Assembly: GCA_017610385.1 (NCBI GenBank)
Contig: JAFCCC010000004.1
Location: 1 to 64,000 of the forward strand
DNA from: Candidatus Nanohalarchaeota archaeon
GTDB taxonomy: Archaea; Nanohalarchaeota; Nanosalinia; Nanosalinales; JAFCCC01
Length of the DNA stretch: 64,000 nucleotides
Reading direction: 5' to 3'
Positions 1 to 64,000 of this stretch are shown one piece after another. Within the stretch, counting starts at the first letter, position 1. The number at the start of each line of letters is the position of its first letter. Below the pieces are notes generated by a model. The model had not been told where the DNA came from, made no database searches, and saw only the letters and a program-made list of their open reading frames with translations. The translations under genes were made by a program, and so were the position numbers.

Positions 1-1002
1 AGTTCCTGTGCACCAATCTGAATTACTATACGTTTGAGTTCCATCTGGTTTAAACTGCTTTGTGGTCCCTTTTACATTGTAGTCCTTTCCATTATCTGTC
101 TCAGTACAAGTCCATTTAGAGGTACACGGATGCTGATTTACACAATCTGTATCTGAGCAATCTATTTTGCCATCACAATCATCATCTTTATTATTATTAC
201 AAAGTTCTGTGGCTGCCGGATTAATGCTTTCATCAGTGTCATCACAATCATCACCAGATATATCACACCCCGAATTTTGACCTTGTTTACCATACCCATC
301 CTCATCTTCATCAACACAGGCTTTTTCACAATATGAACCAGAAGACAAGTAAATACATTTTCCAGGACATTTAAATGTCGTTTCTGCTCTGTTTGGACCA
401 TTACAATAATATTCTTTTAATGTTGTTCCATCGATGCACGTATCACATACTTTTCTGCTTTGACCACTACCTTCAACACATCCTGCAGTATAATAATCTT
501 TCCCATTATCTGTTTCTATGCATTTCAAGTTATCATCTACACAAATTCCTCCTTGGCATATCTGTGAGGTAGTACAAGTTCCACAATTCTTTGTTCCACA
601 TACCGGATCTAATCCACATTCAACGCCTGTACAATCTGGAGTGCAGCTTTGAGAAATAGTCACAGTAGTGGTTGCGGCGTGACATTGATTAATATCACAA
701 CTTCCTAGGCAAGCAAATCCATCTTTATGACATAAAGTATATCTTATCACATATGTTCCAGAATTTGCATATGCATGACTTCCAGAATAAGACCCAGTAG
801 TTGCATGTCCATCTCCCCAATCAATTCGTTTATTGCATTTACAAATCCACGAATCTGAACCAGAACAGGAGATGGTATCTCCTACATTTGCTGTTGAAGG
901 TGTGCAGCTTATGGTTGTTGCATTTACAAAAGAGAAACTAAAAACAAAAACTAGAGTTAAAGATAGACTTAAAATTATGAATTTTTTAGGCATGTTTTTC
1001 AT
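1..1002 (-). CDS. Secreted Cys-rich protein with PKD-like and MopE-type metal-binding repeat (C-terminus cut off)
   Basis: An open frame runs from an ATG at 1002 to the window edge without a stop (334 codons). A purine-rich AAAGGAGAA lies about 8 bases upstream. Residues 1-28 form a signal peptide with a long hydrophobic core ending in VNA. Residues about 30-100 resemble a PKD domain (a DTISCSG start, then a WGDG turn and GTYVIRY strand). The rest is rich in cysteine. Around residues 249-275 a DDCDDTDE...DDDCDG stretch matches the acidic metal-binding repeat of the MopE family. The protein is probably exported and bound to the cell surface, stabilised by disulfides or Ca2+/Cu2+. It lies downstream of, and on the same strand as, two Cys-rich membrane proteins. 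Its true length and C-terminal anchor are not visible. Confidence 0.8.
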   Translation of the reverse strand, partial: MKNMPKKFIILSLSLTLVFVFSFSFVNATTISCTPSTANVGDTISCSGSDSWICKCNKRIDWGDGHATTGSYSGSHAYANSGTYVIRYTLCHKDGFACLGSCDINQCHAATTTVTISQSCTPDCTGVECGLDPVCGTKNCGTCTTSQICQGGICVDDNLKCIETDNGKDYYTAGCVEGSGQSRKVCDTCIDGTTLKEYYCNGPNRAETTFKCPGKCIYLSSGSYCEKACVDEDEDGYGKQGQNSGCDISGDDCDDTDESINPAATELCNNNKDDDCDGKIDCSDTDCVNQHPCTSKWTCTETDNGKDYNVKGTTKQFKPDGTQTYSNSDWCTGT

Positions 1003-1040
1003 ATTTATTCTCCTTTTATTATTTAATCATTTCATATTAC

Positions 1041-1322
1041 TTACTGTTTGCAACAGCATACATCAAAATCTCCTTCACAATATTTTTCAATAACACTACC
1101 GGTTAAAGGATAATTTGGAGCCATACATTGAGTAAACACAGCACAATTGCTGTTTACTGCTCCAGTAAAACCAGTTTCCTTGCAATAATAATTGCAGTCT
1201 TGTTTGATGGGGTTTGGAGTGGAAAAGAGAATTAAAATTACAACAATAATCGCTACAACCACGACGCCAGGAACTAAATATTTAGAATTATTTACTTTCT
1301 TTTTAGCTTTTTTCGTTGCCAT
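1041..1322 (-). CDS. Small membrane-anchored protein with C-terminal cysteine-rich domain
   Basis: A 93-residue protein starting MATKKAKKK at 1322. A longer frame exists upstream, but a TATA-like CTATATAT about 27 bases before 1322 supports a leaderless start here. A lysine-rich cytoplasmic tip precedes one transmembrane segment (about residues 17-33). The outer domain has ten cysteines and ends in CCCKQ. Its cysteine and PLT pattern (C-x3-C ... G-x2-G ... C-x5-C ... N-x-PLT ... C ... CCC) also occurs at the C-terminus of the next gene upstream (1444-2238), so the two share a domain. No family was recognised. It may be an accessory or surface component of the adjacent filament locus. Confidence 0.72.
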   Translation of the reverse strand: MATKKAKKKVNNSKYLVPGVVVVAIIVVILILFSTPNPIKQDCNYYCKETGFTGAVNSNCAVFTQCMAPNYPLTGSVIEKYCEGDFDVCCCKQ

Positions 1323-1443
1323 CAAATTATAATTATATCTTCCCGCATATATAGTTTTTCCTAGAATAAATTTTAAGACGAATAATTGCATTCCGCATTC
1401 ACTCGAATCAAATACCCTTTAATTTAAATAAATCCTCCTAAGA

Positions 1444-2238
1444 TTACGGAGTACAACAGCAACCAAAAGTTGGATCTGGACTATCCGCACAAATTTCCGC
1501 TTGCGTTAGAGGTATATTTGCGCCTACACAAGTTAAAACACTTGCACAATCTTCGCTAGTTGCTCCGCTGTGTCCTTCATCTCGGCAAGCTGCAACGCAA
1601 CCCGTACTTGGAGGAGTATCTCCTCCGTTATCCGGTATAAATCCCGAAGTCATCGAACAATTTGGATGTTCAAACAAGAGCTCCCACCACGTTGGAACAT
1701 CTATAACTCTTTCCTCATTTCCAACGGTGATTTTCGCACCTTCTCTTAAATTACAATTGCCTTTATGCATTCTTTCTTTAATGAGTTCTTCCGCTTTTGC
1801 TTTACTTTTTCCTGCAGTTATAAGATTTTTACACATAGTTTCTAAGCAAACATAAGGAGTTATTACACGACCTCTTGCAGTGCATACACTTCCCTCTATA
1901 TTAAAGCAATGAACACCATCTCTACAAAATGAGCTTGCACCGGAACCTCTAATAACTAATTCTGAATAATCTGACTTCTGTAAGATTGCAGCATAATAAC
2001 AATAATCCCAAATTGCATCTCCTACATTATCTGAAACTGCAGTGGAAATTGCACTACAATATCCCTGACATTTCGCTTCAAATTGTGCTTGTTCAATCGC
2101 GTCCTGTCCAATGTCTAATTTACCGCCAAAGAATTGTAAAAATAATGAAATTGTAACAACAGCTACAACCAACAAGATAATAAGAGAAATAATCATAGTA
2201 AGCTCTTTTTGGCCCTTCTTCATAAATTTAAAGTTCAT
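1444..2238 (-). CDS. Prepilin-like protein with C-terminal cysteine-rich domain
   Basis: A 264-residue protein from the ATG at 2238; a TTG at 2244 and an ATG at 2223 are alternatives. A TATA-like box (TTATATATA) lies about 25 bases upstream of 2238. The N-terminus has a class III signal: MKKG before QKE and a 20-residue hydrophobic helix, as expected for cleavage by an A24 prepilin peptidase after Gly. The exposed part has paired cysteines, and the last 50 residues carry the cysteine-rich PLT...CCC domain shared with the neighbouring gene at 1041. It is encoded directly downstream of a FlaJ/PilC-like platform protein, so it is probably a minor pilin or tip component of that machine. Confidence 0.75.
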   Translation of the reverse strand: MNFKFMKKGQKELTMIISLIILLVVAVVTISLFLQFFGGKLDIGQDAIEQAQFEAKCQGYCSAISTAVSDNVGDAIWDYCYYAAILQKSDYSELVIRGSGASSFCRDGVHCFNIEGSVCTARGRVITPYVCLETMCKNLITAGKSKAKAEELIKERMHKGNCNLREGAKITVGNEERVIDVPTWWELLFEHPNCSMTSGFIPDNGGDTPPSTGCVAACRDEGHSGATSEDCASVLTCVGANIPLTQAEICADSPDPTFGCCCTP

Positions 2239-2274
2239 ATACAATAATACTTATTTGTGATATATATAATTTCT

Positions 2275-4386
2275 TTAGAACTGTGATATCTTCTCAATAA
2301 ACGGCATGAAAATTAGAGTGCCGCCCAAAACTAAAATTGTAAAAATGGCCCCAGCAAATAATAAGTATTTGCCAATAGTCATATCTCGATTGATTTCATC
2401 AAAACCGTTTTCCGCTCCATTTAAGAAAAATGATAAAATTAAGGTTACCTCTATTAAATAAATTGCAATAATCATCATCGTAACTGTTGGAGGCATAATT
2501 TGATCAAATTGTGTTAATTTCGCTAGAGGACCTTGATTAAATGAATCATGAGCGCCAGTAATTCCTGTTGAAACTCCAAATCGCTCCTCTAATCCCTGTA
2601 AAGCAACTGAGATTTGGTAAAGCATTTTTAGAATCATAGTTCCAATTGTTGCAGCCATAGCACACATAATGGGTGCTATAAATGCTGCTAGCATTCTCAT
2701 GCTTCCTAAAATTTCATCTAACAGCATTTTAATTAAATGTTCTATTCTATTATTGTTTTGAATATAATTGTTGATTGTTCTAATATTATTTACCAAAGCC
2801 CTATGCCCTTTATTTACCGAATTGATTATAATGCGCATGGTATTTTGAAGTAAAGCAGATGGATAATTCTTAATAGAGCCTTTTTTAGAAAACATAGCGT
2901 CATTTAACGTCATTCCCAATTGTTGAATTCTCCGTAAAGTTTCCACGAAGAAATTATGCATAGGCGTTTCTTTTTCTCCTATTTTTTCATACTCTTGAAT
3001 TACTTCATAAAGAGAACGCTCCATTGGAATATTTTTAGCCAGCGAATTTTCTAACTCAGTTAAACCCAAATCTAAACCTTGCTCAATTTCCTCAATCATT
3101 TCTCTGATTTTTTTCCTTTTGTAAGAACGACCAATAAAAAAAGTTACTAAGCCAGCCAAAATCCCCCAAAATATAGTAAACGCTTGGAACATATCTGCGA
3201 TTAGATTTGCTCCAATATACCTCTGAGCCATAAAAATTTTGAATTCAGCAGTTCCAGAAAAGAATATATACGCGTTAAAAATTTTAAAAAAATGAAATAA
3301 TCCAGGGATAATTAGAACAAAAGTTATTAGAAAACATACTGGAACCAATGGAAGGAAAATTTCCTTTCCACCCAATTTAATAATTAATTTATCTTTTGGT
3401 GGCACATTTGCGACATTAACTAAGGCAGGATGCGCATAAGCCCCAGGTCTCTTAGCGATTTGCCTGTGAATTACAAAAAATAAAAGAGAAGGCATTATAA
3501 AAATGTATCCGACTGCAATGTAAATTGGATTTATGGCATCATGCAGAAAAATACTGACTAATGGAAACATAATCAAACCCATTATTGGCAGAACAATTCC
3601 CATCATATGTATAAGAGTAACAGGACCTTTCAAATTCTGTGCATACCTCTGCATATTGTTGTAAGTAGATTCTATAATGTACTCTTGCGCTTTTTTAACC
3701 ATATATCGTCGTTCATCACCCACTCTTGAAACAGAATTAATCAAATATTCTAACGCCTTAACAAAGTCATTACTCCATTCTCTCCAAAGTTGCGTATAAT
3801 GACCTAGAGCAACTTTTATATTGGTGTAGTGACCCATTTCTAGATCCCATAATAATTTAGAAAGATCTGTTGATAGAGGCCCTGTGGTGTAACGGGCTGA
3901 CGTTCTTATGGCCCCTTCTAAGCTAGGATTCATGTCTAAATACATTGCCATATATAAAATAACCCTTAAAGCAGCATCTGAACCCTGAATCCTTGTAACT
4001 TCTGCTTTAAATCCAGGATAAGATAACATATAGTATGTCCAAAATAACGGAACCAACCAAATCATAAATCTCAAAGGAGATGGAAAAATCACAGTTAAAA
4101 ATAACCACACAATAGTCAGTAAACCCACGGTAATAAGAAATGTTCCTCCAATTTCTTTAGGAGTAAGATTTAGCCTAGCAACGCGAATGTGCTCTTCAAA
4201 TTTCTCATCAGTTTTTTTGCCCAAGCTAACTTTAGCGAACTTAGAAAAATAATGGCACATTTTTTCGTAGAAAAGACGCCGCTCTTTGGATTTTTCTGCT
4301 TTTAAATATCTCTGATACTCTAAACTAATATACCGGTTCCTTTTTTCCTCTTCGGAAACTGGTTTAGAACGTTTTTTAAAAAACAT
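2275..4386 (-). CDS. FlaJ/PilC/TadC-like membrane platform protein, two T2SSF domains (system A)
   Basis: A 703-residue polytopic protein; the ATG at 4386 (MFFKKRSKP) is preferred to an upstream TTG at 4398. Residues about 85-125, 250-310, 350-425 and 565-700 contain the membrane helices. Two cytoplasmic helical T2SSF (GspF) domains lie between them, at about residues 140-250 and 430-560. This is the layout of archaeal FlaJ/PilC platform proteins, which couple a hexameric GspE-like ATPase to filament assembly. It is transcribed divergently from the ATPase at 4447 and is related in layout to the platform protein at 10461, so this locus has two long platform proteins. System A or B membership is assigned by position. 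Confidence 0.85.
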   Translation of the reverse strand: MFFKKRSKPVSEEEKRNRYISLEYQRYLKAEKSKERRLFYEKMCHYFSKFAKVSLGKKTDEKFEEHIRVARLNLTPKEIGGTFLITVGLLTIVWLFLTVIFPSPLRFMIWLVPLFWTYYMLSYPGFKAEVTRIQGSDAALRVILYMAMYLDMNPSLEGAIRTSARYTTGPLSTDLSKLLWDLEMGHYTNIKVALGHYTQLWREWSNDFVKALEYLINSVSRVGDERRYMVKKAQEYIIESTYNNMQRYAQNLKGPVTLIHMMGIVLPIMGLIMFPLVSIFLHDAINPIYIAVGYIFIMPSLLFFVIHRQIAKRPGAYAHPALVNVANVPPKDKLIIKLGGKEIFLPLVPVCFLITFVLIIPGLFHFFKIFNAYIFFSGTAEFKIFMAQRYIGANLIADMFQAFTIFWGILAGLVTFFIGRSYKRKKIREMIEEIEQGLDLGLTELENSLAKNIPMERSLYEVIQEYEKIGEKETPMHNFFVETLRRIQQLGMTLNDAMFSKKGSIKNYPSALLQNTMRIIINSVNKGHRALVNNIRTINNYIQNNNRIEHLIKMLLDEILGSMRMLAAFIAPIMCAMAATIGTMILKMLYQISVALQGLEERFGVSTGITGAHDSFNQGPLAKLTQFDQIMPPTVTMMIIAIYLIEVTLILSFFLNGAENGFDEINRDMTIGKYLLFAGAIFTILVLGGTLIFMPFIEKISQF

Positions 4387-4446
4387 TACAATAGACAATT
4401 GACGAAATTTTTTTAAATATCTTTACTAAAGAACTTTATAGGAAAG
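4387..4446. promoter_or_regulatory. Divergent promoter region between platform protein and ATPase
   Basis: Sixty bases separate two divergent start codons of system A. An AT-rich TTTAAATAT element at about 4409-4418 sits roughly 28-35 bases before the plus-strand ATG and about 25-30 bases before the minus-strand ATG, so it could serve either direction. GGAAAG stands just before the plus-strand ATG. The short shared spacer implies co-regulation of both genes. Promoter assignment is by eye only. Confidence 0.45.
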
Positions 4447-7400
4447 ATGACCACAACAAAACCAGATTCAAAATTTAAAGGTAATACGCCAAAAATAGAC
4501 TATTTTGAGCAATCAGAGTATTATTTTGATCGCAATGAAAAACGAATCCGTCTAAATCTTCAAGGAAGTAGTTATGCTGCTTCAATTGAGGATTTCGGCG
4601 AAGTTATGAGTAAAGTTATTACTTACCTTAGAAAAATAAGGGAAGCGCGATCATTTGTTCTTGCTAAGGATAGAGAATATGAATATACGGTTTACCAAAC
4701 ACATTTATTAAAGGAAATTGCAGAAGTTCTCGAATTTATCAAAAGAAAAAAATTAACAAATCCCTCTCAGTTAGAAATACCAAGTTGTGGAAAACATACT
4801 GCCGAAAGAGTTGCTTTTATGCAAGATTTTGTAATTAACAAATTGCAAACAGACCCTCTTGGTGCATATGTTCGACTAAAAAGATATATTGAAGAAATGA
4901 CTGTTATTGAAAACAAAGAGAGAGGGATATCTAATCGTTGTTATCAAAAATATATTTCAACAGTTTTAGAGCCTATCAGAATAGAATTAGAAAAAACAGA
5001 TTTAATTCAAAAAGTAAAAGATCAGCTTCCTGGACATCATATTGGAAATAGAGACATCTATAGACAGATTTTTCATCCAACAATTCGGCCAAATTTTATG
5101 TTGACTAGATATCAGGCATCGCTTCCTGAAAATGGAAATGAAATTGATCATTACATGATTCCTGTAGTAAATGCAGAAGTTCGGATTTTCAAAGTTTTAG
5201 GAGATATTAGACTACATTATCATATTACTCCGCCAGAATTTAATTTAAACGAAGAAGAATATGCTATTTTAGATACTGCCCGAAGATATATGTCTGAACA
5301 TGAACCAACAGAATCTGAGTTTGCAGATCCAGAAAGAACAAGGGAAGTTTTCTTTAATATTGGAAAAGACATGCTTTTGGATATTTTGGCTAGTATGGAA
5401 CTGGAGTTAAGTGAAGAAAAAGTTGAACAATTAGCCACTATTTTAACAAGATATACTGCTGGTTTAGGAATCTTAGAGGTTCTTTTAGCAGACCCAAACT
5501 TACAAGATATTTATGTTAATTCTCCTGTAGGGAACATTCCAATTTATACTATTCACGGGAAATATGGAGACTGCGTAACCAATCTTATTCCTACTTCCGA
5601 TGATGCTGAATCCTGGGCTACACGATTCAGAATGAGCTCTGGAAGGCCATTAGATGAGGCTAATCCTGTGTTAGATACAGAGACAGAAGTGCCAGGCGGG
5701 CGGGCCAGAGTAGCAATTATATCTAAAAATTTAAGTCCAGAAGGTCTAGCCTTCGCATTTCGACGTCATAGAGAAAAGCCATGGACCTTTCCGTTGTTTA
5801 TTGAACAAAATATGTTAACTCCATTGGCTTCTGGGTTACTAAGCTTCATAATCGACGGCGCAAGGACAATGCTCATTGCAGGAACTAGATCTGCTGGAAA
5901 ATGTGTTGAGGGTAACACCTTAATTCAACTTTCTGATGGCAACATCAAAAAAATTAAGGATTTGATTGGGGTAGAAAAACTCAAAATAGATGATGGAAAA
6001 TTATATGAGCCAAGAGACCCGTCTTACGTTCAAAGTTTAAGTGAAATGACCAATAGCTCACAAAAGATTCAACATGTATGGAAAAGAGAATCCCCTGAAA
6101 AAATGATTAAATTAAGGACAAAAACCGGTAAAGAGATAGTTACTACTCCAGAACACCCGTACTTTATCTATAATGGCGCGCTAAAGAATAAAAGAGCTGA
6201 TGAATTAAAGACTGGAGAGTTGATTGCAACACCAAGGAGAATTAAAACCAATGCAATAGATGTAAAAATCGAGTTAGACCACAATAATCATTTATTCACA
6301 GAAACAAAAAGTTACTATCTTGTAAAAGGTCGTACCAACGCCCATCAGGTTAAATTCCCCAAAAAAGTAACACCGGAACTTTCCGAATTTATTGGTCTCA
6401 TCTGTGGAGATGGACACTTAGATTTACACAAATTAGAATTCCATAATTGTTGCCCAGAATTAAGAAAAAGATATATTTCATTACTTGAGATGTTCGATCT
6501 TCCTTACAGAGTTTTCAAAAGTAAAACTACTTATGTAGTACAGGTCACATCTAGAGTATTAAATAGAATTTTAAATGATGTTTTCGAAATTCCATTTGGA
6601 AAAAAAGCAGATAAGATTATTATTCCACAAAAAATCTTACGATCTAATAACACTGTTTTGGCAGCATTTATTAGAGGATATTTTGACACAGATGGTTTTG
6701 TACATAAAAATAAGCGAGAAATTGAAATCACTAGTGCAAGTGAGGCCATAATTGAACAATTAAGGATGGCTCTTTTAAGATTCGGAATCATTTCTACAAC
6801 GAATAGAAAACGGGTTAGAGGATCAACTTATTTTAGATTACTAATATATGGAGCTTTTATTGAACCATTTGCAAAAGAAATTGGATTTTCTCAACCTGAC
6901 AAAGAAAAAAGATTAAGACGATTATTATCTGAAAAACACATGAATAATACCAATATTGATGTAATACCTCAGGGAAACGAAATCTTGCGGACTTTAAGAA
7001 AAGTTTTGAGAGTGAGTCCATTAGATTTGCGAGGGGCTGGAAAAGATTGTTGGGCATATGAAACTAATCAGTACAGAGTAACACGAAGATGGTTTAAAAA
7101 GATCATTGAATTTTATAGAAAAAGGTATGATTATTTAATTGAGAGTAAAGAACAGATTGAACTTCTTCGAAAATTTATTGAATTTGATTGTGATACATAT
7201 TTATCTAAAGTGGATTATTTAAGAAAACTTCTTGGAATATCCTATGTAACTCTTTCTGCCGATTTGAATATTTCTGATTCTGGACTTAAAAAAATACTTC
7301 AAAAGAACAAGGTAAGTGATATAGAAAAATTATGGGAAATCCATAAGTTAAAGCAAACTTTTAGCGTTCACCAAAAATCCTTATCCAATTTAAACGAGGT

Positions 7401-10400
7401 TGCACCAATCATTAAAAATACACCAATTTTTGTTGACGCCGGATTAATTTCTTACGCAAAACTTTCAAGAGATTTAAAAATACCAGAAACTACGTTGAAG
7501 TCCTATTGTTATGGAGGAATCACAGTTTCAGAAGAAAAAGCAAAACTTATTGAACATAAATTGACTTCAGTTAAAAATAAAGTAGTAGAACAAATAGAAA
7601 AATCAGAGAGTATCTTGCAAGAATTAAATTCATATGATTTTATTGCACACTGTGTTTCTTTTGGAACACTATTGCAAAAATTTAGAGAAGATCTTCACAT
7701 CACAAATCAGGAATTTGCTTCAGAAGACTTCTCGGTTTCTACAGTTTCTAATTTCTTTGCCGGTAGATATAAACCCTCCTACATGGTTTTAAAATCTCTT
7801 ATTGGGACAATATTAAAAATTTATGATGATTCTACCTCTTTAAAGGTACAAACTAGGTTAAGCGTATTTGAAAAATTAGCAAATTCAGATATTTTTTGGG
7901 ACGAAGTCTCTTCCGTGGAATTTATTAACAAGAGTGATGACTTTGTTTATGATTTGACAATTGAGAATACGCACAATTTTGTTGCAAATGGACTTTTTGC
8001 ACATAATACTTCTCTTCTAAGCGCCTGTTTAACCGAGCTGATGAAGAAATACCGGATCTGCACAGTAGAAGACTCAGTGACCGGAGATTCTAAATTGATG
8101 TATCGCATTAATAACCAATTTAAAAGAACGACTATAGGTGAACTCATTGACCCCCTCGTTGACCCAGAGAACAAAATAGCCACAGACAATTTAGAAATAC
8201 TAACAGACCTTCCTGAAAAAATAGAGGTTTATAGTATAGATGAATTCGGAAAACTTCACCTCTCACCAGTTTCTGCTGTTTCAAGGCACAAAGTTAAGAA
8301 AAAAATCTATGAAATTGAAACTAGAACTGGACGCAAAATTAAAGTAACAGAAGACCACTCATTATTCTCTTTGAATAATTCTGCGCAAATTTGCCCAATA
8401 CCCACCAAACAACTTAAAGCAGGGAATTACATTGCAACACCTCGTACCTTAAAATTATCTCAAAAAAATTTAGATTTTCTCAACTTGGCAGACTACACAG
8501 AGAAACTTAATGGATACTTTGTTTCTAAAAATATAAGCAAATATATACAGGAAAACAGAAAAAAAGTTTTAAAATTAGCTAAAAAATATAATTATTCAGA
8601 TTCAACTGTGGGAAGTTGGGTACGCAACGGAATTTTGCCTTCCCCAATCTTTAAAGAACTTGATTTAAAAGAGAACCTGCCTCTTACATCTTTAAAATAT
8701 AAAGAAGGCGGTCATTCCAGGGAAATAAACTGTAAAATAGGTCTTACTGAAGAACTACTTTCTTTTATGGGTATGTGGCTAGCAGATGGCTGTTATGATC
8801 AAAGAAGCATAATACTTTCTATTGCTGATAAAGAAGCAGTTGATATCATCACAAAAATTAGCAAATTATTTGGATGCGCTCTAAAAAAGCATTCGGATGG
8901 TTTTTCATACATGTTCAATAGCAAAACTGTAAAAGAAGTTATGATTTCTGTTCTGGGCCTAACTGGAAACTCTCATACTAAAAGAATTCCGAATCTAATA
9001 TATAATTTATCAGAAAAACAAATTGGCGCATTTTTAAAAGGTTTATTTAGTGGTGACGGATATACTGCAAAATATGAAGTAGGTATATCTCTTATTAATG
9101 CTAAATTAATCTCAGACGTTCAAACATTGCTTCTGGGGTTTGGAATTATTTCTCGCGTCAGGCTTGCGTCAGGTAAGGGCACATCTTCCTATAATACTTC
9201 ACACAATATGATTAGTCTGCGCATTAGCGGAATAAAATTCTTAGAGGAATTTAGAAAAAAAGTAAATTTTGTTCAGAACCACAGAAAAGAGTTCCTAGAA
9301 AAACTCTGTAATAAAAATATAACTCACGACAATACAGATATTATTCCTATTTCTTTAGATTTTAAAAAGAGGCTTTCAGTTATTTGCCCCTCATTTAGTA
9401 CCTACGATTACATCACAAGAGAAAATAATCTTGGCAGAGAAAAACTAGCTAGCTTAATAGAGGAAATCCCTGCCGGAGACACAGAACTGCTTTTGACTTC
9501 CAAGGATTTAGCAGAATCTGATGTATTTTGGGATCAAATAAAAAGCATCAAAGAAATCGAACACGATGGCAGTTACGTATACGATCTCTCTGTTCCTCAA
9601 AACGAATCTTTTGTATGTGAAAATATTTTAGCTCACAACACGCTAGAGATTCCAGTTTCTTCGTTGCGTGATTTGGGATATAATGTTGAACGAATGAAAT
9701 CTCGTTCTGTAATTACCCAAGTTGAAAGCGAACTTTCAGCAGATGATGCAATTAGAACTGCTTTAAGATTAGGTGATTCTGTTCTAATTATTGGAGAGGT
9801 AAGGAGTTTAGAAGCTAAGTCTCTTTATGAGGCAATGCGAATTGGTGCTCTAGCAAATTTTGTGGCAGGAACAATTCACGGAGACTCAGCGTATGGTGTT
9901 TTTGATCGTGTTGTAAATGATCTAGGTGTTCCCCCAACCTCTTTTAAAGCAACAGATATTGTTGTTGTAGCAAATACTCTTAGATCTCCGGATGGGCTAC
10001 ATACCTTTAGGAGAGTAACCAATATTGTTGAAGTAAGAAAAGAATGGACTGAAGACCCCTTAAAAGAACACGCTTTTGTTGATTTAATGATTTATGACTC
10101 TCAAAAAGATGAATTAGTTCCAACAGACACATTATTAAACGGTGAAAGTTTCGTTTTGAACAGTATTGCGAATAATATTAGAGAATGGAAAAATGATTGG
10201 ACGGCGATTTGGAATAACATATTACTAAGAGCCAAAATTAAAGAGACTCTTGTTAAATATTCTAGGGACTTTAAAAAACCAGAAATTTTAGAAGCAGAAT
10301 TTACAGTTAAATCAAATGAGAAATTCCATGAACTTAGTGAGTTTGTTAAGCAAGACCAAGGAATTATGAATTCTAAAAAAATATTTTCCTTATGGTTAAA

Positions 10401-10458
10401 CTGGGTAAAAAAAGAGCTTAAACTACAAAATATAAAGGCAAATGACTTCTTATTATAG
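4447..10458 (+). CDS. Type II/IV secretion (GspE/TadA/FlaI-like) ATPase interrupted by two inteins (system A)
   Basis: A 2003-residue precursor. Removing two inteins leaves a secretion ATPase of about 779 residues. The extein has an N-terminal domain (residues 1-about 320), a P-loop GTRSAGK ending at K485 and continuing after intein 1 as TSLL, and an Asp box TVED (1206-1209) continuing after intein 2 as TLEIP. These are followed by a Walker B-like LIIGEVR and a His box GTIHGDS, all typical of PilT/VirB11-type hexameric ATPases. It would power assembly of the type IV filament substrates encoded downstream. It is divergent from one platform gene and two bases from the next (10461). Both inteins must splice out to rebuild the P-loop and Asp box, so splicing could gate the activity of the machine. 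Confidence 0.92.
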   Translation: MTTTKPDSKFKGNTPKIDYFEQSEYYFDRNEKRIRLNLQGSSYAASIEDFGEVMSKVITYLRKIREARSFVLAKDREYEYTVYQTHLLKEIAEVLEFIKRKKLTNPSQLEIPSCGKHTAERVAFMQDFVINKLQTDPLGAYVRLKRYIEEMTVIENKERGISNRCYQKYISTVLEPIRIELEKTDLIQKVKDQLPGHHIGNRDIYRQIFHPTIRPNFMLTRYQASLPENGNEIDHYMIPVVNAEVRIFKVLGDIRLHYHITPPEFNLNEEEYAILDTARRYMSEHEPTESEFADPERTREVFFNIGKDMLLDILASMELELSEEKVEQLATILTRYTAGLGILEVLLADPNLQDIYVNSPVGNIPIYTIHGKYGDCVTNLIPTSDDAESWATRFRMSSGRPLDEANPVLDTETEVPGGRARVAIISKNLSPEGLAFAFRRHREKPWTFPLFIEQNMLTPLASGLLSFIIDGARTMLIAGTRSAGKCVEGNTLIQLSDGNIKKIKDLIGVEKLKIDDGKLYEPRDPSYVQSLSEMTNSSQKIQHVWKRESPEKMIKLRTKTGKEIVTTPEHPYFIYNGALKNKRADELKTGELIATPRRIKTNAIDVKIELDHNNHLFTETKSYYLVKGRTNAHQVKFPKKVTPELSEFIGLICGDGHLDLHKLEFHNCCPELRKRYISLLEMFDLPYRVFKSKTTYVVQVTSRVLNRILNDVFEIPFGKKADKIIIPQKILRSNNTVLAAFIRGYFDTDGFVHKNKREIEITSASEAIIEQLRMALLRFGIISTTNRKRVRGSTYFRLLIYGAFIEPFAKEIGFSQPDKEKRLRRLLSEKHMNNTNIDVIPQGNEILRTLRKVLRVSPLDLRGAGKDCWAYETNQYRVTRRWFKKIIEFYRKRYDYLIESKEQIELLRKFIEFDCDTYLSKVDYLRKLLGISYVTLSADLNISDSGLKKILQKNKVSDIEKLWEIHKLKQTFSVHQKSLSNLNEVAPIIKNTPIFVDAGLISYAKLSRDLKIPETTLKSYCYGGITVSEEKAKLIEHKLTSVKNKVVEQIEKSESILQELNSYDFIAHCVSFGTLLQKFREDLHITNQEFASEDFSVSTVSNFFAGRYKPSYMVLKSLIGTILKIYDDSTSLKVQTRLSVFEKLANSDIFWDEVSSVEFINKSDDFVYDLTIENTHNFVANGLFAHNTSLLSACLTELMKKYRICTVEDSVTGDSKLMYRINNQFKRTTIGELIDPLVDPENKIATDNLEILTDLPEKIEVYSIDEFGKLHLSPVSAVSRHKVKKKIYEIETRTGRKIKVTEDHSLFSLNNSAQICPIPTKQLKAGNYIATPRTLKLSQKNLDFLNLADYTEKLNGYFVSKNISKYIQENRKKVLKLAKKYNYSDSTVGSWVRNGILPSPIFKELDLKENLPLTSLKYKEGGHSREINCKIGLTEELLSFMGMWLADGCYDQRSIILSIADKEAVDIITKISKLFGCALKKHSDGFSYMFNSKTVKEVMISVLGLTGNSHTKRIPNLIYNLSEKQIGAFLKGLFSGDGYTAKYEVGISLINAKLISDVQTLLLGFGIISRVRLASGKGTSSYNTSHNMISLRISGIKFLEEFRKKVNFVQNHRKEFLEKLCNKNITHDNTDIIPISLDFKKRLSVICPSFSTYDYITRENNLGREKLASLIEEIPAGDTELLLTSKDLAESDVFWDQIKSIKEIEHDGSYVYDLSVPQNESFVCENILAHNTLEIPVSSLRDLGYNVERMKSRSVITQVESELSADDAIRTALRLGDSVLIIGEVRSLEAKSLYEAMRIGALANFVAGTIHGDSAYGVFDRVVNDLGVPPTSFKATDIVVVANTLRSPDGLHTFRRVTNIVEVRKEWTEDPLKEHAFVDLMIYDSQKDELVPTDTLLNGESFVLNSIANNIREWKNDWTAIWNNILLRAKIKETLVKYSRDFKKPEILEAEFTVKSNEKFHELSEFVKQDQGIMNSKKIFSLWLNWVKKELKLQNIKANDFLL
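5902..8007 (+). mobile_element. Intein 1 of system A ATPase (P-loop site), 702 aa, LAGLIDADG plus helix-turn-helix extension
   Basis: The insertion lies between Lys485 and the following Thr of the P-loop. It starts with Cys (CVEGNT) and ends VYDLTIENTHNFVANG...AHN before Thr, which are complete class 1 splicing motifs; TTPEHP supplies block B. Two LAGLIDADG-type motifs, FIGLICGDGHLD and FIRGYFDTDG, keep their acidic residues, so the homing endonuclease may be active. After a DVIP motif there are about 350 extra residues with several helix-turn-helix-like segments before the C-terminal splicing block. It is unusually long for an intein and resembles the 696-residue intein at the same site of the second ATPase (29897-31984). 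Confidence 0.93.
8074..9639 (+). mobile_element. Intein 2 of system A ATPase (Asp-box site), 522 aa, Ser-initiated, LAGLIDADG
   Basis: The insertion lies after TVED and before TLEIP in the Asp box. It begins with Ser (SVTGDSKLM) rather than Cys and ends VYDLSVPQNESFVCENILAHN (given here as two blocks: YVYDLSVPQ and LAHN), before Thr. Block B is VTEDHSLF. The LAGLIDADG pair is MGMWLADGCYD and LKGLFSGDGYTA, with both acids present. It follows the same plan as the P-loop inteins, including a DIIP motif and a short helical segment before block F, but lacks their long extension. Its N-terminal sequence is clearly different from intein 1, so it is a separate acquisition. The equivalent site in the second ATPase (29141) is uninterrupted. 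Confidence 0.92.
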
Positions 10459-10460
10459 GT

Positions 10461-12521
10461 ATGGATCATAAGCTTGATGAAGCATGGTGGGATAAAGAAC
10501 GAAAAAAGTTACAAAGACGCTTTAATGGATCTGAATTTTTACACGGAGAAGAAAGATTTCGCTCAAAAGACTATTTGAAATTTATAGAAAGCTCCAAACC
10601 AGAAAAAGAGAATCTTTATGTTAAATTATGTCATTCTTTTCAAAAATTTCAAATTAAGCCAGATAAAGCAACTAATGTTAAACTTACAAACGCGATTAAC
10701 TTGCTGGAATGGGACATTACTCCAGGTCAGTGTATGACAACTGGAATATTTCTTGCTATTGTTTTAGCAATTCCTAGTTTTTTAGTATTCTTATTTAAAA
10801 TTTCACTTATTCTTAAATTGGCAGCATTTTCAATTCCGCTTATTGCATTGTATGTTGGAATGACTTATCCTCATATAAAAGCATTAGAAAAAATTGTAAA
10901 AGGTTCTGAAGATCTAATTTTTTGCATACTATATATGATAATATACACGTATTCTTCTCCAAATCTAGAAGGTGCTGTTATCTTTGCAGCCACAAATTTA
11001 GAAGGTCCGATTTCAAAGGATTTAAAAAAAGTTTTGTGGAATGTTGAAGTTGGAAATCAAATAAATGTTGATCGCTCTCTTTCAGATTATATTGCTCGCT
11101 GGGAGCCATATAATCGGGATTTTCTTGAATCAGTCCAATTAATCAAAGGTGCGATGAGAGAGCCTTCAGATCAAAAAAGAAATGAAATGTTGCATGCTTC
11201 ATCTGAAACGATTTTACAAGGCACCAAAGAAAAAATGAAACATTATTCTCAAGACTTAAAAATGCCTGTTACAATTTTAAATGGTTTCGGTATATTACTT
11301 CCTGTTTTAGGTATGATTGCTTTACCCTTGGCATCTATTTTTTTAGAATCAACGATTAAACTTTCGCATCTAATTTTATTTTATGATATAGTTTTACCTT
11401 TGATTCTTTATACTGTAATGATCCGTGTTTTAATTAAAAGACCACCAACAACCAGCGTTCAACCCCTAAATCAACGAGCTCTCCCACCAAAAGGCAAATT
11501 TACTATTAAACTCGGTAAAAAACACATAAAAATTCCCGCATTAGTTCCTGCAATTTTAATTTTTGTCGCACTTGCCACCCCCGGATTAATTAGTTTAATA
11601 CAAAATCCCATGCTTCAAGAACCATCTATTGCAAATATGAGCAGAAGTCTATTCATTGTGTTGGGTTTGGGTTTGGGCATTGGTACCTACTTTTTTATAG
11701 GCTATAAACAGAGATATGAAAAACAAAAACAGCTTGAAATCATAGAAGCTCAATTTCCAGTTGCGTTATTTGAACTTGGACACAGGTTAGCTGATGGAAA
11801 ACCAATTGAAGCTGCTCTGGATTCTGCAGCATATGCCATGAAAAATCTATCTATTTCTGGATTTTTCAGAATAATCTCAAATAATATTAAAAGAGTTAAC
11901 ATGGTTTTTAGAGATTCTATATTTGACAAAGAACTTGGCGCCATTAGAAAATATCCTTCAAAGTTAATAGAAACTGTTATGAAGGCAATTGTAGATGCTG
12001 CCCGGAGAGGTACCAAGGTTGTAAGTGGCACAATGCTTACTATTGCCTCATATCTTCAAAATTTACATAACACTCAAGAAGAGATTTCTGATTTAATGGA
12101 AGAAAGTACAACCACTATGAAATTCGTTGGTTTTATGCTTGCACCAGTAATTGCAGGAGTTGCAGTCTCCATGACTCAAATTATGATCAATGCACTAACG
12201 ATTTTAAAAGAGAAGTTTGCAGATGTCGGAGAAATTGGAGCAGGTGGCGCAGATACGGGCATGGGTACAAATTTATTATCTGGATTTATAAAATTAGAAT
12301 CAATGATTCCCCCACACATATTGCAATTAGTTATTGGAATTTACATAATTGAGATTTTACTGATTATTGGTTTATTTTATACTAGAGTAAAACAAGGAGA
12401 AAATAAAACCGTAGAAAGAATGAACATGGGCAAATTATTATTAATTGGATCAATAGTTTATGTAATTACCACGTTACTAATTTCTGCAATCTTTGGGGGA
12501 ATATTAAAAACAATTATTTAA
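10461..12521 (+). CDS. FlaJ/PilC/TadC-like membrane platform protein, second of system A
   Basis: A 686-residue polytopic protein whose ATG lies two bases after the ATPase stop, so the two are translationally linked. Hydrophobic helices occur at about residues 95-140, 265-325, 360-420, 555-580 and 620-686. Two T2SSF-type helical domains lie between them. The order of helices and the motif PxTILNGFGILLPVLGMIAL correspond to the minus-strand platform protein at 2275 (PVTLIHMMGIVLPIMGLIMF), so the two are paralogues. Two long platform proteins for one ATPase suggest a heterodimeric base, much as TadB and TadC pair in Tad systems. Confidence 0.85.
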   Translation: MDHKLDEAWWDKERKKLQRRFNGSEFLHGEERFRSKDYLKFIESSKPEKENLYVKLCHSFQKFQIKPDKATNVKLTNAINLLEWDITPGQCMTTGIFLAIVLAIPSFLVFLFKISLILKLAAFSIPLIALYVGMTYPHIKALEKIVKGSEDLIFCILYMIIYTYSSPNLEGAVIFAATNLEGPISKDLKKVLWNVEVGNQINVDRSLSDYIARWEPYNRDFLESVQLIKGAMREPSDQKRNEMLHASSETILQGTKEKMKHYSQDLKMPVTILNGFGILLPVLGMIALPLASIFLESTIKLSHLILFYDIVLPLILYTVMIRVLIKRPPTTSVQPLNQRALPPKGKFTIKLGKKHIKIPALVPAILIFVALATPGLISLIQNPMLQEPSIANMSRSLFIVLGLGLGIGTYFFIGYKQRYEKQKQLEIIEAQFPVALFELGHRLADGKPIEAALDSAAYAMKNLSISGFFRIISNNIKRVNMVFRDSIFDKELGAIRKYPSKLIETVMKAIVDAARRGTKVVSGTMLTIASYLQNLHNTQEEISDLMEESTTTMKFVGFMLAPVIAGVAVSMTQIMINALTILKEKFADVGEIGAGGADTGMGTNLLSGFIKLESMIPPHILQLVIGIYIIEILLIIGLFYTRVKQGENKTVERMNMGKLLLIGSIVYVITTLLISAIFGGILKTII

Positions 12522-12539
12522 GGTAAATTTGAGGTAAGG

Positions 12540-13178
12540 ATGGTATCAAAAGCAGCTATTTTTGGAATTGGAGCAGTATTATTATTAGCAGTTTTTGCTT
12601 CCACTTTTGCATCTTTAGTAGATACAAATCTAGGAGATGCGATAAATTCCGTTGTACGTATTTTAAGATATAGAAAAATGGATATAACTTCTCCAGAACA
12701 ACTAGAGCAATTAATGCTTTGCTTGCAACAACGCGCTATAAATTGTGATACAGTCAATGCAAAAGGTTATTGGAAGTTGCTTAAAAATACACCTTTTGAA
12801 GGCTGCCCATGTGGGGATGATTTTATGGCGGGGACTGATGTTATTGTTAATTTCAAATTTAATGATACTGAAGAATATACAATAAACGATGGTTTCGCAG
12901 CTTTTGGAGAAGTAAAACCAGTTCCATTAAAATGTAATGTACGAATTACAGATAATTGGTTAAATAAGATCAAAGGATTTCTTATGGGACAATCCAAATA
13001 TTATCTTTTATTTTATAATCCAAACGACGAACAACTCACTACAACCATAGTTAATAATACAGAAGGCGTTGTTGTGGTAAATACAAGATGGACACTAAGC
13101 AATGATATTAATGAATTCTTTGGCTTGTCTGAAACAGACAGATTAGTTCAAGGATGTATCGCAATAAAAAAACAATAA
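12540..13178 (+). CDS. Single-pass membrane protein of filament locus, unknown function
   Basis: A 212-residue protein with a GAGGTAAGG ribosome-binding site directly before the ATG. It lies 18 bases downstream of the platform gene, so it is probably in the same operon. One hydrophobic helix (residues 4-27) is followed by an exposed domain with an EQLEQLMLCLQQ helix and several cysteines (CPCGDD near residue 95). A similar arrangement, a helix followed by EQFRGLLQCLA, occurs in the protein at 13714, so the two may be distant paralogues. There is no clear K/R-G processing site before the helix. It could be an assembly factor or a pilus subunit. No database family was recognised. Confidence 0.68.
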   Translation: MVSKAAIFGIGAVLLLAVFASTFASLVDTNLGDAINSVVRILRYRKMDITSPEQLEQLMLCLQQRAINCDTVNAKGYWKLLKNTPFEGCPCGDDFMAGTDVIVNFKFNDTEEYTINDGFAAFGEVKPVPLKCNVRITDNWLNKIKGFLMGQSKYYLLFYNPNDEQLTTTIVNNTEGVVVVNTRWTLSNDINEFFGLSETDRLVQGCIAIKKQ

Positions 13179-13397
13179 CTTTGTTAATTTGCAAAAAAAA
13201 GCATCAATTTACTTGCCCAGAACACATTGCAAAAGAACATATTATTTAATAAAAAACCCAATTTATGAAAAGACATCAATTCATAAGAACCTATTGATTC
13301 ACAAGGACAGATTCACAAGGACATATTGATTCACAAAAACATACTAATTTACAAAAAACTATTAAATCATAAAAACTAGGACGAACATAAAATAATT
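13179..13397. repeat. Intergenic AT-rich region with degenerate ATTCACAA-type direct repeats
   Basis: No gene was found in 219 bases. Between about 13275 and 13375 a unit like TTGATTCACAAGGACATA recurs four to five times with decay (ATTCATAAGAACCTA, ATTCACAAGGACAG, ATTCACAAGGACATA, ATTCACAAAAACATA, AATTTACAAAAAACTA). The repeats follow one another directly with a period of 13-19 bases. Their function is unknown. They separate the ATPase/platform operon from the run of tiny membrane genes. Confidence 0.6.
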
Positions 13398-13532
13398 ATG
13401 CGAAAAGGATTAGGTAATTGGGTTGCTGCTTTAATCACAATCTTATTGGCCATTGCGATTATTTTTGCAATGTATGTAGTTGGCGTAGGAACTGTTACTA
13501 AAATTGCAAGATCACTTTTCGGACAATCTTAA
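13398..13532 (+). CDS. 44-residue prepilin-like membrane peptide
   Basis: A tiny gene starting with ATG (MRKGLGNWVAAL). An RKG motif at residues 2-4 is followed by a single long hydrophobic helix and a short tail ending in FGQS. This looks like a class III signal plus an almost headless pilin, or a small membrane regulator. It is followed five bases later by another small membrane gene in the same direction. The gene is below usual annotation limits, but its position, hydrophobic pattern and regular spacing in the operon support it. It contains no cysteine and no exposed domain. Confidence 0.6.
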   Translation: MRKGLGNWVAALITILLAIAIIFAMYVVGVGTVTKIARSLFGQS

Positions 13533-13537
13533 TCAAA

Positions 13538-13705
13538 ATGAAAGAAGCAGTTTACATTATTGGTTGGGCAATATTGGCAATATTAGCTGGAGCACTTATT
13601 TTTGGTATTGTTGCAGGCAAAATTTTACCAGAAGTACCCGGATTTGTTTGTGATTTTGTATCTAGTATTGGATTAAAAAATCTAAATTTGGCTGGGTGTG
13701 CATAG
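13538..13705 (+). CDS. 55-residue membrane protein of filament locus
   Basis: A tiny gene (MKEAVYIIGW...) starting five bases after the previous stop; its own stop (TAG 13703-13705) is eight bases before the next ATG. There is one hydrophobic helix (residues 5-28). A short outer segment has two cysteines (VCDF and a C-terminal GCA) that could form a disulfide. It has no K/R-G cleavage motif. It fits the operon as a small subunit or assembly peptide. The assignment rests on frame, spacing and hydrophobicity only. Confidence 0.58.
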   Translation: MKEAVYIIGWAILAILAGALIFGIVAGKILPEVPGFVCDFVSSIGLKNLNLAGCA

Positions 13706-13713
13706 GGTGTATT

Positions 13714-14535
13714 ATGGCAGCTGAAATTTCAACTAAAACAGTTTTTCTTATCTCTGCAGTTATAATAGTCGCAGTAGTTATTGGTTTGGGAGTTTGGATC
13801 TACTCTGATCGAATTGAGCCAATTTTGGGAGGCGTTATGAAGAATATGGGTGTTTATCAAATAACCATTAAAAATGAAGAACAATTTAGAGGTCTTTTAC
13901 AATGTTTAGCTGCTGCACATTATCATTTTGGAAAGAATTCACAAGACAAATTAACTCAAATAAATTTTAAAGATTTAGATAGCACCGAAATGCAGGGATG
14001 TACAATAACTGGAAAAGTTCCCCAAAAAGTGCATGTCAAATTCAAGATAGATAATTCAGACGGATATATTATTTTAGCAAGTGGAGATTTAATGCCGCCA
14101 GAATATAAAGCCTATGGACATGACCCCTTAGGAAGCATATATGTATCAGATTTGAACATCGAAAAAGGTGACTCCCAGTCTATGTTTAATAGCAAAATTT
14201 TTCCTTTTGTAGAATATCGTGGAATTGATTGCACACCCATAAGAGCGCTGTCTCTAGGCTCTGATGTTGGTTGGGCAGTTATTGTTCAAAACGGTATTGT
14301 TGAAAAGAATTCTACTGATACAGTATATTGTAAAGGTGCTATTCACAATAAACTAAACTTAGCTTCTTTCAGAATTTACGACGGAACTGAAGCAGATTTA
14401 ACAATTTATCACGATAGGAATATAGATAGAAACTGGATTTTTGGGATTCTTCCTAGAATTCCTGATTTGAAATTAGATGATGTTCTCATTATCACAATGA
14501 AAATAGAAGAATCTGGAATTAAAAAAGAAAAATAA
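13714..14535 (+). CDS. Single-pass membrane protein of filament locus, unknown function
   Basis: A 273-residue protein from the ATG at 13714 (MAAEISTKTV), with GGTG six to nine bases upstream; a GTG at 13696 would overlap the previous gene. There is one transmembrane helix (residues 8-31), then a large beta-rich exposed domain with five or more cysteines. The helix following the membrane segment (EEQFRGLLQCLAAAH) resembles EQLEQLMLCLQQ in the protein at 12540. It is the last plus-strand gene before an antisense lipoprotein gene. It may be a pilus subunit or periplasm-like-space assembly factor; the function was not recognised. Confidence 0.7.
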   Translation: MAAEISTKTVFLISAVIIVAVVIGLGVWIYSDRIEPILGGVMKNMGVYQITIKNEEQFRGLLQCLAAAHYHFGKNSQDKLTQINFKDLDSTEMQGCTITGKVPQKVHVKFKIDNSDGYIILASGDLMPPEYKAYGHDPLGSIYVSDLNIEKGDSQSMFNSKIFPFVEYRGIDCTPIRALSLGSDVGWAVIVQNGIVEKNSTDTVYCKGAIHNKLNLASFRIYDGTEADLTIYHDRNIDRNWIFGILPRIPDLKLDDVLIITMKIEESGIKKEK

Positions 14536-14607
14536 TCAATATAAAACACAAGCAGAACCCTGAAATTACTTTAATAAAAAGTGTTTCATAAGTCGTATGA
14601 ACGAGAA

Positions 14608-15993
14608 TTAAGGCAATAAAAATGATTCACAGGATTCTTCTAGCATTAGATTCACTCCAGGAATGTGACGCATCCACCCAAAAACAGGATCTTTATTATA
14701 CCAAGGTATAACTTGAAAAATACCATCTCCCGGATCTGCATATATGTGACCATCTACTATTTTATATAGTCTATCTTCTCCAATAGATATTGTTGCTCGA
14801 TTTGTAATTCCGTCTAGGGTGGTAATTGTCATATGATATGGAATTCGTACAGAGCACCTATTTAATATTTCTTGTTCAGAACAAGTATTTTCTCCACGAC
14901 GTCTTTCATGGGAATCACGAGTTAATCTATATTCTATTACTGTGTTTGTTTTTTGAGCTACTTTCATAGTATACTTTCCCGAACTTGTTTTTATTTCAAA
15001 ACTATCTGGAGCTTTTTTTAAAACCTCATCAAAGGTTGAAGTTGTATACAGATCGTAAAGTTCATGACTTATTCCGTTTACTCTAGCGAACTGTAACTTG
15101 TCCTTTGTAGTCATATTCGGATCTAAGGGCAAAGAATATCCCTCAAAAACTCTGTCAAATTGTCCATTCCCATCTAAATCTGATAATTGTGTTACATGTG
15201 ATTCTAGCTGATCTTTTTTTGTTAAGATGTCTTCCATAAAGGTTGTGGCATTATAAACAATTCCTGTTTCTGGATTTTGTATATACCAGAGATCAACAAG
15301 CATATTTGGCATTAGGCGAGAAGAAGGTAGATCTGTTAGATGCATAAATGATTCAGAAGCCCTTATTGAATATTGATCTGTAATTCCTAGATGTAGTACT
15401 TGCCCAATTGTATTTTCTAATATTTCTATAGGTGATGGACGAGCTTTGTCATAGTATATGTCAAGCAGTGCTCCATTACCTGCTGAAATATAAGATCTTC
15501 CATCAGCACGAACCCAAAGAGATTCTGGTCCAAGATTTAGATTAAAAAACATTTTATAAGGTGTTGTAGATAACTCCCGAAGATCATTTCGAAGCTCATT
15601 TGGAACAAAACCGCCTTCTCTTAATATTTTTTTGTAAATTTGTTCTGCACGAGAATCAACCGTGATGTTTGTATTATTTTCTGAACTTGCGCCAGCTCTA
15701 GTAGTTTCAGTTTTACCACCCGCATGAATAATGATTGTAGTGGAATCTTCTGTTGACTTTTCTATTGGATTTTCTATATCAGAATTTGATGCAACCGAAC
15801 TGCCTTGTTCAGAGGTAACCGGCCTTGTATTTTTATTAACCGGTTTGGTACATCCAAAAAGACCGCCTCCAGAAAGAAGAGCCAAAATAGTTGCTATACT
15901 CGCACCTTTTCGAACGCGATCCCAAATCTCATGACTTTTTGTCTCGTCTGGCAACGAACCATTTTTTAAAGAAAGGCCCACTTTCTCTATCAT
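14608..15993 (-). CDS. Putative lipoprotein, unknown function, with EF-hand-like loop
   Basis: A 461-residue protein on the opposite strand to the surrounding filament genes. Its N-terminus is unusual: about 30 polar residues, then a hydrophobic stretch ending in LSGGGLFGC at about residue 48, which looks like a lipobox, then a Ser/Thr-rich linker. The exposed part includes a calcium-binding-like DLDGNGQFD loop near residue 270. A TATA-like TTATATATA about 34 bases before the ATG supports the start at 15993. No family was recognised. It is probably a surface-anchored protein. Whether it belongs to the filament machine or is an independent insertion cannot be told. Confidence 0.72.
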   Translation of the reverse strand: MIEKVGLSLKNGSLPDETKSHEIWDRVRKGASIATILALLSGGGLFGCTKPVNKNTRPVTSEQGSSVASNSDIENPIEKSTEDSTTIIIHAGGKTETTRAGASSENNTNITVDSRAEQIYKKILREGGFVPNELRNDLRELSTTPYKMFFNLNLGPESLWVRADGRSYISAGNGALLDIYYDKARPSPIEILENTIGQVLHLGITDQYSIRASESFMHLTDLPSSRLMPNMLVDLWYIQNPETGIVYNATTFMEDILTKKDQLESHVTQLSDLDGNGQFDRVFEGYSLPLDPNMTTKDKLQFARVNGISHELYDLYTTSTFDEVLKKAPDSFEIKTSSGKYTMKVAQKTNTVIEYRLTRDSHERRRGENTCSEQEILNRCSVRIPYHMTITTLDGITNRATISIGEDRLYKIVDGHIYADPGDGIFQVIPWYNKDPVFGWMRHIPGVNLMLEESCESFLLP

Positions 15994-16094
15994 TTTAATC
16001 TAGTACTTATAGATAGTGGTGACACTATATATAACTTTCCATAATTCTTATTGTTTTGATAAGCATAGTTATTTTAACAAAAAAAACGAACTTT
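15994..16094. promoter_or_regulatory. Divergent promoter for lipoprotein gene and second pilin-like operon
   Basis: A near-palindromic ACTATATATAACT element (about 16023-16035) lies roughly 30 bases before the minus-strand start at 15993 and roughly 65 bases before the plus-strand gene at 16095. It can serve as a TATA box in both directions. No other gene fits in this 101-base gap. Confidence 0.45.
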
Positions 16095-16253
16095 ATGATG
16101 ATGAGAACACAAAAGGGAATAGAATCTATTGCAACTTTAATTCCTTGGTTGCTTTTAGCCGTGATTTTTATTGCACTAGTTATTTTCTTTGTTACAAACC
16201 GATTTGAATCAATTAAGGAGTTAATTGCAAGGATCTTTCCAACACCCGTATGA
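16095..16253 (+). CDS. 52-residue prepilin-like membrane protein
   Basis: The start is one of three consecutive ATG codons (16095, 16098, 16101); MRTQKGIESIATLIPW follows. QKG then IES is a good class III processing motif with Glu near +2, and a single hydrophobic helix and a short basic tail follow. The mature product would be little more than the pilin helix. It opens a tightly packed plus-strand run (16095-22348) of prepilin-like genes, so it may be a minor pilin or initiator subunit. A shorter alternative frame overlapping at 16016 was not preferred because it lacks this pattern. Confidence 0.65.
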   Translation: MMMRTQKGIESIATLIPWLLLAVIFIALVIFFVTNRFESIKELIARIFPTPV

Positions 16254-16285
16254 TCTAAACAAAATGCCTAAGGAGAAGAATTTAA

Positions 16286-16615
16286 ATGAAAGGAGAAATA
16301 AGTAGCTTAATAAAAGCATTAGTTGTTCTTGCTTTAGTGATAGGGATAGTTTCTTTGATAGCCTTCGGTTCCAAAGCCATAATTGCTGCAATTAAGGGGA
16401 ACTCTGCGGAGCTTATTAGTACAGTAAATGACACATTTGTAGATGAAAATATGGCAAAGCAGTGCAAATTAGCGTTTCAACAGTGTTGTGCACTTGCAGA
16501 AGGAGATCGTGCTACAAGAACAGATCTTTGTATGAGTGTTTTAGGAAATACTTTATATGATATGGGAGATGGAGATCCAGTGGCCTGTATAAAATATTTT
16601 GAGGGAATATGTTAA
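16286..16615 (+). CDS. Small pilin-like protein with cysteine pairs
   Basis: A 109-residue protein with an AAGGAGAAG ribosome-binding site before the ATG. The N-terminus MKGEISSLIKALVV places KG before an acidic residue and a hydrophobic helix, a minimal class III signal. The exposed 60 residues hold six cysteines (QCCALAEG, DLCMS, ACIKYFEGIC) and are probably disulfide-locked. The next gene starts inside its last codons (ATG overlapping the stop), so the two are translationally coupled. Confidence 0.72.
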   Translation: MKGEISSLIKALVVLALVIGIVSLIAFGSKAIIAAIKGNSAELISTVNDTFVDENMAKQCKLAFQQCCALAEGDRATRTDLCMSVLGNTLYDMGDGDPVACIKYFEGIC

Positions 16616-17127
16616 TTCACAAAACGATAATTCATAGAAAAGGCAATTCTGTGGAGAAATTAATTTTATATGCTATTAGCGGAATCTTGTCTGGTTTGTT
16701 GATACTTGTACTTTATAATTTAACAATCAATGGAATTACCACATCTCAAATCAATTCAGATTTAGGTATAGCCAAAATAATTCAAAAGGATTTAAGAGAT
16801 CTTTGCGCCCCCATTTCTTCTAATTTGAAATTTAATCCCGAAGAAGGATTAGCTCCGTTAGTTACTGAAAAAGTTAGATTTTCGAATAGCTTAACTGAAT
16901 TAAAACTTCTAAATGATCCAGAAGGTCCTCATTTTAATCTTACTTGGAAGAATCAGCAGGCAAGACTTAGTTTAGAGGGTTGTGATTTCTTTGATGGTAT
17001 TATCCTTATTTCGCCAACGCACAGAGAAAAAATTATTGGCGGCGTAAAATATGCTATATACAGAAATGCGTATTATAATGAAACTGACCAAAAAGCATAT
17101 GTAACTGTAACTTTTGAGGAGGTATAG
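16609..17127 (+). CDS. Pilin-like protein
   Basis: A 172-residue protein whose ATG overlaps the preceding stop. HRKG then NSVEKLILYAISGIL gives an RKG processing site with Glu at about +4 and a hydrophobic helix. The exposed domain is beta-rich, with a few cysteines (LRDLCAP, LEGCDF). It is one of five consecutive genes with overlapping ends (16286-19291), which indicates a single operon with fixed stoichiometry. It is probably a minor pilin or pseudopilin. Confidence 0.75.
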   Translation: MLIHKTIIHRKGNSVEKLILYAISGILSGLLILVLYNLTINGITTSQINSDLGIAKIIQKDLRDLCAPISSNLKFNPEEGLAPLVTEKVRFSNSLTELKLLNDPEGPHFNLTWKNQQARLSLEGCDFFDGIILISPTHREKIIGGVKYAIYRNAYYNETDQKAYVTVTFEEV

Positions 17128-17131
17128 AATA

Positions 17132-17677
17132 ATGAAAAGGAAAGGGGTAGAAACATTTAATGCGGTTCTATACACCACTTTTTTTATTACGTTTGCATTA
17201 TTTCTTTTATTTATTTTTCTTCAGGTTGGTGTAAAAGAAAAAGGCGTTGTTTTGGGTTCTTTAAATTCTGAACACGCCAATCGAATTTCTAATGCCATTA
17301 ATTTAATTCAAACCTATGAACAAGGAACAGTTCATATAGAACTGCCTGGAAAATACATTGTAAAACTTAGTTCTAAACGTACTACGCTGGGGCGCCTATA
17401 TTACGTAGAAGTAGCTTATAAAAGTGAAAATAATATCGCAAATAGTAAAGGGTTTAAAATAAAAAAAGATACAAAGGTGTTTCCCATAATGAGTCAAGGT
17501 AACTTAGTAAGTTCAACTCATATTGACGTTTTTGGTGTCGTTTCTACTAAAAAAAACCCCACGAATAAAATTTGTATAGTTAAAATCAATGATAAATTAT
17601 ACATTTTTGATGAGGAAAACCCAACATATACTTTACCTAACGAGGTGAATCAAGTAGAATGCGCTCTAAATTACTAA
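17132..17677 (+). CDS. Pilin-like protein
   Basis: A 181-residue protein from the ATG at 17132, with a strong GAGGAGGT ribosome-binding site (17115-17122). This is preferred to a TTG at 17114 because it places MKRKG directly before VETFNAVLYTTFF. KRKG with Glu at +2 is a class III signal. The exposed part is beta-rich and carries one cysteine near its middle and one at the C-terminus. It overlaps the next gene by 19 bases. It is probably a minor pilin of system A. Confidence 0.76.
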   Translation: MKRKGVETFNAVLYTTFFITFALFLLFIFLQVGVKEKGVVLGSLNSEHANRISNAINLIQTYEQGTVHIELPGKYIVKLSSKRTTLGRLYYVEVAYKSENNIANSKGFKIKKDTKVFPIMSQGNLVSSTHIDVFGVVSTKKNPTNKICIVKINDKLYIFDEENPTYTLPNEVNQVECALNY

Positions 17678-18705
17678 TCACACATACAAACACACATAGA
17701 AAAGGAGATTTTGAAAAGATTATCGTTTTTATTTTTCTAATTGTTGTAGGAGTGACCATTATGGGCTTTGCAGCACTAGACTTTATTCATTTCAAAGTAG
17801 ACGTTCAAACTTCTGGTCAAGAAGAATACAATCGATTTGCTTTAACTGAAAAAATACTAAATGCACCGGGTTGTACTATTTCAAGAGGAACTTTCTTAAA
17901 AAGTAAATTATTATCTCAGGACCCAGAAACCTGTCAATTTATTGATTGCCCTATAGATACTACAATTGACTGGGCGTATTCTGCACTGTCCAACGACTTT
18001 GAACTCCCAATTTGTGAAGTAACAACTAGCAGCGACCAAACTGTAAAATATAAATTTAAAATTTCAGAAGCGATTCCTATTTTAGTTTATGATAAAGCCT
18101 CTGGCGTATATTCTAGTGCGTATTTGCTTATTTATGGACCAGAAGGAATTTATTCTTCATCATATTCGTCTGGTAGATCTGCACCAGGAACTTTAGAGGT
18201 TTCAGAAAAAGAAAAGTATAAATCAAAAATAAATGTAGATTATATGTATGATTTTGATTGTGACGCTCCGCAGGGATTAGAACCACGAGCAAAATGCGTC
18301 ATTGATCAGGTTATTGGGAGTATAGAAGCTAATACGGGTGGTAGATGCAATCCTTGCGAATTAAAATCTGAAGTTTATGCAGGTACAGATAAAAAAGAAA
18401 CAGAAACGGTTAAAGAAGATGTAGGTGGTATTTGGAGTACCTGGGAAAAATGGACTGCAGATAATTTTGTTTCAACCGTTGTTTGGGCAGGAGAAGATAC
18501 AAACATTGGAATAAAATGGAATTATGTGACTGGAAAAACAGGGTCCGGGTATTTTACGAGAAATTTCAGAAAACCTTATTTAAAAATAATTTATCGAGTT
18601 ATTTGCCCACCCGGCATGGTTGCAGAGCAAATTGATGATAAGTATCAATGTAAGGGATTAGAACCCGCAGAAGAAGAAAAATCAGAGGTACCAGAAGATG
18701 CATAA
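17659..18705 (+). CDS. Larger pilin-like protein
   Basis: A 348-residue protein whose ATG lies inside the end of the previous gene. HRKG then DFEKIIVFIFL is a class III signal with Glu at +3. The exposed domain carries about ten cysteines, including CNPCELK near residue 230 and CPPGMVAEQ near the C-terminus; a similar CPPGYSYDR stretch ends the pilin-like protein at 25055. The C-terminal tail is rich in Glu (EPAEEEKSEVPED). It overlaps the next gene by eight bases. It is probably a tip or minor subunit. Confidence 0.75.
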   Translation: MRSKLLITHTNTHRKGDFEKIIVFIFLIVVGVTIMGFAALDFIHFKVDVQTSGQEEYNRFALTEKILNAPGCTISRGTFLKSKLLSQDPETCQFIDCPIDTTIDWAYSALSNDFELPICEVTTSSDQTVKYKFKISEAIPILVYDKASGVYSSAYLLIYGPEGIYSSSYSSGRSAPGTLEVSEKEKYKSKINVDYMYDFDCDAPQGLEPRAKCVIDQVIGSIEANTGGRCNPCELKSEVYAGTDKKETETVKEDVGGIWSTWEKWTADNFVSTVVWAGEDTNIGIKWNYVTGKTGSGYFTRNFRKPYLKIIYRVICPPGMVAEQIDDKYQCKGLEPAEEEKSEVPEDA

Positions 18706-19291
18706 TCACAAAGGAATGGAAGCATTTTTAGCAGTTCCTATTGGACTAGCCTTTATTATTATTATCGCTTTTGGGCTAAAAGCAGTTGGTAATGTAACCC
18801 TAATTCAATCTCACATTCTAGTTGAACAGACCTTTGCATTTGAAAGTTCATTTGGAACATTGGTTAATCAGGTGAATCAATTATTGAGTATTAAGAATCC
18901 TGATAATTTTCCTGGAGAATTACGTCTACCAAATAAAAAAATTGACAAGCTTTCTTATTGGCTTGCATTTTATGCTCATGCAAATAAAACCAATTCAAAT
19001 ATTAAATATAATGTTACAGATCCAAATTCAGCTGAAATTTCTTTGGAAGACGCAAATGTCTCAATTACTGCACAACTAAACGAAACTGCCCATGCAATTC
19101 TATCAACCGATATATTTTATTCCTTACTATTCGCAGATATTGTTGTTAATCAGATTCCAGACAGAAAAATACAGACGTTTGGTAGAGCAATACTTCCAAT
19201 ACCAATTCCTGGTGATGAAATAAAATATTTCAAATTTGGAAGAGAAGAAACAAATTATAATTTAGTGTTATCTCAAAAGGAGCGTGATTAA
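18698..19291 (+). CDS. Pilin-like protein
   Basis: A 197-residue protein beginning MHNHKGMEAFLAVPIG. HKG before MEAF gives Glu at +2 ahead of a hydrophobic helix, fitting a class III signal with His in place of the first basic residue. The exposed part has several N-x-S/T sequons and no obvious domain. It overlaps the previous gene by eight bases and touches the next (stop at 19291, GTG at 19292). It is probably a minor pilin that works with the giant subunit downstream. Confidence 0.74.
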   Translation: MHNHKGMEAFLAVPIGLAFIIIIAFGLKAVGNVTLIQSHILVEQTFAFESSFGTLVNQVNQLLSIKNPDNFPGELRLPNKKIDKLSYWLAFYAHANKTNSNIKYNVTDPNSAEISLEDANVSITAQLNETAHAILSTDIFYSLLFADIVVNQIPDRKIQTFGRAILPIPIPGDEIKYFKFGREETNYNLVLSQKERD

Positions 19292-22200
19292 GTGAATTAT
19301 AAACTTTCGAAAGGTATGGGTGAAGGAGTTATTATTGTTATTATTCTTTTGGGAAGTTTAATCAGTCTAGTTTTAGGAATTAGCGCTCAAATGTGGACGG
19401 TCCACAACAAGGTCGCAAGAATAGAAGATTTTTCTGCAATGGTCCAAACGCATGCAATAGCAAATCATTTAGAAGAACATTATATTAATCAAAGTCTAGT
19501 TTACGCTAGCTGGGAGTCTTCTTATCAGCTAGGGAAGATTGGAGGAACTTCAGCAGAATGGAAAGAAGGAAAGCTTCCTAAAATTGATGAAATTTCTTGG
19601 AATTTGGCTCAGAATATTACACATTCAAAATATTTTAGCAGTTTTGAAAGCAAAGAATGTATTGTAAATTTTAAAGATGAGTATCAATTTGAAGATATTA
19701 ATTTCAGCAAGGAAAATTCTTTTGAATTCTTCGCAAATAAGACTCCAATTGAGGTTAGTTGCTCTAAAAATAGTGCCACCGCAAAGTATTATTTAAATGC
19801 CTCTCGTTTGATAACAAGCAGTGGAAACAGATATTTTCATTTATATGATTTATGTTATAATTTATCTAATTGGACAGATTTCTTCGCAGATCAAATCGAA
19901 GATCCAAGTGGCAATTATTATGGCATATTCGCGCTTCCAGTGGAGGGCATGTCAGATAGTTTAAAAAATACATTTACTCCCGAATGTTCCCATGAAATAA
20001 CTGATTCTCCAGGATCAGTCATTGAAGCGGCTTCTTTCTTGGTTGCTCAGTTGATTGCTGAAATCGGATATCGAGGCGAAGTTTACGATGCCTATAAAAA
20101 AAGTAAAGACCTCGCAACCCTTCCAGATGGTGTAGAAATAGATTTAGAAAATGAAGCAAAATTAAGATGGCCAAGTTTAAGTCATGAAATTCTAAGTTTA
20201 TTATTTCCACAGTTGATGGGAAAATTAGGTGATTTACGAGCTAATATTCAAACATTAATAGATGGTATAGAAACTCAAATTGACGCTACTTTAGCTGACT
20301 TTCAAAATTCTGGAATTATAGATATTGCTCATGATTTATCTACTTATTTGAAAGATTCATTAACGACTGTAGAAAATATTCAAAAAATGGTCGATGACGC
20401 AAAAACAACTGCAGACAATATTCTTAATTCATTTGATTTTGTAGATTCAGCAGCAAAAACTGTTACGGATGTTGGTAACGATGTTGTTGATACAGTAGGT
20501 TCTATTACCTATAGTGATTTCATGGACGGTTTAAAGATGGATATATCTACAAAAATAACTGATTTTGAACAACAAACTGTAAATAAAATTACGAATCCAA
20601 TTGAGGACCTACTAGATAAAGCGAATATTGATTACGGAAGAAGAGCTTCTGCGTCTAGTCTTAGTGATTTTGCAGATGATACAGTCTCGCCTGTTTCCGA
20701 AGAATCACTAACTAAAGATGAATTAAAAAAACAAATTAATGATATAATTGATTCAACGGATTTAACTGATCTTACAGTGGATTTTACAGACTCTATTAAA
20801 GATGAAGCTCATAAAAAAGTAACTGCTTTTGTTGATGAAAATATTAAAGAAAAAATTAACGACGCAATTGAAAAAACTATTTCTGACTTAAATGAAACAT
20901 TAAGAAAGGAGATTAAAGAACAGTTCAAAGAACAATTTACAACAATAATAAGAGATAATTTAGAAGAACCAATTAAAGAACAAGTACGAAGTGTTATTCA
21001 AGATTCTATTCGAGGTTCAATAGACAGTTTATTAAATGATATTTCTGAGCAAATTGACCAGCAAATTGACCAGTATCTTGATGATATGTTAGGAATAAAT
21101 TCCGAGTCTGGAGAAATTGATTATACTAGTTTAGTAGGTACAATTAGTGAAAATTGTGCTTTGCCCGACGATTTCTCTTTATTAGATAGCCTAAAAGACG
21201 AAGTTGAAAAGGTTATTAAAGAACAACTTCAAGAAAGCTTGTCTGGTGTCGTTGACCAATTAAAATCAGAAATAAAAGACGCAACTGAAAATACAATATT
21301 AACTGCTTTGGATGACACAATTGATTCTATTACAAGCGAATTAGAAACTGAAATTTTGTCTATTTTAAATGAACAAACAGATGCGATAGTAGATTATTTT
21401 GTAAATGCGTTAGACGGACCAATATCTGATTCTATAAATCAACTTTTAGATAATTTAGAAGAGCAAATTAGTCTTAAAACAGATAATTTCATTAATTCCG
21501 CCGTAGATCAAGTAAATCCAATCGCAGAAGAATTTGATAGCAAAGTCAGCAACATCAAAAATATTGTGAAAAACGCTGCAGATTTGGCTATTGATTTAAC
21601 TTATGAAAATGCAGCAGCAACTGAAACAGGATATTTTAAAATTAAAAATGCCGCTAGTTTTGGCGCAAGATTAAAAGAGGTAACTCCCATTAATAGACGG
21701 ATTAAGACCAATATCATTACCTCTATTGAGACTTCAATTCACACAGAGATATTTGAACCAGTTTTAGTTGTTGTAAATGCCTTTGAACCAATTGATGAAG
21801 AAAAAGTTAATAATTTACAACAAAATCTTCTTGACGTAGCAGATACTGTGATGGAAGCTTCTGAAATTTTAAATGATGCTTCTGAAATAAAAGCTAAAAT
21901 TGATTTGCAATTGGATCAAGTTCATTCTAATATTCAAACCACCCTAAATAATTTAGATAGTCAAATAGAAAGTACAATAAGTACACTTGATTTAATTGAA
22001 CCATTCATAAATCAATTAAAATACATTAAAACAATTGTTGTAGCAAATATTGATAAGCTTAGCAATGTTCTAAGTGGAAACACTCCTTTTGTTTTTCATT
22101 TTCCACCAGAATCCAAAAAAATGATTTTAGACGTAACTGTTCCAATTCCGACACCGGCTGGCATGGTTTACATACGAGCAGTTATTACAAGGGTTAAAAT

Positions 22201-22348
22201 AGATCCCGAATCCGCTAAATACGACATACGCGCCACAGACAACAAATTTGTTCTTCCAGTAAGCGACGGATACAAAAATTTAGAGTTCGTTTGTCCTTAT
22301 AAACAAGTATTTGAAGGAACCTTAGAGCAACCTCTGCCAGAATCTTGA
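19292..22348 (+). CDS. Giant prepilin-like protein with about 500 residues of helical/coiled-coil repeats
   Basis: A 1018-residue protein starting with GTG one base after the previous stop, with an AGGAG ribosome-binding site. LSKG then MGEGVIIVIILL is a class III signal. Residues 30-260 form a mixed domain with N-glycosylation sequons. Residues about 310-900 are almost entirely amphipathic helix, very acidic, with repeating I/L-D/E-x-x-I/L patterns such as EQIDQQIDQYLDDML and EEPIKEQVRSVIQDSI. The C-terminal 100 residues form a beta-rich domain with a PIPTPAG turn. It could form a long rod or filament-length ruler held by a pilin-type anchor. I know no described family with this layout. Confidence 0.82.
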   Translation: MNYKLSKGMGEGVIIVIILLGSLISLVLGISAQMWTVHNKVARIEDFSAMVQTHAIANHLEEHYINQSLVYASWESSYQLGKIGGTSAEWKEGKLPKIDEISWNLAQNITHSKYFSSFESKECIVNFKDEYQFEDINFSKENSFEFFANKTPIEVSCSKNSATAKYYLNASRLITSSGNRYFHLYDLCYNLSNWTDFFADQIEDPSGNYYGIFALPVEGMSDSLKNTFTPECSHEITDSPGSVIEAASFLVAQLIAEIGYRGEVYDAYKKSKDLATLPDGVEIDLENEAKLRWPSLSHEILSLLFPQLMGKLGDLRANIQTLIDGIETQIDATLADFQNSGIIDIAHDLSTYLKDSLTTVENIQKMVDDAKTTADNILNSFDFVDSAAKTVTDVGNDVVDTVGSITYSDFMDGLKMDISTKITDFEQQTVNKITNPIEDLLDKANIDYGRRASASSLSDFADDTVSPVSEESLTKDELKKQINDIIDSTDLTDLTVDFTDSIKDEAHKKVTAFVDENIKEKINDAIEKTISDLNETLRKEIKEQFKEQFTTIIRDNLEEPIKEQVRSVIQDSIRGSIDSLLNDISEQIDQQIDQYLDDMLGINSESGEIDYTSLVGTISENCALPDDFSLLDSLKDEVEKVIKEQLQESLSGVVDQLKSEIKDATENTILTALDDTIDSITSELETEILSILNEQTDAIVDYFVNALDGPISDSINQLLDNLEEQISLKTDNFINSAVDQVNPIAEEFDSKVSNIKNIVKNAADLAIDLTYENAAATETGYFKIKNAASFGARLKEVTPINRRIKTNIITSIETSIHTEIFEPVLVVVNAFEPIDEEKVNNLQQNLLDVADTVMEASEILNDASEIKAKIDLQLDQVHSNIQTTLNNLDSQIESTISTLDLIEPFINQLKYIKTIVVANIDKLSNVLSGNTPFVFHFPPESKKMILDVTVPIPTPAGMVYIRAVITRVKIDPESAKYDIRATDNKFVLPVSDGYKNLEFVCPYKQVFEGTLEQPLPES

Positions 22349-22349
22349 T

Positions 22350-22463
22350 CATTTTATTTTAAATAGTATCCACGTCCCTTACTAAACACTTACTTGACCA
22401 TTATTTTAACTAGTATCCCTTAATCTTACTAAACACTTATCCATTTTATTTTAATTATTCTCC
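22350..22463 (+). repeat. Intergenic direct repeats, about 45-bp period
   Basis: Two and a half copies of a unit read TATTTTAANTAGTATCC followed by CTTACTAAACACTTA. Copies lie at about 22350-22397 and 22398-22440, with a partial copy at 22441-22463. A separate perfect inverted repeat, AGATTAT/ATAATCT with a four-base loop (22485-22502), lies just before the next gene. The repeats may be regulatory or the remnant of a slippage array. No coding sense was found. Confidence 0.7.
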
Positions 22464-22522
22464 TTTAAAGTAAGATTTACTATAAGATTATCTTTATAAT
22501 CTAAGATACGCAATTGTATATT

Positions 22523-24046
22523 ATGTACTCTAAGAAGGGAATGAGCACCATGGCTTTTTTAATTGTGGGTATTGTTCTAGCGGTAATTGTTGCATTATTA
22601 ATTACTCTGCAAGTAAGAGCAAGTAACTCTAGTGTTGATGGACTATATTCAAAAGCAAAGCAACAGTGGATTAATTTTTTTGGAGATAGTACACAGAACT
22701 CACATGATTCAAATGGAGATAACGGCGCTTCAACACATTTAGAATGTATAAATGAAATTTGTGTTGAAAAAGAAGGTAAAGGAACTGATAGCTCATCCTG
22801 TTCAACCGTTGGGGAAAGTTGCACTTTGGGTGCGTTGACTGCAGCATTTACTGTCAGTCCAAATAATCCGACAACTCAGGATACTCCCCAGTTCAATGCT
22901 GAAAACTCACAAGGAGATATAACTCTTTATGAATGGGATTTTGGAGACGGATCTGACAAAAAGGCAGTTACCAACAAAAAAATAAATCATGCGTATAATG
23001 TTCCCGGGATATTTACAGTTAAACTAGTAGTCCATGACGATGTAGGGAATTTAGATGAGATTGCACTTAAAGTAACTATTATTGCGGTTAGCAATAACGA
23101 AGTACCTCCTTTAGCCGCATTCACTGTTTCTGCAGAATATCCAGGACCAGGGCAACCAGTTCAATTTACAGATGGCAGTAGCGATTCTAATGGCGTGATT
23201 GATATTGAAACACGAACTTGGGATTTCGGAGATGGACAAACTTCTTTACTTACAGATCCAGAACATACATATTATGAATTAGGAGAGAAGGAAGTATCAT
23301 TAACGGTTGTTGATAGGGCAGGAGAACAGAATGTAGCTCAAAAAATCCTCATGGTAAAAGAATATCCTATTGCTGATTTTAGGATTATACCAAATCCCGA
23401 TACAAATGAACTCAGAGTTGGAGATAGTATTACTTTTAATGGAGAAAATAGCCAAGACCCAACAGAGCCCACCAAGGCAATTTCTAAATGGGAATGGAAT
23501 ATTAGTGCTCGTAGCAGTTACTCAGGTTCCATAGACGATGTTATTCTTCAGGGCAGCTATGTTTCACACGTGTTTACAGAAGAAGGAACCTATTCAATTG
23601 CTCTGACTGTTACATCAGCCGATGGAAACAGAACAAATACGCTTATAAAAGAAATTGAAATATTACCAAAATTAATAATAGAACCAAGTGTAACTCACAT
23701 TTATCGATACGTTGAAGGTACAATAGACAAATCAACTAAAATAAGAATAAAAATTAAAAATGAAGATGAAACTGCACTTAATATTTACGCTTCTATTAAA
23801 ATTATGGATGATACAGAATGTGATAGTGATAGCCCCTCCATCATCATGCCTTCTTCACTACTAATTCAACCAGGAGATACAACTGACTTTTTAGACTTCA
23901 AAAACCTGTGTTATTGGCCACTCAATAAAGAAACTCACATACAAATTACAACTGGTCAAGAAGGTAGTTCAACTATGTGGTACACTTGTGTGACCTGCAA
24001 GGCAAATACTGCGCAATGTGGTCCTATAATTCCCGGACGGTGTTAA
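22523..24046 (+). CDS. Prepilin-anchored protein with three PKD domains
   Basis: A 507-residue protein from the ATG at 22523; a TTG nine bases earlier was rejected. SKKG before MSTMAFLIVG is a class III signal. After a Ser/Asn-rich linker come three PKD domains (about residues 107-190, 195-280 and 283-380), two with the hallmark WDFGDG turn and the third with a degenerate WEWNIS. A final beta domain with cysteines (CVTCKANTAQCGP) closes the protein. PKD domains are beta-sandwich modules of surface proteins that mediate adhesion or spacing. It is probably a surface-exposed adhesive subunit of system A. Confidence 0.84.
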   Translation: MYSKKGMSTMAFLIVGIVLAVIVALLITLQVRASNSSVDGLYSKAKQQWINFFGDSTQNSHDSNGDNGASTHLECINEICVEKEGKGTDSSSCSTVGESCTLGALTAAFTVSPNNPTTQDTPQFNAENSQGDITLYEWDFGDGSDKKAVTNKKINHAYNVPGIFTVKLVVHDDVGNLDEIALKVTIIAVSNNEVPPLAAFTVSAEYPGPGQPVQFTDGSSDSNGVIDIETRTWDFGDGQTSLLTDPEHTYYELGEKEVSLTVVDRAGEQNVAQKILMVKEYPIADFRIIPNPDTNELRVGDSITFNGENSQDPTEPTKAISKWEWNISARSSYSGSIDDVILQGSYVSHVFTEEGTYSIALTVTSADGNRTNTLIKEIEILPKLIIEPSVTHIYRYVEGTIDKSTKIRIKIKNEDETALNIYASIKIMDDTECDSDSPSIIMPSSLLIQPGDTTDFLDFKNLCYWPLNKETHIQITTGQEGSSTMWYTCVTCKANTAQCGPIIPGRC

Positions 24047-24190
24047 TGGTACTAAAGTATATTTGCTAAAGCAAATTAAGAACTTAAATTACGAAATCAA
24101 ATGAGAAAAATTAAAAGTAACAAATCAAATTATTAAATTAACTTAGAAAACCAAATTATAAAATTATATGAAAGTGGAAAGTGAAATATC

Positions 24191-25036
24191 ATGAAAAGAA
24201 AAGGATTTAACACAATTATGACCACCATAATTGTCGTAGCGGCAGTAATGATAGCAGTAGTGATTAGTTTGGTCGCTTTTTCAGCACCTGTAAAAGACCT
24301 AGGTAACAGAACCCTAAGCACGATTAAAGATGTTTTTGATAATATCTTTTCCATAGGTCCTGGTGGAGCAACAACCCACGCGGCACTATTTGATACTGCA
24401 AGTTTGCCTTCGGGAGGAGTTAGAGATACTGCGAAAGCCTCTAATAAGGCCCTAACCGCTCTTTCAGATGTGACTGAGCCATTAGAGGATCTAGTGTCAG
24501 ATGCTGGAAATGGCGTCACCGCAGCAGCAATCAAGGCTGCCGTAGATTCAGAAATAGACATATCCTACGATATAGTTAATTACAACCCTCCACCAATCTA
24601 TGACAATAAAATTTTCTATTCTGGATTTGAAGTAAGCCCAGACATAACAGATTGGGATTTGCAATTTAAAGAAAATCTTCTTGTTATGACGTTAAATTTC
24701 GTTGTTGGAGGTCAAGCTAAGCAAGCAGAAGGCTCTGTGGAAATTCCATTAGTTAATCAGGACTTAGAATTAGAATATGATATAGGTAGTTTAGTAACTC
24801 CAATTGGAACTGCAGAAGCATCTCTGGAATTTAGTGGAAAAATTCAAGCAGGAACGCATGGATTTCCATTACAGGGTGGAAAAACCTATAATTTAGGTGC
24901 GCATGCAGAGTTCGTTGGACGTAATAGTGATAATCTCACAATTACTGTCAACGTTCACACAACTGACGAGGGTTTAGAAGCATCAGCTTCTGGCGATGCC
25001 GTATTGCAAATAATTGTTTTCGCTGAAGAAGCATAA
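24191..25036 (+). CDS. Pilin-like protein, beta-rich
   Basis: A 281-residue protein. KRKG before FNTIMTTIIVV is a class III signal and a hydrophobic helix follows. A linker rich in Ala, Asp and Thr leads into a beta-rich domain of about 150 residues with regular alternation of strands and no cysteines. A GAAAGTGAAA sequence precedes the ATG. The 144-base gap upstream (24047-24190) is very AT-rich and contains no gene. It is probably a pilin or surface subunit of system A. Confidence 0.75.
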   Translation: MKRKGFNTIMTTIIVVAAVMIAVVISLVAFSAPVKDLGNRTLSTIKDVFDNIFSIGPGGATTHAALFDTASLPSGGVRDTAKASNKALTALSDVTEPLEDLVSDAGNGVTAAAIKAAVDSEIDISYDIVNYNPPPIYDNKIFYSGFEVSPDITDWDLQFKENLLVMTLNFVVGGQAKQAEGSVEIPLVNQDLELEYDIGSLVTPIGTAEASLEFSGKIQAGTHGFPLQGGKTYNLGAHAEFVGRNSDNLTITVNVHTTDEGLEASASGDAVLQIIVFAEEA

Positions 25037-25054
25037 TGCACTTGTGGTGGTTAA

Positions 25055-26179
25055 ATGAAAAAAGGATTGCAAATAATTACAGCTTTAGTTATCGTTATGG
25101 CGATTTTACTAGCAGGAGGCATAGCATATACTTCGGTAGCACAGGTCTGGAATAAAATAACAGAAGAGGGCACAAAAGCAAATCCTTTTGCAGATGTAAT
25201 AAATCTTCTTATGGGTAAAAAAGCGTTTTCAGTAAGAGTAGATGATACACAATATACTATTCACAAAATAGATGTTGTTGGAGCTTCTGGAACGGTTTTA
25301 AAATCTATTGAAGATTCAAACGTGATTGAATTTCCTATTAAGCCCGGCAAGAAATATTCTATTAATTTTTACGTTGAAGATCCCATTGGAAATAAACTAA
25401 CAATTCAAAGCCAATCCTTTTCTACTAGAGAAGACAAAGGTAAAACCATTTTATTGTCTGGAAGTTTTAACGGAGATGTATTTGTATTTTCCAAAGCCAA
25501 AGTTTACTTGAATGGATTAAAAAGTGTTGGAGGTACACCCATAAAATTCCCCAAAATTATGGAATACTCTCCAGAACCATCTGACGCAAGTGTGGATTGC
25601 AGTACCCAAACAAATTTTAAAACACAGATAGTGAACACAGGACTTATTTGTCCTGCATGGGATAAAGGAGCAGATAAGGTCGGTTTTTGTGCCCTTGGCA
25701 GAATAGATGCAGGTTTTTGTCTTCCAAGAATTTATCAGACCACGAGGCTGTCTGGAGGAATTATGTTAAATTTGAGTAACAAGGTATATGTATGTGAACA
25801 AGGACTACCTAGAGCAAGTGATAAAGATAATGATATTCCTCAAGAATTTAAAGAGCTTTGTGGAGTTTCCCCCTCTTCTGGAGATGTTATTATGGTTGTA
25901 ACTGAAGAAATAAGTCCACAACTTATTTTTACATCCGCGGAAAATACAAGAATTCCTCTTTCAATTGCAATTAACACATATTCACGTATTTTCATTAATG
26001 AAAAATCAACAAGAGGATTAGAAAGCTGCTTAGACCCAAACAGAAAAAGCATCCTATCTTCTTATAAAAGAGGAGATTGTAAAATCAATTTTTATTATTA
26101 CAAAGTGTGTCCTCCAGGATATTCTTATGATAGAAGTACTACTGACGGTGGTTGTATTAAATTAGAAGCAGTCAATTAA
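25055..26179 (+). CDS. Pilin-like protein with cysteine-rich C-terminus
   Basis: A 374-residue protein with a GGTGG ribosome-binding site. MKKG before LQIITALVIV is a minimal class III signal. The exposed part is beta-rich, with about ten cysteines, mostly in the second half. The tail CPPGYSYDR resembles CPPGMVAEQ at the end of the protein at 17659, suggesting a shared terminal module. It lies 18 bases after the previous gene, so it is in the same operon. Confidence 0.75.
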   Translation: MKKGLQIITALVIVMAILLAGGIAYTSVAQVWNKITEEGTKANPFADVINLLMGKKAFSVRVDDTQYTIHKIDVVGASGTVLKSIEDSNVIEFPIKPGKKYSINFYVEDPIGNKLTIQSQSFSTREDKGKTILLSGSFNGDVFVFSKAKVYLNGLKSVGGTPIKFPKIMEYSPEPSDASVDCSTQTNFKTQIVNTGLICPAWDKGADKVGFCALGRIDAGFCLPRIYQTTRLSGGIMLNLSNKVYVCEQGLPRASDKDNDIPQEFKELCGVSPSSGDVIMVVTEEISPQLIFTSAENTRIPLSIAINTYSRIFINEKSTRGLESCLDPNRKSILSSYKRGDCKINFYYYKVCPPGYSYDRSTTDGGCIKLEAVN

Positions 26180-26232
26180 CGAATATATTTATATGGGGTA
26201 ATTCCATAATAATATACAAAGGGGTTTAGTAG

Positions 26233-26790
26233 ATGATAAAACGAAAAGGAATGACCATGGCAATTCAAATTGTCATAGTAATTATTGTTTTAGTTGTTCT
26301 AGCGCTTCTAGTTATCGGAATTACAAGAGGTCAAATATTTGGCGGTTTGGGATTCCTTCAAACTAAAGGAGATCAACAAGATTGTTTGTCTAGTAGGGAT
26401 ATTTATTGTCAAACAGAACCTACGGGTTGTTGGGCTTCTTCAGAAGAAAAAATTCAAAAATCCATTGAAGACGAAGGTAGATTTTGTCATACAATCTTAG
26501 GTAAAAAATTAGAGAATTCTTATTATTCTTGTCAATATAGGGAATATATTGATGAATCAGCTTACTCCATTATTGAAGGCATAAATACCACAGAAGAATA
26601 CTATACAGCAGCTCGATCTGAAAGTGAGGGTGGCACTTATCGAGGTTATTTAAAGGATATTTGCAGAGGATTTAAGAAATATTGGGATTCCGATAAGCTT
26701 AATTGCACAAAAAGCAAAGCAGAACAATCTCCCGAAGATATAATTGATCTTACATTTTTAAACGCCTTGGATTGCAAATCTCTTAATTAA
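26233..26790 (+). CDS. Pilin-like protein, paralogue of the next gene
   Basis: A 185-residue protein with an AAAGGGG-type ribosome-binding site and a TATA-like ATATATTTATATG about 45 bases upstream. KRKG before MTMAIQIVIV is a class III signal. The exposed domain has cysteines spaced C-x7-YCQ-x3-P-x2-CW, then more cysteines further on. The same spacing occurs in the next gene (26799), so the two are products of a tandem duplication that have since diverged in length. Probably minor pilins. Confidence 0.77.
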   Translation: MIKRKGMTMAIQIVIVIIVLVVLALLVIGITRGQIFGGLGFLQTKGDQQDCLSSRDIYCQTEPTGCWASSEEKIQKSIEDEGRFCHTILGKKLENSYYSCQYREYIDESAYSIIEGINTTEEYYTAARSESEGGTYRGYLKDICRGFKKYWDSDKLNCTKSKAEQSPEDIIDLTFLNALDCKSLN

Positions 26791-26798
26791 GTGATAAT

Positions 26799-27164
26799 AT
26801 GAAAAGAAAAGGAATGACTATGACGATGCAGCTGTTGATTACAGCAATTGTATTAATTGTAACTGCTTTAACTGTATTATTAATTGTAAATAGCAAATTA
26901 GTTAGCGGTCCACAAAGAGTAGATGAAGTAGGCAATCGGAATATTTGTATTGCGAATAAAAATACATATTGTCAGCAGAATCCAAGTGCTTGTTGGAACG
27001 CAAGCGAGGCTATTGTAAAAGAAATTTCTTGTGCTGAAAGGTTAGGTAAATCTGAAAAAGGAACATTATTCAATTGTAAAGAACGCACATATTATACAAG
27101 TGAAGAATATGATAGTATTCTAGCAGGAATATTAGAGGTTTCTTGCGGCGCAGAAGAAATGTAA
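26799..27164 (+). CDS. Pilin-like protein, paralogue of the previous gene
   Basis: A 121-residue protein beginning MKRKGMTMTMQLLIT, almost identical in its first ten residues to the product of 26233. The exposed part again reads C-x7-YCQ-x3-P-x2-CW with later cysteines, and a matching Y-x-S-E-E-Y-x3-L-A-G-I stretch. It lies eight bases after the previous stop, preceded by AAGTGATAAT. It is the last gene of system A on the plus strand. FEN-1 follows on the opposite strand. Confidence 0.78.
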   Translation: MKRKGMTMTMQLLITAIVLIVTALTVLLIVNSKLVSGPQRVDEVGNRNICIANKNTYCQQNPSACWNASEAIVKEISCAERLGKSEKGTLFNCKERTYYTSEEYDSILAGILEVSCGAEEM

Positions 27165-27225
27165 AAGTAAAAGAAACAGTGTGCGTTTAAAAAGACCGTG
27201 TAAGTTTAAAATAAATACCGTAAGC

Positions 27226-28251
27226 TTAAAAGAAACTACCCAATCCTTTTTGTGAGCTTTTTTTTAATTCAATTAATTTATTTAATGTTGACGCAATTCT
27301 ATTTAGTGAAAAATCATGTTGCTCATTTAAAAATTCTCTGAGTTTTTCTGGATTCGGATCCTTAAATTCAAAATCAACTTTTTTAACTGGCGGATTCTTA
27401 AAAAATTTTAGAATCTTATCTGGATCATTTTCGCATTCCCATTTAACTTTTGGGTCATCGAGAACAGAATCAAACGTTTCATGTTTTTTAACGATTTCCA
27501 ATGCCTTTTTAGGACCAACTCCTTTTATTCCTTCTGGATTAAAATCTGTGCCAATTAATATCGCAATCCAAATTAGCTTCTCATGAGAAATACCAAGATG
27601 CTCTAATACTTTACTGGTTTCAATAATTTCTGGATTTATTTTGATATAAGCATCCTTTCTCGGAATCTTTCTTTTTCCACTGATACTTAAATTTTTGATG
27701 AATCTTTTGCAATTAAACAAAATAGAATCATAGTCTTGAGATGCAACTGCCCAGACTTGCCCGCTTTGATTCATAAATGCAGCTTGCGCTTCTCCTTCGC
27801 TTTCTGCCTGTATATACGGAACACCCATATATTCTAAAAGTTTTTTAGATTCAGTTACTATGTCTTTTGTTACTTTAGTTGCCTGCATAGCTTTTTGATA
27901 AGCTTCCTTTGTTTTTCCTTCTGATTTTAATCTTTCCCATTCCTTAAATGCTTCTTCTCTCCTTTTCTTACGCGCGGCATTTTCTGTAGCCTTTAAATCT
28001 GGCGATTTTCCATCAAAAACGTAAATTGGTTTTATTCCATATTCCATGAATTTTACAGTTCTATAAAATAATCCAGACAAATGCGATGTAATGTTTCCAT
28101 GAGAATCTTTTAGAGGAGTACCATCAAATTGCCTAATTATAGACAAAAACTGATATAGTGTATTCATTCCATCAACTGCTATTTTCTTGTCTAAAAGTTT
28201 TTCAAAAGAAATTTTCTCAGTTGAAATTAAAGCAGATAAATCGACACCCAT
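27226..28251 (-). CDS. fen: Flap endonuclease FEN-1
   Basis: A 341-residue structure-specific 5' nuclease that removes flaps in Okazaki-fragment maturation and base excision repair. It has the N-terminal domain with metal ligands (AVDGMN near residue 27, YVFDG near 80), the internal domain (ESEGEAQAA, ASQDYDSIL) and the helix-hairpin-helix IGTDFNPEGIKGVGPKKA. The C-terminus QKGLGSFF is a PCNA-binding PIP box. The length is normal for archaeal FEN-1. It starts at ATG 28251 and is divergent from the winged-helix gene at 28330 with a 78-base shared promoter region. Confidence 0.97.
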   Translation of the reverse strand: MGVDLSALISTEKISFEKLLDKKIAVDGMNTLYQFLSIIRQFDGTPLKDSHGNITSHLSGLFYRTVKFMEYGIKPIYVFDGKSPDLKATENAARKKRREEAFKEWERLKSEGKTKEAYQKAMQATKVTKDIVTESKKLLEYMGVPYIQAESEGEAQAAFMNQSGQVWAVASQDYDSILFNCKRFIKNLSISGKRKIPRKDAYIKINPEIIETSKVLEHLGISHEKLIWIAILIGTDFNPEGIKGVGPKKALEIVKKHETFDSVLDDPKVKWECENDPDKILKFFKNPPVKKVDFEFKDPNPEKLREFLNEQHDFSLNRIASTLNKLIELKKSSQKGLGSFF

Positions 28252-28329
28252 ATTTTAACAAGGGTATTTGAATTATAAAGTAATTTGCCTAAAGTTTATT
28301 TTAAATAGAAAAAAATACTTATATTATAC

Positions 28330-29088
28330 ATGGTTAAAGAGATTCTGACGAAAGGAAAGCCCGAGTGGAAAGAAACAATTATCAGTACAGATGTTGACCG
28401 CCTTTTAAAATATTTGACAGAAAAGGGTTCTGCTAATACTAAAAGAATATCCAAGGATCTTGGAATTCCAGAACAAACAATTTTAGGCTGGGCAAAGGCA
28501 CTTACTTCTAGTAAGCTAATTGAAAAGGAATATTCTACAAAAGGAGTAATCTTAAAAGTAGGAAGTAAAAACCAAAAGATTACTCAAAAGAAAATTGCTG
28601 AAGTGCACAAGGAGATTGGAAGAAAAATTAAAAGAGTAAGAAGCAACGTACAAGGAGAGTCTCAGACAATAACCGAAGTAAAAAAAGAACTTGAAAAATT
28701 AGGGATTCTTTTAGAAAAAGATCGAAAAGAAAGTTACTATTTAGAAAAAAGAATTTTTTCTTTAAAGGACACTCAGATTAAATTAAAAAAAGAATTACTA
28801 AAAGATATTCTTTCTGAACGAGAAATTGAGACTGAAATTTCTTCTGTCTTAAATAATGTTCATAAAACCCTTTCTAATTTGAAAGAAGCCGAAGGAGCTT
28901 TTAAAAAATTTGTAGGCGCCAAAAAAGAATTAGATGAAGATATTAATACACTAAAACAGCTTAGACAGTATGATACGAATATAGACTTGATGCTTAAAAC
29001 AAGCAAAAAAGTAAGCGTTAAAGAACAAAGAACCAATTTAATTTTTAGAAAAGCTATGAGTTCTTTAAAGAAACTATTAAGAAAGTAA
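28330..29088 (+). CDS. Winged-helix plus coiled-coil protein upstream of TadA-like ATPase
   Basis: A 252-residue protein. Residues 20-80 form a winged helix (DVDRLLKYLTEKG, then TKRISKDLGIPEQTILGW as the recognition segment). Residues 85-250 are charged coiled coil. There are no membrane segments. It lies 52 bases upstream of the ATPase of system B and in the same direction. It may be a transcriptional regulator of the locus, or a cytoplasmic factor binding the ATPase through its coil. A TATA-like TTATATTATA lies directly before the ATG. Confidence 0.72.
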   Translation: MVKEILTKGKPEWKETIISTDVDRLLKYLTEKGSANTKRISKDLGIPEQTILGWAKALTSSKLIEKEYSTKGVILKVGSKNQKITQKKIAEVHKEIGRKIKRVRSNVQGESQTITEVKKELEKLGILLEKDRKESYYLEKRIFSLKDTQIKLKKELLKDILSEREIETEISSVLNNVHKTLSNLKEAEGAFKKFVGAKKELDEDINTLKQLRQYDTNIDLMLKTSKKVSVKEQRTNLIFRKAMSSLKKLLRK

Positions 29089-29140
29089 AACTAAAAAAAT
29101 ACTATATAAGTAAAACTGGAAAACTGCCAAGGAAATAAAA

Positions 29141-32100
29141 ATGAAAGAATATATGGAAGAATATATTGTAGATTCAGACGGCGTTCCCGCCAGAATAAGA
29201 ATTATTGATGGAACAGATTATGTACCTCATTATGAAGTAGACCGTCCAATTATTAATGAAGCAACTGAAGCAATTTTAGAGGAAATCAAAAGTGGTTTAG
29301 TACGAGAAGTTACAATTTCTATTAAAGAATATGTTGATTCAAAAGAATTAGAAGGTGTTAAAGAAAAATTTATAGCAAAAGCAAATGAATTAATTAAATC
29401 AGTTCTTCCTCGTGTTGGAGAAGCCCAACGAAAGGTACTAATTGGAAATTTAATTCATGAGATGCTTGGTTTGGGAGATTTAGAAATTTTACTAAATGAT
29501 GATAAATTAGAAGAAATTGTAATTAATAGTTCAAAAGAACCAGTCTGGGTTTATCATAAAAAATTAGGCTGGTTAAAAACAAATATTATACCAAAAAGTG
29601 AAAGTGAAACTTATAATTATTCTTCAATTATTGGTAGGAGAGTTGGTCGCCAAATTTCAAATTTAAATCCCTTATTAGATGCACACTTGCCGTCGGGGGA
29701 TAGAACAAACGCGACAATATTTCCAATTTCAACCAAAGGAAACACATTAACTATCAGAAAATTTGCAAGATCTCCATGGACTATTACTGATTTTATTGAA
29801 AATCATACAATATCTGCAGATATTGCCGCATTGATTTGGTTGTGTATGCAATATGAATTGAATGTCCTAATATCTGGAGGTACGGGATCTGGCAAATGTG
29901 TTTCAGGAGACACACAAGTTTTATTATCAAATGGAGAACTTAAACGTATCAAGGATGTAGTTGATGAGAACCTAAGTTCTAATTGTGTACCTAGCGATGA
30001 TGGTTGGTATTCAAAACAGACCTCAGTTTCATTATTTTCAATGAATTCTAATTTAAAACTAAATGAAAGAAGTTGCTCGCAAATTTGGAAAAGAGAGGCC
30101 CCCGAATATTTGTTTGAACTTACCTTTCAGAGTGGCAAAAAAATCAAAGTTACTCCAGAACACCCGTTCTTTGTTAATGATGCAGGAGATATACGAAAAA
30201 TCTGTGCAGAAGATCTTACAACCGGCCAAAGAGCCGCTACAACTAGAAAGATTAATATAAAAGGCGAAGTCTATTCTTTAGAAGAGAAATTGAGCAATCT
30301 AAGTTTCTTCAGGCAAAAAGAAAAAGATTATGTGCTTTTGTGCTCACCGAAAGGACTGCCTGTAAAATTCCCTACCAAATTATCCCCTGAACTGGCTAAA
30401 TTTATTGCGTATTTATTAGGAGATGGACATTTGAGTAAAGATGGTTCTCAATTAGCATTTCATAATACCAATCATCGCCTTTTAAATGAGTTTCAAAATC
30501 TTGGTGAAAAGCTATTTGATATAAACTTCCACCACAAGAAACCTAAAAATCGTGTTGAATGTATTCGTTGTTATTCCAAAACCTTATGCGAGACCATTTC
30601 TCAAGTATTTTGTATTCCCAAAGGTGTAAAATCACACAGGATTTTAGTACCAAAAGAAATTTTAGGAGGCACAGAAGAAATCATCTGTGGATTTGTAAAG
30701 GCACTAATGGATTGTGAGGGGTCAGTTAGTCTCAATAAAGATGAGATAGAATTTGGTTCTAAAAGTTCAGAGATTGTTAACCAGTTGCAATATCTTCTAA
30801 ATAGAATAGGCATTATTTCTCGAGTGAAGTTTGGTAAGAACAACAGAAATAGACTATTTATTTCTTCAAGAGATGTTAGAATATTTACTAAGAAGATTGG
30901 TTTTACACACCCCCTTAAAAAAGATAAGTTAGAACAGCTTCTGACCAAAAAATTAAATCCCAACTTTGATCTACTTCCCTGTCAATCCCTTCTGAAAAAA
31001 GTTTGTAATAATTTTTCATTATACGACAAAGAAGTAGCATTAGGATCTAAACTAAGTCGAAGGAGTATTTCTCGGTACTTAGATGGATCGAGAATGCCTT
31101 CCCCCGCAAATTTACAAAGAATATATAATTTTCTAACTCATAAAAATGACCAAATAAAGCAGGAATTAGAAAGATTCTCATTAGTCGAAGGGTTAATTAA
31201 AAAAATACCGGAAAAAGAAGCATTATTACATTGCACTAAAATTCTTGATCTAACTCATTTAAACACTAATGATATTCTTTTCAAGAGCGGATTAAGTAAT
31301 TCGATTTATTGGCAATGGAAACAAGAGGTTACACCATATACAAAAAATTTAGTTAAATTTGGAAACTGCGTTGTAGACTCATTTGAAAATTTTGAAAAGA
31401 ATGTGATGAATGCTGAAACTCTAGAAGATTTTACCAACTGCGGAATCTATAAAAAAGAGATTGCAGAATATGCAGAACTGCCACTAAACCAGGTTTATAA
31501 AAAAAGCAAAATCAACAAACCTTTAAATCATTTGCAGTTGGATGCTGTAAAACTTCAAGAATCTGTTCTTTTAGAGGAAGTTAGAGCTGAGGCTAAAAAA
31601 CTCAAAGAAATTCTGAGCAGTTGGGATAAAAAAGATTACCAAGCAATTTTTAGTGAAATTGTTCGTCTAAGAAATTTATTGAGGTTGTACCCTGAAAAAA
31701 CAAAAAAGGATTTGGGTTATAGTATTCCTCAAAGCACCGAGTCTGTTGTTCAGTATTCTAAAGAAAAGCTTACGGGGATTTCTAATTATCTTCGCGAGAC
31801 TCTAGAGCAAATGCACGCAAATGGAACGAAATTACTTCGAAATTTGGAAAATTTGGTTAAAAGCGATGTTCTTTGGGACAAAATTGTTACCATTAAACAG
31901 ATAAAATCTACTGAAAAGTGGGTTTATGATTTAACTGTTCCAGATACACACAATTTTGTTGCTAATGGTATAATTGCACATAATACGTCTTTATTGAATG
32001 TTCTAATGCCATTTATACCCGCAAATCAAAGAATTGTTTCAATAGAAGATACTAGAGAAATTCAGCTTCCAAATTTTTTACATTGGGTTCCTTTAACAAC

Positions 32101-32788
32101 TAGACAACAAAATCCAGAAGGCAAAGGAAAAGTTTCAATGTTAGATCTTTTAGTTAATTCTTTAAGAATGAGACCAGATAGAATAATTGTTGGAGAAATA
32201 CGAAGAAAGAGGCAGGCAGAGGTTTTATTTGAAGCTATGCACACAGGACATTCTGTTTATTCTACCCTCCATGCAGATACTGCACAACAAACGATTAGGC
32301 GATTAATAAATCCTCCAATTGATGTTCCAGTATCTATGATTTCGGCAATAGATTTAAATGTTGTAATGTTTCGAGATAGACGAAGAAACTTTCGAAGAGT
32401 TATGGAGGTAGCCGAAGTTATTCCAGAGTTTCAGGGAGCTAATTCCGAAGCCAATGCTAATATAATTTATCGCTGGCATCCCAAATCAGATGTAATACGA
32501 AAAGAAGGCAGAAGCATTAGAGTAAATAGTCAATTAGAATTGCATGCTGGGCTAAGTCAAGAAGAAATACGAGCCGACATCGCAGAAAAAGTCAAAATTC
32601 TAAATTGGATGGTCAAAGAAAATATTAGAGATATTGAAGAAGTAGGCAAACTTATTGCAGAATATTACAAAGATAAAACTGTCGTATTAAATTTGATTAG
32701 TAAACCATACCACTTAAAATCTACCAAGGTTCAAGTAATCAAACCAAAACGTGTGAATTCAAAAACAATAAGAAAAGCCAAAAAATAA
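29141..32788 (+). CDS. TadA/FlaI-like secretion ATPase with P-loop intein (system B)
   Basis: A 1215-residue precursor. Without its intein it is a 519-residue ATPase of the VirB11/TadA/FlaI family. The N-terminal domain contains LGLGDLEILLNDD. The P-loop GGTGSGK is interrupted after Lys252 and resumes as TSLLNVL. The Asp box IEDTREIQLP is uninterrupted, the Walker B-like segment is RIIVGEIR, and the His box is STLHADT. It powers filament assembly with the two T2SSF proteins encoded directly downstream. The extein is shorter than the system A ATPase (about 779) and probably typical of archaeal TadA. The intein must be spliced out to make ATP binding possible. Confidence 0.94.
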   Translation: MKEYMEEYIVDSDGVPARIRIIDGTDYVPHYEVDRPIINEATEAILEEIKSGLVREVTISIKEYVDSKELEGVKEKFIAKANELIKSVLPRVGEAQRKVLIGNLIHEMLGLGDLEILLNDDKLEEIVINSSKEPVWVYHKKLGWLKTNIIPKSESETYNYSSIIGRRVGRQISNLNPLLDAHLPSGDRTNATIFPISTKGNTLTIRKFARSPWTITDFIENHTISADIAALIWLCMQYELNVLISGGTGSGKCVSGDTQVLLSNGELKRIKDVVDENLSSNCVPSDDGWYSKQTSVSLFSMNSNLKLNERSCSQIWKREAPEYLFELTFQSGKKIKVTPEHPFFVNDAGDIRKICAEDLTTGQRAATTRKINIKGEVYSLEEKLSNLSFFRQKEKDYVLLCSPKGLPVKFPTKLSPELAKFIAYLLGDGHLSKDGSQLAFHNTNHRLLNEFQNLGEKLFDINFHHKKPKNRVECIRCYSKTLCETISQVFCIPKGVKSHRILVPKEILGGTEEIICGFVKALMDCEGSVSLNKDEIEFGSKSSEIVNQLQYLLNRIGIISRVKFGKNNRNRLFISSRDVRIFTKKIGFTHPLKKDKLEQLLTKKLNPNFDLLPCQSLLKKVCNNFSLYDKEVALGSKLSRRSISRYLDGSRMPSPANLQRIYNFLTHKNDQIKQELERFSLVEGLIKKIPEKEALLHCTKILDLTHLNTNDILFKSGLSNSIYWQWKQEVTPYTKNLVKFGNCVVDSFENFEKNVMNAETLEDFTNCGIYKKEIAEYAELPLNQVYKKSKINKPLNHLQLDAVKLQESVLLEEVRAEAKKLKEILSSWDKKDYQAIFSEIVRLRNLLRLYPEKTKKDLGYSIPQSTESVVQYSKEKLTGISNYLRETLEQMHANGTKLLRNLENLVKSDVLWDKIVTIKQIKSTEKWVYDLTVPDTHNFVANGIIAHNTSLLNVLMPFIPANQRIVSIEDTREIQLPNFLHWVPLTTRQQNPEGKGKVSMLDLLVNSLRMRPDRIIVGEIRRKRQAEVLFEAMHTGHSVYSTLHADTAQQTIRRLINPPIDVPVSMISAIDLNVVMFRDRRRNFRRVMEVAEVIPEFQGANSEANANIIYRWHPKSDVIRKEGRSIRVNSQLELHAGLSQEEIRADIAEKVKILNWMVKENIRDIEEVGKLIAEYYKDKTVVLNLISKPYHLKSTKVQVIKPKRVNSKTIRKAKK
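29897..31984 (+). mobile_element. Intein of system B ATPase (P-loop site), 696 aa, LAGLIDADG plus helix-turn-helix extension
   Basis: The insertion lies between Lys252 and Thr of the P-loop. It starts CVSGDTQVLLSNG and ends VYDLTVPDTHNFVANG then IIAHN before Thr. Block B is VTPEHPFF. LAGLIDADG motifs are FIAYLLGDGHLS and VKALMDCEGSVS, both with acidic residues. A long extension follows with helix-turn-helix-like segments (LSRRSISRYLDGSRMPSP; ILFKSGLSNSIYWQWKQ). It matches intein 1 of the system A ATPase in site, length and sequence order (for example VKFPTKLSPELAKF against VKFPKKVTPELSEF), so the two share a recent ancestor. Confidence 0.93.
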
Positions 32789-32801
32789 ATAGGTGATTTT
32801 G

Positions 32802-33647
32802 ATGAAGAAAAAATCCCAAAATTACCAAATTTTCTTACCTTTAGCACAAAAATTGAAAGTTTTATTTCCAACTTTAAATCGTGAAATTATTCAAGCAAAA
32901 TTGAAAGATGATCCTGTTGTTTTATTGGCCAAGGCAATTTATAGCGCACTTATACGATCCATAATAATCTCTTTACCTCTTATCGTGACTGGTATTTTAA
33001 TTTCAATTAAACTTCTTTGGTTTGGTCTAGCTGCTTTTCCATTAGTTTTATTATTCAGTTTTTTTACTGGCGCAAAAACCCCGCAAAGAAAAGCTATAAA
33101 ACGAGTTAGATTATTAGAGCGAGATTTACCATATGCTTTACGGCACATTTTAATTGAGGTTAAGTCTGGAATACCTCTTTTTCAAGCCATGGTTTCTGTT
33201 TCAGAGGGATATGGTGAATCTTCCAGAGAATTTGAACAAATTGTGAAAGAAATTCATTCGGGAATACCCGAAGTTCAGGCCCTAGAGAATGCAATTTTTC
33301 GAAATCCTTCTTTAGAATTTAGAAGATCTCTTTGGCAAATTATTAATTCTTTGGAATCAGGAGCCAATGTTTCTTCTACATTAGAATCTTTAGTTGATTC
33401 TATAGTAAATAATCAGGTTTTAAGTGTCCAAAAATACGGAAAAGAATTAAATCCATATACTTTAATTTATATGCTGGCGGCAGTAATCTTACCATCTTTG
33501 GGAGTTACATTTTTAATGATTTTATCTACCTTTACAGGAATAAAAACCTCAGACACCCTGTTTTATGGAATTCTTGTATTTTTAATTTTATTCCAATACT
33601 TTTTCATTAATTTCATTAGAAGTAAAAGACCATTAATAAAAGTTTAG
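32802..33647 (+). CDS. T2SSF/TadB-like membrane platform protein (system B, first)
   Basis: A 281-residue protein from the ATG at 32802; an in-frame GTG at 32793 is better read as the GGTGA ribosome-binding site. Two hydrophobic helices occur at about residues 50-95, then a cytoplasmic T2SSF helical bundle (LERDLPYALRHILIEVKSG and GANVSSTLESLVDS), then two or three C-terminal helices. It is a short single-domain form, unlike the long platform proteins of system A. It lies 13 bases after the ATPase and eight before a second T2SSF gene, giving the TadA-TadB-TadC order of Tad-type systems. Confidence 0.86.
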   Translation: MKKKSQNYQIFLPLAQKLKVLFPTLNREIIQAKLKDDPVVLLAKAIYSALIRSIIISLPLIVTGILISIKLLWFGLAAFPLVLLFSFFTGAKTPQRKAIKRVRLLERDLPYALRHILIEVKSGIPLFQAMVSVSEGYGESSREFEQIVKEIHSGIPEVQALENAIFRNPSLEFRRSLWQIINSLESGANVSSTLESLVDSIVNNQVLSVQKYGKELNPYTLIYMLAAVILPSLGVTFLMILSTFTGIKTSDTLFYGILVFLILFQYFFINFIRSKRPLIKV

Positions 33648-33655
33648 GAGTTACC

Positions 33656-34621
33656 ATGCAAAAAGAAACATTATTTAATTTATTACCAAAAAAATACAGA
33701 ACGCTGTTGGAGAGCGAGGCACAATTCGCGCATATTCGTAATTATATTCCGATTTCACTGAATGTCATAACAATAATTTCAGCGATCTCTAGTTTGTTGG
33801 CGCTTTTTTTACATGTTTCTTTGATTTTAAAATTAGTTATTCTGTTAGGTGGAATCTCGTTAGCATTCATAATGCCTTACATGATTTTTACACTGACTGC
33901 AGAAAAGCGTAAAACAGAAACAGAGCAAGTTCTTCCTGATGCTTTGTTGCTTATGAGCGCAAACATTAAATCTGGTTTAACAGTAGATAAAGCATTTTTA
34001 TTAAGTGCAAGAGACGAATTTGGTCCTTTGGGTCTTGAAATCAAAGCAGTTGCAATGGAAATTTTTGGGGGCAAACCAATCAGCGAAGCTTTACTACGTC
34101 TAAAGAAAAAAACTAACTCTAAAATTCTAGGGGAAATCGTAGCACTGATTGCAGATGGGATAAAATCTGGCGGAGAACTTTCCAAACTATTAGAAAGTGC
34201 CGCTCGAGATATTAGAAAAACAATGTTATTAAAAAAAGAGATTGCTGCAAATGTAAGAACTTATATTATTTTTATTACGATGGCGGCCTTAGTTGGATCC
34301 CCATTGCTTTTCGCAATTTCTACATATTTAACGTCAACTACCGCCCAAATTTGGGGGTCAACAGCGATAGATTTTAGTACAGTATCTGCTGGGGGTTTTT
34401 TTAGTTTTCAAAAACCCCACTTTAATCCAGAGTTCTTTAGAATTTTTTCTATATTAGCTATAATTATTACTAATTTATCTGCATCCTTCATAATTTCTGA
34501 AATAAAATACGGAACAATAAAGAAAGGATTCAAAAATGCACCAATTTATGTGCTATTATCTTTAGCAATATTTTTTATTGTAAGGTTTATAATTTCTAGA
34601 GCTCTCTCAACCCTAATTTAA
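33656..34621 (+). CDS. T2SSF/TadC-like membrane platform protein (system B, second)
   Basis: A 321-residue protein with a GGAG ribosome-binding site. It has paired helices at residues 30-85, a T2SSF cytoplasmic domain (LLMSANIKSGLTVDKA and IADGIKSGGELSKLL), and several C-terminal helices. It is related in plan to its neighbour at 32802, and the two would form a heteromeric inner-membrane platform for the ATPase at 29141. It is the last gene before a pilin with its own promoter. Confidence 0.86.
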   Translation: MQKETLFNLLPKKYRTLLESEAQFAHIRNYIPISLNVITIISAISSLLALFLHVSLILKLVILLGGISLAFIMPYMIFTLTAEKRKTETEQVLPDALLLMSANIKSGLTVDKAFLLSARDEFGPLGLEIKAVAMEIFGGKPISEALLRLKKKTNSKILGEIVALIADGIKSGGELSKLLESAARDIRKTMLLKKEIAANVRTYIIFITMAALVGSPLLFAISTYLTSTTAQIWGSTAIDFSTVSAGGFFSFQKPHFNPEFFRIFSILAIIITNLSASFIISEIKYGTIKKGFKNAPIYVLLSLAIFFIVRFIISRALSTLI

Positions 34622-34702
34622 TTATTAAGGTGTTTCAGAAGCAATTTATATATACTTCTTTAACCAATTTTTAATAAAATACAAATTGTCGAGTTGACTA
34701 AA

Positions 34703-35173
34703 ATGATAAAAAACGTTTTTAACCAAAAATCAAAGAGAAAGGGGCAAAGCGCTATAGAATACCTAACAACATATGGCTGGGCAATATTGGCTATTGTTAT
34801 TGCAGGAGCAGTTATTATCGCTTTTATGCAGGGCCGATGTCCAAAGACTCAAACATTGACTCCACAAGACATTCAACTTACAAGCTGGGTTTATACGGCA
34901 ACAGACGCAATTGATGTCAGATTCACTAACTTAGCTTCAGATAGAATTACTGTTCAAGGTATTTTCTTAGATACCAATGGAGATGGGACCTACGATGATT
35001 TCGGTACCAATTACTCAGATTCCTTGAATGTCGGAGATTCTTTGACTAAATCTTTAAGTTCAATTGGAACAACCAGCGGTTGTAACAAAATAAGCATAAA
35101 GATTCAGTATTTGTTAACAGGTATGAATAATCCCGCTAACGCAACTGGAACTTTACAAGGAAAAGCTCCTTAA
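34703..35173 (+). CDS. Type IV pilin, class III signal peptide
   Basis: A 156-residue protein from the ATG at 34703; the TTG nine bases earlier was rejected. KRKG before QSAIEYLTTYGWAIL is the textbook archaeal class III signal: Gly|Gln cleavage, Glu at +5 and a long hydrophobic helix. The exposed domain has a single disulfide pair (GRCPK and SGCNK). It has its own TATA-like TTTATATATAC about 50 bases upstream and a strong terminator hairpin directly after the stop, so it is probably transcribed alone and abundantly. It is the best candidate major pilin of system B. Confidence 0.9.
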   Translation: MIKNVFNQKSKRKGQSAIEYLTTYGWAILAIVIAGAVIIAFMQGRCPKTQTLTPQDIQLTSWVYTATDAIDVRFTNLASDRITVQGIFLDTNGDGTYDDFGTNYSDSLNVGDSLTKSLSSIGTTSGCNKISIKIQYLLTGMNNPANATGTLQGKAP

Positions 35174-35215
35174 GAAGGTTTAACCCCTTCTTATATTTTT
35201 TATTTTATTTTGATT
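35171..35215 (+). terminator. Hairpin terminator after the pilin gene
   Basis: A perfect 8-bp stem, TAAGAAGG (35171-35178) with CCTTCTTA (35186-35193), has a 7-base loop and is followed by a T-rich run to about 35215. It begins at the pilin stop codon. The 170 bases after it (to 35384) are AT-rich and contain no gene; imperfect copies of TTCAATAATCAATAAATTAGATT lie in them. Confidence 0.75.
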
Positions 35216-35384
35216 TGTTCTAAACAACAAATCAGATTCTACCTATTATGGTTAATTCAATAATCAATAAATTAGATTTTAACTGCTACAATTAATTTCA
35301 TAATCAATAAGTCGAATTCAAAGCGTATTGCAGGTAACCTCCTTCATTCATCAAGTCAAATTCTAATCACTATTAAATTTTTGA

Positions 35385-36626
35385 TTAATAGGTTAAAGAA
35401 GAAATATTCCACAAATCTATGTGTATTTGATCTAATTTGAACCAAGACTCGACATTAGAAACACCCATTATCCTATGTGTTGTTCCATACGCGGAATCAT
35501 TCCAATAAACAAAATCTAAAGCACTACTTGATTTTTGTAAGTCTACTGGAAGTTCTAAAATATTTATAAAATGACCTATCCCTTCATGAGACCCAACTAA
35601 TTTATTTTCAAACCGATCAAAAAAATTAGGGCCATCTGATGTATAAAAATAACAGTTTTCTATGAGTTCATTATAAATGTTATTTATCCAGACATTATTT
35701 CCTACTAGAACCACCGTTAAATTAGCTTTTAATGTGTTATCTAATACAAAAACACCCGAAATCGCGTTACTGAGAACCAATCCTTTGTTACACGGATTAG
35801 AAACATTAAAACTTGTTTGAGAGACAACGCCCAGGTAATCCTCCAAATAGCCTAGTTCAAAATCAGAATAACTGCAGATATCCTTTACAAAGGCAATTTT
35901 AGTTTCTCTATTCGTAGTTGTACTAACGGGTTCATTATTCAAAAATAATGCCGCCGTGCCAGAAGTCCAATTAGAACTTGAATATTTATTAGAATTGCCA
36001 GTTCCACTTTGTTTGGCTCTAAAAGAATAAGAACATTGCGTATATGCAGAAGTCCTTTTTCCTTCTGTTCTTAAAAAAAACAAAGGATCTTCAATTTCAG
36101 ATATATTTATTAAGGAATTTATTGATTCAAGGGGATTAAAAGAGGATTTAGATCGCGGGTCTGATAGATTTATGCTATTTAAATAGTTTAAAGAAATATA
36201 TGGAAATATTGAAGAATTTGCTATAAGTCTAATTAGAGTAATGTCTAATGAATATCCTGATATTTGCGCCAGGGTTTGAATTTTTTCTTTCCAGTCTTGT
36301 ATGGAAGAATCTTCCATTATCGTAGATTGAGAGCCATTTAATGTGCCCTCTTGTATTAATTCAATTAAATCTGTTTTTGGTTCTGACAAAGCAGAGCCAG
36401 AACTTACAACCGCATTTGAAAGTGCAACTGCTGCTCGTTTTGTAGAGATATCATAAGCACGAATCATATCTTGTTCAATACTTTTTAAAAAATAATCTGT
36501 TTCATCTGTTCTAATTTTTTGACCGCGTCCACGATATGTTCTTAAATTTAGCGGAAGAACTATTAAAATAATTAACATAGAAATTACAAATAAAACAAAA
36601 AATGTATACACAAATCCCTTTCTCAC
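35385..36626 (-). CDS. Pilin-like protein of the vWA operon
   Basis: A 413-residue protein. The best start is the GTG at 36626, which overlaps the upstream stop (GTGA) and follows a GGAGGTG ribosome-binding site by six bases. It gives (M)RKGFVYTFFVLFVI, an RKG class III signal with helix. A longer start at 36668 lacks these signs. The exposed domain is Ser/Asn-rich with paired cysteines and many N-x-S/T sequons. It is the last gene of a five-gene minus-strand operon (40685 to 35385) of pilin-like proteins. Confidence 0.8.
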   Translation of the reverse strand: MRKGFVYTFFVLFVISMLIILIVLPLNLRTYRGRGQKIRTDETDYFLKSIEQDMIRAYDISTKRAAVALSNAVVSSGSALSEPKTDLIELIQEGTLNGSQSTIMEDSSIQDWKEKIQTLAQISGYSLDITLIRLIANSSIFPYISLNYLNSINLSDPRSKSSFNPLESINSLINISEIEDPLFFLRTEGKRTSAYTQCSYSFRAKQSGTGNSNKYSSSNWTSGTAALFLNNEPVSTTTNRETKIAFVKDICSYSDFELGYLEDYLGVVSQTSFNVSNPCNKGLVLSNAISGVFVLDNTLKANLTVVLVGNNVWINNIYNELIENCYFYTSDGPNFFDRFENKLVGSHEGIGHFINILELPVDLQKSSSALDFVYWNDSAYGTTHRIMGVSNVESWFKLDQIHIDLWNISSLTY

Positions 36627-39394
36627 CCCCACACCTCCAATCTTATTTCTGCAGGGCCCCACATCCACGGAATTTTTCCAATTGCAATACTGTCTGTTTT
36701 AATATTTGATGAACTTAGTTTTACATCAATTATGCTATTATTATCTGTATCTAAAGAGGATATAAGTCTTTGAACCGCATCATCCAAGGAATCATTGTTT
36801 GGATCCCAGATATCCTCGTAGTTGCCCACCTGAATTGTAAAATTGCCAAGTTCAGATTCAAATATTCGCGTGCTTCCTTCTGCCCGTTCAAATGCATTTC
36901 CATATGGAACATAACCTTTAATCAATAATGTGTAAATTACCTTATCATCTGGAGACCCGCCTTGTGTTGTGTCCTTTTCCGTGGCCGTATCTACTTGAAT
37001 TTCGTTTTCCCCAGAAACAAGAGTATTTACTGGAATTTGAATTACAAAAGGATCCCCCAAAATTTGATAATTCTCTCCAAAGTCCCACAATTTGTATGTA
37101 TAATTGTATTCTTGCGTTGTTTGATTTTTAACTAATATTCTATCTGTCCAAAAATTAGAAGAATAAGACGTAACCATAAGTTCTTTTACCTCTGTATTAT
37201 TTGGAAGAGTAAATGAAAAATTCTTAGGCGATTCAATTATGCCCCCAAATTTTTCGGTTTCCTGTGTCAATGAAATTTCACCGAAGCCCGAAGAACTATA
37301 CGAAGTATAATTGAATTTAAGATACGAATCTGAATATAATACATTGTTTGTTGAGAAATTACCAGAAAATTCAATTGTCTGCGCAGAATAACTCGCATCT
37401 TTTATGCTTGTACCAATATTTTGATAAATTTCAGCTAATTGTTCCACATTTGAGGCATTATAGTACATAGAATCGTTGCACGCCATTGCTTTTAACGTAG
37501 TTTCATCTGCGTCCGCACCAAATCCTATTGTATATACTGAAATATTTTGATCACATGCTGCCTGTGCTGCCAAAATAGCATCTTGTTTTGAATTTCCACT
37601 TCCTTGTTCAGCGCAGGCTTTATTGGCTTCTCCATCACTCATAAGCACAATGCCTCTAAATTTGGTTTCATCGCTTTGTTCTTTTAACATTTCTATAGCT
37701 TTATTAACTCCACAACAAGTGCAAGTGCCCCACCAGGTTTCAGTAGAATCTACTGCTGCCTGAAGTGTTAAATTGTTCTCTGTTAAATTCACTGTTCGAG
37801 CAATGCTGTCTGAAAATGGAATTACACAACCAGGATTATATGAATTCCATCCACAAGAATTTGGATACTCACAAACATAACAGTAATACCAACTCCACAT
37901 TTGAGCACAGCCGCCATAATCATTTGTATAATCTACCATACCCATTTGATTTCCAGAATTATTCAAAATGCTATTAACAAATATTTTTCCAGCAGCTTTT
38001 GCGACATCAATTTTCTTTTCACAACCAGTTACGCCCCATCTTTGACCTCGTAAATGATCAGAATCATCATACCAATCAGTGCATTGTTGAGATCCTGTTT
38101 GTCCGTTTGTGCACCATTCCATACTTCCGGATACGTCTGTAACCAAAATTACATCCGCGCCTATTCTTTCAATTGACGAAGAAATATTCTTAAATCCAAC
38201 TCTTATAGGAATAGTATTGCCGCTTAAAACATTAATTGAAATATTGTCTTGAGTTAAATTTCCTATGATTTGATCATTATTTAAATAAATAGTCTCATTA
38301 ACTCCAGACGCATTTTTTTCAAAGATGGTTGCATTACCTATTGACATAAAAGTAGTATAATTTGATTTATAGTGCAAATATGCTTCAATTGAATTTAAGG
38401 TTCCTGGTACATAAAACGAAGAAAATAAATTAATTACCCCTTTAATTCCAGGCAATTTAGCATACTTGATTTTATACGATGTTTCTTCCAAACTAATATT
38501 TTGAGTGGAATTATACTTAATTTTAATTAAACCGCCGCCAATGTATGCTGGAAAGTTTTCAAATTTAAATTCAATTAAATTCTGATCAGAAAAGTAATTG
38601 CAATAATCTGGATTAAATGTTTCATTACAAATTAGAAAATCACTAGAAGATAAATTACCTTCTATAGGAATAAAGGCTCCTGCAAAATTGTTATTAATAT
38701 AAACTTTAAAGGGGTTCGACGCATCAAGTTCTATTTGTGCCTCAAAAACATTATTCATATTTTCTAGACTTAAATTCTGTGTTATATTTCCATCGCCCAC
38801 GTAACCACCAAAATATCCAAACTTTGTGTCCATCTTATTTACTTCTGTTAAAGAAACCTTTGCAACATAGCCAGTTCTGGGAACTGACCGTTTTACTCCA
38901 GAAATTAAGCGTCTTGCTACAGTAATCTTACTTTCATTATCTACTTCTGAACTAGTATATATTACAGTTTGTCCGTCTTCGTCTGAAATAAGTACGCGAT
39001 AATTCGTGTTTGAAGGCATTAGTTGTTCCAAATAGAGTTGAGTTAGGTTTTGTGCTAAAGTAGCATTTCCAGCAGCCCACAAAATTGCCAGCGAATCTAT
39101 AATAGATAAATTTAGATCATTTTCAGTTAATACAGAATTATTGATAAAACAATCAGTCTGTGATTTTGTAAATGCCTCTGAAATTTTTTGATACGTCATT
39201 AATTGCAAAGCATCTTCTCCAAGCGAGTTCAGTTCTGTGTATTTATTTATTTCTTTTTCTATTGGATTGCTGGTTAATTCAAAGTTAGTTAATAAAATCA
39301 TAATTCCTATAACAAATGCCAGTGCAATCATCGCATCAAATGAGAAATAGAATCCCTTTGATTTTATTTCGAATTTCCTAGTTTTTATTTCCAC
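36623..39394 (-). CDS. Large pilin-anchored protein with von Willebrand factor A domain
   Basis: A 923-residue protein. It starts with GTG overlapping the upstream gene by ten bases; SKG before FYFSFDAMIALAFVIG is a class III-like signal. Residues about 410-630 form a vWA domain: the MIDAS motif DVSGS is at 420-424 and a later MSDGEAN carries the third loop. A Cys/Trp-rich insertion (WSWYYCYVCEYPNSC) sits inside the domain. Flanking regions are beta-rich. vWA domains bind ligands through a metal ion and cap adhesive pili, as in bacterial PilC/PilY1-like and Tad tip proteins. It is probably the tip adhesin of system B. Confidence 0.87.
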   Translation of the reverse strand: MEIKTRKFEIKSKGFYFSFDAMIALAFVIGIMILLTNFELTSNPIEKEINKYTELNSLGEDALQLMTYQKISEAFTKSQTDCFINNSVLTENDLNLSIIDSLAILWAAGNATLAQNLTQLYLEQLMPSNTNYRVLISDEDGQTVIYTSSEVDNESKITVARRLISGVKRSVPRTGYVAKVSLTEVNKMDTKFGYFGGYVGDGNITQNLSLENMNNVFEAQIELDASNPFKVYINNNFAGAFIPIEGNLSSSDFLICNETFNPDYCNYFSDQNLIEFKFENFPAYIGGGLIKIKYNSTQNISLEETSYKIKYAKLPGIKGVINLFSSFYVPGTLNSIEAYLHYKSNYTTFMSIGNATIFEKNASGVNETIYLNNDQIIGNLTQDNISINVLSGNTIPIRVGFKNISSSIERIGADVILVTDVSGSMEWCTNGQTGSQQCTDWYDDSDHLRGQRWGVTGCEKKIDVAKAAGKIFVNSILNNSGNQMGMVDYTNDYGGCAQMWSWYYCYVCEYPNSCGWNSYNPGCVIPFSDSIARTVNLTENNLTLQAAVDSTETWWGTCTCCGVNKAIEMLKEQSDETKFRGIVLMSDGEANKACAEQGSGNSKQDAILAAQAACDQNISVYTIGFGADADETTLKAMACNDSMYYNASNVEQLAEIYQNIGTSIKDASYSAQTIEFSGNFSTNNVLYSDSYLKFNYTSYSSSGFGEISLTQETEKFGGIIESPKNFSFTLPNNTEVKELMVTSYSSNFWTDRILVKNQTTQEYNYTYKLWDFGENYQILGDPFVIQIPVNTLVSGENEIQVDTATEKDTTQGGSPDDKVIYTLLIKGYVPYGNAFERAEGSTRIFESELGNFTIQVGNYEDIWDPNNDSLDDAVQRLISSLDTDNNSIIDVKLSSSNIKTDSIAIGKIPWMWGPAEIRLEVWG

Positions 39395-39873
39395 AGGTAT
39401 AATTTTAATACACCTCTTTCTAGTTTATTAGAATCATTTAACAAAATTATTCTGCTTTGAGCTAAAACCATGCTCGAATTTATGTTCCATAAACTTCCTA
39501 GAACAAATGAGTTATTTGTGGTAGTAATATTCAATAGAAGATTATAATCTCTAATTCTCAGTTTATCTTTTATTTGAGTTATATTCATTGAAAGAAGTTG
39601 ATTTAATTTAGATAACTGAAGAATATGATCTTTTGAGGATAAACCAATAATTCTAACATTTTCTTCTGTCCAATTTTCTGGATAACCTGGTGTTCTAATC
39701 ATTAAATCCGTTATTTGAAATAATCTTTCTTTCATCAAATTTTGTTCGCTAAAATAGGAACTTTTGTCATATGTTCTATTCCAAAGGTAAAAGCATATCG
39801 TGACTAAAAACATGAAAATAATAAGGCTAATTACAACGTCCAAAGAAAAAACCTGAGCTTTTTTAGTTCGCAT
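39385..39873 (-). CDS. Pilin-like protein
   Basis: A 162-residue protein starting MRTKKAQVFSLDVVISLIIF. The processing site appears as KKA|Q with Ala instead of Gly before the cut, an accepted but rarer variant, and Asp at about +5. The exposed domain is small and has no cysteines. It overlaps both neighbours by about ten bases. It is probably a minor pilin of the vWA operon. Confidence 0.78.
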   Translation of the reverse strand: MRTKKAQVFSLDVVISLIIFMFLVTICFYLWNRTYDKSSYFSEQNLMKERLFQITDLMIRTPGYPENWTEENVRIIGLSSKDHILQLSKLNQLLSMNITQIKDKLRIRDYNLLLNITTTNNSFVLGSLWNINSSMVLAQSRIILLNDSNKLERGVLKLYLWK

Positions 39874-40273
39874 AAATCATTCCTCTTGTATTTCTAAGTA
39901 TATTTGAACCAGGATTAAGTGATCCAGACAGATTGGCTATGGTATATCCTATTGAATAACGGTTATCATAATAAACATAGATCAACGTGAAATTATCACT
40001 AGTCTCGTAAGATACATTATACTCATAAACTGAAATTTTATATGGCAGTTCAAACTCTTTTGTAAAGTTTTCCCCATGTGTAAGCGCCAAGTTTACTTCA
40101 TAACCAATGTATTCTGCAAGCATTTTGGCTTCTAAGTCAGTATTGTACTTTATAGCATTCATTTGTTTGTGTAGTAATGCACTATAAAAACCCGCAAAGA
40201 TTAATAGGGTCAAAGAAACCATTATTATAAATTCCAATGAAACCTGCCCTTTCTTAGCCTGAAATCTTAACAT
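39863..40273 (-). CDS. Type IV pilin-like protein
   Basis: A 136-residue protein from the ATG at 40273 (MLRFQAKKG); an upstream TTG would overlap the previous gene further. AKKG|QVSLEFIIMVSL is a class III signal with Glu at +5 and a long helix. The exposed domain is short and beta-rich, with several tyrosines and sequons. It overlaps the upstream gene at 40254 by 20 bases. It is probably a minor pilin. Confidence 0.82.
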   Translation of the reverse strand: MLRFQAKKGQVSLEFIIMVSLTLLIFAGFYSALLHKQMNAIKYNTDLEAKMLAEYIGYEVNLALTHGENFTKEFELPYKISVYEYNVSYETSDNFTLIYVYYDNRYSIGYTIANLSGSLNPGSNILRNTRGMIYAN

Positions 40274-40685
40274 AATTTTCCACCGCCCTAACAATAATCT
40301 TGTGCGTTCCCGGAGTTATTGGAATACTTCCGGTTACATTAAAATCAACAATTTCATAAACAGGTATTAGTCCTTTATGCGAGTTCAAATTAATTGAAAT
40401 TTCTCTTCCATTAATTGTTGTGGCATTAATTCCTGCCGGAAAAGTTACTTGAATTGACGTTCTAGCGGGTTCTCCTTGAGAATAAACAAGCTCTACAGCT
40501 TCTCGAATTGCACTTAACGCGTTTTTTGCTATTGCCGATCTCGAAACCAAAGTTAAATCCACTGATGAATTCTGAGTACTGAAGATAATTGGAGCTGCTA
40601 AAAGTAACGCAAACGCTATAATTACTAAGTATTCTAAAGCAATTTGTCCTTTTATTTTATTTCCTAAAAAAGAGATCATACACAT
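40254..40685 (-). CDS. Type IV pilin-like protein
   Basis: A 143-residue protein. KIKG|QIALEYLVIIAFALL is a typical archaeal class III signal (Gln at +1, Glu at +5). The ATG at 40685 or 40679 could be the start. A TATA-like ATTTAAAC about 25 bases upstream suggests a leaderless message starting at this gene. It leads the five-gene operon. The exposed domain carries no cysteine. It may be a pilin-rod subunit. Confidence 0.83.
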   Translation of the reverse strand: MCMISFLGNKIKGQIALEYLVIIAFALLLAAPIIFSTQNSSVDLTLVSRSAIAKNALSAIREAVELVYSQGEPARTSIQVTFPAGINATTINGREISINLNSHKGLIPVYEIVDFNVTGSIPITPGTHKIIVRAVENYVKISG

Positions 40686-40706
40686 AATTTATCTTTAATT
40701 GTTTAA

Positions 40707-41576
40707 ATGTCTAAATTCATACAGAGTTATGTGTTTTTTAAGAGCACAAATTTAAACTTAATTATAAAACCTACTTTTATGGAAATTTTAATTCCCTCTA
40801 CGTTTGGTAGCGAAGAGCGTGATCCTAAATTAATTGCATTTAAAATAGGTCAAATTGCACGTATTTGTGGCATCTTTGGAGTAAAAAAAATCATAATCTA
40901 TAGAGATATTGATGAAAAAGTTAATACGAAACTGACTTCTGTACGCATTGAAAAATTTTTAAAATATCTTGAATGTCCACCATATCTAAGAAAATTATTA
41001 ATACCATACGATAAAGAATTAAAAGAAGCAAATGTTCTTTCACCATTACAAATACCCGCTCACGGCTACTCTGAAAAATATAGAGAGGGACTGGTTCTTA
41101 AAAATCAAAATCCCTCCATTGTAGAAGCAGGATTTAAAAACCCCGTGGAAATTAACCAAAATCTAAAAAAAGGTTCAAGAGTAACTCTAGAAAAAACAGA
41201 CTCGGGATTTAAACTAGCAGAAAAAATACACGGTTTCTGGACATTTGAAATTGAAAATCTGGATTTAGACCTCAAAACAGTTTTAGAAGAAAAGAAAAAA
41301 GAAAATAAAATTATTATTGGAACTTCCAAAGTCGGGGAAAAAATTTCAAAAGTAAAATCACAGATAAAAAAATTGAATTTTGAAAATATAGTTATTGTTT
41401 TTGGTTGTGCCTGGAGAGGAATTCAAGAAATACTAAAGAATTGTAATGTATCTGAAAGCGAATTAAAAACGTATTTTGATTTTATAATTAATACAATCCC
41501 AAATCAACACACTAAGACTGTTCGTACAGAAGAGGCACTCAGTATAACCTTGGGACTTTTTAATTCTTGGGAATAA
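40707..41576 (+). CDS. SPOUT-family RNA methyltransferase (DUF171/COG2106)
   Basis: A 289-residue protein. The sequence MEILIPSTFGSEERDPKLIAFKIGQIARIC begins a SPOUT fold (quoted here as MEILIPSTFGSEERDP). A central insertion resembles an OB-like domain, and the C-terminal IIGTSKVGEKIS and IVFGCAWRGIQEIL segments, with DFIINTIPNQHTKTVRTEEA, form the trefoil-knot SAM-binding site. Homologues of the SPOUT1/C9orf114 group modify RNA uridine; the exact target here is not shown. The start at 40707 is kept, but the ATG at 40779 (MEILIPST) matches the usual family start better. It is convergent with aEF1-beta, six bases apart. Confidence 0.82.
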   Translation: MSKFIQSYVFFKSTNLNLIIKPTFMEILIPSTFGSEERDPKLIAFKIGQIARICGIFGVKKIIIYRDIDEKVNTKLTSVRIEKFLKYLECPPYLRKLLIPYDKELKEANVLSPLQIPAHGYSEKYREGLVLKNQNPSIVEAGFKNPVEINQNLKKGSRVTLEKTDSGFKLAEKIHGFWTFEIENLDLDLKTVLEEKKKENKIIIGTSKVGEKISKVKSQIKKLNFENIVIVFGCAWRGIQEILKNCNVSESELKTYFDFIINTIPNQHTKTVRTEEALSITLGLFNSWE

Positions 41577-41582
41577 GAAAGA

Positions 41583-41837
41583 TTAAAGAAGCTCCATTCG
41601 TTCAACTTCTACTGATTGAACTCCATCAATCGCTCTGATTTTGTCCAGATTTTCATCTAGTATTCCTTCTATGTCTTGCAGTTCCATTGCAACTTTTATT
41701 GCCTTTAATCCAAAAGCAATATCCTCCAGACCAAAATCCTTTGCATCAACAGTTTCTTTAATTTTATTTTGAAGTTGGTCCAAATCTACATCAACACTTT
41801 CTGGCATAACTTTTAAGATTAATGCTACATTTCCCAT
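41583..41837 (-). CDS. Elongation factor 1-beta (aEF1B)
   Basis: An 84-residue protein from the ATG at 41837; an upstream GTG serves as GTGA of the ribosome-binding site. The sequence MGNVALILKVMPES and FGLKAIKVAMELQD, ending VQSVEVERMELL, matches archaeal EF-1 beta, the nucleotide exchange factor for EF-1 alpha. It keeps the ferredoxin-like alpha/beta length typical of the family. It follows the zinc-ribbon gene at 41849 with an 11-base gap, a pairing widely conserved in archaea. Confidence 0.95.
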   Translation of the reverse strand: MGNVALILKVMPESVDVDLDQLQNKIKETVDAKDFGLEDIAFGLKAIKVAMELQDIEGILDENLDKIRAIDGVQSVEVERMELL

Positions 41838-41848
41838 AAGAATCACAT

Positions 41849-42016
41849 TTATGGACCTACAAATCCACAGTTAGAGCAAGTATAATTATTTTTTAGTTTT
41901 TTACAATGCGCACATCTAGCAATTATTTCTTTGCCACAGTTTGGGCAAGGAAAAATAGAAAAAGTTTCTCCAGATGCCAAATTTGCACCACACGTTGAAC
42001 ATTCTGTAATTTTCAT
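41849..42016 (-). CDS. Small zinc-ribbon protein, HVO_2753/COG2888 type
   Basis: A 55-residue protein with four CxxC knuckles: CSTCG, CPNCG, CAHC and CSNCG, forming two zinc sites. This is the conserved archaeal Zn-ribbon protein predicted to bind RNA and assist translation, found next to EF-1 beta as here. It is shorter than most automatic length cut-offs. The frame is open from ATG 42016 to TAA 41849. The 160-base gap upstream, towards tRNA-Arg, holds no gene. Confidence 0.92.
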   Translation of the reverse strand: MKITECSTCGANLASGETFSIFPCPNCGKEIIARCAHCKKLKNNYTCSNCGFVGP

Positions 42017-42176
42017 AATAATAACCTATATTTTGTTAGTTTATTTATCTTTTGAATTTTACTGTATTCTATATACAGCTTTATATGATTAACTAGAAGT
42101 TCATTATTTTGACGAAATACATGAAAAGCTACTTATAATGTACTTCGTAATGGCCTAATCCCATACAAAATTTGCT

Positions 42177-42250
42177 GCTCCTGTGGTCTAGCTGGATATG
42201 ATATGACCCTGCGGAGGTCAAGATCTCGGGTTCGAATCCCGACAGGAGCG
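42177..42250 (+). tRNA. tRNA-Arg (anticodon GCG)
   Basis: The cloverleaf folds by eye. The acceptor is GCTCCTG/CAGGAGC with discriminator G at 42250, and the T arm is TCGGG-TTCGAAT-CCCGA. The anticodon stem TGACC/GGTCA carries loop CTGCGGA, which reads GCG at positions 34-36, decoding CGC and CGU. The D arm is slightly irregular (GTCT/TGAT). No CCA and no intron are encoded. A TATA-like CTTATAATG is about 40 bases upstream. A DUF192 gene starts four bases after it. Confidence 0.95.
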
Positions 42251-42254
42251 TAAA

Positions 42255-42605
42255 ATGAAAATAAAAAACACTACAAAAGAAATTGAATTGGAACACATTA
42301 AATTATGCAGAAGTTTTGGCAGTTTAATGAAGGGACTTATGTTTAAAAAAGAAGGAAAAGCGCTTTTAGACTTTAAGAGAGAAGGTTTTTATGGTATTTG
42401 GATGCTTTTTATGCGATTTTCAATTGATATGGCCTTTCTGGATAAAAATAAAGAAATTATAGACCTTAAACGAAATGTACAACCAATTAGTATAAATCCA
42501 AAAACGTGGAAAACATTTTACCCCAAAAAACGTGCAAGATATGTATTAGAAGTTGAACACGGAAGATTAGATCAATTTACTATTGGGGATCATTTAGATT
42601 TTTAA
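42255..42605 (+). CDS. DUF192 (COG1430) family protein
   Basis: A 116-residue protein. It contains the family core LMKGLMFKKEGKALL, FYGIWMLFMRFSIDMAFLD, and PKKRARYVLEVEHG ending in GD. Members are small beta-barrel proteins, often exported, of unknown role. No signal peptide is seen here. It starts directly after tRNA-Arg and may be cotranscribed with it. The function is unassigned in the family. Confidence 0.88.
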   Translation: MKIKNTTKEIELEHIKLCRSFGSLMKGLMFKKEGKALLDFKREGFYGIWMLFMRFSIDMAFLDKNKEIIDLKRNVQPISINPKTWKTFYPKKRARYVLEVEHGRLDQFTIGDHLDF

Positions 42606-42620
42606 TGGGTCGGGAGAGGT

Positions 42621-42640
42621 CCTTATCTTTTTAGGTAAGG
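42621..42640. terminator. Hairpin between convergent genes
   Basis: A 7-bp stem CCTTATC with GGTAAGG (one G-T pair) encloses the loop TTTTTA. It sits in the 88-base gap between the DUF192 gene and the antiporter gene on the opposite strand, so it could end transcripts from either side. A GTTCGAT following it resembles a tRNA T-loop, but no tRNA fold exists. Confidence 0.5.
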
Positions 42641-42693
42641 GTTCGATAGAGAAGTAATCTTAACGAAGTTTGTAAGGAAATAACTTTCTTTTT

Positions 42694-44388
42694 TTATGAT
42701 TTTGGATGTTCGTGACCCAATTTTTTTCTATTTTCCAAGTATTTTTTATGTTCTTCTTGTTCGTTTAAAAAAGCATTAAGATCCAATTTATAGTTCTCAA
42801 TCATTATGGATACGTGCGAACCTCCCAGAAAATGAGGTAAGATTACATAAGTAGCTCCTCTAGAATATAATTCAATTGCATCATTTACTGTATCTGAAAC
42901 CACCAGAATAATCGAATCTGAGTTTATTTCTCTAACTTTATCTATTATTAGAAAATTTGTTTCTAAATCAGGAATGGTGGATACAATTAGCTTCATCTGT
43001 GCCAAATTTAATTCATTTAAGAATTCTTCGTCATCTGCGTCTCCATATCTGCATGCTATTCCTTCTTTGCATAGATTCTGAATGATTTCGGGATTATAAT
43101 CCACAACGAGGAAATTCTTTTTTAATTTTTTGAACGCCTCTAGAATGTCATATCCTATTCTATTATATCCAAATAAAATCAATTCCTGATTTCCTACCCA
43201 TTCTTTAGTATCTTTCATTCTTTCTCTTTCAAAAACAGATATATATTGAGATACATGTTTGTATATCTTATCAGAGTAGGTTATTAGATACGTAGAACCT
43301 GAAATAGTGATTAAACCCACAATAGTAACTAAAGAGAGAATTTCTGCATTTAAGTGACCCAATGATAGCCCCAATGAAACAAGGATTAAAGAAAATTCAC
43401 TTATTTGCGCTACGGTAAGTCCTGCTTGGAATCCAACCTTTTTCTTATATCCTAAGGCGCCCATTAAAATCATCACAATTAGCGGATTTCCTACCAGTAT
43501 GAACAATGAAAAAATTAGAGCAGGAACAATTAATTGAGAAATATTTCCAAAAACCATTTGAGAGCCTAAAAGAATAAAAAACAAAATAATAAAGAAATCC
43601 CGTAAAGGCCTCATTCTAGAGCTAATTTCATAGTGATACGGAGACATAGAAAGGGCAATCCCGGCAATTAATGCTCCAATTTCCATTGAAAATCCTAGAT
43701 AATAAAATAGTGCCGCCAGACCTAAGCCCCAACCAATTGAAAATAAGAATAAATATTCTTGAGATTTTGCGAAAAAACTAGACAATTTTGGAAGACCGAA
43801 AATGCTTATTAGAATAAACGCCACAATCGATAAAACCGCCAAAACAATGGACCATACGGAAATACTCATTAGGCTTGTTCTATTTGAAACTGAAGAAACA
43901 ATCATTAAAAGGACAATGACAAAAATGTCCTGAACCAATAAAAATCCTATTGAAATTTTTCCATATAGTTTTTCTAAATCTTTCTTATCCGATAGCAACT
44001 TCATAATGATGATCGTGCTGCTAAAAGTTAGCGCTATCGCAATATATGCTGAGACAAGTGCAGAGAATCCTAATAATAAACTTATAAGAAAACCAATCAA
44101 TGATGTAAAAATGATTTGACCTAAACCTGTAATGATGGAAACTTTTCCTACTTCTTTTATCACCTTAGGACTTAGGCTTAGGCCAACCACAAAAAGAAGA
44201 AAGGCCACCCCAATACGAGAAAAAAGAGTTATTGTTTCTGTAGAATGAACAAGATCAAGAAGATAAGGACTAACCAATATGCCCGTCAAAATGTAACCAA
44301 TGATGAGGGGTTGTTTTAATAATCTCATTACCCCTGCGATTAGAACCGTTATTACAATTATTAGACTTAATTCTAGAAAGATTTCCAT
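42694..44388 (-). CDS. Kef-type (CPA2) cation:proton antiporter with TrkA-N domain
   Basis: A 564-residue protein with about twelve membrane helices in residues 1-385. The N-terminus MEIFLELSLIIVITVL and the motifs KQPLIIGYILTG and LFVVGLSLSP are typical of KefB/GerN antiporters. Residues about 400-510 are a cytoplasmic TrkA-N Rossmann domain (LILFGYNRIGYDIL, GDADDEEFL, VVSDT) that binds NAD(H). It exchanges K+ or Na+ for H+ in pH and osmotic balance. It shares an operon with a CBS protein three bases upstream. Confidence 0.93.
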   Translation of the reverse strand: MEIFLELSLIIVITVLIAGVMRLLKQPLIIGYILTGILVSPYLLDLVHSTETITLFSRIGVAFLLFVVGLSLSPKVIKEVGKVSIITGLGQIIFTSLIGFLISLLLGFSALVSAYIAIALTFSSTIIIMKLLSDKKDLEKLYGKISIGFLLVQDIFVIVLLMIVSSVSNRTSLMSISVWSIVLAVLSIVAFILISIFGLPKLSSFFAKSQEYLFLFSIGWGLGLAALFYYLGFSMEIGALIAGIALSMSPYHYEISSRMRPLRDFFIILFFILLGSQMVFGNISQLIVPALIFSLFILVGNPLIVMILMGALGYKKKVGFQAGLTVAQISEFSLILVSLGLSLGHLNAEILSLVTIVGLITISGSTYLITYSDKIYKHVSQYISVFERERMKDTKEWVGNQELILFGYNRIGYDILEAFKKLKKNFLVVDYNPEIIQNLCKEGIACRYGDADDEEFLNELNLAQMKLIVSTIPDLETNFLIIDKVREINSDSIILVVSDTVNDAIELYSRGATYVILPHFLGGSHVSIMIENYKLDLNAFLNEQEEHKKYLENRKKLGHEHPKS

Positions 44389-44391
44389 ATT

Positions 44392-44895
44392 CTAACTCCT
44401 CTGCAAAAACTTAATTACACTGCTAGGGGTTACAACACCAACAACTTTTTCTTTTTCATTTAGTACTGGAATATATGAGAACCCTTCTTTGTGGATTAAT
44501 TCTATCACCTCTTTTAAAGAGTCCGAAAACTTTACAGTGGATCTGTGTTCATTAACTAGCTCTTTAGCAGATTTATACAAAAATTTACGAGTATATGCAA
44601 CACCTAATTTTTGAGTAATCGAATCATTTAATTGTTCCAAAAAAAGATTAATTAAAACCTTAACGTCGATTTCTCCCACGAATTTTTTATCGTTTGTAAC
44701 CACAATACAAACTTCAGTATCTTCTCTCTTCAATTTCCTCATAATTTTTTTTGCGCTATCATCCGTTTTGAGTAATACTGGTTTAATCATTACATCTTTC
44801 GCAGTTTTACCTATGTGATAACCGTCCATCTCAAGTAAATTTGATAATTCTTCTGCTTGATTCTCTCTTAATTTCTTAATTTTGACATTTTCCAT
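44392..44895 (-). CDS. CBS-domain protein, likely antiporter regulator
   Basis: A 167-residue protein with two CBS motifs: residues about 34-90 (DVMIKPVLLKTDDSA, VCIVVTNDKKFVGEI) and 115-165 (VKFSDSLKEVIELI, YIPVLNEKEKVVGVVTPSSV). CBS pairs bind adenosyl ligands and sense energy or ionic state. It ends three bases before the Kef-type antiporter gene, so the two are cotranscribed and probably act together. Confidence 0.9.
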   Translation of the reverse strand: MENVKIKKLRENQAEELSNLLEMDGYHIGKTAKDVMIKPVLLKTDDSAKKIMRKLKREDTEVCIVVTNDKKFVGEIDVKVLINLFLEQLNDSITQKLGVAYTRKFLYKSAKELVNEHRSTVKFSDSLKEVIELIHKEGFSYIPVLNEKEKVVGVVTPSSVIKFLQRS

Positions 44896-45019
44896 CTAGA
44901 ATCCCTTATGGGAAAATATGACCAAGAGTCCTTTTAAATGTTTCCATATTTCTCAATTAAGCAACTATGCAATATGAAATATTATTTCATACGAAAACAA
45001 AACCAACATAAAAGCGAAA

Positions 45020-45295
45020 TTATTTTTTCATTAATTTTACAACGCTATCATAAATCTTGAAAAATTGTTTTAATTCTTTAAATTTTAAGAAGTAATATTT
45101 TTCAGGATGCTCTCTTTCAAAATTTAAAAAACCCAAATCATACAACAATTTAAGATGTTTTGATGCGGAAGACTCTGTTATGTTTAATTGTTCCGCAACT
45201 TCATGAACTGAAACCCTTTGTTTCTTATACAGAATATGAAATATGTCTCGTCTTATCTTAGATCTTATTGCTCTGGCCAATTTTTCATCTGGCAT
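45020..45295 (-). CDS. ArsR-like winged-helix transcription regulator
   Basis: A 91-residue protein. The wHTH is plain: RRDIFHILYKKQRVSVHEVAEQ (quoted as RRDIFHILYKKQ), then LNITESSASKHLKLLYDLGF as recognition helix, then an EREHPEKYYF wing. It lacks metal-binding cysteines, so it is a generic ArsR/TrmB-like repressor rather than a metalloregulator. It ends 124 bases upstream of the CBS-antiporter operon and has the same direction, so it may regulate it. Confidence 0.88.
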   Translation of the reverse strand: MPDEKLARAIRSKIRRDIFHILYKKQRVSVHEVAEQLNITESSASKHLKLLYDLGFLNFEREHPEKYYFLKFKELKQFFKIYDSVVKLMKK

Positions 45296-45444
45296 ATTAT
45301 ATAATAGGGTGTTAGGGTTTTAATTAATTACTTTTTATTCTTCCCCCAGATTGCATAGACCCTCCATGATAGATTCGTATGTGATTCGGTTTGGGTCCGA
45401 AAAATTATTGTCTCAAACGTACGGGATTCGTATAGGGGTGTATT

Positions 45445-45517
45445 TGGGTCTGGGGAGAATCGAACTCCCGACCTTTGCCTTGTAAGGGCAACGTCATAAC
45501 CCCTAGACCACAGACCC
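45445..45517 (-). tRNA. tRNA-Val (anticodon TAC)
   Basis: The fold by eye has acceptor GGGTCTG/CAGACCC with discriminator A, D arm GTCT/TGAC, anticodon stem TTGCC/GGCAA with loop CTTACAA (anticodon TAC), and T arm GGGAG-TTCGATT-CTCCC. No intron and no CCA are encoded. The 149 bases downstream, up to the ArsR-like gene, contain no clear gene. Confidence 0.96.
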
Positions 45518-45552
45518 AAAATTTCTGAAAGTTTCACTGACTGACAAATCAA

Positions 45553-45740
45553 AGAGCGTTCATTTCTGTTTAATTTAAATTAGGCCCTTCACAGCCACAC
45601 GAAACACAATACACTATAATTCCTTTTTCAAAAAAGTTTTTAAATGTGTGTTGTTGATAATTGACTTTTTGAAAGGTTTGTATGTTGTTAAGTTAGTTGT
45701 TTGTATTCTATTTAGTTATATTATACGTGACTTTATCAGA
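45553..45740. other. Gene-free AT-rich intergenic stretch
   Basis: No reading frame, tRNA or clear hairpin was seen in these 188 bases, which are T-rich on the plus strand (many TTGTT/TTAG runs). It joins the structured repeat region at 45741 and may hold the promoter for it: TTATATTATACG near 45717-45728 is TATA-like and about 25 bases before the first repeat. Confidence 0.45.
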
Positions 45741-45941
45741 TTATTTTTGTGAAGGTTGCCTCACAGAGTGAGTGCAGCCTAAAGCGTTAACCGATTTCGC
45801 GGTTACTTTTGTGAAGGTTGCCTCACAGAGTGAGTGCAGCCTAAAGCGTTGATTAACTTGACCGGAAAATATAATTTAATGTTAAGTTAGCCCAATCACG
45901 TTAATCAATTAACCGATTTCGCGGTTATCCGAGCGCTCGGA
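45741..45941. repeat. Structured direct repeats with hairpins; candidate non-coding RNA
   Basis: Two 48-base copies (45741-45788 and 45803-45850) differ at one position and have a 62-base period. Each contains an 11-bp hairpin, GGTTGCCTCAC with GTGAGTGCAGCC and an AGA loop. Between them, and again at 45910-45927, is TAACCGATTTCGCGGTTA, a second hairpin. The perfect palindrome TCCGAGCGCTCGGA (45928-45941) follows. These are GC-rich islands in an AT-rich gap, the usual mark of structured RNA in such genomes. They lie 36 bases before an AlkA-like gene. Function unknown. Confidence 0.6.
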
Positions 45942-45976
45942 GTTAAAAATAAAAATACTCAATCCAAAGTAAAAAA

Positions 45977-46603
45977 ATGAATATTAAAGAACAAATCAAA
46001 GTTCTAAAAGAAAAAGATCCAATTTTAGGAGAAGTAATAGATCAAATTGGCATAATTACCATACCTCACAAAGAGGAAAATACGTTTATTGCGCTGTCAA
46101 ACACAATAATTTATCAACAATTAGCAGGAAATGCCGCCAAATCCATTTATGGACGATTTAAAGCACTTTGTAATAATGAAATAGCCCCAAAAAAAGTGCA
46201 GAGTTTATCTCTCGAAGAATTAAGAACTGCGGGTCTCTCTGAGCGAAAAGCTTTATATCTGAAGGACCTCGCAAGGAACTTTATTAAAGGTATGATTCTT
46301 CCTGAAAACTTTAGTAAATTAAGTAATGAAAAAATTATGGAAAAACTAATGGCTGTAAAAGGAATTGGTCCATGGACTGTAGAAATGTTTTTAATATTTA
46401 ACCTAAATCGGCCAGATGTTTTTTCAGCCAAAGATTTGGGATTGCATAAGGGAATTTGTAAATTATACAATAAAAAGTATCCTTTAACAGAAAAAGAATT
46501 AAATGAAATCGCAGAAAAATGGAGTCCGCATAGAACTCTAGCTTCTTTATATTTATGGAAAATTAAAGACCGCGTGAATTTTGAGCCAATGTTTATTGAT
46601 TAA
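45977..46603 (+). CDS. DNA-3-methyladenine glycosylase II (AlkA-like, HhH-GPD)
   Basis: A 208-residue protein of the HhH-GPD superfamily, which removes alkylated bases. The helix-hairpin-helix LMAVKGIGPWTVEMFL is followed by the catalytic aspartate region NRPDVFSAKDLGL. The N-terminal TIIYQQLAGNAAKSI is the base-flipping region seen in AlkA-type enzymes. The length matches short AlkA homologues without the N-terminal domain. Its stop overlaps the end of the convergent HerA gene by four bases. Confidence 0.93.
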   Translation: MNIKEQIKVLKEKDPILGEVIDQIGIITIPHKEENTFIALSNTIIYQQLAGNAAKSIYGRFKALCNNEIAPKKVQSLSLEELRTAGLSERKALYLKDLARNFIKGMILPENFSKLSNEKIMEKLMAVKGIGPWTVEMFLIFNLNRPDVFSAKDLGLHKGICKLYNKKYPLTEKELNEIAEKWSPHRTLASLYLWKIKDRVNFEPMFID

Positions 46604-49600
46604 ATTTGTTTTCCAGTAATCGCATCAATAACTATCTTTTGAGTTGCGTAATATGGGTAATAAATTATATCTGCTCCATCTATTTCCCCTTTAATTACTT
46701 TTTTGGCCCGAGAAACCGCGTTATTTCTTGAATAGTCTATTTCTAATACTTTAGCATTCTGAGCGTCTACTTTTCCTATATTTGCAAATGGATTTTCTTT
46801 ACCAGAATAAAATGTTTTTTCACCATCCAGAAATCTCTTAACAAATTTTTGAGAAACCAGATGATCTAGCATTGCTGAAAGATCACTAAAACTTATTGAT
46901 AACTTTTCAATTAATTCATTTTTTGTTCTAGGTTTTAAACTAACTATATTCAATAATTCAAGTTCTCCACCACTTAAATTCGGACTTCTAAATTTAAGTT
47001 CGCCATTTTTTCCATCTAACACCAATTTTAAATTTCCAGAAGTTATGACCCAAAGCGGATAATATACTTCTTTCATGGATTCTCTAAGTTTTTTTTCAAA
47101 ATAATCTTTCGAATACTTTGGAGAAAATATTTTCAACATTTTAGTAGATTCTGTCATTACTTTCATTTCTCCACCATGTTTAGTTTTCCTGACTCGTATT
47201 TCAGTCATAATTGGATAGTCTTTTCCTAAAACCAAGCCCACACCAGACGGAAGTCCACGTATAGCTCCCTTAACGCTTTTTGTAACTCCCTCAAAGGATT
47301 TAGAAATAGCGTTTAAATCGCTTGGATTGGTAACCCTTAAAATAACTTGTGTATTGCACTGGGATAAAATATTATTATCTATTCTAGCAGGTCTTTGAGA
47401 AACAACAATTAATCCTAGACCGAATTTTCTTCCTTCTGATGCAATAGACATTAATGTGTTAGAACTTGCCGCCTTTCCAATATTCCTCTCAGGAATAAAA
47501 TTGTGTGCTTCCTCAATTAACATTAAAAAAGGACTAACTTCCCCTCTTTTTCTTAAATAAAATAGATTTTTAGAAAGTAAATGCACAATAATTTCTTGGG
47601 TTTTTGGTGCAACACCCTTCAAGTTAATTAATGTTGCTTGCCCAGGTTTTATTAAATTTTTGAGTTCTGTGGGATTTTTAGAAAATAGACTGCTTTTTCT
47701 AAGTAATTCTAGTAAATTAATCAAACCCCACTTTGCTTTGGATTCTGACGCCGTACAAAAAGAGAGTATATCATCCAAAGAATAGTTTTTACCTTCTAAC
47801 TCTCTCAAAATTGTATATAAAATACCTAATTGAGAATTAGTTAATTTAGATGGTAAAACATCCATAATATCTTGTGCTTTCAAATTCATTTCTGAGAAAG
47901 TTAATAATTGTGCTTCACTATTCACACTGGATTCCCCAGTAAATTCAACAACTTTGTAACTTTTTGGAGTTACTTCAAATTTTTCCTGTTGTTCCTTAGT
48001 AATTTTATTTTTGGTTCCTAAACTATGATATTCTCCATGTGGATCTATTATTAATACTGGATAATTTTTGTCTAATAGTTCTTCACATACGACCCCAGCA
48101 AGATAACTATTATGAGAAACAATTCCTCCTCGCCCAGCTATAAAAGTATGGGTGTCGTCTACAGTGAGATCATAAACATACCCATCATCACTAGTTTTTT
48201 CATTAATTTCTGTAATTTGATCCCAAAATATATCCGAATCAGCCAACAAACTTATTTTTTTAGAAGGCAAAACTTCTTTCAGTTTTTTAACAGCCTCTCG
48301 AGACGGAAATCTGTTTTCTAACTCATATCTACTAATAATCATATCACTCATTCCAATTCTCTTACTTAACTCCATTTGAGATAAACCATTTTCTTTTCGG
48401 GTTCGAAGAATTTCTGGCCCAAGATGGGGTATAATATCTACATTTGTATTTCCTTTTGTGTTGTTAACATAAGATTTTAGTTTTTCTTGTTTTCGTTTTA
48501 TAGAAAATCCAATACGGTCTGAAAATTTACAAAGATTTCCAGCGCCACTAATTGAGACTTCATAATACCAATTACCAGAATGATTTGAATTAGTTGCTTT
48601 TTTAAATGACTTCCTCAGCCTTGCGACAATCTTAAAGTTTAATAGCAAATACATGATCTTATTGGCTATATCTTTGCTTGCACTGGATAGTGTAACCGCA
48701 CAATTTTCCATACAGCCTTCACAATCATAAAAAGTTCTTAAAAATGATTTCTTACAGTTTATATCTGACTTTAAAATGCAATCCGGAATATTTTTCTCCC
48801 GAGATTTATGACTTACCTCATATCCAATGCATTCCAAAAATAATTTTAAAGATTTAGAATCAATATATCGTGCACAATCTGAGAACTTGCCGGTTTTTAA
48901 TCCAAAAAGCTTCATTCCAAGATTTGAGAATCTTCGTAATAGTTTTTCATCATAATTAGTAAAAATGATTCTGAAACTAGTTTTATCTACTTCAGCTCCC
49001 TCTGCAATACTCAATGCAAGAAATTCTGCTAAATCGGGACTCATCGCAGTGGGATATGAAATGGCCTTACTAAATTTTGAATGTATTAATATACAACCTC
49101 GTGAAGAATTAAGGGGCGAATCGTCCTCGTAGATCCAATTATCAATAGTCTTTCTTTTTTCAGGAATACCCAAAATATTACAAATTCTTTGTGCCCCAAA
49201 ACCTTCTTCTCTTAATCGCATAACTTTTGTATACGTCTTTTTTGCTTCTTTTCTTAAGTCGTTGATCTGATTACTTTGTTCTAAAACAGATTCGGGAATC
49301 TTCAAATCATTTTTACTGTTTACCAAGGTTTTTCTTGGAATTGCAATATAGTCCCCTTTCTTTAGAACACGAGACTCCTTAAATTGAACTTCGTCTTGAA
49401 TTGTAAGCAAAGGATGTTCTTCAGAAACCTCTATTTTTCTCCCAGAGGCAGTTCTAAGTTCTAATATTTTATCGCATTTTTTCCTGTATGCAAAACTTGC
49501 TGGAGATGTTTTTAGTTTTAAATTTTTATCTATAGATTGCACGAAAACATTTTCAAGTGATATTAATTTTTCTTCTTCAGAATTTTTAATCACATTATTT

Positions 49601-50079
49601 TCACTGTCTTTAAAAATAGCTCTTATTGTCTTTAATGATCCATCATCCAATAAAATTTCAGTGTTCCCACTTACACATTTTCCCGAGCCAGTCTGAGCAA
49701 GAATTGCGACGTGTTTGTAAAATGATTCAGGATCTAGATGAATTTTAACATGCGTATTAGATTCTAACTTTCCAATATATAGTCCACGTTCATCTAAACC
49801 CAGAGTTTCTGAAATTAATTCTTGCGATGCAGAGTAAATCATAGAATTTGGTTTAATTGCAGATTTTGGTCTTCTCAATAATCCTTTTTCTCTGTAACCA
49901 ATAATAGAAGTTTGCGCTTCTGTTTTACCATCTTCATATTTTTTAACTTCTTGAACTTGTGCCAAAATCCATTGTTCTTGTTTTTTAACTGCCACAAAAT
50001 CAAATTTTTTAATTTCTGTATACGCTCTAAACTTAAATTCCGAGGTAGATACGGTACCTTCAATCTCTCCAATTAACAT
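46600..50079 (-). CDS. HerA-type hexameric ATPase/helicase with P-loop intein
   Basis: A 1159-residue precursor from the ATG at 50079; an ATG six bases upstream is also possible. Without the intein it is a 636-residue HerA (COG0433) ATPase. It has an N-terminal HAS-barrel (GEIEGTVSTSEFKF), P-loop AQTGSGK interrupted after Lys and resumed as SYLAGV, Walker B MLIEEAHNFIPE, and an EGRKFGLGLIVVSQRPARI sensor-like region. HerA works with NurA in double-strand break end resection. No nurA gene is adjacent, so it may serve as a stand-alone translocase. A TATA-like AGTTTAAAGAG lies about 25 bases upstream. Confidence 0.92.
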   Translation of the reverse strand: MLIGEIEGTVSTSEFKFRAYTEIKKFDFVAVKKQEQWILAQVQEVKKYEDGKTEAQTSIIGYREKGLLRRPKSAIKPNSMIYSASQELISETLGLDERGLYIGKLESNTHVKIHLDPESFYKHVAILAQTGSGKCVSGNTEILLDDGSLKTIRAIFKDSENNVIKNSEEEKLISLENVFVQSIDKNLKLKTSPASFAYRKKCDKILELRTASGRKIEVSEEHPLLTIQDEVQFKESRVLKKGDYIAIPRKTLVNSKNDLKIPESVLEQSNQINDLRKEAKKTYTKVMRLREEGFGAQRICNILGIPEKRKTIDNWIYEDDSPLNSSRGCILIHSKFSKAISYPTAMSPDLAEFLALSIAEGAEVDKTSFRIIFTNYDEKLLRRFSNLGMKLFGLKTGKFSDCARYIDSKSLKLFLECIGYEVSHKSREKNIPDCILKSDINCKKSFLRTFYDCEGCMENCAVTLSSASKDIANKIMYLLLNFKIVARLRKSFKKATNSNHSGNWYYEVSISGAGNLCKFSDRIGFSIKRKQEKLKSYVNNTKGNTNVDIIPHLGPEILRTRKENGLSQMELSKRIGMSDMIISRYELENRFPSREAVKKLKEVLPSKKISLLADSDIFWDQITEINEKTSDDGYVYDLTVDDTHTFIAGRGGIVSHNSYLAGVVCEELLDKNYPVLIIDPHGEYHSLGTKNKITKEQQEKFEVTPKSYKVVEFTGESSVNSEAQLLTFSEMNLKAQDIMDVLPSKLTNSQLGILYTILRELEGKNYSLDDILSFCTASESKAKWGLINLLELLRKSSLFSKNPTELKNLIKPGQATLINLKGVAPKTQEIIVHLLSKNLFYLRKRGEVSPFLMLIEEAHNFIPERNIGKAASSNTLMSIASEGRKFGLGLIVVSQRPARIDNNILSQCNTQVILRVTNPSDLNAISKSFEGVTKSVKGAIRGLPSGVGLVLGKDYPIMTEIRVRKTKHGGEMKVMTESTKMLKIFSPKYSKDYFEKKLRESMKEVYYPLWVITSGNLKLVLDGKNGELKFRSPNLSGGELELLNIVSLKPRTKNELIEKLSISFSDLSAMLDHLVSQKFVKRFLDGEKTFYSGKENPFANIGKVDAQNAKVLEIDYSRNNAVSRAKKVIKGEIDGADIIYYPYYATQKIVIDAITGKQI
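48109..49677 (-). mobile_element. Intein of HerA (P-loop site), 523 aa, LAGLIDADG plus XRE-type HTH
   Basis: The insertion lies between Lys of AQTGSGK and Ser. It starts CVSGNTEILLDDGS and ends YVYDLTVDDTHTFIAG then GIVSHN before Ser. Block B is VSEEHPLL. LAGLIDADG helices are FLALSIAEGAEVD and LRTFYDCEGCM, with Glu in the acidic positions. After a DIIP motif comes a clear XRE helix-turn-helix (LSQMELSKRIGMSDMIISRY), then the splicing block. Domain order matches the P-loop inteins of the two secretion ATPases, but it lacks their long extension. Its start motif (CVSGNT) is closest to theirs. Confidence 0.93.
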
Positions 50080-50086
50080 ATGCATA

Positions 50087-50121
50087 TCTTGAGTGTTAAA
50101 CTCTTTAAACTTAACTCAAGA
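50087..50121. promoter_or_regulatory. Inverted repeat around the herA promoter
   Basis: TCTTGAGT (50087-50094) and ACTCAAGA (50114-50121) form a perfect 8-bp inverted repeat that brackets the TATA-like TTTAAA of herA. A dimeric repressor bound here would block the promoter. The spacing (27 bases centre to centre) is two to three helical turns. The divergent prepilin peptidase gene starts at 50191 and could be affected. Confidence 0.45.
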
Positions 50122-50190
50122 GTACTCGACGTTTAATTGTATTTAATAGATAGCGTTTAGTTTATATTCCTAAAAGTTTAATAAAATAAA

Positions 50191-51105
50191 ATGTTCAGTT
50201 ACATTTCATTTGGTTTCTTTTCAATTGTGATCGCTTTATTTGGATCTTCTATAGCCGCTTATTTTGACGTTAAAACTACAGATGTTCCAGATTTTATTGC
50301 TATTTATATGGCAATTGCCGGAGTTACAATAAATGCAATTCAAAGTTATTTAACAGGAAATAACACGTACATTATTGGTTCATTGATTGTGGGTGGCATT
50401 TTTACTGCGATAGGTGCTTTGAAATATTATACCCGGTTGTGGGGTGGTGCTGATTTTCTTTTGTTTGGTGCTATAGGGTTTTTAATTCCACGTATGCCAA
50501 GCACATTCGTCACTGTTTCTGCACCTTGGCCATATCCTGTCACACTGGTATTCAATATCATGATTATTGGTGCAATATATTCTATAATTTATTCAGTATT
50601 GTTAGCAATTAGAACAAAGGGATATTGGAAATTATTTTTGAATAATTTTAGAAAATCCAGAAAAACACTAATTCTCGGTTTAATATTGTATTTTGGTTTG
50701 GTTTTCATTTTATCTGGAGCAACGTCTATTATTACTTCAATTCCTTTTACATTTATTTTTATAGGTTTTTTGCAAAAATTTATTTTATATTTTATTGCTT
50801 TAATTTTCTTGACTGTTTTTTTGCAAACAATTCAATTTGATATTTTAAATAAAAAGATTAGAACTACCCATTTAAAAGAAGGTGATGTTCTATCTGAAAA
50901 AGTAATATTAAGAAAAAAAATAATTCCCGCAAATAAAATTATTGGACTTACCAAAGAGCAAGTTAAACAAATTAAACAAGAGAAGCGATTTATTAAAATC
51001 ACTCAAGGCGTACCATATATTCCGATATTTCCAATAGCCATTATAGTCACTTTCTTTTTCGGAGATATAATTTATATATTACTTCCAATTGCTGGAGTTT
51101 ATTAG
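50191..51105 (+). CDS. Archaeal prepilin/preflagellin peptidase (A24 aspartic protease)
   Basis: A 304-residue polytopic membrane protein. The catalytic aspartates of the A24 family are D26 in AYFDVKTTDVPD and D88 in WGGADFLL (the GxGD-type motif, here GGAD). About eight membrane helices follow, with a basic loop in the second half. It would cut class III signals after Gly, upstream of the hydrophobic helix, and is the only such protease visible here. Its substrates would be the roughly twenty prepilin-like proteins in this window. The C-terminal half is longer than minimal FlaK/PibD enzymes. Confidence 0.9.
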   Translation: MFSYISFGFFSIVIALFGSSIAAYFDVKTTDVPDFIAIYMAIAGVTINAIQSYLTGNNTYIIGSLIVGGIFTAIGALKYYTRLWGGADFLLFGAIGFLIPRMPSTFVTVSAPWPYPVTLVFNIMIIGAIYSIIYSVLLAIRTKGYWKLFLNNFRKSRKTLILGLILYFGLVFILSGATSIITSIPFTFIFIGFLQKFILYFIALIFLTVFLQTIQFDILNKKIRTTHLKEGDVLSEKVILRKKIIPANKIIGLTKEQVKQIKQEKRFIKITQGVPYIPIFPIAIIVTFFFGDIIYILLPIAGVY

Positions 51106-51417
51106 ATGGATTTATTAGATTATACTCTTCAGTAGTTTATGGGAATTAATTTAGGATATTTATTCAATTACATTATTTATTGAATTAGAATTATATCCTT
51201 TATTTAATTCGAATTATACTATTTATTAAATTCTCCTATTTATTAGATTCTATTTTATTAGTTATTAGATTAGATTTTATTATTTATTAGATTATATTTT
51301 ATTATTTATTGGATTATGATCTTATGTAAATTCGATCAGTTATTAAATTTTGAATATTAATTTATACTATTTATTAAATTACAATCATTAACTTGTGCTA
51401 TTTTTAACCTATAACCT
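51106..51417. other. Gene-free, low-complexity AT-rich region
   Basis: There is no gene in these 312 bases. From about 51160 to 51400 the sequence is a degenerate array of TATTTATTAGATTATA-like units, repeated roughly every 20-25 bases (for example near 51260, 51285 and 51310). It lies between the convergent 3' ends of the prepilin peptidase gene and a coiled-coil gene. It is probably a slippage-expanded spacer. Confidence 0.6.
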
Positions 51418-52545
51418 TTATTGAATTATAGTAGTTCTATTTGTGTTTAAAGAAATAATATTTTTCTCAATATGATTTACTAATCCCTTCATATCATCCC
51501 TTAAAGTATAAATGTGAGATTCATTTTTCAAAAGAGCATCTTTTAAATTATTAATTTTAGAGGTTATTTCATGAATCTCATTATCTAAAACTTTAACTTC
51601 TTCTAAATTTAATTGATTTTCCAAGTTTTTTTGCCTGTCCTCAATTAATTGAATTTTTTCCAAAAGTTCAAAAGGAACTTCTAATTTTGAAACTTCTGGT
51701 TTTTTTAATTTAGAAATACTCTTTCTTAAATCTGATTCTACAAGATTCTGCGCATGAGCTAACTGTGTTACTCTATGTTCTAATGTTTTTAATTGTGAGT
51801 CCATATTTTCTGATTTTTCAGAGATATATGTTCTATGTTCTTTGATTCCTCCATGAATGTTTTTAAAGTTTCCTTTTACTTCTGAAAATTCCCTCCGAAT
51901 TTGTGATTCAAATTGCTTAAACCTAGACATTAAATCATCTTCAAACAGGCCCAAATCCGCCCTTAAATCCTTTCTAATATTTTTTGGTTGATCTGTTATA
52001 GGATATTTTGCATCAACTCGTTTATCTAATAAATTTAATTTGTGCTGAATCTCTCGTATTTTATTTTTTAAAATTCCAGTTCTAGAATACAGCTCATCTA
52101 TTTCCTTAATATCCTCTGTCGGCAAAGTCTTTAGTGTCCTGGACAAATATTCCACATTTTCTTTTAATTTGGAGGTAACTTCAACTTCTTTGTTGAGTTT
52201 ATTTATCTTTTTACCAAAGGATTCAAGTTCTGAATAAAGAAAATTCAATTTTTTATGAACATTATTGTTTTCATAATCTTCCTGAATTTTTTCCAAAACC
52301 TTAATTTGATTTTCAAATTCTGAAGACTTTAGAAATTCTATTCTTTCTAATGGATCTAGTACAATTCCCTGTCCCTTCTTTACAGTTTTATTGCTATTAG
52401 TCTTTACAATATTAGTACGCCCCTTCTTTACAGTTTTATTACGATTACTCTTTACAAGATTATTACTTTTCTTCTTTACAAGATTATTACTTTTCTTCTT
52501 TACACGCGTATTACTACCACTCTTTTTTACTTTTTCTTTAACCAT
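51418..52545 (-). CDS. Coiled-coil protein with basic octapeptide repeats
   Basis: A 375-residue soluble protein. Residues 12-59 are six consecutive 8-residue repeats of the form N-x-x-V-K-K/S-x-S/R (NTRVKKKS, NNLVKKKS, NNLVKSNR, NKTVKKGR, TNIVKTNS, NKTVKKGQ). The rest is long heptad coiled coil. The lysine-rich repeats could bind nucleic acid or acidic partners. The DNA encoding repeats 1-3 contains an exact 24-base tandem unit. It resembles in style the coiled-coil genes at 58312-62209. Its TATA-like TTTATATCT is about 28 bases upstream. Confidence 0.72.
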   Translation of the reverse strand: MVKEKVKKSGSNTRVKKKSNNLVKKKSNNLVKSNRNKTVKKGRTNIVKTNSNKTVKKGQGIVLDPLERIEFLKSSEFENQIKVLEKIQEDYENNNVHKKLNFLYSELESFGKKINKLNKEVEVTSKLKENVEYLSRTLKTLPTEDIKEIDELYSRTGILKNKIREIQHKLNLLDKRVDAKYPITDQPKNIRKDLRADLGLFEDDLMSRFKQFESQIRREFSEVKGNFKNIHGGIKEHRTYISEKSENMDSQLKTLEHRVTQLAHAQNLVESDLRKSISKLKKPEVSKLEVPFELLEKIQLIEDRQKNLENQLNLEEVKVLDNEIHEITSKINNLKDALLKNESHIYTLRDDMKGLVNHIEKNIISLNTNRTTIIQ

Positions 52546-52598
52546 ACGTTAAACTTATTAAAAATAAGATATAAAATTTCCCTTTATGTGGTGAAAAT

Positions 52599-53858
52599 AT
52601 GAATATTTACATAGAAACCTATGGATGCACCAAGAATAAAGCAGATTCAGAGATAATGACAAATATACTTCTAAAAGAACACAAAATAACCTCTTTTGAA
52701 TCTGCGGAATTAGTAATCTTGAATAGTTGCGCAGTGAAATTAACCACAGAAAATAAAATTTTGTACAGAATAACAAAAATAATAGAAACAAATAAGAAAT
52801 TAATTGTGGCCGGTTGTATGGCGAATACAGAAAAAGACAAAATACTTCGAATTGATAAAAATATTTCATTAATTTCTCCACAAGCAATTCACAGAATTGC
52901 AGAATTAGTTGCAATCGTAAAAAAAGGAGAGCGAGCTGAATTTTTAGAGGATACCAAAGAAGACAAACTAAAATATCATAAATCTAGAAAACAATTGATT
53001 GAAATAATTCCTATTGCAGAAGGTTGTTTAAACGCCTGTAGCTTTTGTCTGACCAAACTCGCGAGAAAAGATTTATTTTCATACCCAAAAGAAGAAATTC
53101 TTAAAATTATCAAAAAAGCAGTTTCTATCGGTGTTAAAGAATTTTGGCTCTGCGGAGAAGATACTGGTTGTTATGGCTTTGATAGAGGATATACTTTAGC
53201 AGATCTTCTCTATCAGATTTCTGAAATAGATGGAAAGTTTAAGGTACGAATTGGAATGATGAATCCCAGCAACGCACTTAAAATTTTAGATGAGTTAGTA
53301 GATTCTTTTGAGTCAGATAAAATTTACAAATTTATTCACATTCCAGTTCAATCTGGATCAGATAAAGTCCTTAAAGACATGTTAAGACAAAACACAGTTA
53401 AGGATTTTTTAACAGTAGTTCACGCATTTAGAAGAAAATATCCAAGAATTAGTATTGCAACTGATATCATCGCCGCATTTCCCACAGAAACACAAAAAGA
53501 TTTTCAAAAAACCAAGAAACTTTTAAAAAAAGTTAAGCCAGATATAACAAATTTGTCGCGGTACAGCCCCAGACCAAATACTCTTGCAAAAAAACTTTAT
53601 TCTGAAATTAATTCCAAAATTGTAAAAGCACGTACAAGAGAACTTACCAAATTAATAAATACAATTTCATTCAAACAAAACAAAAAATGGATTGGGTGGA
53701 CTGGCGAGGTTTTAATTTCAGAGCGCGGTAGAAAAGGATTTCTACAAGGACGGAATTATGCATATAAACCAATAATTGTTAAACAGGCTATGCTTGGTAA
53801 TACAGTTACTGTAAAAATAAAAGCAGCATACAGAAGTCATTTATTAGCAAATATGTAA
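52599..53858 (+). CDS. tRNA t6A37 methylthiotransferase (archaeal e-MtaB/CDKAL1-like)
   Basis: A 419-residue radical SAM enzyme that adds a methylthio group to t6A37 of ANN-decoding tRNAs. The N-terminal UPF0004 domain carries the second iron-sulfur cluster ligands C10 (ETYGCTKNKADSE), C44 (LNSCAV) and C73 (AGCMANT). The radical SAM cluster motif is C143-x3-C147-x2-C150 (GCLNACSFC). A TRAM domain closes the protein. The ETYGCT...KADSE signature is the archaeal/eukaryal kind, not MiaB. A GGTG ribosome-binding site precedes the ATG. Confidence 0.95.
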   Translation: MNIYIETYGCTKNKADSEIMTNILLKEHKITSFESAELVILNSCAVKLTTENKILYRITKIIETNKKLIVAGCMANTEKDKILRIDKNISLISPQAIHRIAELVAIVKKGERAEFLEDTKEDKLKYHKSRKQLIEIIPIAEGCLNACSFCLTKLARKDLFSYPKEEILKIIKKAVSIGVKEFWLCGEDTGCYGFDRGYTLADLLYQISEIDGKFKVRIGMMNPSNALKILDELVDSFESDKIYKFIHIPVQSGSDKVLKDMLRQNTVKDFLTVVHAFRRKYPRISIATDIIAAFPTETQKDFQKTKKLLKKVKPDITNLSRYSPRPNTLAKKLYSEINSKIVKARTRELTKLINTISFKQNKKWIGWTGEVLISERGRKGFLQGRNYAYKPIIVKQAMLGNTVTVKIKAAYRSHLLANM

Positions 53859-53890
53859 TTTATATATCTTATTAAATTCAATTTCTATTT

Positions 53891-54343
53891 ATGTTGCGCA
53901 AGGGTATTTCACCAGTAATTGCTATTGTACTAATTTTAATGATGACTGTTTCACTTGCTGGACTGGCATACGTTTGGATTAATCGTATGATGAAAAATAA
54001 CATGAAAAATACAGATAGCACGTTGGAGACCAAATTAGAAATTTTAGGACTGGATTGTACAGTGAATAATATAATTAATTTAACTGTGCAAAATATTGGC
54101 AAAAGAAAAATCAATGCAGGAACCACGTATATTTATTTTAGGGATGTTTCTAAAGATCGTGTTATGGGTCGACTCGAGGTTGATTGGAGCGCTCAGGATT
54201 TTGTAAATCCAGATGGTTTTTCAATAATTCCAAATCTCGACATCTCTTCAGTTGTTAATTGGACAAAAGGAGATTATTATGAATTGCGATTCGAATTCCC
54301 AACCACGAATTATAAAATAGAGAAAACATGCACAGTTCAATAA
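53891..54343 (+). CDS. Type IV pilin, ISPVIA-type N-terminus (PF07790-like)
   Basis: A 150-residue protein. LRKG|ISPVIAIVLILMMTV is the archaeal pilin/archaellin-type N-terminal domain (PF07790-like), and the conserved helix ends AYVWIN. The exposed domain is a small beta sandwich with two cysteines (LDCTV and KTCTV) that could pair. A TATA-like TTTATATAT is about 27 bases before the ATG (leaderless). It stands alone, and no assembly genes adjoin it. It would depend on the machinery of systems A or B. Confidence 0.88.
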   Translation: MLRKGISPVIAIVLILMMTVSLAGLAYVWINRMMKNNMKNTDSTLETKLEILGLDCTVNNIINLTVQNIGKRKINAGTTYIYFRDVSKDRVMGRLEVDWSAQDFVNPDGFSIIPNLDISSVVNWTKGDYYELRFEFPTTNYKIEKTCTVQ

Positions 54344-54467
54344 ATTTGTTGTAGAAAATTCTGATTTAAACTCAATTGCAAACGGATTCTGCTTTGAATT
54401 CAATTACGATTTAGTTCTAATTTGAACCTGATTATAATTCAAACCCACTTATACTTTAAAAGGAAGC

Positions 54468-54504
54468 CCTAATTTAACTTAAATATATTCTTAACTAAAT
54501 TAGG
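54468..54504. promoter_or_regulatory. Inverted repeat flanking the gatD TATA box
   Basis: CCTAATTTA (54468-54476) and TAAATTAGG (54496-54504) form a perfect 9-bp inverted repeat with a 19-base spacer that contains AAATATATT (about 54481-54489), about 25 bases before ATG 54508. It could be an operator for a dimer binding across the promoter or a cruciform. Its nearness to the leaderless start is the main argument. Upstream 54344-54467 holds no gene. Confidence 0.45.
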
Positions 54505-54507
54505 AAC

Positions 54508-55869
54508 ATGTATTCCTATAGTATTCAAAGGGCTCTGGAAAAGAATAAAATAGAGATAGGCGATAGAATTTTAATAAAGAAGGCCAAAATCTCTTACGAA
54601 GGTATCTTAATGCCCCGCTCTGAAATAGGCAACCCCAATGCGTTAGTAATTAAAATAGACAGCGGATATAATGTCGGACTTTTGTATGATAAAAACACGA
54701 AACTTAAAAAAAGTCATCAAAAGTCTTCAAGAGCTTTGAAAGAAGAAAACGAAATCGAACTTGGTAAAATACGTAAAGAATTATTAAACATTACCTTTGA
54801 TTCAAAAAAAGATCCGATTTCACTTATTTCTGTTGGCGGGACCATCTCTTCTCGTGTAGACTATAAAACGGGCGGTGTGACTGGGATAATGAATCCAAAA
54901 GAGTTTTTACATAATGTTCCAGAATTGCAGGACATAGTTAACATAAAAACTATTAAACGACCGTTTAATAAGATGAGTGAGGATATGAATCCAAAAGACT
55001 GGCAAATAATTGCTAAAGTCTGTGAAAAAGAACTAAATAAAGATATTAAAGGAGTTATAATTACCCATGGAACAGATTTTTTGCATTACACAAGCGCTGC
55101 ACTTTCTTTTATGCTAAAGAATTTAGGAAAACCCGTTGTTTTGATGGGCGCACAGAGGTCCCCTGATCGCGGTAGTAGTGACACTGGATTTAACTTAATT
55201 TGTTCTTCTTATGCTGCTATTTCAGATATAGCAGAAGTTGGAATCTGTATGCATGGAACAACAAATGATGATTATTGTTTGTTTAATCGAGGTACTCGAG
55301 TTAGAAAGATGCATTCAAGTAGAAGAGATGCATTCCGCCCGATTAATGATTTGCCTCTAGCGAAAATATTTCCAAATGGTAAAATAGAGCCCATTAATAA
55401 ATTTCACACCAGAACAAACTCTAAAGTCAAAGCAGATACGAAATTCGAGCCAAAAGTAGCAATATTAAAGGCATATCCCGGCTCTGATCCAGAACTTATT
55501 GATTTTTATGTGGAGAACGGATACAAAGGACTAATTATAGAGGCTGGTGCATTAGGTCATGTTCCCACCAATTCTGAAATATCTTGGATTCCACATCTAA
55601 AAAAAGCCATCAAATCCGGAGTTTTTGTTGGTACAACGACCCAATGTTTATACGGCAGAGTTAACTCAGATGTTTATAGTAATCTTAGAATACTCTATCA
55701 TGATATAAACGCAGTTCCTTTAGAGGATATGTTAACTGAGACCGCATATGTAAAATTAGGTCATGTTTTGGGACACACCCAAAATTTAGAAGAAATAAAA
55801 AAAGATATGCTAACGAATTATGCAGGAGAAATTTCAAAAAGATCATTAAGAGAAACATTTCTTTACTAA
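54508..55869 (+). CDS. gatD: Glutamyl-tRNA(Gln) amidotransferase subunit D
   Basis: A 453-residue asparaginase-like subunit. The N-terminal domain (1-85) is the GatD-specific segment. GGTISS (Thr112) and HGTD (Thr189-Asp190) supply the catalytic threonines and aspartate, with MGAQRSPDRGSSD as a third motif. It releases ammonia from glutamine for the GatE subunit, letting the cell make Gln-tRNA(Gln) from misacylated Glu-tRNA(Gln). The GatDE route is restricted to archaea. It lies 92 bases upstream of gatE. Confidence 0.96.
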   Translation: MYSYSIQRALEKNKIEIGDRILIKKAKISYEGILMPRSEIGNPNALVIKIDSGYNVGLLYDKNTKLKKSHQKSSRALKEENEIELGKIRKELLNITFDSKKDPISLISVGGTISSRVDYKTGGVTGIMNPKEFLHNVPELQDIVNIKTIKRPFNKMSEDMNPKDWQIIAKVCEKELNKDIKGVIITHGTDFLHYTSAALSFMLKNLGKPVVLMGAQRSPDRGSSDTGFNLICSSYAAISDIAEVGICMHGTTNDDYCLFNRGTRVRKMHSSRRDAFRPINDLPLAKIFPNGKIEPINKFHTRTNSKVKADTKFEPKVAILKAYPGSDPELIDFYVENGYKGLIIEAGALGHVPTNSEISWIPHLKKAIKSGVFVGTTTQCLYGRVNSDVYSNLRILYHDINAVPLEDMLTETAYVKLGHVLGHTQNLEEIKKDMLTNYAGEISKRSLRETFLY

Positions 55870-55879
55870 TGTGTAAAAA

Positions 55880-55951
55880 TAGAAATTAAATGATAAATAG
55901 AAATTAAATGATAACTAGAAATCAAATGATAAATAAAAATCAAACATATTG
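55880..55951 (+). repeat. 18-bp tandem repeat between gatD and gatE
   Basis: Four units, TAGAAATTAAATGATAAA (55880), TAGAAATTAAATGATAAC (55898), TAGAAATCAAATGATAAA (55916) and a decayed TAAAAATCAAACATATTG (55934), follow without spacers. The period is a whole number of codons, but stop codons occur in the plus-strand frames. It fills most of the spacer between the two genes and carries no promoter that I can see. Confidence 0.8.
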
Positions 55952-55961
55952 AGATGTAAAA

Positions 55962-57827
55962 ATGAAACAGAAATTCAGATGTGGTTTAGAAATACACCAG
56001 CAGCTAAATACCAAAGAAAAATTGTTTTGTAGTTGTTTAAATTCTGTTGAAAATATTCAACCGTATTCTAAATTAGAACGATTTTTAAGACCTGTGACAT
56101 CTGAGCTCGGTGAGAAAGATCCAACCGCTTTATTCGAATTTCTAAAAAAGAACAAATTCATTTACAACCTGTATCACAACAGCACATGTCTTGTTGAATT
56201 AGATGCAGAGCCACCCCATCGTTTAAATGAAGAAGCACTTAGAATTGTTCTAGAAGCCGCATTATTAATGAATTGTCATATTCCCGATGAAATACAATTT
56301 ATGCGTAAAATGGTTCTAGATGGTTCAAATACTGCTGGTTTCCAGAGAACCTCTATTGTCGGCATGGATGGCTATATTGAAACTTCTGAAGGAAAAGTAA
56401 GAATCAAAGATATAGAATTAGAAGAAGAGGCCGCTGCACTAAATCAAAGACAAAATAAATCAGTTATATATGATTTAGATAGATTAGGCATACCTTTAAT
56501 TGAAGTTGGAACTGAAACGGATATAAAAAGCATTGAACACGCGAAAGAAGTAGCACTTAAGATTGGAATGCTTTTAAGAAGTACTGGAAAGGTTAAACGA
56601 GGTTTAGGGACCATTCGGCAGGACGTTAATATTTCAATTGATGGGGGATCTAGAGTCGAAATAAAAGGATTTCAGGACGTTAAAAACATAGATAGTTTAA
56701 TTAAGTTAGAAATCACGAGACAGCGTTCTTTGATCCAAATTAAAAAAGAATTGAACAAAAGAGGAGTAAAAACATTCAAACTAGAACAAATGGATAGTTC
56801 TAATTTATTTTTAAAAAGTGAAAATAAATTAATAAGATCAATTTTAAAGGAAAATGGAGTAGTACTTTCTGTAAAACTGCCAAAGTTTGCGGGTTTAATG
56901 AAAAAAATTATTTCTGATGAAAAGACCTTAGCAAAAGAATTAGTGGATTATGTTAAGATTTATGGACTAAAAGGAATAATTCATTCTGATGAAAATCTTA
57001 AAAAATATGAGATAGAAACTGACTTTGAAAGATTAGCAAATAAACTCAAAAAAGAAAAAGAAGATGTTGTTCTTATTGTTGCTGGGCACAAAGATCAAGT
57101 AAAAAAAGCAATGATGGCCCTCTGTAAACGAATTGAATTTCTTCCAATCGGCGTCCCAGAAGAAACAAGAGCTGCTGATTTAAATTATACCACACATTAT
57201 TCTAGACCATTGCCTGGGAAATCTCGAATGTACCCAGAAACAGATATTCCCCCCAAAGAAATTTCAAAAGCACTTTTATCTAAAATCAAAAAAGAATTGC
57301 CGCAAACCTTAGAGGAAAAAGAAAAAAAATACTCTAAATTAATTGGAAAGGAAATGGCATCACAATTAGTTGATTCTTATCATTTCGTCATATTTGAAAA
57401 AATAATTTCTGAGTCCAAATTTGATAAGAAAATTATTGCTAATATTTTTACAAATGTACTTAACAGTCTAGATAAACGTGGTTTTCTAACTGCCAAACTA
57501 ACAAAAAAACACTTTTTAGATATTATTAAATTATTAGAAAGTAGAAAAATTGCGACTAATTCAACTTCACTAATCTTATCTAAATTATGTTTAAAGCCAG
57601 AACTTTCTGTTAGTGACGTTATAAAACAAAATAACTTAGCTAAATTAACTGACAAGGAACTTAAAGAATTAATTAAAGTTACTATTTTTCAAAATAAGAA
57701 AGACCTTGCCGGAAAAGAATATCACGCAGAAAAAATACTTATGCAAATTTTAATGCGAAAAATTGGTGGTCGTGCCGAAGGATCAAAAATATCTGAATTC
57801 TTAAAAAAAGAACTTAAAAATAATTAA
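55962..57827 (+). CDS. gatE: Glutamyl-tRNA(Gln) amidotransferase subunit E
   Basis: A 621-residue GatE. The opening MKQKFRCGLEIHQQLNT and MVLDGSNTAGFQRTS are diagnostic of GatB/GatE kinase-like domains that phosphorylate Glu-tRNA(Gln). The C-terminal GatB/YqeY-type tail (PELSVSDVIKQNNL, MQILMRKIGGRAEGSKI) binds the tRNA. It transfers the ammonia made by GatD. Its length equals that of archaeal GatE. It follows gatD in the same direction, and its stop abuts the convergent pilin gene at 57828. Confidence 0.96.
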   Translation: MKQKFRCGLEIHQQLNTKEKLFCSCLNSVENIQPYSKLERFLRPVTSELGEKDPTALFEFLKKNKFIYNLYHNSTCLVELDAEPPHRLNEEALRIVLEAALLMNCHIPDEIQFMRKMVLDGSNTAGFQRTSIVGMDGYIETSEGKVRIKDIELEEEAAALNQRQNKSVIYDLDRLGIPLIEVGTETDIKSIEHAKEVALKIGMLLRSTGKVKRGLGTIRQDVNISIDGGSRVEIKGFQDVKNIDSLIKLEITRQRSLIQIKKELNKRGVKTFKLEQMDSSNLFLKSENKLIRSILKENGVVLSVKLPKFAGLMKKIISDEKTLAKELVDYVKIYGLKGIIHSDENLKKYEIETDFERLANKLKKEKEDVVLIVAGHKDQVKKAMMALCKRIEFLPIGVPEETRAADLNYTTHYSRPLPGKSRMYPETDIPPKEISKALLSKIKKELPQTLEEKEKKYSKLIGKEMASQLVDSYHFVIFEKIISESKFDKKIIANIFTNVLNSLDKRGFLTAKLTKKHFLDIIKLLESRKIATNSTSLILSKLCLKPELSVSDVIKQNNLAKLTDKELKELIKVTIFQNKKDLAGKEYHAEKILMQILMRKIGGRAEGSKISEFLKKELKNN

Positions 57828-58277
57828 TTAAGAAGTAGTTATTGATGTTTCTTCATCAATTAAATTTGGACAATCGGGAGTTGTGATTGTTATTTTATCT
57901 GGCAAACTTGAAATAGAGGTTATTGTTATGGTTTTTATATCTGCGGATTGTAATGTTCCTGAGTTCTCATTTCCTTCCTGAACTCCAGACCGATATACAT
58001 AAACATTTACGTCTGTTAAATCTATTGCACCAGTATTTGCTATAGAAACTAGCATTCGATCATTTGTATCATCCCACACGGCATCATAAATCGCAATCCC
58101 CGCATAAGAACAAGAAATAACCTGATTAGATCTATTACCCACATTTTCAGTTTGTTCTTTTGTAAATGTCGTTAACCAAGCAGTTAATATTGCTGCTACA
58201 GCCATTGTAAATGCTATAAGAAGTACTGCAGCAATTAAAGGAGATACACCCTTTTGTTTATTCATGATTCGCCTCAT
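57828..58277 (-). CDS. Type IV pilin, VSPLIAA-type N-terminus (PF07790-like)
   Basis: A 149-residue protein. KQKG|VSPLIAAVLLIAFTMAV is the archaeal pilin-type N-terminus of the same class as the gene at 53891. The exposed domain has one cysteine after the helix (ISCSY) and one near the C-terminus (PDCPN), and is beta-rich. A TATA-like TTTTATATAC is about 25 bases before ATG 58277; an ATG 12 bases in is an alternative. It is downstream of the coiled-coil/ATPase operon and may be cotranscribed. Confidence 0.87.
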   Translation of the reverse strand: MRRIMNKQKGVSPLIAAVLLIAFTMAVAAILTAWLTTFTKEQTENVGNRSNQVISCSYAGIAIYDAVWDDTNDRMLVSIANTGAIDLTDVNVYVYRSGVQEGNENSGTLQSADIKTITITSISSLPDKITITTPDCPNLIDEETSITTS

Positions 58278-58311
58278 ATTATAAGTTACGAAAGTTTGTA
58301 TATAAAACTAT

Positions 58312-58605
58312 CTACTCTTTAATCTTGTCCTTAAGGAACTCTATTTCGTCTGTAAGAACTTTCTGGTTCTTTTCTAGCAATTCTACGGAATGAAGGATCT
58401 CATTTGTCAGTTTTTCAAAATTCTGACGCTGTACTACTTCCTTACCCAAAAGTTTTTCATACTTTTCCTTATCATTGCTTTGCACAGTCTCTAAATTACA
58501 TTCTAATTCATTTAGCTTACTAAACATATCTTTTTCAAATTTTTCCAAGTTTTTTTTAACGAACTTAAGTTCCCGTCTTCTTCTTTTTTTAAATAAAAAT
58601 GTCAT
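58312..58605 (-). CDS. Short basic coiled-coil protein
   Basis: A 97-residue protein with a basic N-terminus (FKKRRRRELKFVKKN) and a long heptad coiled coil for the rest; no membrane helix and no cysteine-rich motif other than one cysteine. Its ATG overlaps the last base of the broken coiled-coil gene upstream (58605). Probably a partner of the neighbouring coiled-coil proteins. The function was not recognised. Confidence 0.68.
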   Translation of the reverse strand: MTFLFKKRRRRELKFVKKNLEKFEKDMFSKLNELECNLETVQSNDKEKYEKLLGKEVVQRQNFEKLTNEILHSVELLEKNQKVLTDEIEFLKDKIKE

Positions 58606-59786
58606 TACATCCCCATCTTTTCAAGAAGCATTTCAATTAATTCTGCGTTCTTTTGTTTAGTATCTTCAAAAGCATTTTTTAGTTTATTTATTTCTCCTTT
58701 ACCTGCTTTTGTAATTTCCAAATCCCTTAACTTATCTTTGTATTTATGCAATTCATATTTCTTTAGTTCTTTAAGTGTCTCACGCAATTCTTTTTCTATC
58801 TCGTTTAATTCAGAGATATTATCTTTAACTTTTTCTTGATCACTTTCAATGGAAAATACCTTAACCATTAATTGTTCTAGTTTATTGTTCATCTCTAATA
58901 GTTGTAAATTCCGTTTTTCGAATGCCTCTTGAGTATCTTTTAAGACTTGTTCTGTATGTTTTTCTTGTTCTTGTACTGTTGGTAACTCACGGGTTCTTTC
59001 ATCAACATCTTTAATATTAATCTTAATTTTAGAACAATCTGCCTTGGTGCTTTGTAATTCGTGTTTGAAATCCTTTAAAAGGTCTTTGATAGCAAGAACT
59101 TGTGCTGCGGTTTTTCCATTTTCAGTTAGTTTATTCCAGATTAATTCATAAGATTGCTTTAATCTATCAAATGCAGGAGTCATAACAAAATCTGTTTCAA
59201 TTCTATTTTTTAACTCATCAAATTCTTCTCTAAACTTCTTGGCCCACAATAAGCTCATTTGTAATTCTTCTTCTTTTTTATCTAGTGTAGAAATTGAACC
59301 CATCATTTTTTTCTGAGTTTCTATTATTTCAAAGACTTTCCCAGAAACTCCTTCTAAATCTTCTCTTTGTTTTTTCGATAGTTGATATTGTTCTTCTAGC
59401 TCTGCACTGTATTTTTCAATCTTTCTATCTAATTCATAAACTTCTGCCTTTGAAAAATCTTGATTTTCTTCTAATTTAATTATTCTCTGAACGAATTCAA
59501 CATTTAATTTACTCTCTAAATTATGCAGAGTCTCTGTCAAAACAGCTATTTTTCGCATAGTTTCAGCTTCTGTTGTTTCTGATGTTCTAAATTCCTCATT
59601 GACTTTTTGTTTAAAGTCATCTGTACTTTTAACTAATTCCCAGATTTCTGAACGAAGTTCTTCTGATTCTTTGACATTTTTGTCTATTTTAGAAGTATAT
59701 AAAACCCCTTTTTCTTCTAATTTCTTTTCAAAGTTCTGCCCAATTATTTCTATCTTCTGATTAATTGTTTGCTGTAAATTACCCAT
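58605..59786 (-). CDS. Surviving C-terminal coiled-coil frame of the broken gene
   Basis: A 393-residue frame from ATG 59786 (MGNLQQTINQKIEII) that could be translated alone. It is coiled coil throughout and ends KNAELIEMLLEKMGM, very like the end of the 611-residue neighbour (KNAEVVESMLDKMGI). The start codon lies inside the ancestral reading frame, so this is the 3' two-thirds of the older gene rather than an independent one. No ribosome-binding site is evident before it. Confidence 0.6.
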   Translation of the reverse strand: MGNLQQTINQKIEIIGQNFEKKLEEKGVLYTSKIDKNVKESEELRSEIWELVKSTDDFKQKVNEEFRTSETTEAETMRKIAVLTETLHNLESKLNVEFVQRIIKLEENQDFSKAEVYELDRKIEKYSAELEEQYQLSKKQREDLEGVSGKVFEIIETQKKMMGSISTLDKKEEELQMSLLWAKKFREEFDELKNRIETDFVMTPAFDRLKQSYELIWNKLTENGKTAAQVLAIKDLLKDFKHELQSTKADCSKIKINIKDVDERTRELPTVQEQEKHTEQVLKDTQEAFEKRNLQLLEMNNKLEQLMVKVFSIESDQEKVKDNISELNEIEKELRETLKELKKYELHKYKDKLRDLEITKAGKGEINKLKNAFEDTKQKNAELIEMLLEKMGM

Positions 59787-59808
59787 TAATTCTTTAAGAT
59801 GACTTACA

Positions 59809-59836
59809 TGTTCATTTCCCTGTGTTCATTTCCCTG
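59809..59836 (-). repeat. Exact 14-bp tandem duplication causing a frameshift
   Basis: The unit TGTTCATTTCCCTG occurs twice in a row (59809-59822 and 59823-59836) on the plus strand, coding CAGGGAAATGAACA on the minus strand. Fourteen is not a multiple of three, so the duplication shifts the frame and puts a stop at 59804-59806. Without it, the coiled-coil frame reads straight through. Confidence 0.9.
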
Positions 59837-60054
59837 TTTTACAGAAGTATCAAATGTTTCAATATGTTCTGATAAAGACTGAATTTTATTTCCTATTTTT
59901 ATTAAATCAGTCTGTTTAGCTGCTTCAGTATCTAAATTTAATGCCTCAATTTCTCCCAACCGTTCATTTAACTCTGTCACGGTTTCCGCAAGTTTATTTG
60001 TTTCTATTTTTGAAATCCTATCAGTAATCCCGCTTACTTCTTCTTGTATTTGAC

Positions 60055-60372
60055 CTAATTTCTTATCTGTATTTTAGTCAGTGTTTTAGTTTCCAAAGTA
60101 ATAATTCTTTCTTTTAATTCCCTATTTTTTTCATTTACTTTATCAAAATCCTTATCTACTAGCGATAAATTCCTATTCAATTGCTCACTTAAATTAAACG
60201 TAATTCTCTTTTCTAAATCACTCAATTTTGATTCGATAGGACTTAGTTTTGAAATTCGATTTTTCAGAGATTCAATTTCTTTCTGTCTCCTGTTATCCTT
60301 AGTTTTTATACTTTCAATACTACTGGTCACCCGTTCTTTTAACTCCGTTAGATGTTTTTCAATATCTTCCAT
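60055..60372 (-). CDS. N-terminal fragment of the broken coiled-coil gene
   Basis: A 105-residue frame from ATG 60372, one base after the stop of the upstream 611-residue gene (60374), so it is translationally linked. It is charged coiled coil throughout, and its last residues (LTKIQIRN) come from the wrong frame after a presumed single-base loss. On its own it would be a truncated product. It marks the true start of the ancestral gene. Confidence 0.6.
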   Translation of the reverse strand: MEDIEKHLTELKERVTSSIESIKTKDNRRQKEIESLKNRISKLSPIESKLSDLEKRITFNLSEQLNRNLSLVDKDFDKVNEKNRELKERIITLETKTLTKIQIRN

Positions 60373-60373
60373 T

Positions 60374-62209
60374 TTAAATCCCCATTTTATCAAGCATAGA
60401 TTCAACTACTTCAGCATTCTTACGAAGTGCTCTTTCTAAAAATAGGTTGAGCTCCTTTAAATCTTGCATGTTTGCCTTTGATTCATTAACTTGTTTGATT
60501 TCAAATTCAAATTTCTTACCCAAACTAGAATTATAATCTTTTAGTGCCACCAACCCATCTTTTAACTCTTGTTGACTTTGTTCTAATAAGAATAATTTCC
60601 CAGCCAAATTATTTATTTTGGTGTCTATTTGAACATCAATTAAACCTTTCTTTGTAAGTTCAGACTTATAATTTTCTAAAACCCGATTAAATCCTTTTTC
60701 TGAATCATTTAGTTCTTCCATTTTTCGTTCAACAGATTTAAATTGCCTTATATTTTCCTTAATCTTAGAATATTCTTTTTCAAAGTCCCCTAGTCTTGTA
60801 GATAATATTTTTAAAGAACTTTCAATTGGTTTCTGCCGTTCCCCGATTTCTTTAGTTTCATCTAGTCTTTCTTTGAATTCTTTTAGTTTTCTGGTAATCT
60901 TTCCAACATCTTCTTTGGTAATCACATCTGAAATTTTCTCATTTAGCAAATTAGTTTGATTTTCAACAGATTTAATAGTCTTATACATAATTTCCTTGTT
61001 TAAACGCTCTAAAATAGCATTAATGTTTTCTATTCTTGATTTATTTGCTCGTTCTAATTCCAAATATGCTCTCTCAGAAATACTTCCTGTTTCAAAATCC
61101 TCCCGCGCTTTCTTCAATAGTTTCAGAATATTTCTTTTTTCACCTTCTAATTCTTCTGGACCTTCCATACTTCTAGAAAGAATCTCCATTTTTTCTTCTA
61201 CTTTGCGGTCCAAATCATTGCTTTTTTCTTCTAATGCTTGCTCTAAATTTGTGATTTTTTTGGAAATACCTTTAGTTAATTTACTAATTTCCAGTTTAAT
61301 TTCATCAAAAGACCCAGATAGTTCTTTCTTTTGAGATTCGTTTTGCAATTTATATTTTTCCAAACTTTTTAAGGATTCTTCTAATTCTTTTAATTTTTCA
61401 GAAATTTCTTTGGGTAATTCTTTAATTCCAATATTTTTAACTTCCTGCACCAATTGATTTTTAAATTTGTCTAAATCTGTTTTTTTGATGACATCTTCAT
61501 TAAATTTTAAGTTTAATCCATCTTGTTGTTTTACTAATTCTTGAGTTAATTCATCTACTTTTTCTATGGTACTTAGGTTTTTAGTTAAATCTGCGGTTTT
61601 ATTATTCACTTCCATAAAAATGCTCTCTATTTTAGCGGCAATTCTTTCATTGTATCTTTTTGTGTGCTCAATCGAATCTATATCTTCTTTAATCTTATTT
61701 GATAACTCTACTAAATTTTCTAAACTTTTTATTTTTTCAAAAGAACCCCTAATTGACTTTAATTCATTATCAACGCTTCCAAATACTTTTTCATTTCTTT
61801 CTATTTTTGCAAAAGATTTATCCACCTCTAAATTTAATTTTTCAATTTTCATTGCAAATTTTTCTGGGGAAACCTCTTCCATAATTTCTTTAAATTTATC
61901 TATATTGAGTTCAATTTCTCTTTGAGATTTTTCACGATCCAAAATCATTCTTCTTAAATCTCCAATCTCTTCAGAAACTCTATTTAATCTTTCATTTACC
62001 TGAGGTCTAAAGCTATCAACTAGTTCTAACTTTCCCCCCAGCTTCTCTATTTCTATAACAAGTTTTTCTACTTGAGAATCCTCGGTTTTTAAGAAAGGAG
62101 TTTGTTTTACTGGTTCTATTTTGGTTACCTTAAATTTATTCCAGCAAGAATCACAAACACTACCTTTTTCGTCTTTCAAATCTTTTCCACAAATAATACA
62201 TTTTCTCAT
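60374..62209 (-). CDS. Zinc-ribbon plus long coiled-coil protein
   Basis: A 611-residue protein. The N-terminus has a CIICG...CDSC zinc knuckle (residues 4-21), then about 560 residues of charged coiled coil. Near residues 370-405 a short LLKKAREDFETGSISERAYL hairpin breaks the coil; similar motifs end the two proteins encoded upstream. The C-terminus KNAEVVESMLDKMGI is shared with the broken gene downstream. The ATG (62209) overlaps the upstream stop by four bases. It may be a cytoplasmic scaffold for the ATPase/membrane pair. The function was not recognised. Confidence 0.75.
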   Translation of the reverse strand: MRKCIICGKDLKDEKGSVCDSCWNKFKVTKIEPVKQTPFLKTEDSQVEKLVIEIEKLGGKLELVDSFRPQVNERLNRVSEEIGDLRRMILDREKSQREIELNIDKFKEIMEEVSPEKFAMKIEKLNLEVDKSFAKIERNEKVFGSVDNELKSIRGSFEKIKSLENLVELSNKIKEDIDSIEHTKRYNERIAAKIESIFMEVNNKTADLTKNLSTIEKVDELTQELVKQQDGLNLKFNEDVIKKTDLDKFKNQLVQEVKNIGIKELPKEISEKLKELEESLKSLEKYKLQNESQKKELSGSFDEIKLEISKLTKGISKKITNLEQALEEKSNDLDRKVEEKMEILSRSMEGPEELEGEKRNILKLLKKAREDFETGSISERAYLELERANKSRIENINAILERLNKEIMYKTIKSVENQTNLLNEKISDVITKEDVGKITRKLKEFKERLDETKEIGERQKPIESSLKILSTRLGDFEKEYSKIKENIRQFKSVERKMEELNDSEKGFNRVLENYKSELTKKGLIDVQIDTKINNLAGKLFLLEQSQQELKDGLVALKDYNSSLGKKFEFEIKQVNESKANMQDLKELNLFLERALRKNAEVVESMLDKMGI

Positions 62210-63225
62210 TTACTTGTTCCCACCTTCTTTTTTAATGAAGTCAAATATTCTTGGCACATTTTGTACATCCCTTTATCATATTTTTCTTTTACTAATGCCA
62301 ATTCAAGTTCTAAATCACGTAATCCCTTTTTCTGAGACAGTTTTTTAAGTGCAATTTCTATATTTTTTATTTGGTCTTTAAGTTCTGCAGGGCTTTTTTT
62401 GATTTTTTGTGATGCTTTATTTTTTAAATGCGCTTTGACACCTTTTAAATGTTCTATATTTAATTTTCTTTTTCTTACAATAAATTTCTTTCTCCCAAAA
62501 CTCAAATAAAATATCAAAAGACCTATTGCGATTATCGCTACAGAAACACCATATTTTAAAATCTTAGACCAAAGCTCTTTATTTTCCTTAGCTTTTAGAA
62601 GTAAATCTCTTTCCTTTGCCATAAACTCTGCAGTATGATTTGAGTTCATGAGTACTCCCTCTATTTCTTCCAATGAAATTCTAATAGATTCCAAAGAAGT
62701 ATATGCTGTATCGTAGTCTTCATCTGCATAGCTTTTTTTCGCGTCATCTAATTTAGTTCCCATTTCAAAAATCGATACTTTAATTTCATCAGAAGTTTCA
62801 TTTAATAGTGATTTTAATACTTGTAATCTGCCTTCATAATACTCAATTAAACTTTTAATCTGATTTGGGACCTGACTAACTCTTATTGTAATTTGTTTAG
62901 AATAATTTTCACTTTCCATCCCCATTAAAAGAGGATAATATCCAATTTTACTTCCAGATTTCACTGTTATAGTAACTGACTCTGCTGTTTGCGCATTCAG
63001 AAGAATCGTTTTTTGTTTTGGTTCAATAGCTAAATCACTAGCCAAATTTAAGAGATATGCTCTTTCAATTCTATCTTGATTTAAAATCGTCAATTTAATA
63101 AAGTACGTAGAATTAGGGAGCATAATAATCTCTGATGGTGCGCTTATTATTACTTCTGCATTTGTTAAGCCAACAAAAAGAAAAAATAAAGTCAAAAAAG
63201 CCGCCAATATAGCAAGTTTATTCAT
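62206..63225 (-). CDS. Membrane-anchored protein with exposed beta domain and cytoplasmic helical tail
   Basis: A 339-residue protein with a signal peptide (residues 1-23, ending TNA), an exposed beta-sandwich-like domain (24-115, resembling NEW3/CARDB-type folds), a helical stalk (118-215), one membrane helix (about 222-243) and a basic helical cytoplasmic tail. The tail ends with KGLRDLELELALVKEKYDKG, similar to the end of the ATPase encoded directly upstream. Its ATG overlaps the ATPase stop (TAATG). It probably couples the cytoplasmic ATPase to a surface domain. Confidence 0.78.
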   Translation of the reverse strand: MNKLAILAAFLTLFFLFVGLTNAEVIISAPSEIIMLPNSTYFIKLTILNQDRIERAYLLNLASDLAIEPKQKTILLNAQTAESVTITVKSGSKIGYYPLLMGMESENYSKQITIRVSQVPNQIKSLIEYYEGRLQVLKSLLNETSDEIKVSIFEMGTKLDDAKKSYADEDYDTAYTSLESIRISLEEIEGVLMNSNHTAEFMAKERDLLLKAKENKELWSKILKYGVSVAIIAIGLLIFYLSFGRKKFIVRKRKLNIEHLKGVKAHLKNKASQKIKKSPAELKDQIKNIEIALKKLSQKKGLRDLELELALVKEKYDKGMYKMCQEYLTSLKKKVGTSK

Positions 63226-64000
63226 TATATCTTCTCCCCATAATTCTTTAGACTTTCTCTCAAACTTTCCATGTAGATTTCAGTCATTCTAAATGCCCCT
63301 GTTTTTAATTTATCTAATGCAAGTTTATACTCTAATTCAATATCTGTAACGTCCGTTCCCTTCTCTTTAATTCTCTCAATAGCCAATTCAACTTTCTTTA
63401 ATTCTTCTCCGAATTTCTTGTATGTTGAAAGTTCTTGCTCAGTAATTTTGTGTGGTTCGTGCAATAGCGGTCTAAATTTAATGAAATATGGCCTTCCTTT
63501 ATTGTACTTTGGGTTCTGTAACATGCCTACACCCACTTCTTCTTTTGTGACTCTCTTAGCGTAATCTTCTCCGTATTTGTCTTTTACACGACCAATATCT
63601 TCCAAAGCCTTTGTATGCATCTGAATTTCTGTTAATACATTACCTCTTAATGCTTCTTTGAAATCTGCTAAAACCTGAGAAATCATAATTAGACCAATAC
63701 CCCACTTTCTAAATTCTCTTGCAGCTTTTTCTAATGCAATATAACCGCCTTTTCCACCATATCTTTCTAATAATCTATGAACCTCATCAAATACAATAAA
63801 CATTTTTAGTTCAGTAGATTCTTCCCAAGGTTCCTTAAATATTGTACTTACAATAGAGCTTACTGCTTGATCATATTGCCCTGGCTTTAATTTATTTAAT
63901 GTAAATATCGTAATCTCACCAGGATTCATATATTTCTTAAAGTCAATATGCAAATCTGGATCAGTTACTTCGTAAATCATTCCTTTAAATGGTCTGGAAT
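63225..64000 (-). CDS. HerA/FtsK-like ATPase, N-terminus beyond the window
   Basis: At least 258 codons, with the frame still open at the window edge (SRPFKG precedes the internal Met at 63980, so that Met is not the true start). Visible parts are the Walker B LKMFIVFDEVHRLLERY, a later LIMISQVLADF and RGNVLTEIQMHTKA, all typical of the HerA/FtsK/VirB4 fold; the P-loop lies outside. The C-terminal 45 residues form a helical hairpin with TDIELEYKLALDKLKTG, recalling the next gene's tail. It appears to be the motor of the operon that runs down to 58312. Confidence 0.82.
   Translation of the reverse strand, partial: SRPFKGMIYEVTDPDLHIDFKKYMNPGEITIFTLNKLKPGQYDQAVSSIVSTIFKEPWEESTELKMFIVFDEVHRLLERYGGKGGYIALEKAAREFRKWGIGLIMISQVLADFKEALRGNVLTEIQMHTKALEDIGRVKDKYGEDYAKRVTKEEVGVGMLQNPKYNKGRPYFIKFRPLLHEPHKITEQELSTYKKFGEELKKVELAIERIKEKGTDVTDIELEYKLALDKLKTGAFRMTEIYMESLRESLKNYGEKI

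Follow-up and report, generated by a model that had tools for sequence, protein, structure and literature searches.

Why should three different ATPase genes in one archaeal genome each carry an intein at the same codon of the P-loop? The stretch of DNA analysed here, referred to as the window, comprises 64,000 nt from a Candidatus Nanohalarchaeota archaeon (contig JAFCCC010000004.1, positions 1-64,000). The genome is a MAG of 18 contigs and ~0.79 Mb, in which an EF-2 intein gene is visibly damaged. An initial annotation had described three inteins that part GxxxxGK from its Thr or Ser in ATPase A, ATPase B and HerA. The exact boundaries agree with that description of the P-loops, and a fourth intein, A2, had been overlooked. 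Sequence features make it very probable that the window contains four distinct inteins of class 1, all full-length and equipped with a LAGLIDADG homing endonuclease. They are predicted to splice and to cleave DNA, and each would be a long-lived mobile element fitted to a single codon position in its gene or gene family.

Host genes and intein anatomy

ATPase A, the type IV pilus-like, FlaI/TadA-like type II/IV secretion ATPase of system A (T2SSE Pfam and FlaI/TadA NCBIfam matches), is encoded on the plus strand at 4447..10458 as a precursor of 2003 aa that is reduced to 779 aa once both inteins are removed. Its Walker A motif, GTRSAGK (5881..5901), abuts intein A1 (5902..8007, plus strand, 702 aa, Cys1, GTRSAGK|CVEGNT...LFAHN|TSLL), which separates it from the Thr at 8008-8010. 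Intein A2 (8074..9639, plus strand, 522 aa) follows 22 extein residues downstream of A1, with Ser1 and a His-Asn|Thr end at the site VED|TLEIP. The adjoining minus-strand gene (2275..4398) encodes a T2SSF-like membrane protein of the FlaJ/TadC type, whose match (E 4e-5) falls just short of the Pfam cut-off. ATPase B of system B, a FlaI/VirB11-like T2SSE protein by Pfam and NCBIfam matches (29141..32788, plus strand), is a precursor of 1215 aa, or 519 aa without its intein, and two T2SSF membrane proteins recognized by domain match lie directly 3' of it on the same strand (32793-33647 and 33656-34621). Its Walker A motif GGTGSGK (29876..29896) is parted from the Thr at 31985-31987 by intein B1 (29897..31984, plus strand, 696 aa, Cys1, GGTGSGK|CVSGDT...IIAHN|TSLL), which has a LAGLIDADG pair and a long accessory region. 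The HerA-type ATPase (DUF87, Pfam and NCBIfam matches; 46600..50085, minus strand) has 1161 aa as a precursor and 638 aa without intein H1 (48109..49677, minus strand, 523 aa, Cys1, AQTGSGK|CVSGNT...IVSHN|SYLA), which likewise has a LAGLIDADG pair and lies between AQTGSGK (49678..49698) and the Ser at 48106-48108. The proximity of the three genes, within 44 kb, was considered as a signal and set aside: pilus genes co-locate anyway, and with five intein genes in 0.79 Mb such proximity is fairly frequent by chance (rough estimate ~0.1).

A1, B1 and H1 are far beyond chance as inteins because of their Pfam splicing domain (E 8e-30, 1e-28 and 2e-25, respectively) and LAGLIDADG_3 matches. PF14890 exceeds its cut-off in all four window inteins, A2 also carries LAGLIDADG_3, and the motif pairs are visible in the alignment. 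The residues of class 1 inteins are present throughout: Cys1 or Ser1, a block B T/SxxH (TPEH, TPEH, SEEH and TEDH across the four) and a C-terminal His-Asn followed by the nucleophile (HN|T in A1, B1 and A2, HN|S in H1). A1, B1 and H1 sit at the Lys|Thr/Ser position of Walker A, and A2 does not (VED|T). The three P-loop inteins start with C-V-[ES]-G-[ND]-T as claimed, and their D[VIL][IL]P motif reads DVIP, DLLP and DIIP. The helix-turn-helix (HTH) that had been placed in their common order occurs in differing registers: in H1 it follows the endonuclease directly (aa 423-466, E 2e-6), in A1 it lies at the distal end of the ~300-aa accessory domain (aa 591-633, E 7e-8), and in B1 a weak match is located near the start of the accessory region (aa 378-409, E 0.0016). 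When the inteins are removed in silico, the Walker A motifs of ATPase A, ATPase B and HerA are uninterrupted. Intein-free orthologues align straight through the insertion sites, so the host protein is continuous without the intein.

An AlphaFold2 model of A1 (pLDDT 82.9), the one intein of the four used for fold comparison, places the LAGLIDADG helices and strands at aa ~158-343 and shows the accessory domain with its HTH to be helical. It matches the P-loop intein TliVMA along its entire length (Z 39.2, 341 residues, rmsd 2.5; TMt 0.71). TliVMA (7qss/7qsu) and PhoVMA (7qst) are VMA-b inteins hosted by subunit A of the archaeal V-type ATP synthase, likewise inserted in the P-loop and built from a splicing domain, a LAGLIDADG endonuclease and an accessory domain that is sometimes HTH-like (PMC8966425). 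Among PDB entries they match the A1, B1 and H1 profiles best, and the A1 fold too, but their host genes are different and the accessory regions of A1 and B1 (~300 aa) are far larger. The MCM-a/CDC21-1 P-loop inteins, also inserted after the Walker A Lys, rank high too; their host is a helicase, and the solved CDC21-1 examples are endonuclease-free mini-inteins (PMC10643990, PMC6801210). In the MCM of P. abyssi a neighbouring intein lies 27 residues downstream, comparable to the spacing of A1 and A2.

From established intein biology, a life cycle of splicing, DNA cleavage and homing can be proposed for all four. Each would be fitted to its own codon position: Lys|Thr in the P-loop of the A-type pilus ATPase (A1), Asp|Thr in the ED-T box of the same protein (A2), Lys|Thr in the P-loop of the VirB11-like ATPase (B1) and Lys|Ser in the P-loop of HerA (H1). 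The host would first be translated as an inactive precursor, from which the intein would excise itself through its own terminal Cys or Ser and Asn together with the host +1 Thr or Ser, thereby restoring GxxxxGK[TS]. The endonuclease would cleave alleles of that gene which lack the intein, and repair would then copy the intein in. The analysis itself shows the anatomy, the clean spliced frames, the intact splicing motifs, the allele-wise trees and the many intein-free cognate genes in the order.

Relationships among the inteins

A careful tree of 69 inteins places A1 in a clade of A-type P-loop inteins (97/97), A2 in one of ED|T inteins (100/99), H1 in one of HerA inteins (100/98) and the EF-2 intein in one of its own kind (100/100), in each case with inteins that occupy the equivalent position of that gene in other archaea. 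The EF-2 intein lies outside the window, as does one in DP2; it ends immediately before the P-loop Thr, and its N-terminal junction is absent from the contig. All 17 host-site groups are accommodated on this tree by the minimum of 16 changes, against a mean of 54 when shuffled. Intein identity generally tracks extein identity, as in A1-L113 (52.6% and 56.2%, respectively), A1-L114 (46.3% and 47.4%) and H1-L014 (45.7% and 46.7%), with A1-L146 as an exception (33.2% against 52.3%). Identity among the window's own inteins from different hosts is ~30%.

KlbA-site inteins form a group of their own in the tree. The KlbA intein itself (M. jannaschii MJ0781, 2jmz) resides in what we take to be an archaeal VirB11/FlaI-type secretion ATPase, and one locus, L071, matches it at the site HDG|Ala1. 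This site is neither the P-loop nor the ED-T box, and the window inteins are not KlbA inteins.

B1 groups weakly with other VirB11-type P-loop inteins (78/89), the hosts of which are paralogues at 34-40% identity to B; three of these hosts (L026, L132 and L137) show 43-59% to the genome's own intein-free paralogue on contig C6. Because the grouping is weak and the hosts of its kin are paralogous, B1 need not be a same-gene allele. In genome G007 the orthologue of the C6 paralogue is filled and B is empty, whereas in the window genome B is filled and the C6 paralogue is empty. B1 is the best local candidate for an old move, for which the donor would have been a neighbouring VirB11-like paralogue and neither A nor HerA. 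No further VirB11-type P-loop inteins were seen among the loci retrieved (~200 additional archaeal genomes).

Old movement between P-loops or convergence

That the P-loop is a repeated target was correctly surmised and is already known. Among the inteins compared here, the same site is occupied in ~14 NTPase families. The Lys|Thr position has been named the 'classic' P-loop intein insertion in work on the mycobacteriophage TerL1-a intein, which shares the position of A1 and B1 in a different host, a phage terminase (PMC5050341).

We give about even chances to the view that one or a few old archaeal P-loop intein lineages moved rarely but repeatedly between the P-loops of paralogous NTPases (pilus ATPases, HerA, SMC, SRP54/FtsY-type GTPases, EF-2/IF-2, V-ATPase, MCM, RFC and others) and then diversified as site-specific alleles. 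The P-loop would then be a cross-gene homing target, and B1 a comparatively late jump between VirB11-like paralogues. The reciprocal filling of B and the C6 paralogue in G007 and the window genome fits this view. On a 160-row tree, the distinction between P-loop and other sites requires 5 changes, compared to 15.1 for labels permuted across host sites (0/5000 as low). Across 12 bootstraps the range is 7-13 against ~15.5, although 3 of the 12 are non-significant. The signal persists when pattern-selected loci are dropped (6 vs 13.9, p 0.002) and recurs in another intein set (7 vs 11.7, p 0.002), where two of the four bootstraps show it less strongly, and it is seen separately in endonuclease-only (p 0.012) and splicing-only (p 0.027) trees. 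In the PDB, the P-loop inteins VMA-b and CDC21-1 are at or close to the top of the matches for the A1, B1 and H1 profiles, unlike that of A2, for which PI-PkoII and TFIIB inteins come first. Well-supported groups that cross paralogues also occur, namely EF-2 with IF-2 inteins (100/99), HerA with HerA-like inteins (100/100) and the ED|T inteins of A-type and VirB11-like ATPases (100/99). This clustering of P-loop inteins beyond the host makes old movement between P-loops plausible. On the other hand, the deep branches are weak and differ from tree to tree, the sampling lacks bacterial P-loop inteins (RecA, DnaB), and a similar pattern would arise if related local inteins had invaded an attractive site again and again.

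A somewhat less probable explanation is that inteins without kinship to one another each persisted at Lys|Thr/Ser because the motif is conserved and provides the +1 nucleophile, with no movement between P-loops. Indeed, HerA-like P-loops have been invaded by at least two distinct lineages, and the site is in general a favoured one across bacteria, phages and archaea (PMC5050341, PMC10643990). From unrelated arrivals, however, the clustering beyond the host is unexpected. A viral vehicle was also considered and rejected with no close viral relative found; distant relatives of the A2 alignment occur on 18 viral contigs, and a search of viral contigs with H1 patterns gave 0 matches.

Regulated splicing and recent exchange

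It had further been proposed that splicing acts as a switch, the inteins keeping the three machines inactive until a signal arrives. ATP binding should be blocked while an intein occupies the P-loop, and there are precedents: the P-loop intein of P. horikoshii RadA, positioned as here, blocks the ATPase until it splices conditionally on heat and ssDNA (PMC5790916), and a P-loop intein in mycobacterial DnaB is sensitive to oxidative stress (PMC6195587). The proposal thus draws its support from analogy, and nothing specific to the ATPase A, ATPase B and HerA genes speaks in its favour. RadA-type regulatory inteins are mini-inteins with demonstrated conditional splicing, whereas the window inteins have endonuclease motifs intact as in self-spreading inteins. 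Most order-mates operate these genes intein-free: the P-loop of A is empty in 20/20 order genes spanning that site, that of B in 19/19 and that of HerA in 24, with G012 and G021 filled. The 19-24 order-mates per gene without an intein argue against an obligate switch, and regulated splicing is improbable.

Least probable of all is that one homing-endonuclease lineage moved among the P-loops of ATPase A, ATPase B and HerA in this genome or its recent ancestors, a movement refuted by the trees and by AU tests that reject an A1+B1+H1 clade (delta lnL 308, p 0.0009), an A1+B1 clade (delta lnL 109) and A1, B1, H1 and A2 as one clade. Codon position and junction residues are shared by A1, B1 and H1, A1 and B1 align from one end to the other (27%, E 2e-66), and in the best tree a branch sets the union of T2A and T2B apart, at 57/62 only. 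Yet mutual identity is low, and the nearest kin of A1 and H1 reside in the same genes of other archaea. The long extensions that both A1 and B1 have are dissimilar by BLASTP and were discarded as a sign of common descent. Similarity of insertion-site DNA over 15 bases each side, its absence having been named in advance as counting against a shared lineage, largely fails to appear: A1, B1 and H1 share 15-16 of 30 bases, which is the expectation from the P-loop amino acids, with no extra similarity. P-loops of this genome that lack an intein agree equally well or better: those on contigs C3 and C6 are closer to the B1 site (22/30) than the A1 or H1 site is. The tree with inteins of other archaea, set beforehand as a second such check, tells against a recent shared lineage and, statistically, for deep P-loop kinship. 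A1, B1 and H1 appear to be separate old lineages, each bound to a particular gene or gene family, and a recent jump between machines is rejected.

Significance

Taken together, the window inteins seem to be long-lived, site-fitted mobile elements. Membership in a wider archaeal assemblage of related P-loop inteins would imply old, rare moves between P-loop genes and no recent jump among A1, B1 and H1. P-loops may be so often invaded because a near-unchangeable motif guards against imprecise loss and supplies the +1 nucleophile. The window contributes further P-loop inteins, hosted by archaeal pilus-type ATPases and by HerA, and three distinct intein sites can now be told apart in type II/IV secretion ATPases of archaea: the P-loop, ED|T and the KlbA site, which was known already. 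The window also provides a clean case of inteins that resemble intragenomic copies, yet are unrelated at the recent level. The preference of inteins for P-loops can now be tested as a tree problem, as P-loop inteins from many NTPase families are more alike than the distribution of their hosts explains.

Inteins and host ATPases

The window lies on contig C8 of an archaeal MAG of 788 kb, and three of its ATPase genes are interrupted by inteins. ATPase A (4447-10458, plus strand) and ATPase B (29141-32788, plus strand) are of the T2SSE/FlaI-TadA type and have T2SSF membrane proteins as neighbours, and the third (46600-50085, minus strand) is a HerA-type ATPase (DUF87). As the initial annotation had it, three inteins sit exactly at the Walker A Lys|Thr/Ser junction: A1 (5902-8007, plus) in ATPase A and B1 (29897-31984, plus) in ATPase B between Lys and Thr, and H1 (48109-49677, minus) in the HerA-type ATPase between Lys and Ser. 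It overlooked a fourth, A2 (8074-9639, plus), a Ser1 intein inserted at VED|TLEIP of ATPase A, 22 extein residues downstream of the A1 site. Intein removal leaves hosts of 779, 519 and 638 aa with the rejoined motifs GTRSAGKTS, GGTGSGKTS and AQTGSGKSY, respectively.

Each of the four inteins matches the splicing domain and LAGLIDADG_3 of Pfam, and their sequences hold the expected catalytic residues. In an AlphaFold2 model of A1 built from seven same-site alleles (pLDDT 82.9), the two ends together make up a beta-rich splicing domain, residues ~158-343 form a two-repeat endonuclease and ~358-660 are entirely helical. Among solved structures the model is closest to the TliVMA P-loop intein (Z 39.2), whose accessory domain resembles a helix-turn-helix (HTH; PMC8966425), making the splicing-LAGLIDADG-HTH order of the initial annotation a known modular architecture. 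The HTH does not occupy one place in the three P-loop inteins, and A1 and B1 have long extensions that show no likeness to each other.

Distribution in the order and in the genome

Within the order, all 20 A genes that reach across the P-loop lack an intein there (two, from G026 and G027, carry one at ED|T), all 19 B orthologues are intein-free, and 24 HerA orthologues are empty versus two filled. A1, A2, B1 and H1 are sporadic and dispensable for their host genes, as expected of mobile elements. The same pairing of A1 with A2 is seen again in L114 (Nanoarchaeota) and L177 (Micrarchaeota); neighbouring inteins were not co-homing partners in a haloarchaeal study (PMC10643990). In order-mate G027, P-loop inteins interrupt SMC, a HerA-like ATPase and V-ATPase A (among loci L043, L053, L055 and L066), so several per genome are not unique to the window's genome; its RFC intein ends before the P-loop Thr, with the N-terminal end masked.

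Outside the window, an EF-2 intein of the same genome ends directly before the P-loop Thr. Its gene (L011, G000:C11), the only EF-2 gene found there, lacks ~26 codons at about 1719-1780 of that locus, with a frame shift; the missing codons include those for the P-loop and for the first block of the intein, and a tandem duplication of NVSMVHELDGKKYLI lies further on. Either faulty assembly or a genuine mutation would account for the damage. The intein of the DNA polymerase II large subunit DP2 (L010, G000:C13) is 480 aa long (HCAKRRN|CVPGNT...SHN|CDGDED), and a simple scan of residues 61-110 found no T/SxxH motif. Elsewhere, in secretion ATPases L082 (G041:C1), L048 and L071, an intein occupies the KlbA site (HDG|A...SN|C), and the 2026-aa frame of L082 holds at least two inteins, probably three.

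A recurrent target without a shared recent lineage

That the P-loop is a repeated target, one of two explanations initially offered, agrees with the literature: Lys|Thr has been named the 'classic' P-loop insertion (PMC5050341), and MCM-a and VMA-b inteins share the site (PMC10643990). The site type is known and the window contributes new members. A P-loop junction pattern gave 30 matches in 197 genomes, the reversed pattern four. Among the loci collected, with hosts named from motifs, inteins at this Lys|Thr/Ser position occur in T2SSE, HerA, SMC, SRP54/FtsY-type GTPases, EF-2, IF-2, V-ATPase A, MCM, RFC, LonB, MutS, ABC and Snf2-type proteins.

The other explanation, that one homing endonuclease lineage moved among the three ATPases, does not hold as a recent event. 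Across 30 bases per site, A1, B1 and H1 agree pairwise at 15-16, the value predicted from amino acids and codon usage. Intein-free P-loops of the same genome are equally close or closer to the filled sites, the B1 site matching those of the paralogues on contigs C3 and C6 at 22/30.

Relatives were gathered label-blind with intein profiles, plus one search with the junction pattern; the data are MAG-based, and relatives' host names come from motifs. In a 160-intein tree, 19 host-site groups need 24 changes (minimum 18; shuffled mean 109), and a careful tree of 69 inteins accommodates all 17 of its groups in the fewest possible changes. Deep intein branches are poorly resolved. In the 69-intein tree, A1 is placed with inteins from the A-type P-loop in other archaeal lineages (97/97), A2 among ED|T inteins (100/99), H1 among HerA inteins (100/98) and the genome's EF-2 intein among EF-2 inteins (100/100), while B1 groups weakly with other VirB11-type P-loop inteins (78/89). 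AU tests rejected clades of A1+B1+H1 (delta lnL 308), A1+B1 (109) and all four window inteins (614).

In the nearest alleles at the same site, intein identity tracks that of the extein, both for A1 (L113; 52.6% and 56.2%) and for H1 (L014; 45.7% and 46.7%), and the window's own inteins are ~30% identical to one another. A HerA intein of order-mate G021 is identical to one from Nanohaloarchaea archaeon B1-Br10_U2g19 (L144), and the ATPase intein of order-mate G007 has the type, length and junctions of that in Candidatus Nanohalarchaeota archaeon QJJ-9 (L147), so the order to which the window belongs is probably nanohaloarchaeal. The proposed role for splicing as a regulatory switch draws on analogy with RadA and DnaB (PMC5790916, PMC6195587) and is unsupported here.

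Plausible older movement between paralogues

A deeper signal links P-loop inteins, here read across archaeal hosts, beyond any one host. The A1/B1-type profile yielded 78 parsed genome loci, and by a strict regex that misses at least three clear cases (L144, L184 and L189), 66 of them are P-loop insertions. In the 160-row tree, 5 changes suffice for the P-loop label, versus 15.1 when labels are shuffled among host sites (0/5000 as low); bootstraps, reduced sets and separate endonuclease and splicing trees gave the same clustering, but weaker. Profile searches of the PDB with A1, B1 and H1 placed VMA-b P-loop inteins first and CDC21-1 close behind, and with A2 polymerase (PI-PkoII) and TFIIB inteins first.

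Some well-supported groups cross paralogues, namely EF-2 with IF-2 and HerA with HerA-like inteins, and the ED|T inteins of A-type and VirB11-like ATPases form one well-supported clade. On the VirB11-like side, the paralogues with an ED|T intein are L023 (G010) and L029/L048 (G087). In the window, B1 is the sole candidate for a jump between paralogous NTPases, since its nearest kin (L026, L132 and L137) have hosts that resemble the intein-free C6 or C3 genes of this genome more closely than they do ATPase B. Together, the P-loop clustering and the paralogue-crossing groups make it plausible that inteins have moved, rarely and long ago, between homologous sites of paralogous NTPases.

Follow-up and report, generated by a model that had tools for sequence, protein, structure and literature searches.

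What does a prepilin-like protein of 1018 residues do among the genes of a pilus locus, where its neighbours encode small prepilins? The gene lies in a contig of a Candidatus Nanohalarchaeota archaeon, and by the window we mean the whole stretch of this DNA that was analysed, 64,000 nucleotides in length. Its open reading frame (19292-22348, + strand) starts with a GTG codon, carries a Shine-Dalgarno sequence (GGAG) just 5' of the start and follows an open reading frame whose stop is at 19291; tandem DNA repeats within it are trivial only. The N-terminus of the encoded protein is MNYKLSKG|MGEGVIIVIILLGSLISLVLGISAQ, in which a K/R-G motif is followed by a hydrophobic stretch, consistent with the archaeal class III (prepilin) signal that the first-pass annotation had proposed. 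That annotation had also placed the gene within a pilin-like array, and this holds: nine + strand open reading frames between 16286 and 27164, the present gene included, have the K/R-G motif with a hydrophobic stretch, and ORF 16286 has KG at its extreme start. The run lies 3' of a pilus ATPase and a fused double TadC, and a prepilin peptidase is present in the genome, inside the same window. The principal features are:

4447..10458, + strand: ATPase for pilus assembly, same locus, interrupted by two inteins
10461..12521, + strand: TadC-like membrane protein (fused double), same locus
16286..19291, + strand: five small prepilin-like genes (16286, 16609, 17114, 17659, 18698), directly 5' of the 1018-aa gene
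17114..17677, + strand: small prepilin at position -3, matching the -3 gene of Nanohaloarchaeota clusters (hhalign E 4e-6)
19292..22348, + strand: 1018-aa prepilin-like protein, GTG start
19292..19315, + strand: leader MNYKLSKG (residues 1-8) with the K-G cleavage motif; sequence motif, cleavage predicted
50191..51105, + strand: prepilin peptidase (Peptidase_A24; domain 50239-50586, E 6.9e-10)

Several other genes deserve mention in their own right. Immediately 3' of the 1018-aa gene, 22514-24046 encodes a prepilin-like protein of 510 aa with three PKD domains. Four LAGLIDADG inteins are spread across three ATPase genes (4447-10458, 29141-32788 and 46600-50085): the first pilus ATPase has two, and a FlaI-like ATPase and a HerA-type protein have one each. 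A 923-aa vWA-domain protein with an N-terminal anchor (36623-39394) adjoins the small prepilin-like ORFs 39863 and 40254 and is a second modular-pilin candidate. On the - strand, L096:5225-19705 (in G000:C8, overlapping the end of the window and extending beyond it) is open over 4826 residues and may encode a giant surface protein. Further very long N-anchored proteins adjoin pilus genes at L068:1518-5984 (1488 aa), L153:14603-18064 (1153 aa) and L144:12238-22236 (>3300 aa); these differ in type from the 1018-aa protein.

Whole-protein searches with the 1018-aa sequence found no homologue. Comparing profiles of its parts, we conclude that the 1018-aa protein belongs to a family of prepilin-like proteins, mostly of ~330-390 aa, in which it is a member carrying an insert of ~700 residues ahead of the C-terminal module. 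Common to the protein and the family are residues 1 to ~205 and, less strongly, the final ~40 residues: the first 180 columns of the family (12 members) align with residues 1-184 (hhalign E 2.7e-10) and the last 41 columns with residues 967-1007 (E 1.9e-5), while the two ends joined, for comparison only, match the family with E 8.5e-12. A family profile with the window left out of its seeds found the protein at E 1.4e-8 among 2488 ORFs; when Aenigmatarchaeota seeds without payload were added, the window still being left out, the value was 1.5e-11 among 2072 unique ORFs. In a whole-set profile search with the C-terminal module alone, the protein was the best non-seed match outside the full-scoring members, though a weak one (protein E 0.013, domain E 0.043). 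The parts held in common are:

19316..19540, + strand: long N-terminal helix alpha-1, residues 9-83, the first ~25 hydrophobic (AlphaFold2, 30-row alignment, pLDDT mostly 87-96)
19541..19906, + strand: remainder of the conserved N-domain, with helix 98-110, six strands in 123-177 and helix 181-201; GG...W, C123, C157 and NRY motif
22127..22306, + strand: C-terminal beta module, residues 946-1005, with the D..F.LPV.DG..NLEF motif common to the family

Modelled alone (AlphaFold2, 30-row alignment), the N-domain forms a long helix and an antiparallel sheet with a pLDDT of 84, and on this model a pilin fold is likely. Foldseek and VIA-align gave no significant match between the model and any solved structure, pilins included; the matches listed were at chance level and no pilin was among them.

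The family takes its place at the end of the minor-pilin cluster behind the fused TadC gene, in both Nanohaloarchaeota and Aenigmatarchaeota. In Nanohaloarchaeota the order runs from the fused TadC through an array of small prepilins to a closing family protein of ~330-390 aa, and the 1018-aa gene likewise comes after the small-pilin set; the third gene 5' of it (17114) matches the third gene 5' in the relatives at the E of 4e-6 given above, the other pairings not being comparable. Family matches were found in 20 of the 28 genomes of the phylum, which are those of the window's order (class, phylum and order contain the same set, so that a wider search added nothing), and in 28 of the 50 genomes reached through loci with related ATPases, mostly Aenigmatarchaeota. 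Members range from 243 to 1203 aa, most of them 330-390; the earlier remark that 1018 residues is an unusual length holds. We found no Pfam or NCBIfam model naming the family and, in the open papers, no description of it. Its N-domain (GG...W, cysteine pair, NRY), its C-terminal D...PV..G..NLEF module and its place in the cluster are common to the 1018-aa protein, whereas the ~700-residue helical insert is that protein's own feature. Long beta-rich prepilins directly 3' of TadC in Nanohaloarchaeota, taken as counterparts by size, were dropped because they occupy a different cluster position and are unmatched by the profile that finds the 1018-aa protein. The first-pass annotation had overlooked both the membership of a conserved minor-pilin-like family and the position of the helices as an insert. 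We also considered whether the N-terminus could be an ordinary anchor on a protein of a conserved non-pilus family; the family is indeed conserved, but it resides in type IV pilus loci with an ATPase, a fused TadC and small prepilins, which argues against this.

Some relatives carry payloads of a different kind. Among the Aenigmatarchaeota members, L228:11891-15502 (1203 aa) contains Amidase_3, YkuD and PKD domains, L179:18319-20598 (759 aa) Amidase_2 and SLT, L155:12811-15597 (928 aa) SLT and Peptidase_C39, and L229:3669-5981 (770 aa) a C-type lectin, while L238:5775-6941 has PG_binding_1 inserted within the N-domain. The payload types are thus amidases, a lytic transglycosylase, an L,D-transpeptidase, a C39 peptidase, a C-type lectin and a peptidoglycan-binding domain, a hint that the cells contacted have walls and may be bacteria. 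A profile built from payload-free members recovers L228 at E 8.8e-52, L238 at E 6.9e-26 and both L179 and L155 at about 1e-14, the lectin protein L229 being recovered more weakly (E 0.001). In the 1018-aa protein the N-domain comes first, then the payload, then the C-terminal module. Loci of this type also encode further prepilin-like or N-anchored proteins (L150:20563-21678, L150:17923-18576 and L172:19909-22071), with Peptidase_M23, glucosaminidase-like and GH5 cellulase domains.

The insert of the 1018-aa protein is strongly acidic and contains little Pro and Gly, residues 301-930 having 123 D/E, 51 K/R, 11 P and 17 G, with a net charge of -72. No homologue of it was found, and its fold therefore rests on a whole-protein AlphaFold2 model of low confidence (mean pLDDT 51), though a consistent one. 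In this model helices span 293-379, 496-599, 629-777, 788-828 and 836-927, interrupted by small breaks, and strands occupy 946-1005 toward the C-terminus. The first-pass annotation was right about a terminal beta domain; of its amphipathic helix of about 600 residues, the number of helix-forming residues stands but the single helix does not, as the region consists of several helices with breaks near 395-475 and 600-628. The main helical segments, assigned from the model and from hydrophobic period, are:

20168..20428, + strand: helical segment 293-379, hydrophobic period 3.70
20777..21088, + strand: long helix 496-599, hydrophobic period 3.91, ~15.6 nm
21176..21622, + strand: long helix 629-777, hydrophobic period 3.81, ~22 nm
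21797..22072, + strand: helical segment 836-927, hydrophobic period 3.51 (an ordinary heptad), with a weak match to an apolipoprotein-like Pfam model

Over residues 496-777 (282 residues) the hydrophobic period is 3.86 (half-power 3.84-3.89), with a power of 27.8 at this period against a maximum of 10.6 over 300 shuffles. In a comparison of 104 proteins from the loci retrieved, each with a strong periodic window of 100 residues and with the 1018-aa protein entered twice (a full copy and a cut copy), its periodic power of 26.4 was the highest; ranked by period, one weak case (power 11.6) stood above it and another (11.8) alongside, so that its pattern was also nearly the most right-handed of the set. 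Matches to coiled-coil-like Pfam and NCBIfam models (apolipoprotein, DUF445, katanin) were all under the models' own cut-offs and were set aside.

These properties bear on whether the insert is a membrane-active or effector-like payload, whose amphipathic helices would, once contact is made, enter a host membrane or cover it in the manner of apolipoprotein-like proteins. Lipid-binding helices have a period of 3.6-3.67, and that of the insert is far from it; the net charge of -72 over residues 301-930 speaks against such a role too, and the apolipoprotein-type Pfam match that suggests it (residues 838-896) is weak, falling far under the curated cut-off. Although the enzymes of the relatives look host-directed, and Nanohaloarchaeum antarcticus, which depends on a haloarchaeal host, invades that host (PMC11291902), we regard this explanation as quite improbable.

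The period is also informative about coiled coils, for which an upper limit of about 3.9 is expected, the most extreme known example being YadA at 3.8 (PMC4786415). The period of the insert fits right-handedness, and a coiled coil, if it forms one, would be right-handed to an extreme degree; since 3.86-3.91 is at or over the limit suggested for alpha-helical coiled coils, its core may depart from that of a classical coiled coil. YadA-type right-handed stalks resemble the insert in having a hydrophobic period well over 3.63, but theirs is 3.75-3.8 as opposed to 3.86-3.91, and the 1018-aa protein has no autotransporter anchor.

Right-handed coiled-coil stalks typically belong to surface anchors, the YadA stalk being one (PMC4786415), and large inserts hinder filament packing. 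Both points lend some appeal to the idea that the protein never enters a filament and that its pilin-type segment anchors it in the membrane as a surface stalk, comparable to that of an S-layer or an adhesin. The gene, however, lies within a minor-pilin cluster, at a position conserved across the phylum, and the window encodes a prepilin peptidase; we therefore think a purely membrane-anchored stalk unlikely. A molecular ruler or tape measure fixing the length of the filament or its base, as the first-pass annotation suggested, is another way to read a long helical protein, and in length and helical repeat the insert does broadly look like tape-measure proteins. The helical region is, however, absent from every other family member found (243-1203 aa), the core being conserved and the insert not, whereas a ruler of a conserved filament should retain its length. 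To our knowledge, length-ruling is not known in type IV filaments, and this reading strikes us as very improbable. We found no evidence for a contractile element, also suggested earlier, and reject it; the stalk, which the same annotation had also named, stays plausible.

The explanation that we favour, and consider probable if well short of secure, takes the 1018-aa protein to be a minor pilin of modular build that presents a right-handed helical stalk or hairpin with which to contact a host. Its pilin-like base, established by profile comparison and gene order, consists of the conserved N-domain, with the hydrophobic alpha-1 and a small beta-sheet head, together with the C-terminal beta module. 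To judge from the genes around it, prepilin peptidase would cut at K-G to release the leader, and the mature subunit would be built into a type IV pilus-like filament by the ATPase and the fused TadC. The two halves of the base flank the ~700-residue acidic insert and would force it along an out-and-back path, so a helical hairpin or an oligomeric right-handed coiled-coil stalk of 15-40 nm is to be expected, leaving the base and returning to it. Displayed at the filament tip or on the cell surface, the insert would act as a host- or surface-contact element, replacing the enzymatic and lectin payloads of the relatives. What the analysis establishes is the family membership, the place in the locus, the signal, the presence of the peptidase and the period; where the protein sits on a pilus, its oligomer state and its contact with a host are inferred.

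Such an architecture has precedents. The minor pilins GspK and ComZ, which have a large inserted domain, are placed at the tip because addition above them is blocked, and CofB forms trimeric tips (PMC7248040). Like the 1018-aa protein, GspK and ComZ are the largest minor pilins and their pilin head accommodates a large extra domain, but one far smaller than here; the T2SSK (GspK) profile gave no match to the 1018-aa protein at E <= 1, and by profile the protein is not GspK. Its architecture fits a modular minor pilin, and it would work like one. Modular pilins bear adhesive modules (PMC10191384), and PilB and PilC of Streptococcus sanguinis likewise carry a foreign functional module on a pilin base; theirs is adhesive and grafted via a linker, whereas the helical insert lies inside the domain, and the parallel is one of architecture. 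Host contact has already been proposed for DPANN pilus loci with coiled-coil proteins (Hamm 2024, PMC11291902). The CCPs beside the pilus genes of cluster 2 DPANN in that work, NAR1_03220 and NAR1_01690 among them, compared here by description, are also long coiled-coil proteins in a DPANN pilus locus. The window contains an HTH and coiled-coil protein (28330-29088) that adjoins the second pilus ATPase and TadC pair and lacks a prepilin signal; it is likely to be a closer counterpart of those CCPs than the 1018-aa protein is.

The source archaeon is tiny and probably host-dependent, and the means by which DPANN archaea make contact with their hosts, keep hold of them and open them are a main open question. 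As a wider proposal, possible but on the doubtful side, DPANN pilus machines would have an exchangeable payload minor pilin, probably located at the tip, whose head can be a wall hydrolase, a lectin or, in the present protein, a right-handed helical stalk (3.86-3.91, beyond the 3.8 cited in 2016 for YadA, then the most extreme coiled coil), in order to reach and engage a host cell. The insert itself, if it is a coiled coil, would be a natural case on which to test how high helical periodicity can go. The payload family as a whole may be more notable than the 1018-aa protein alone. A conserved minor-pilin family with swapped heads (enzymes, lectins, a helical stalk) provides testable candidates for the host-contact element.
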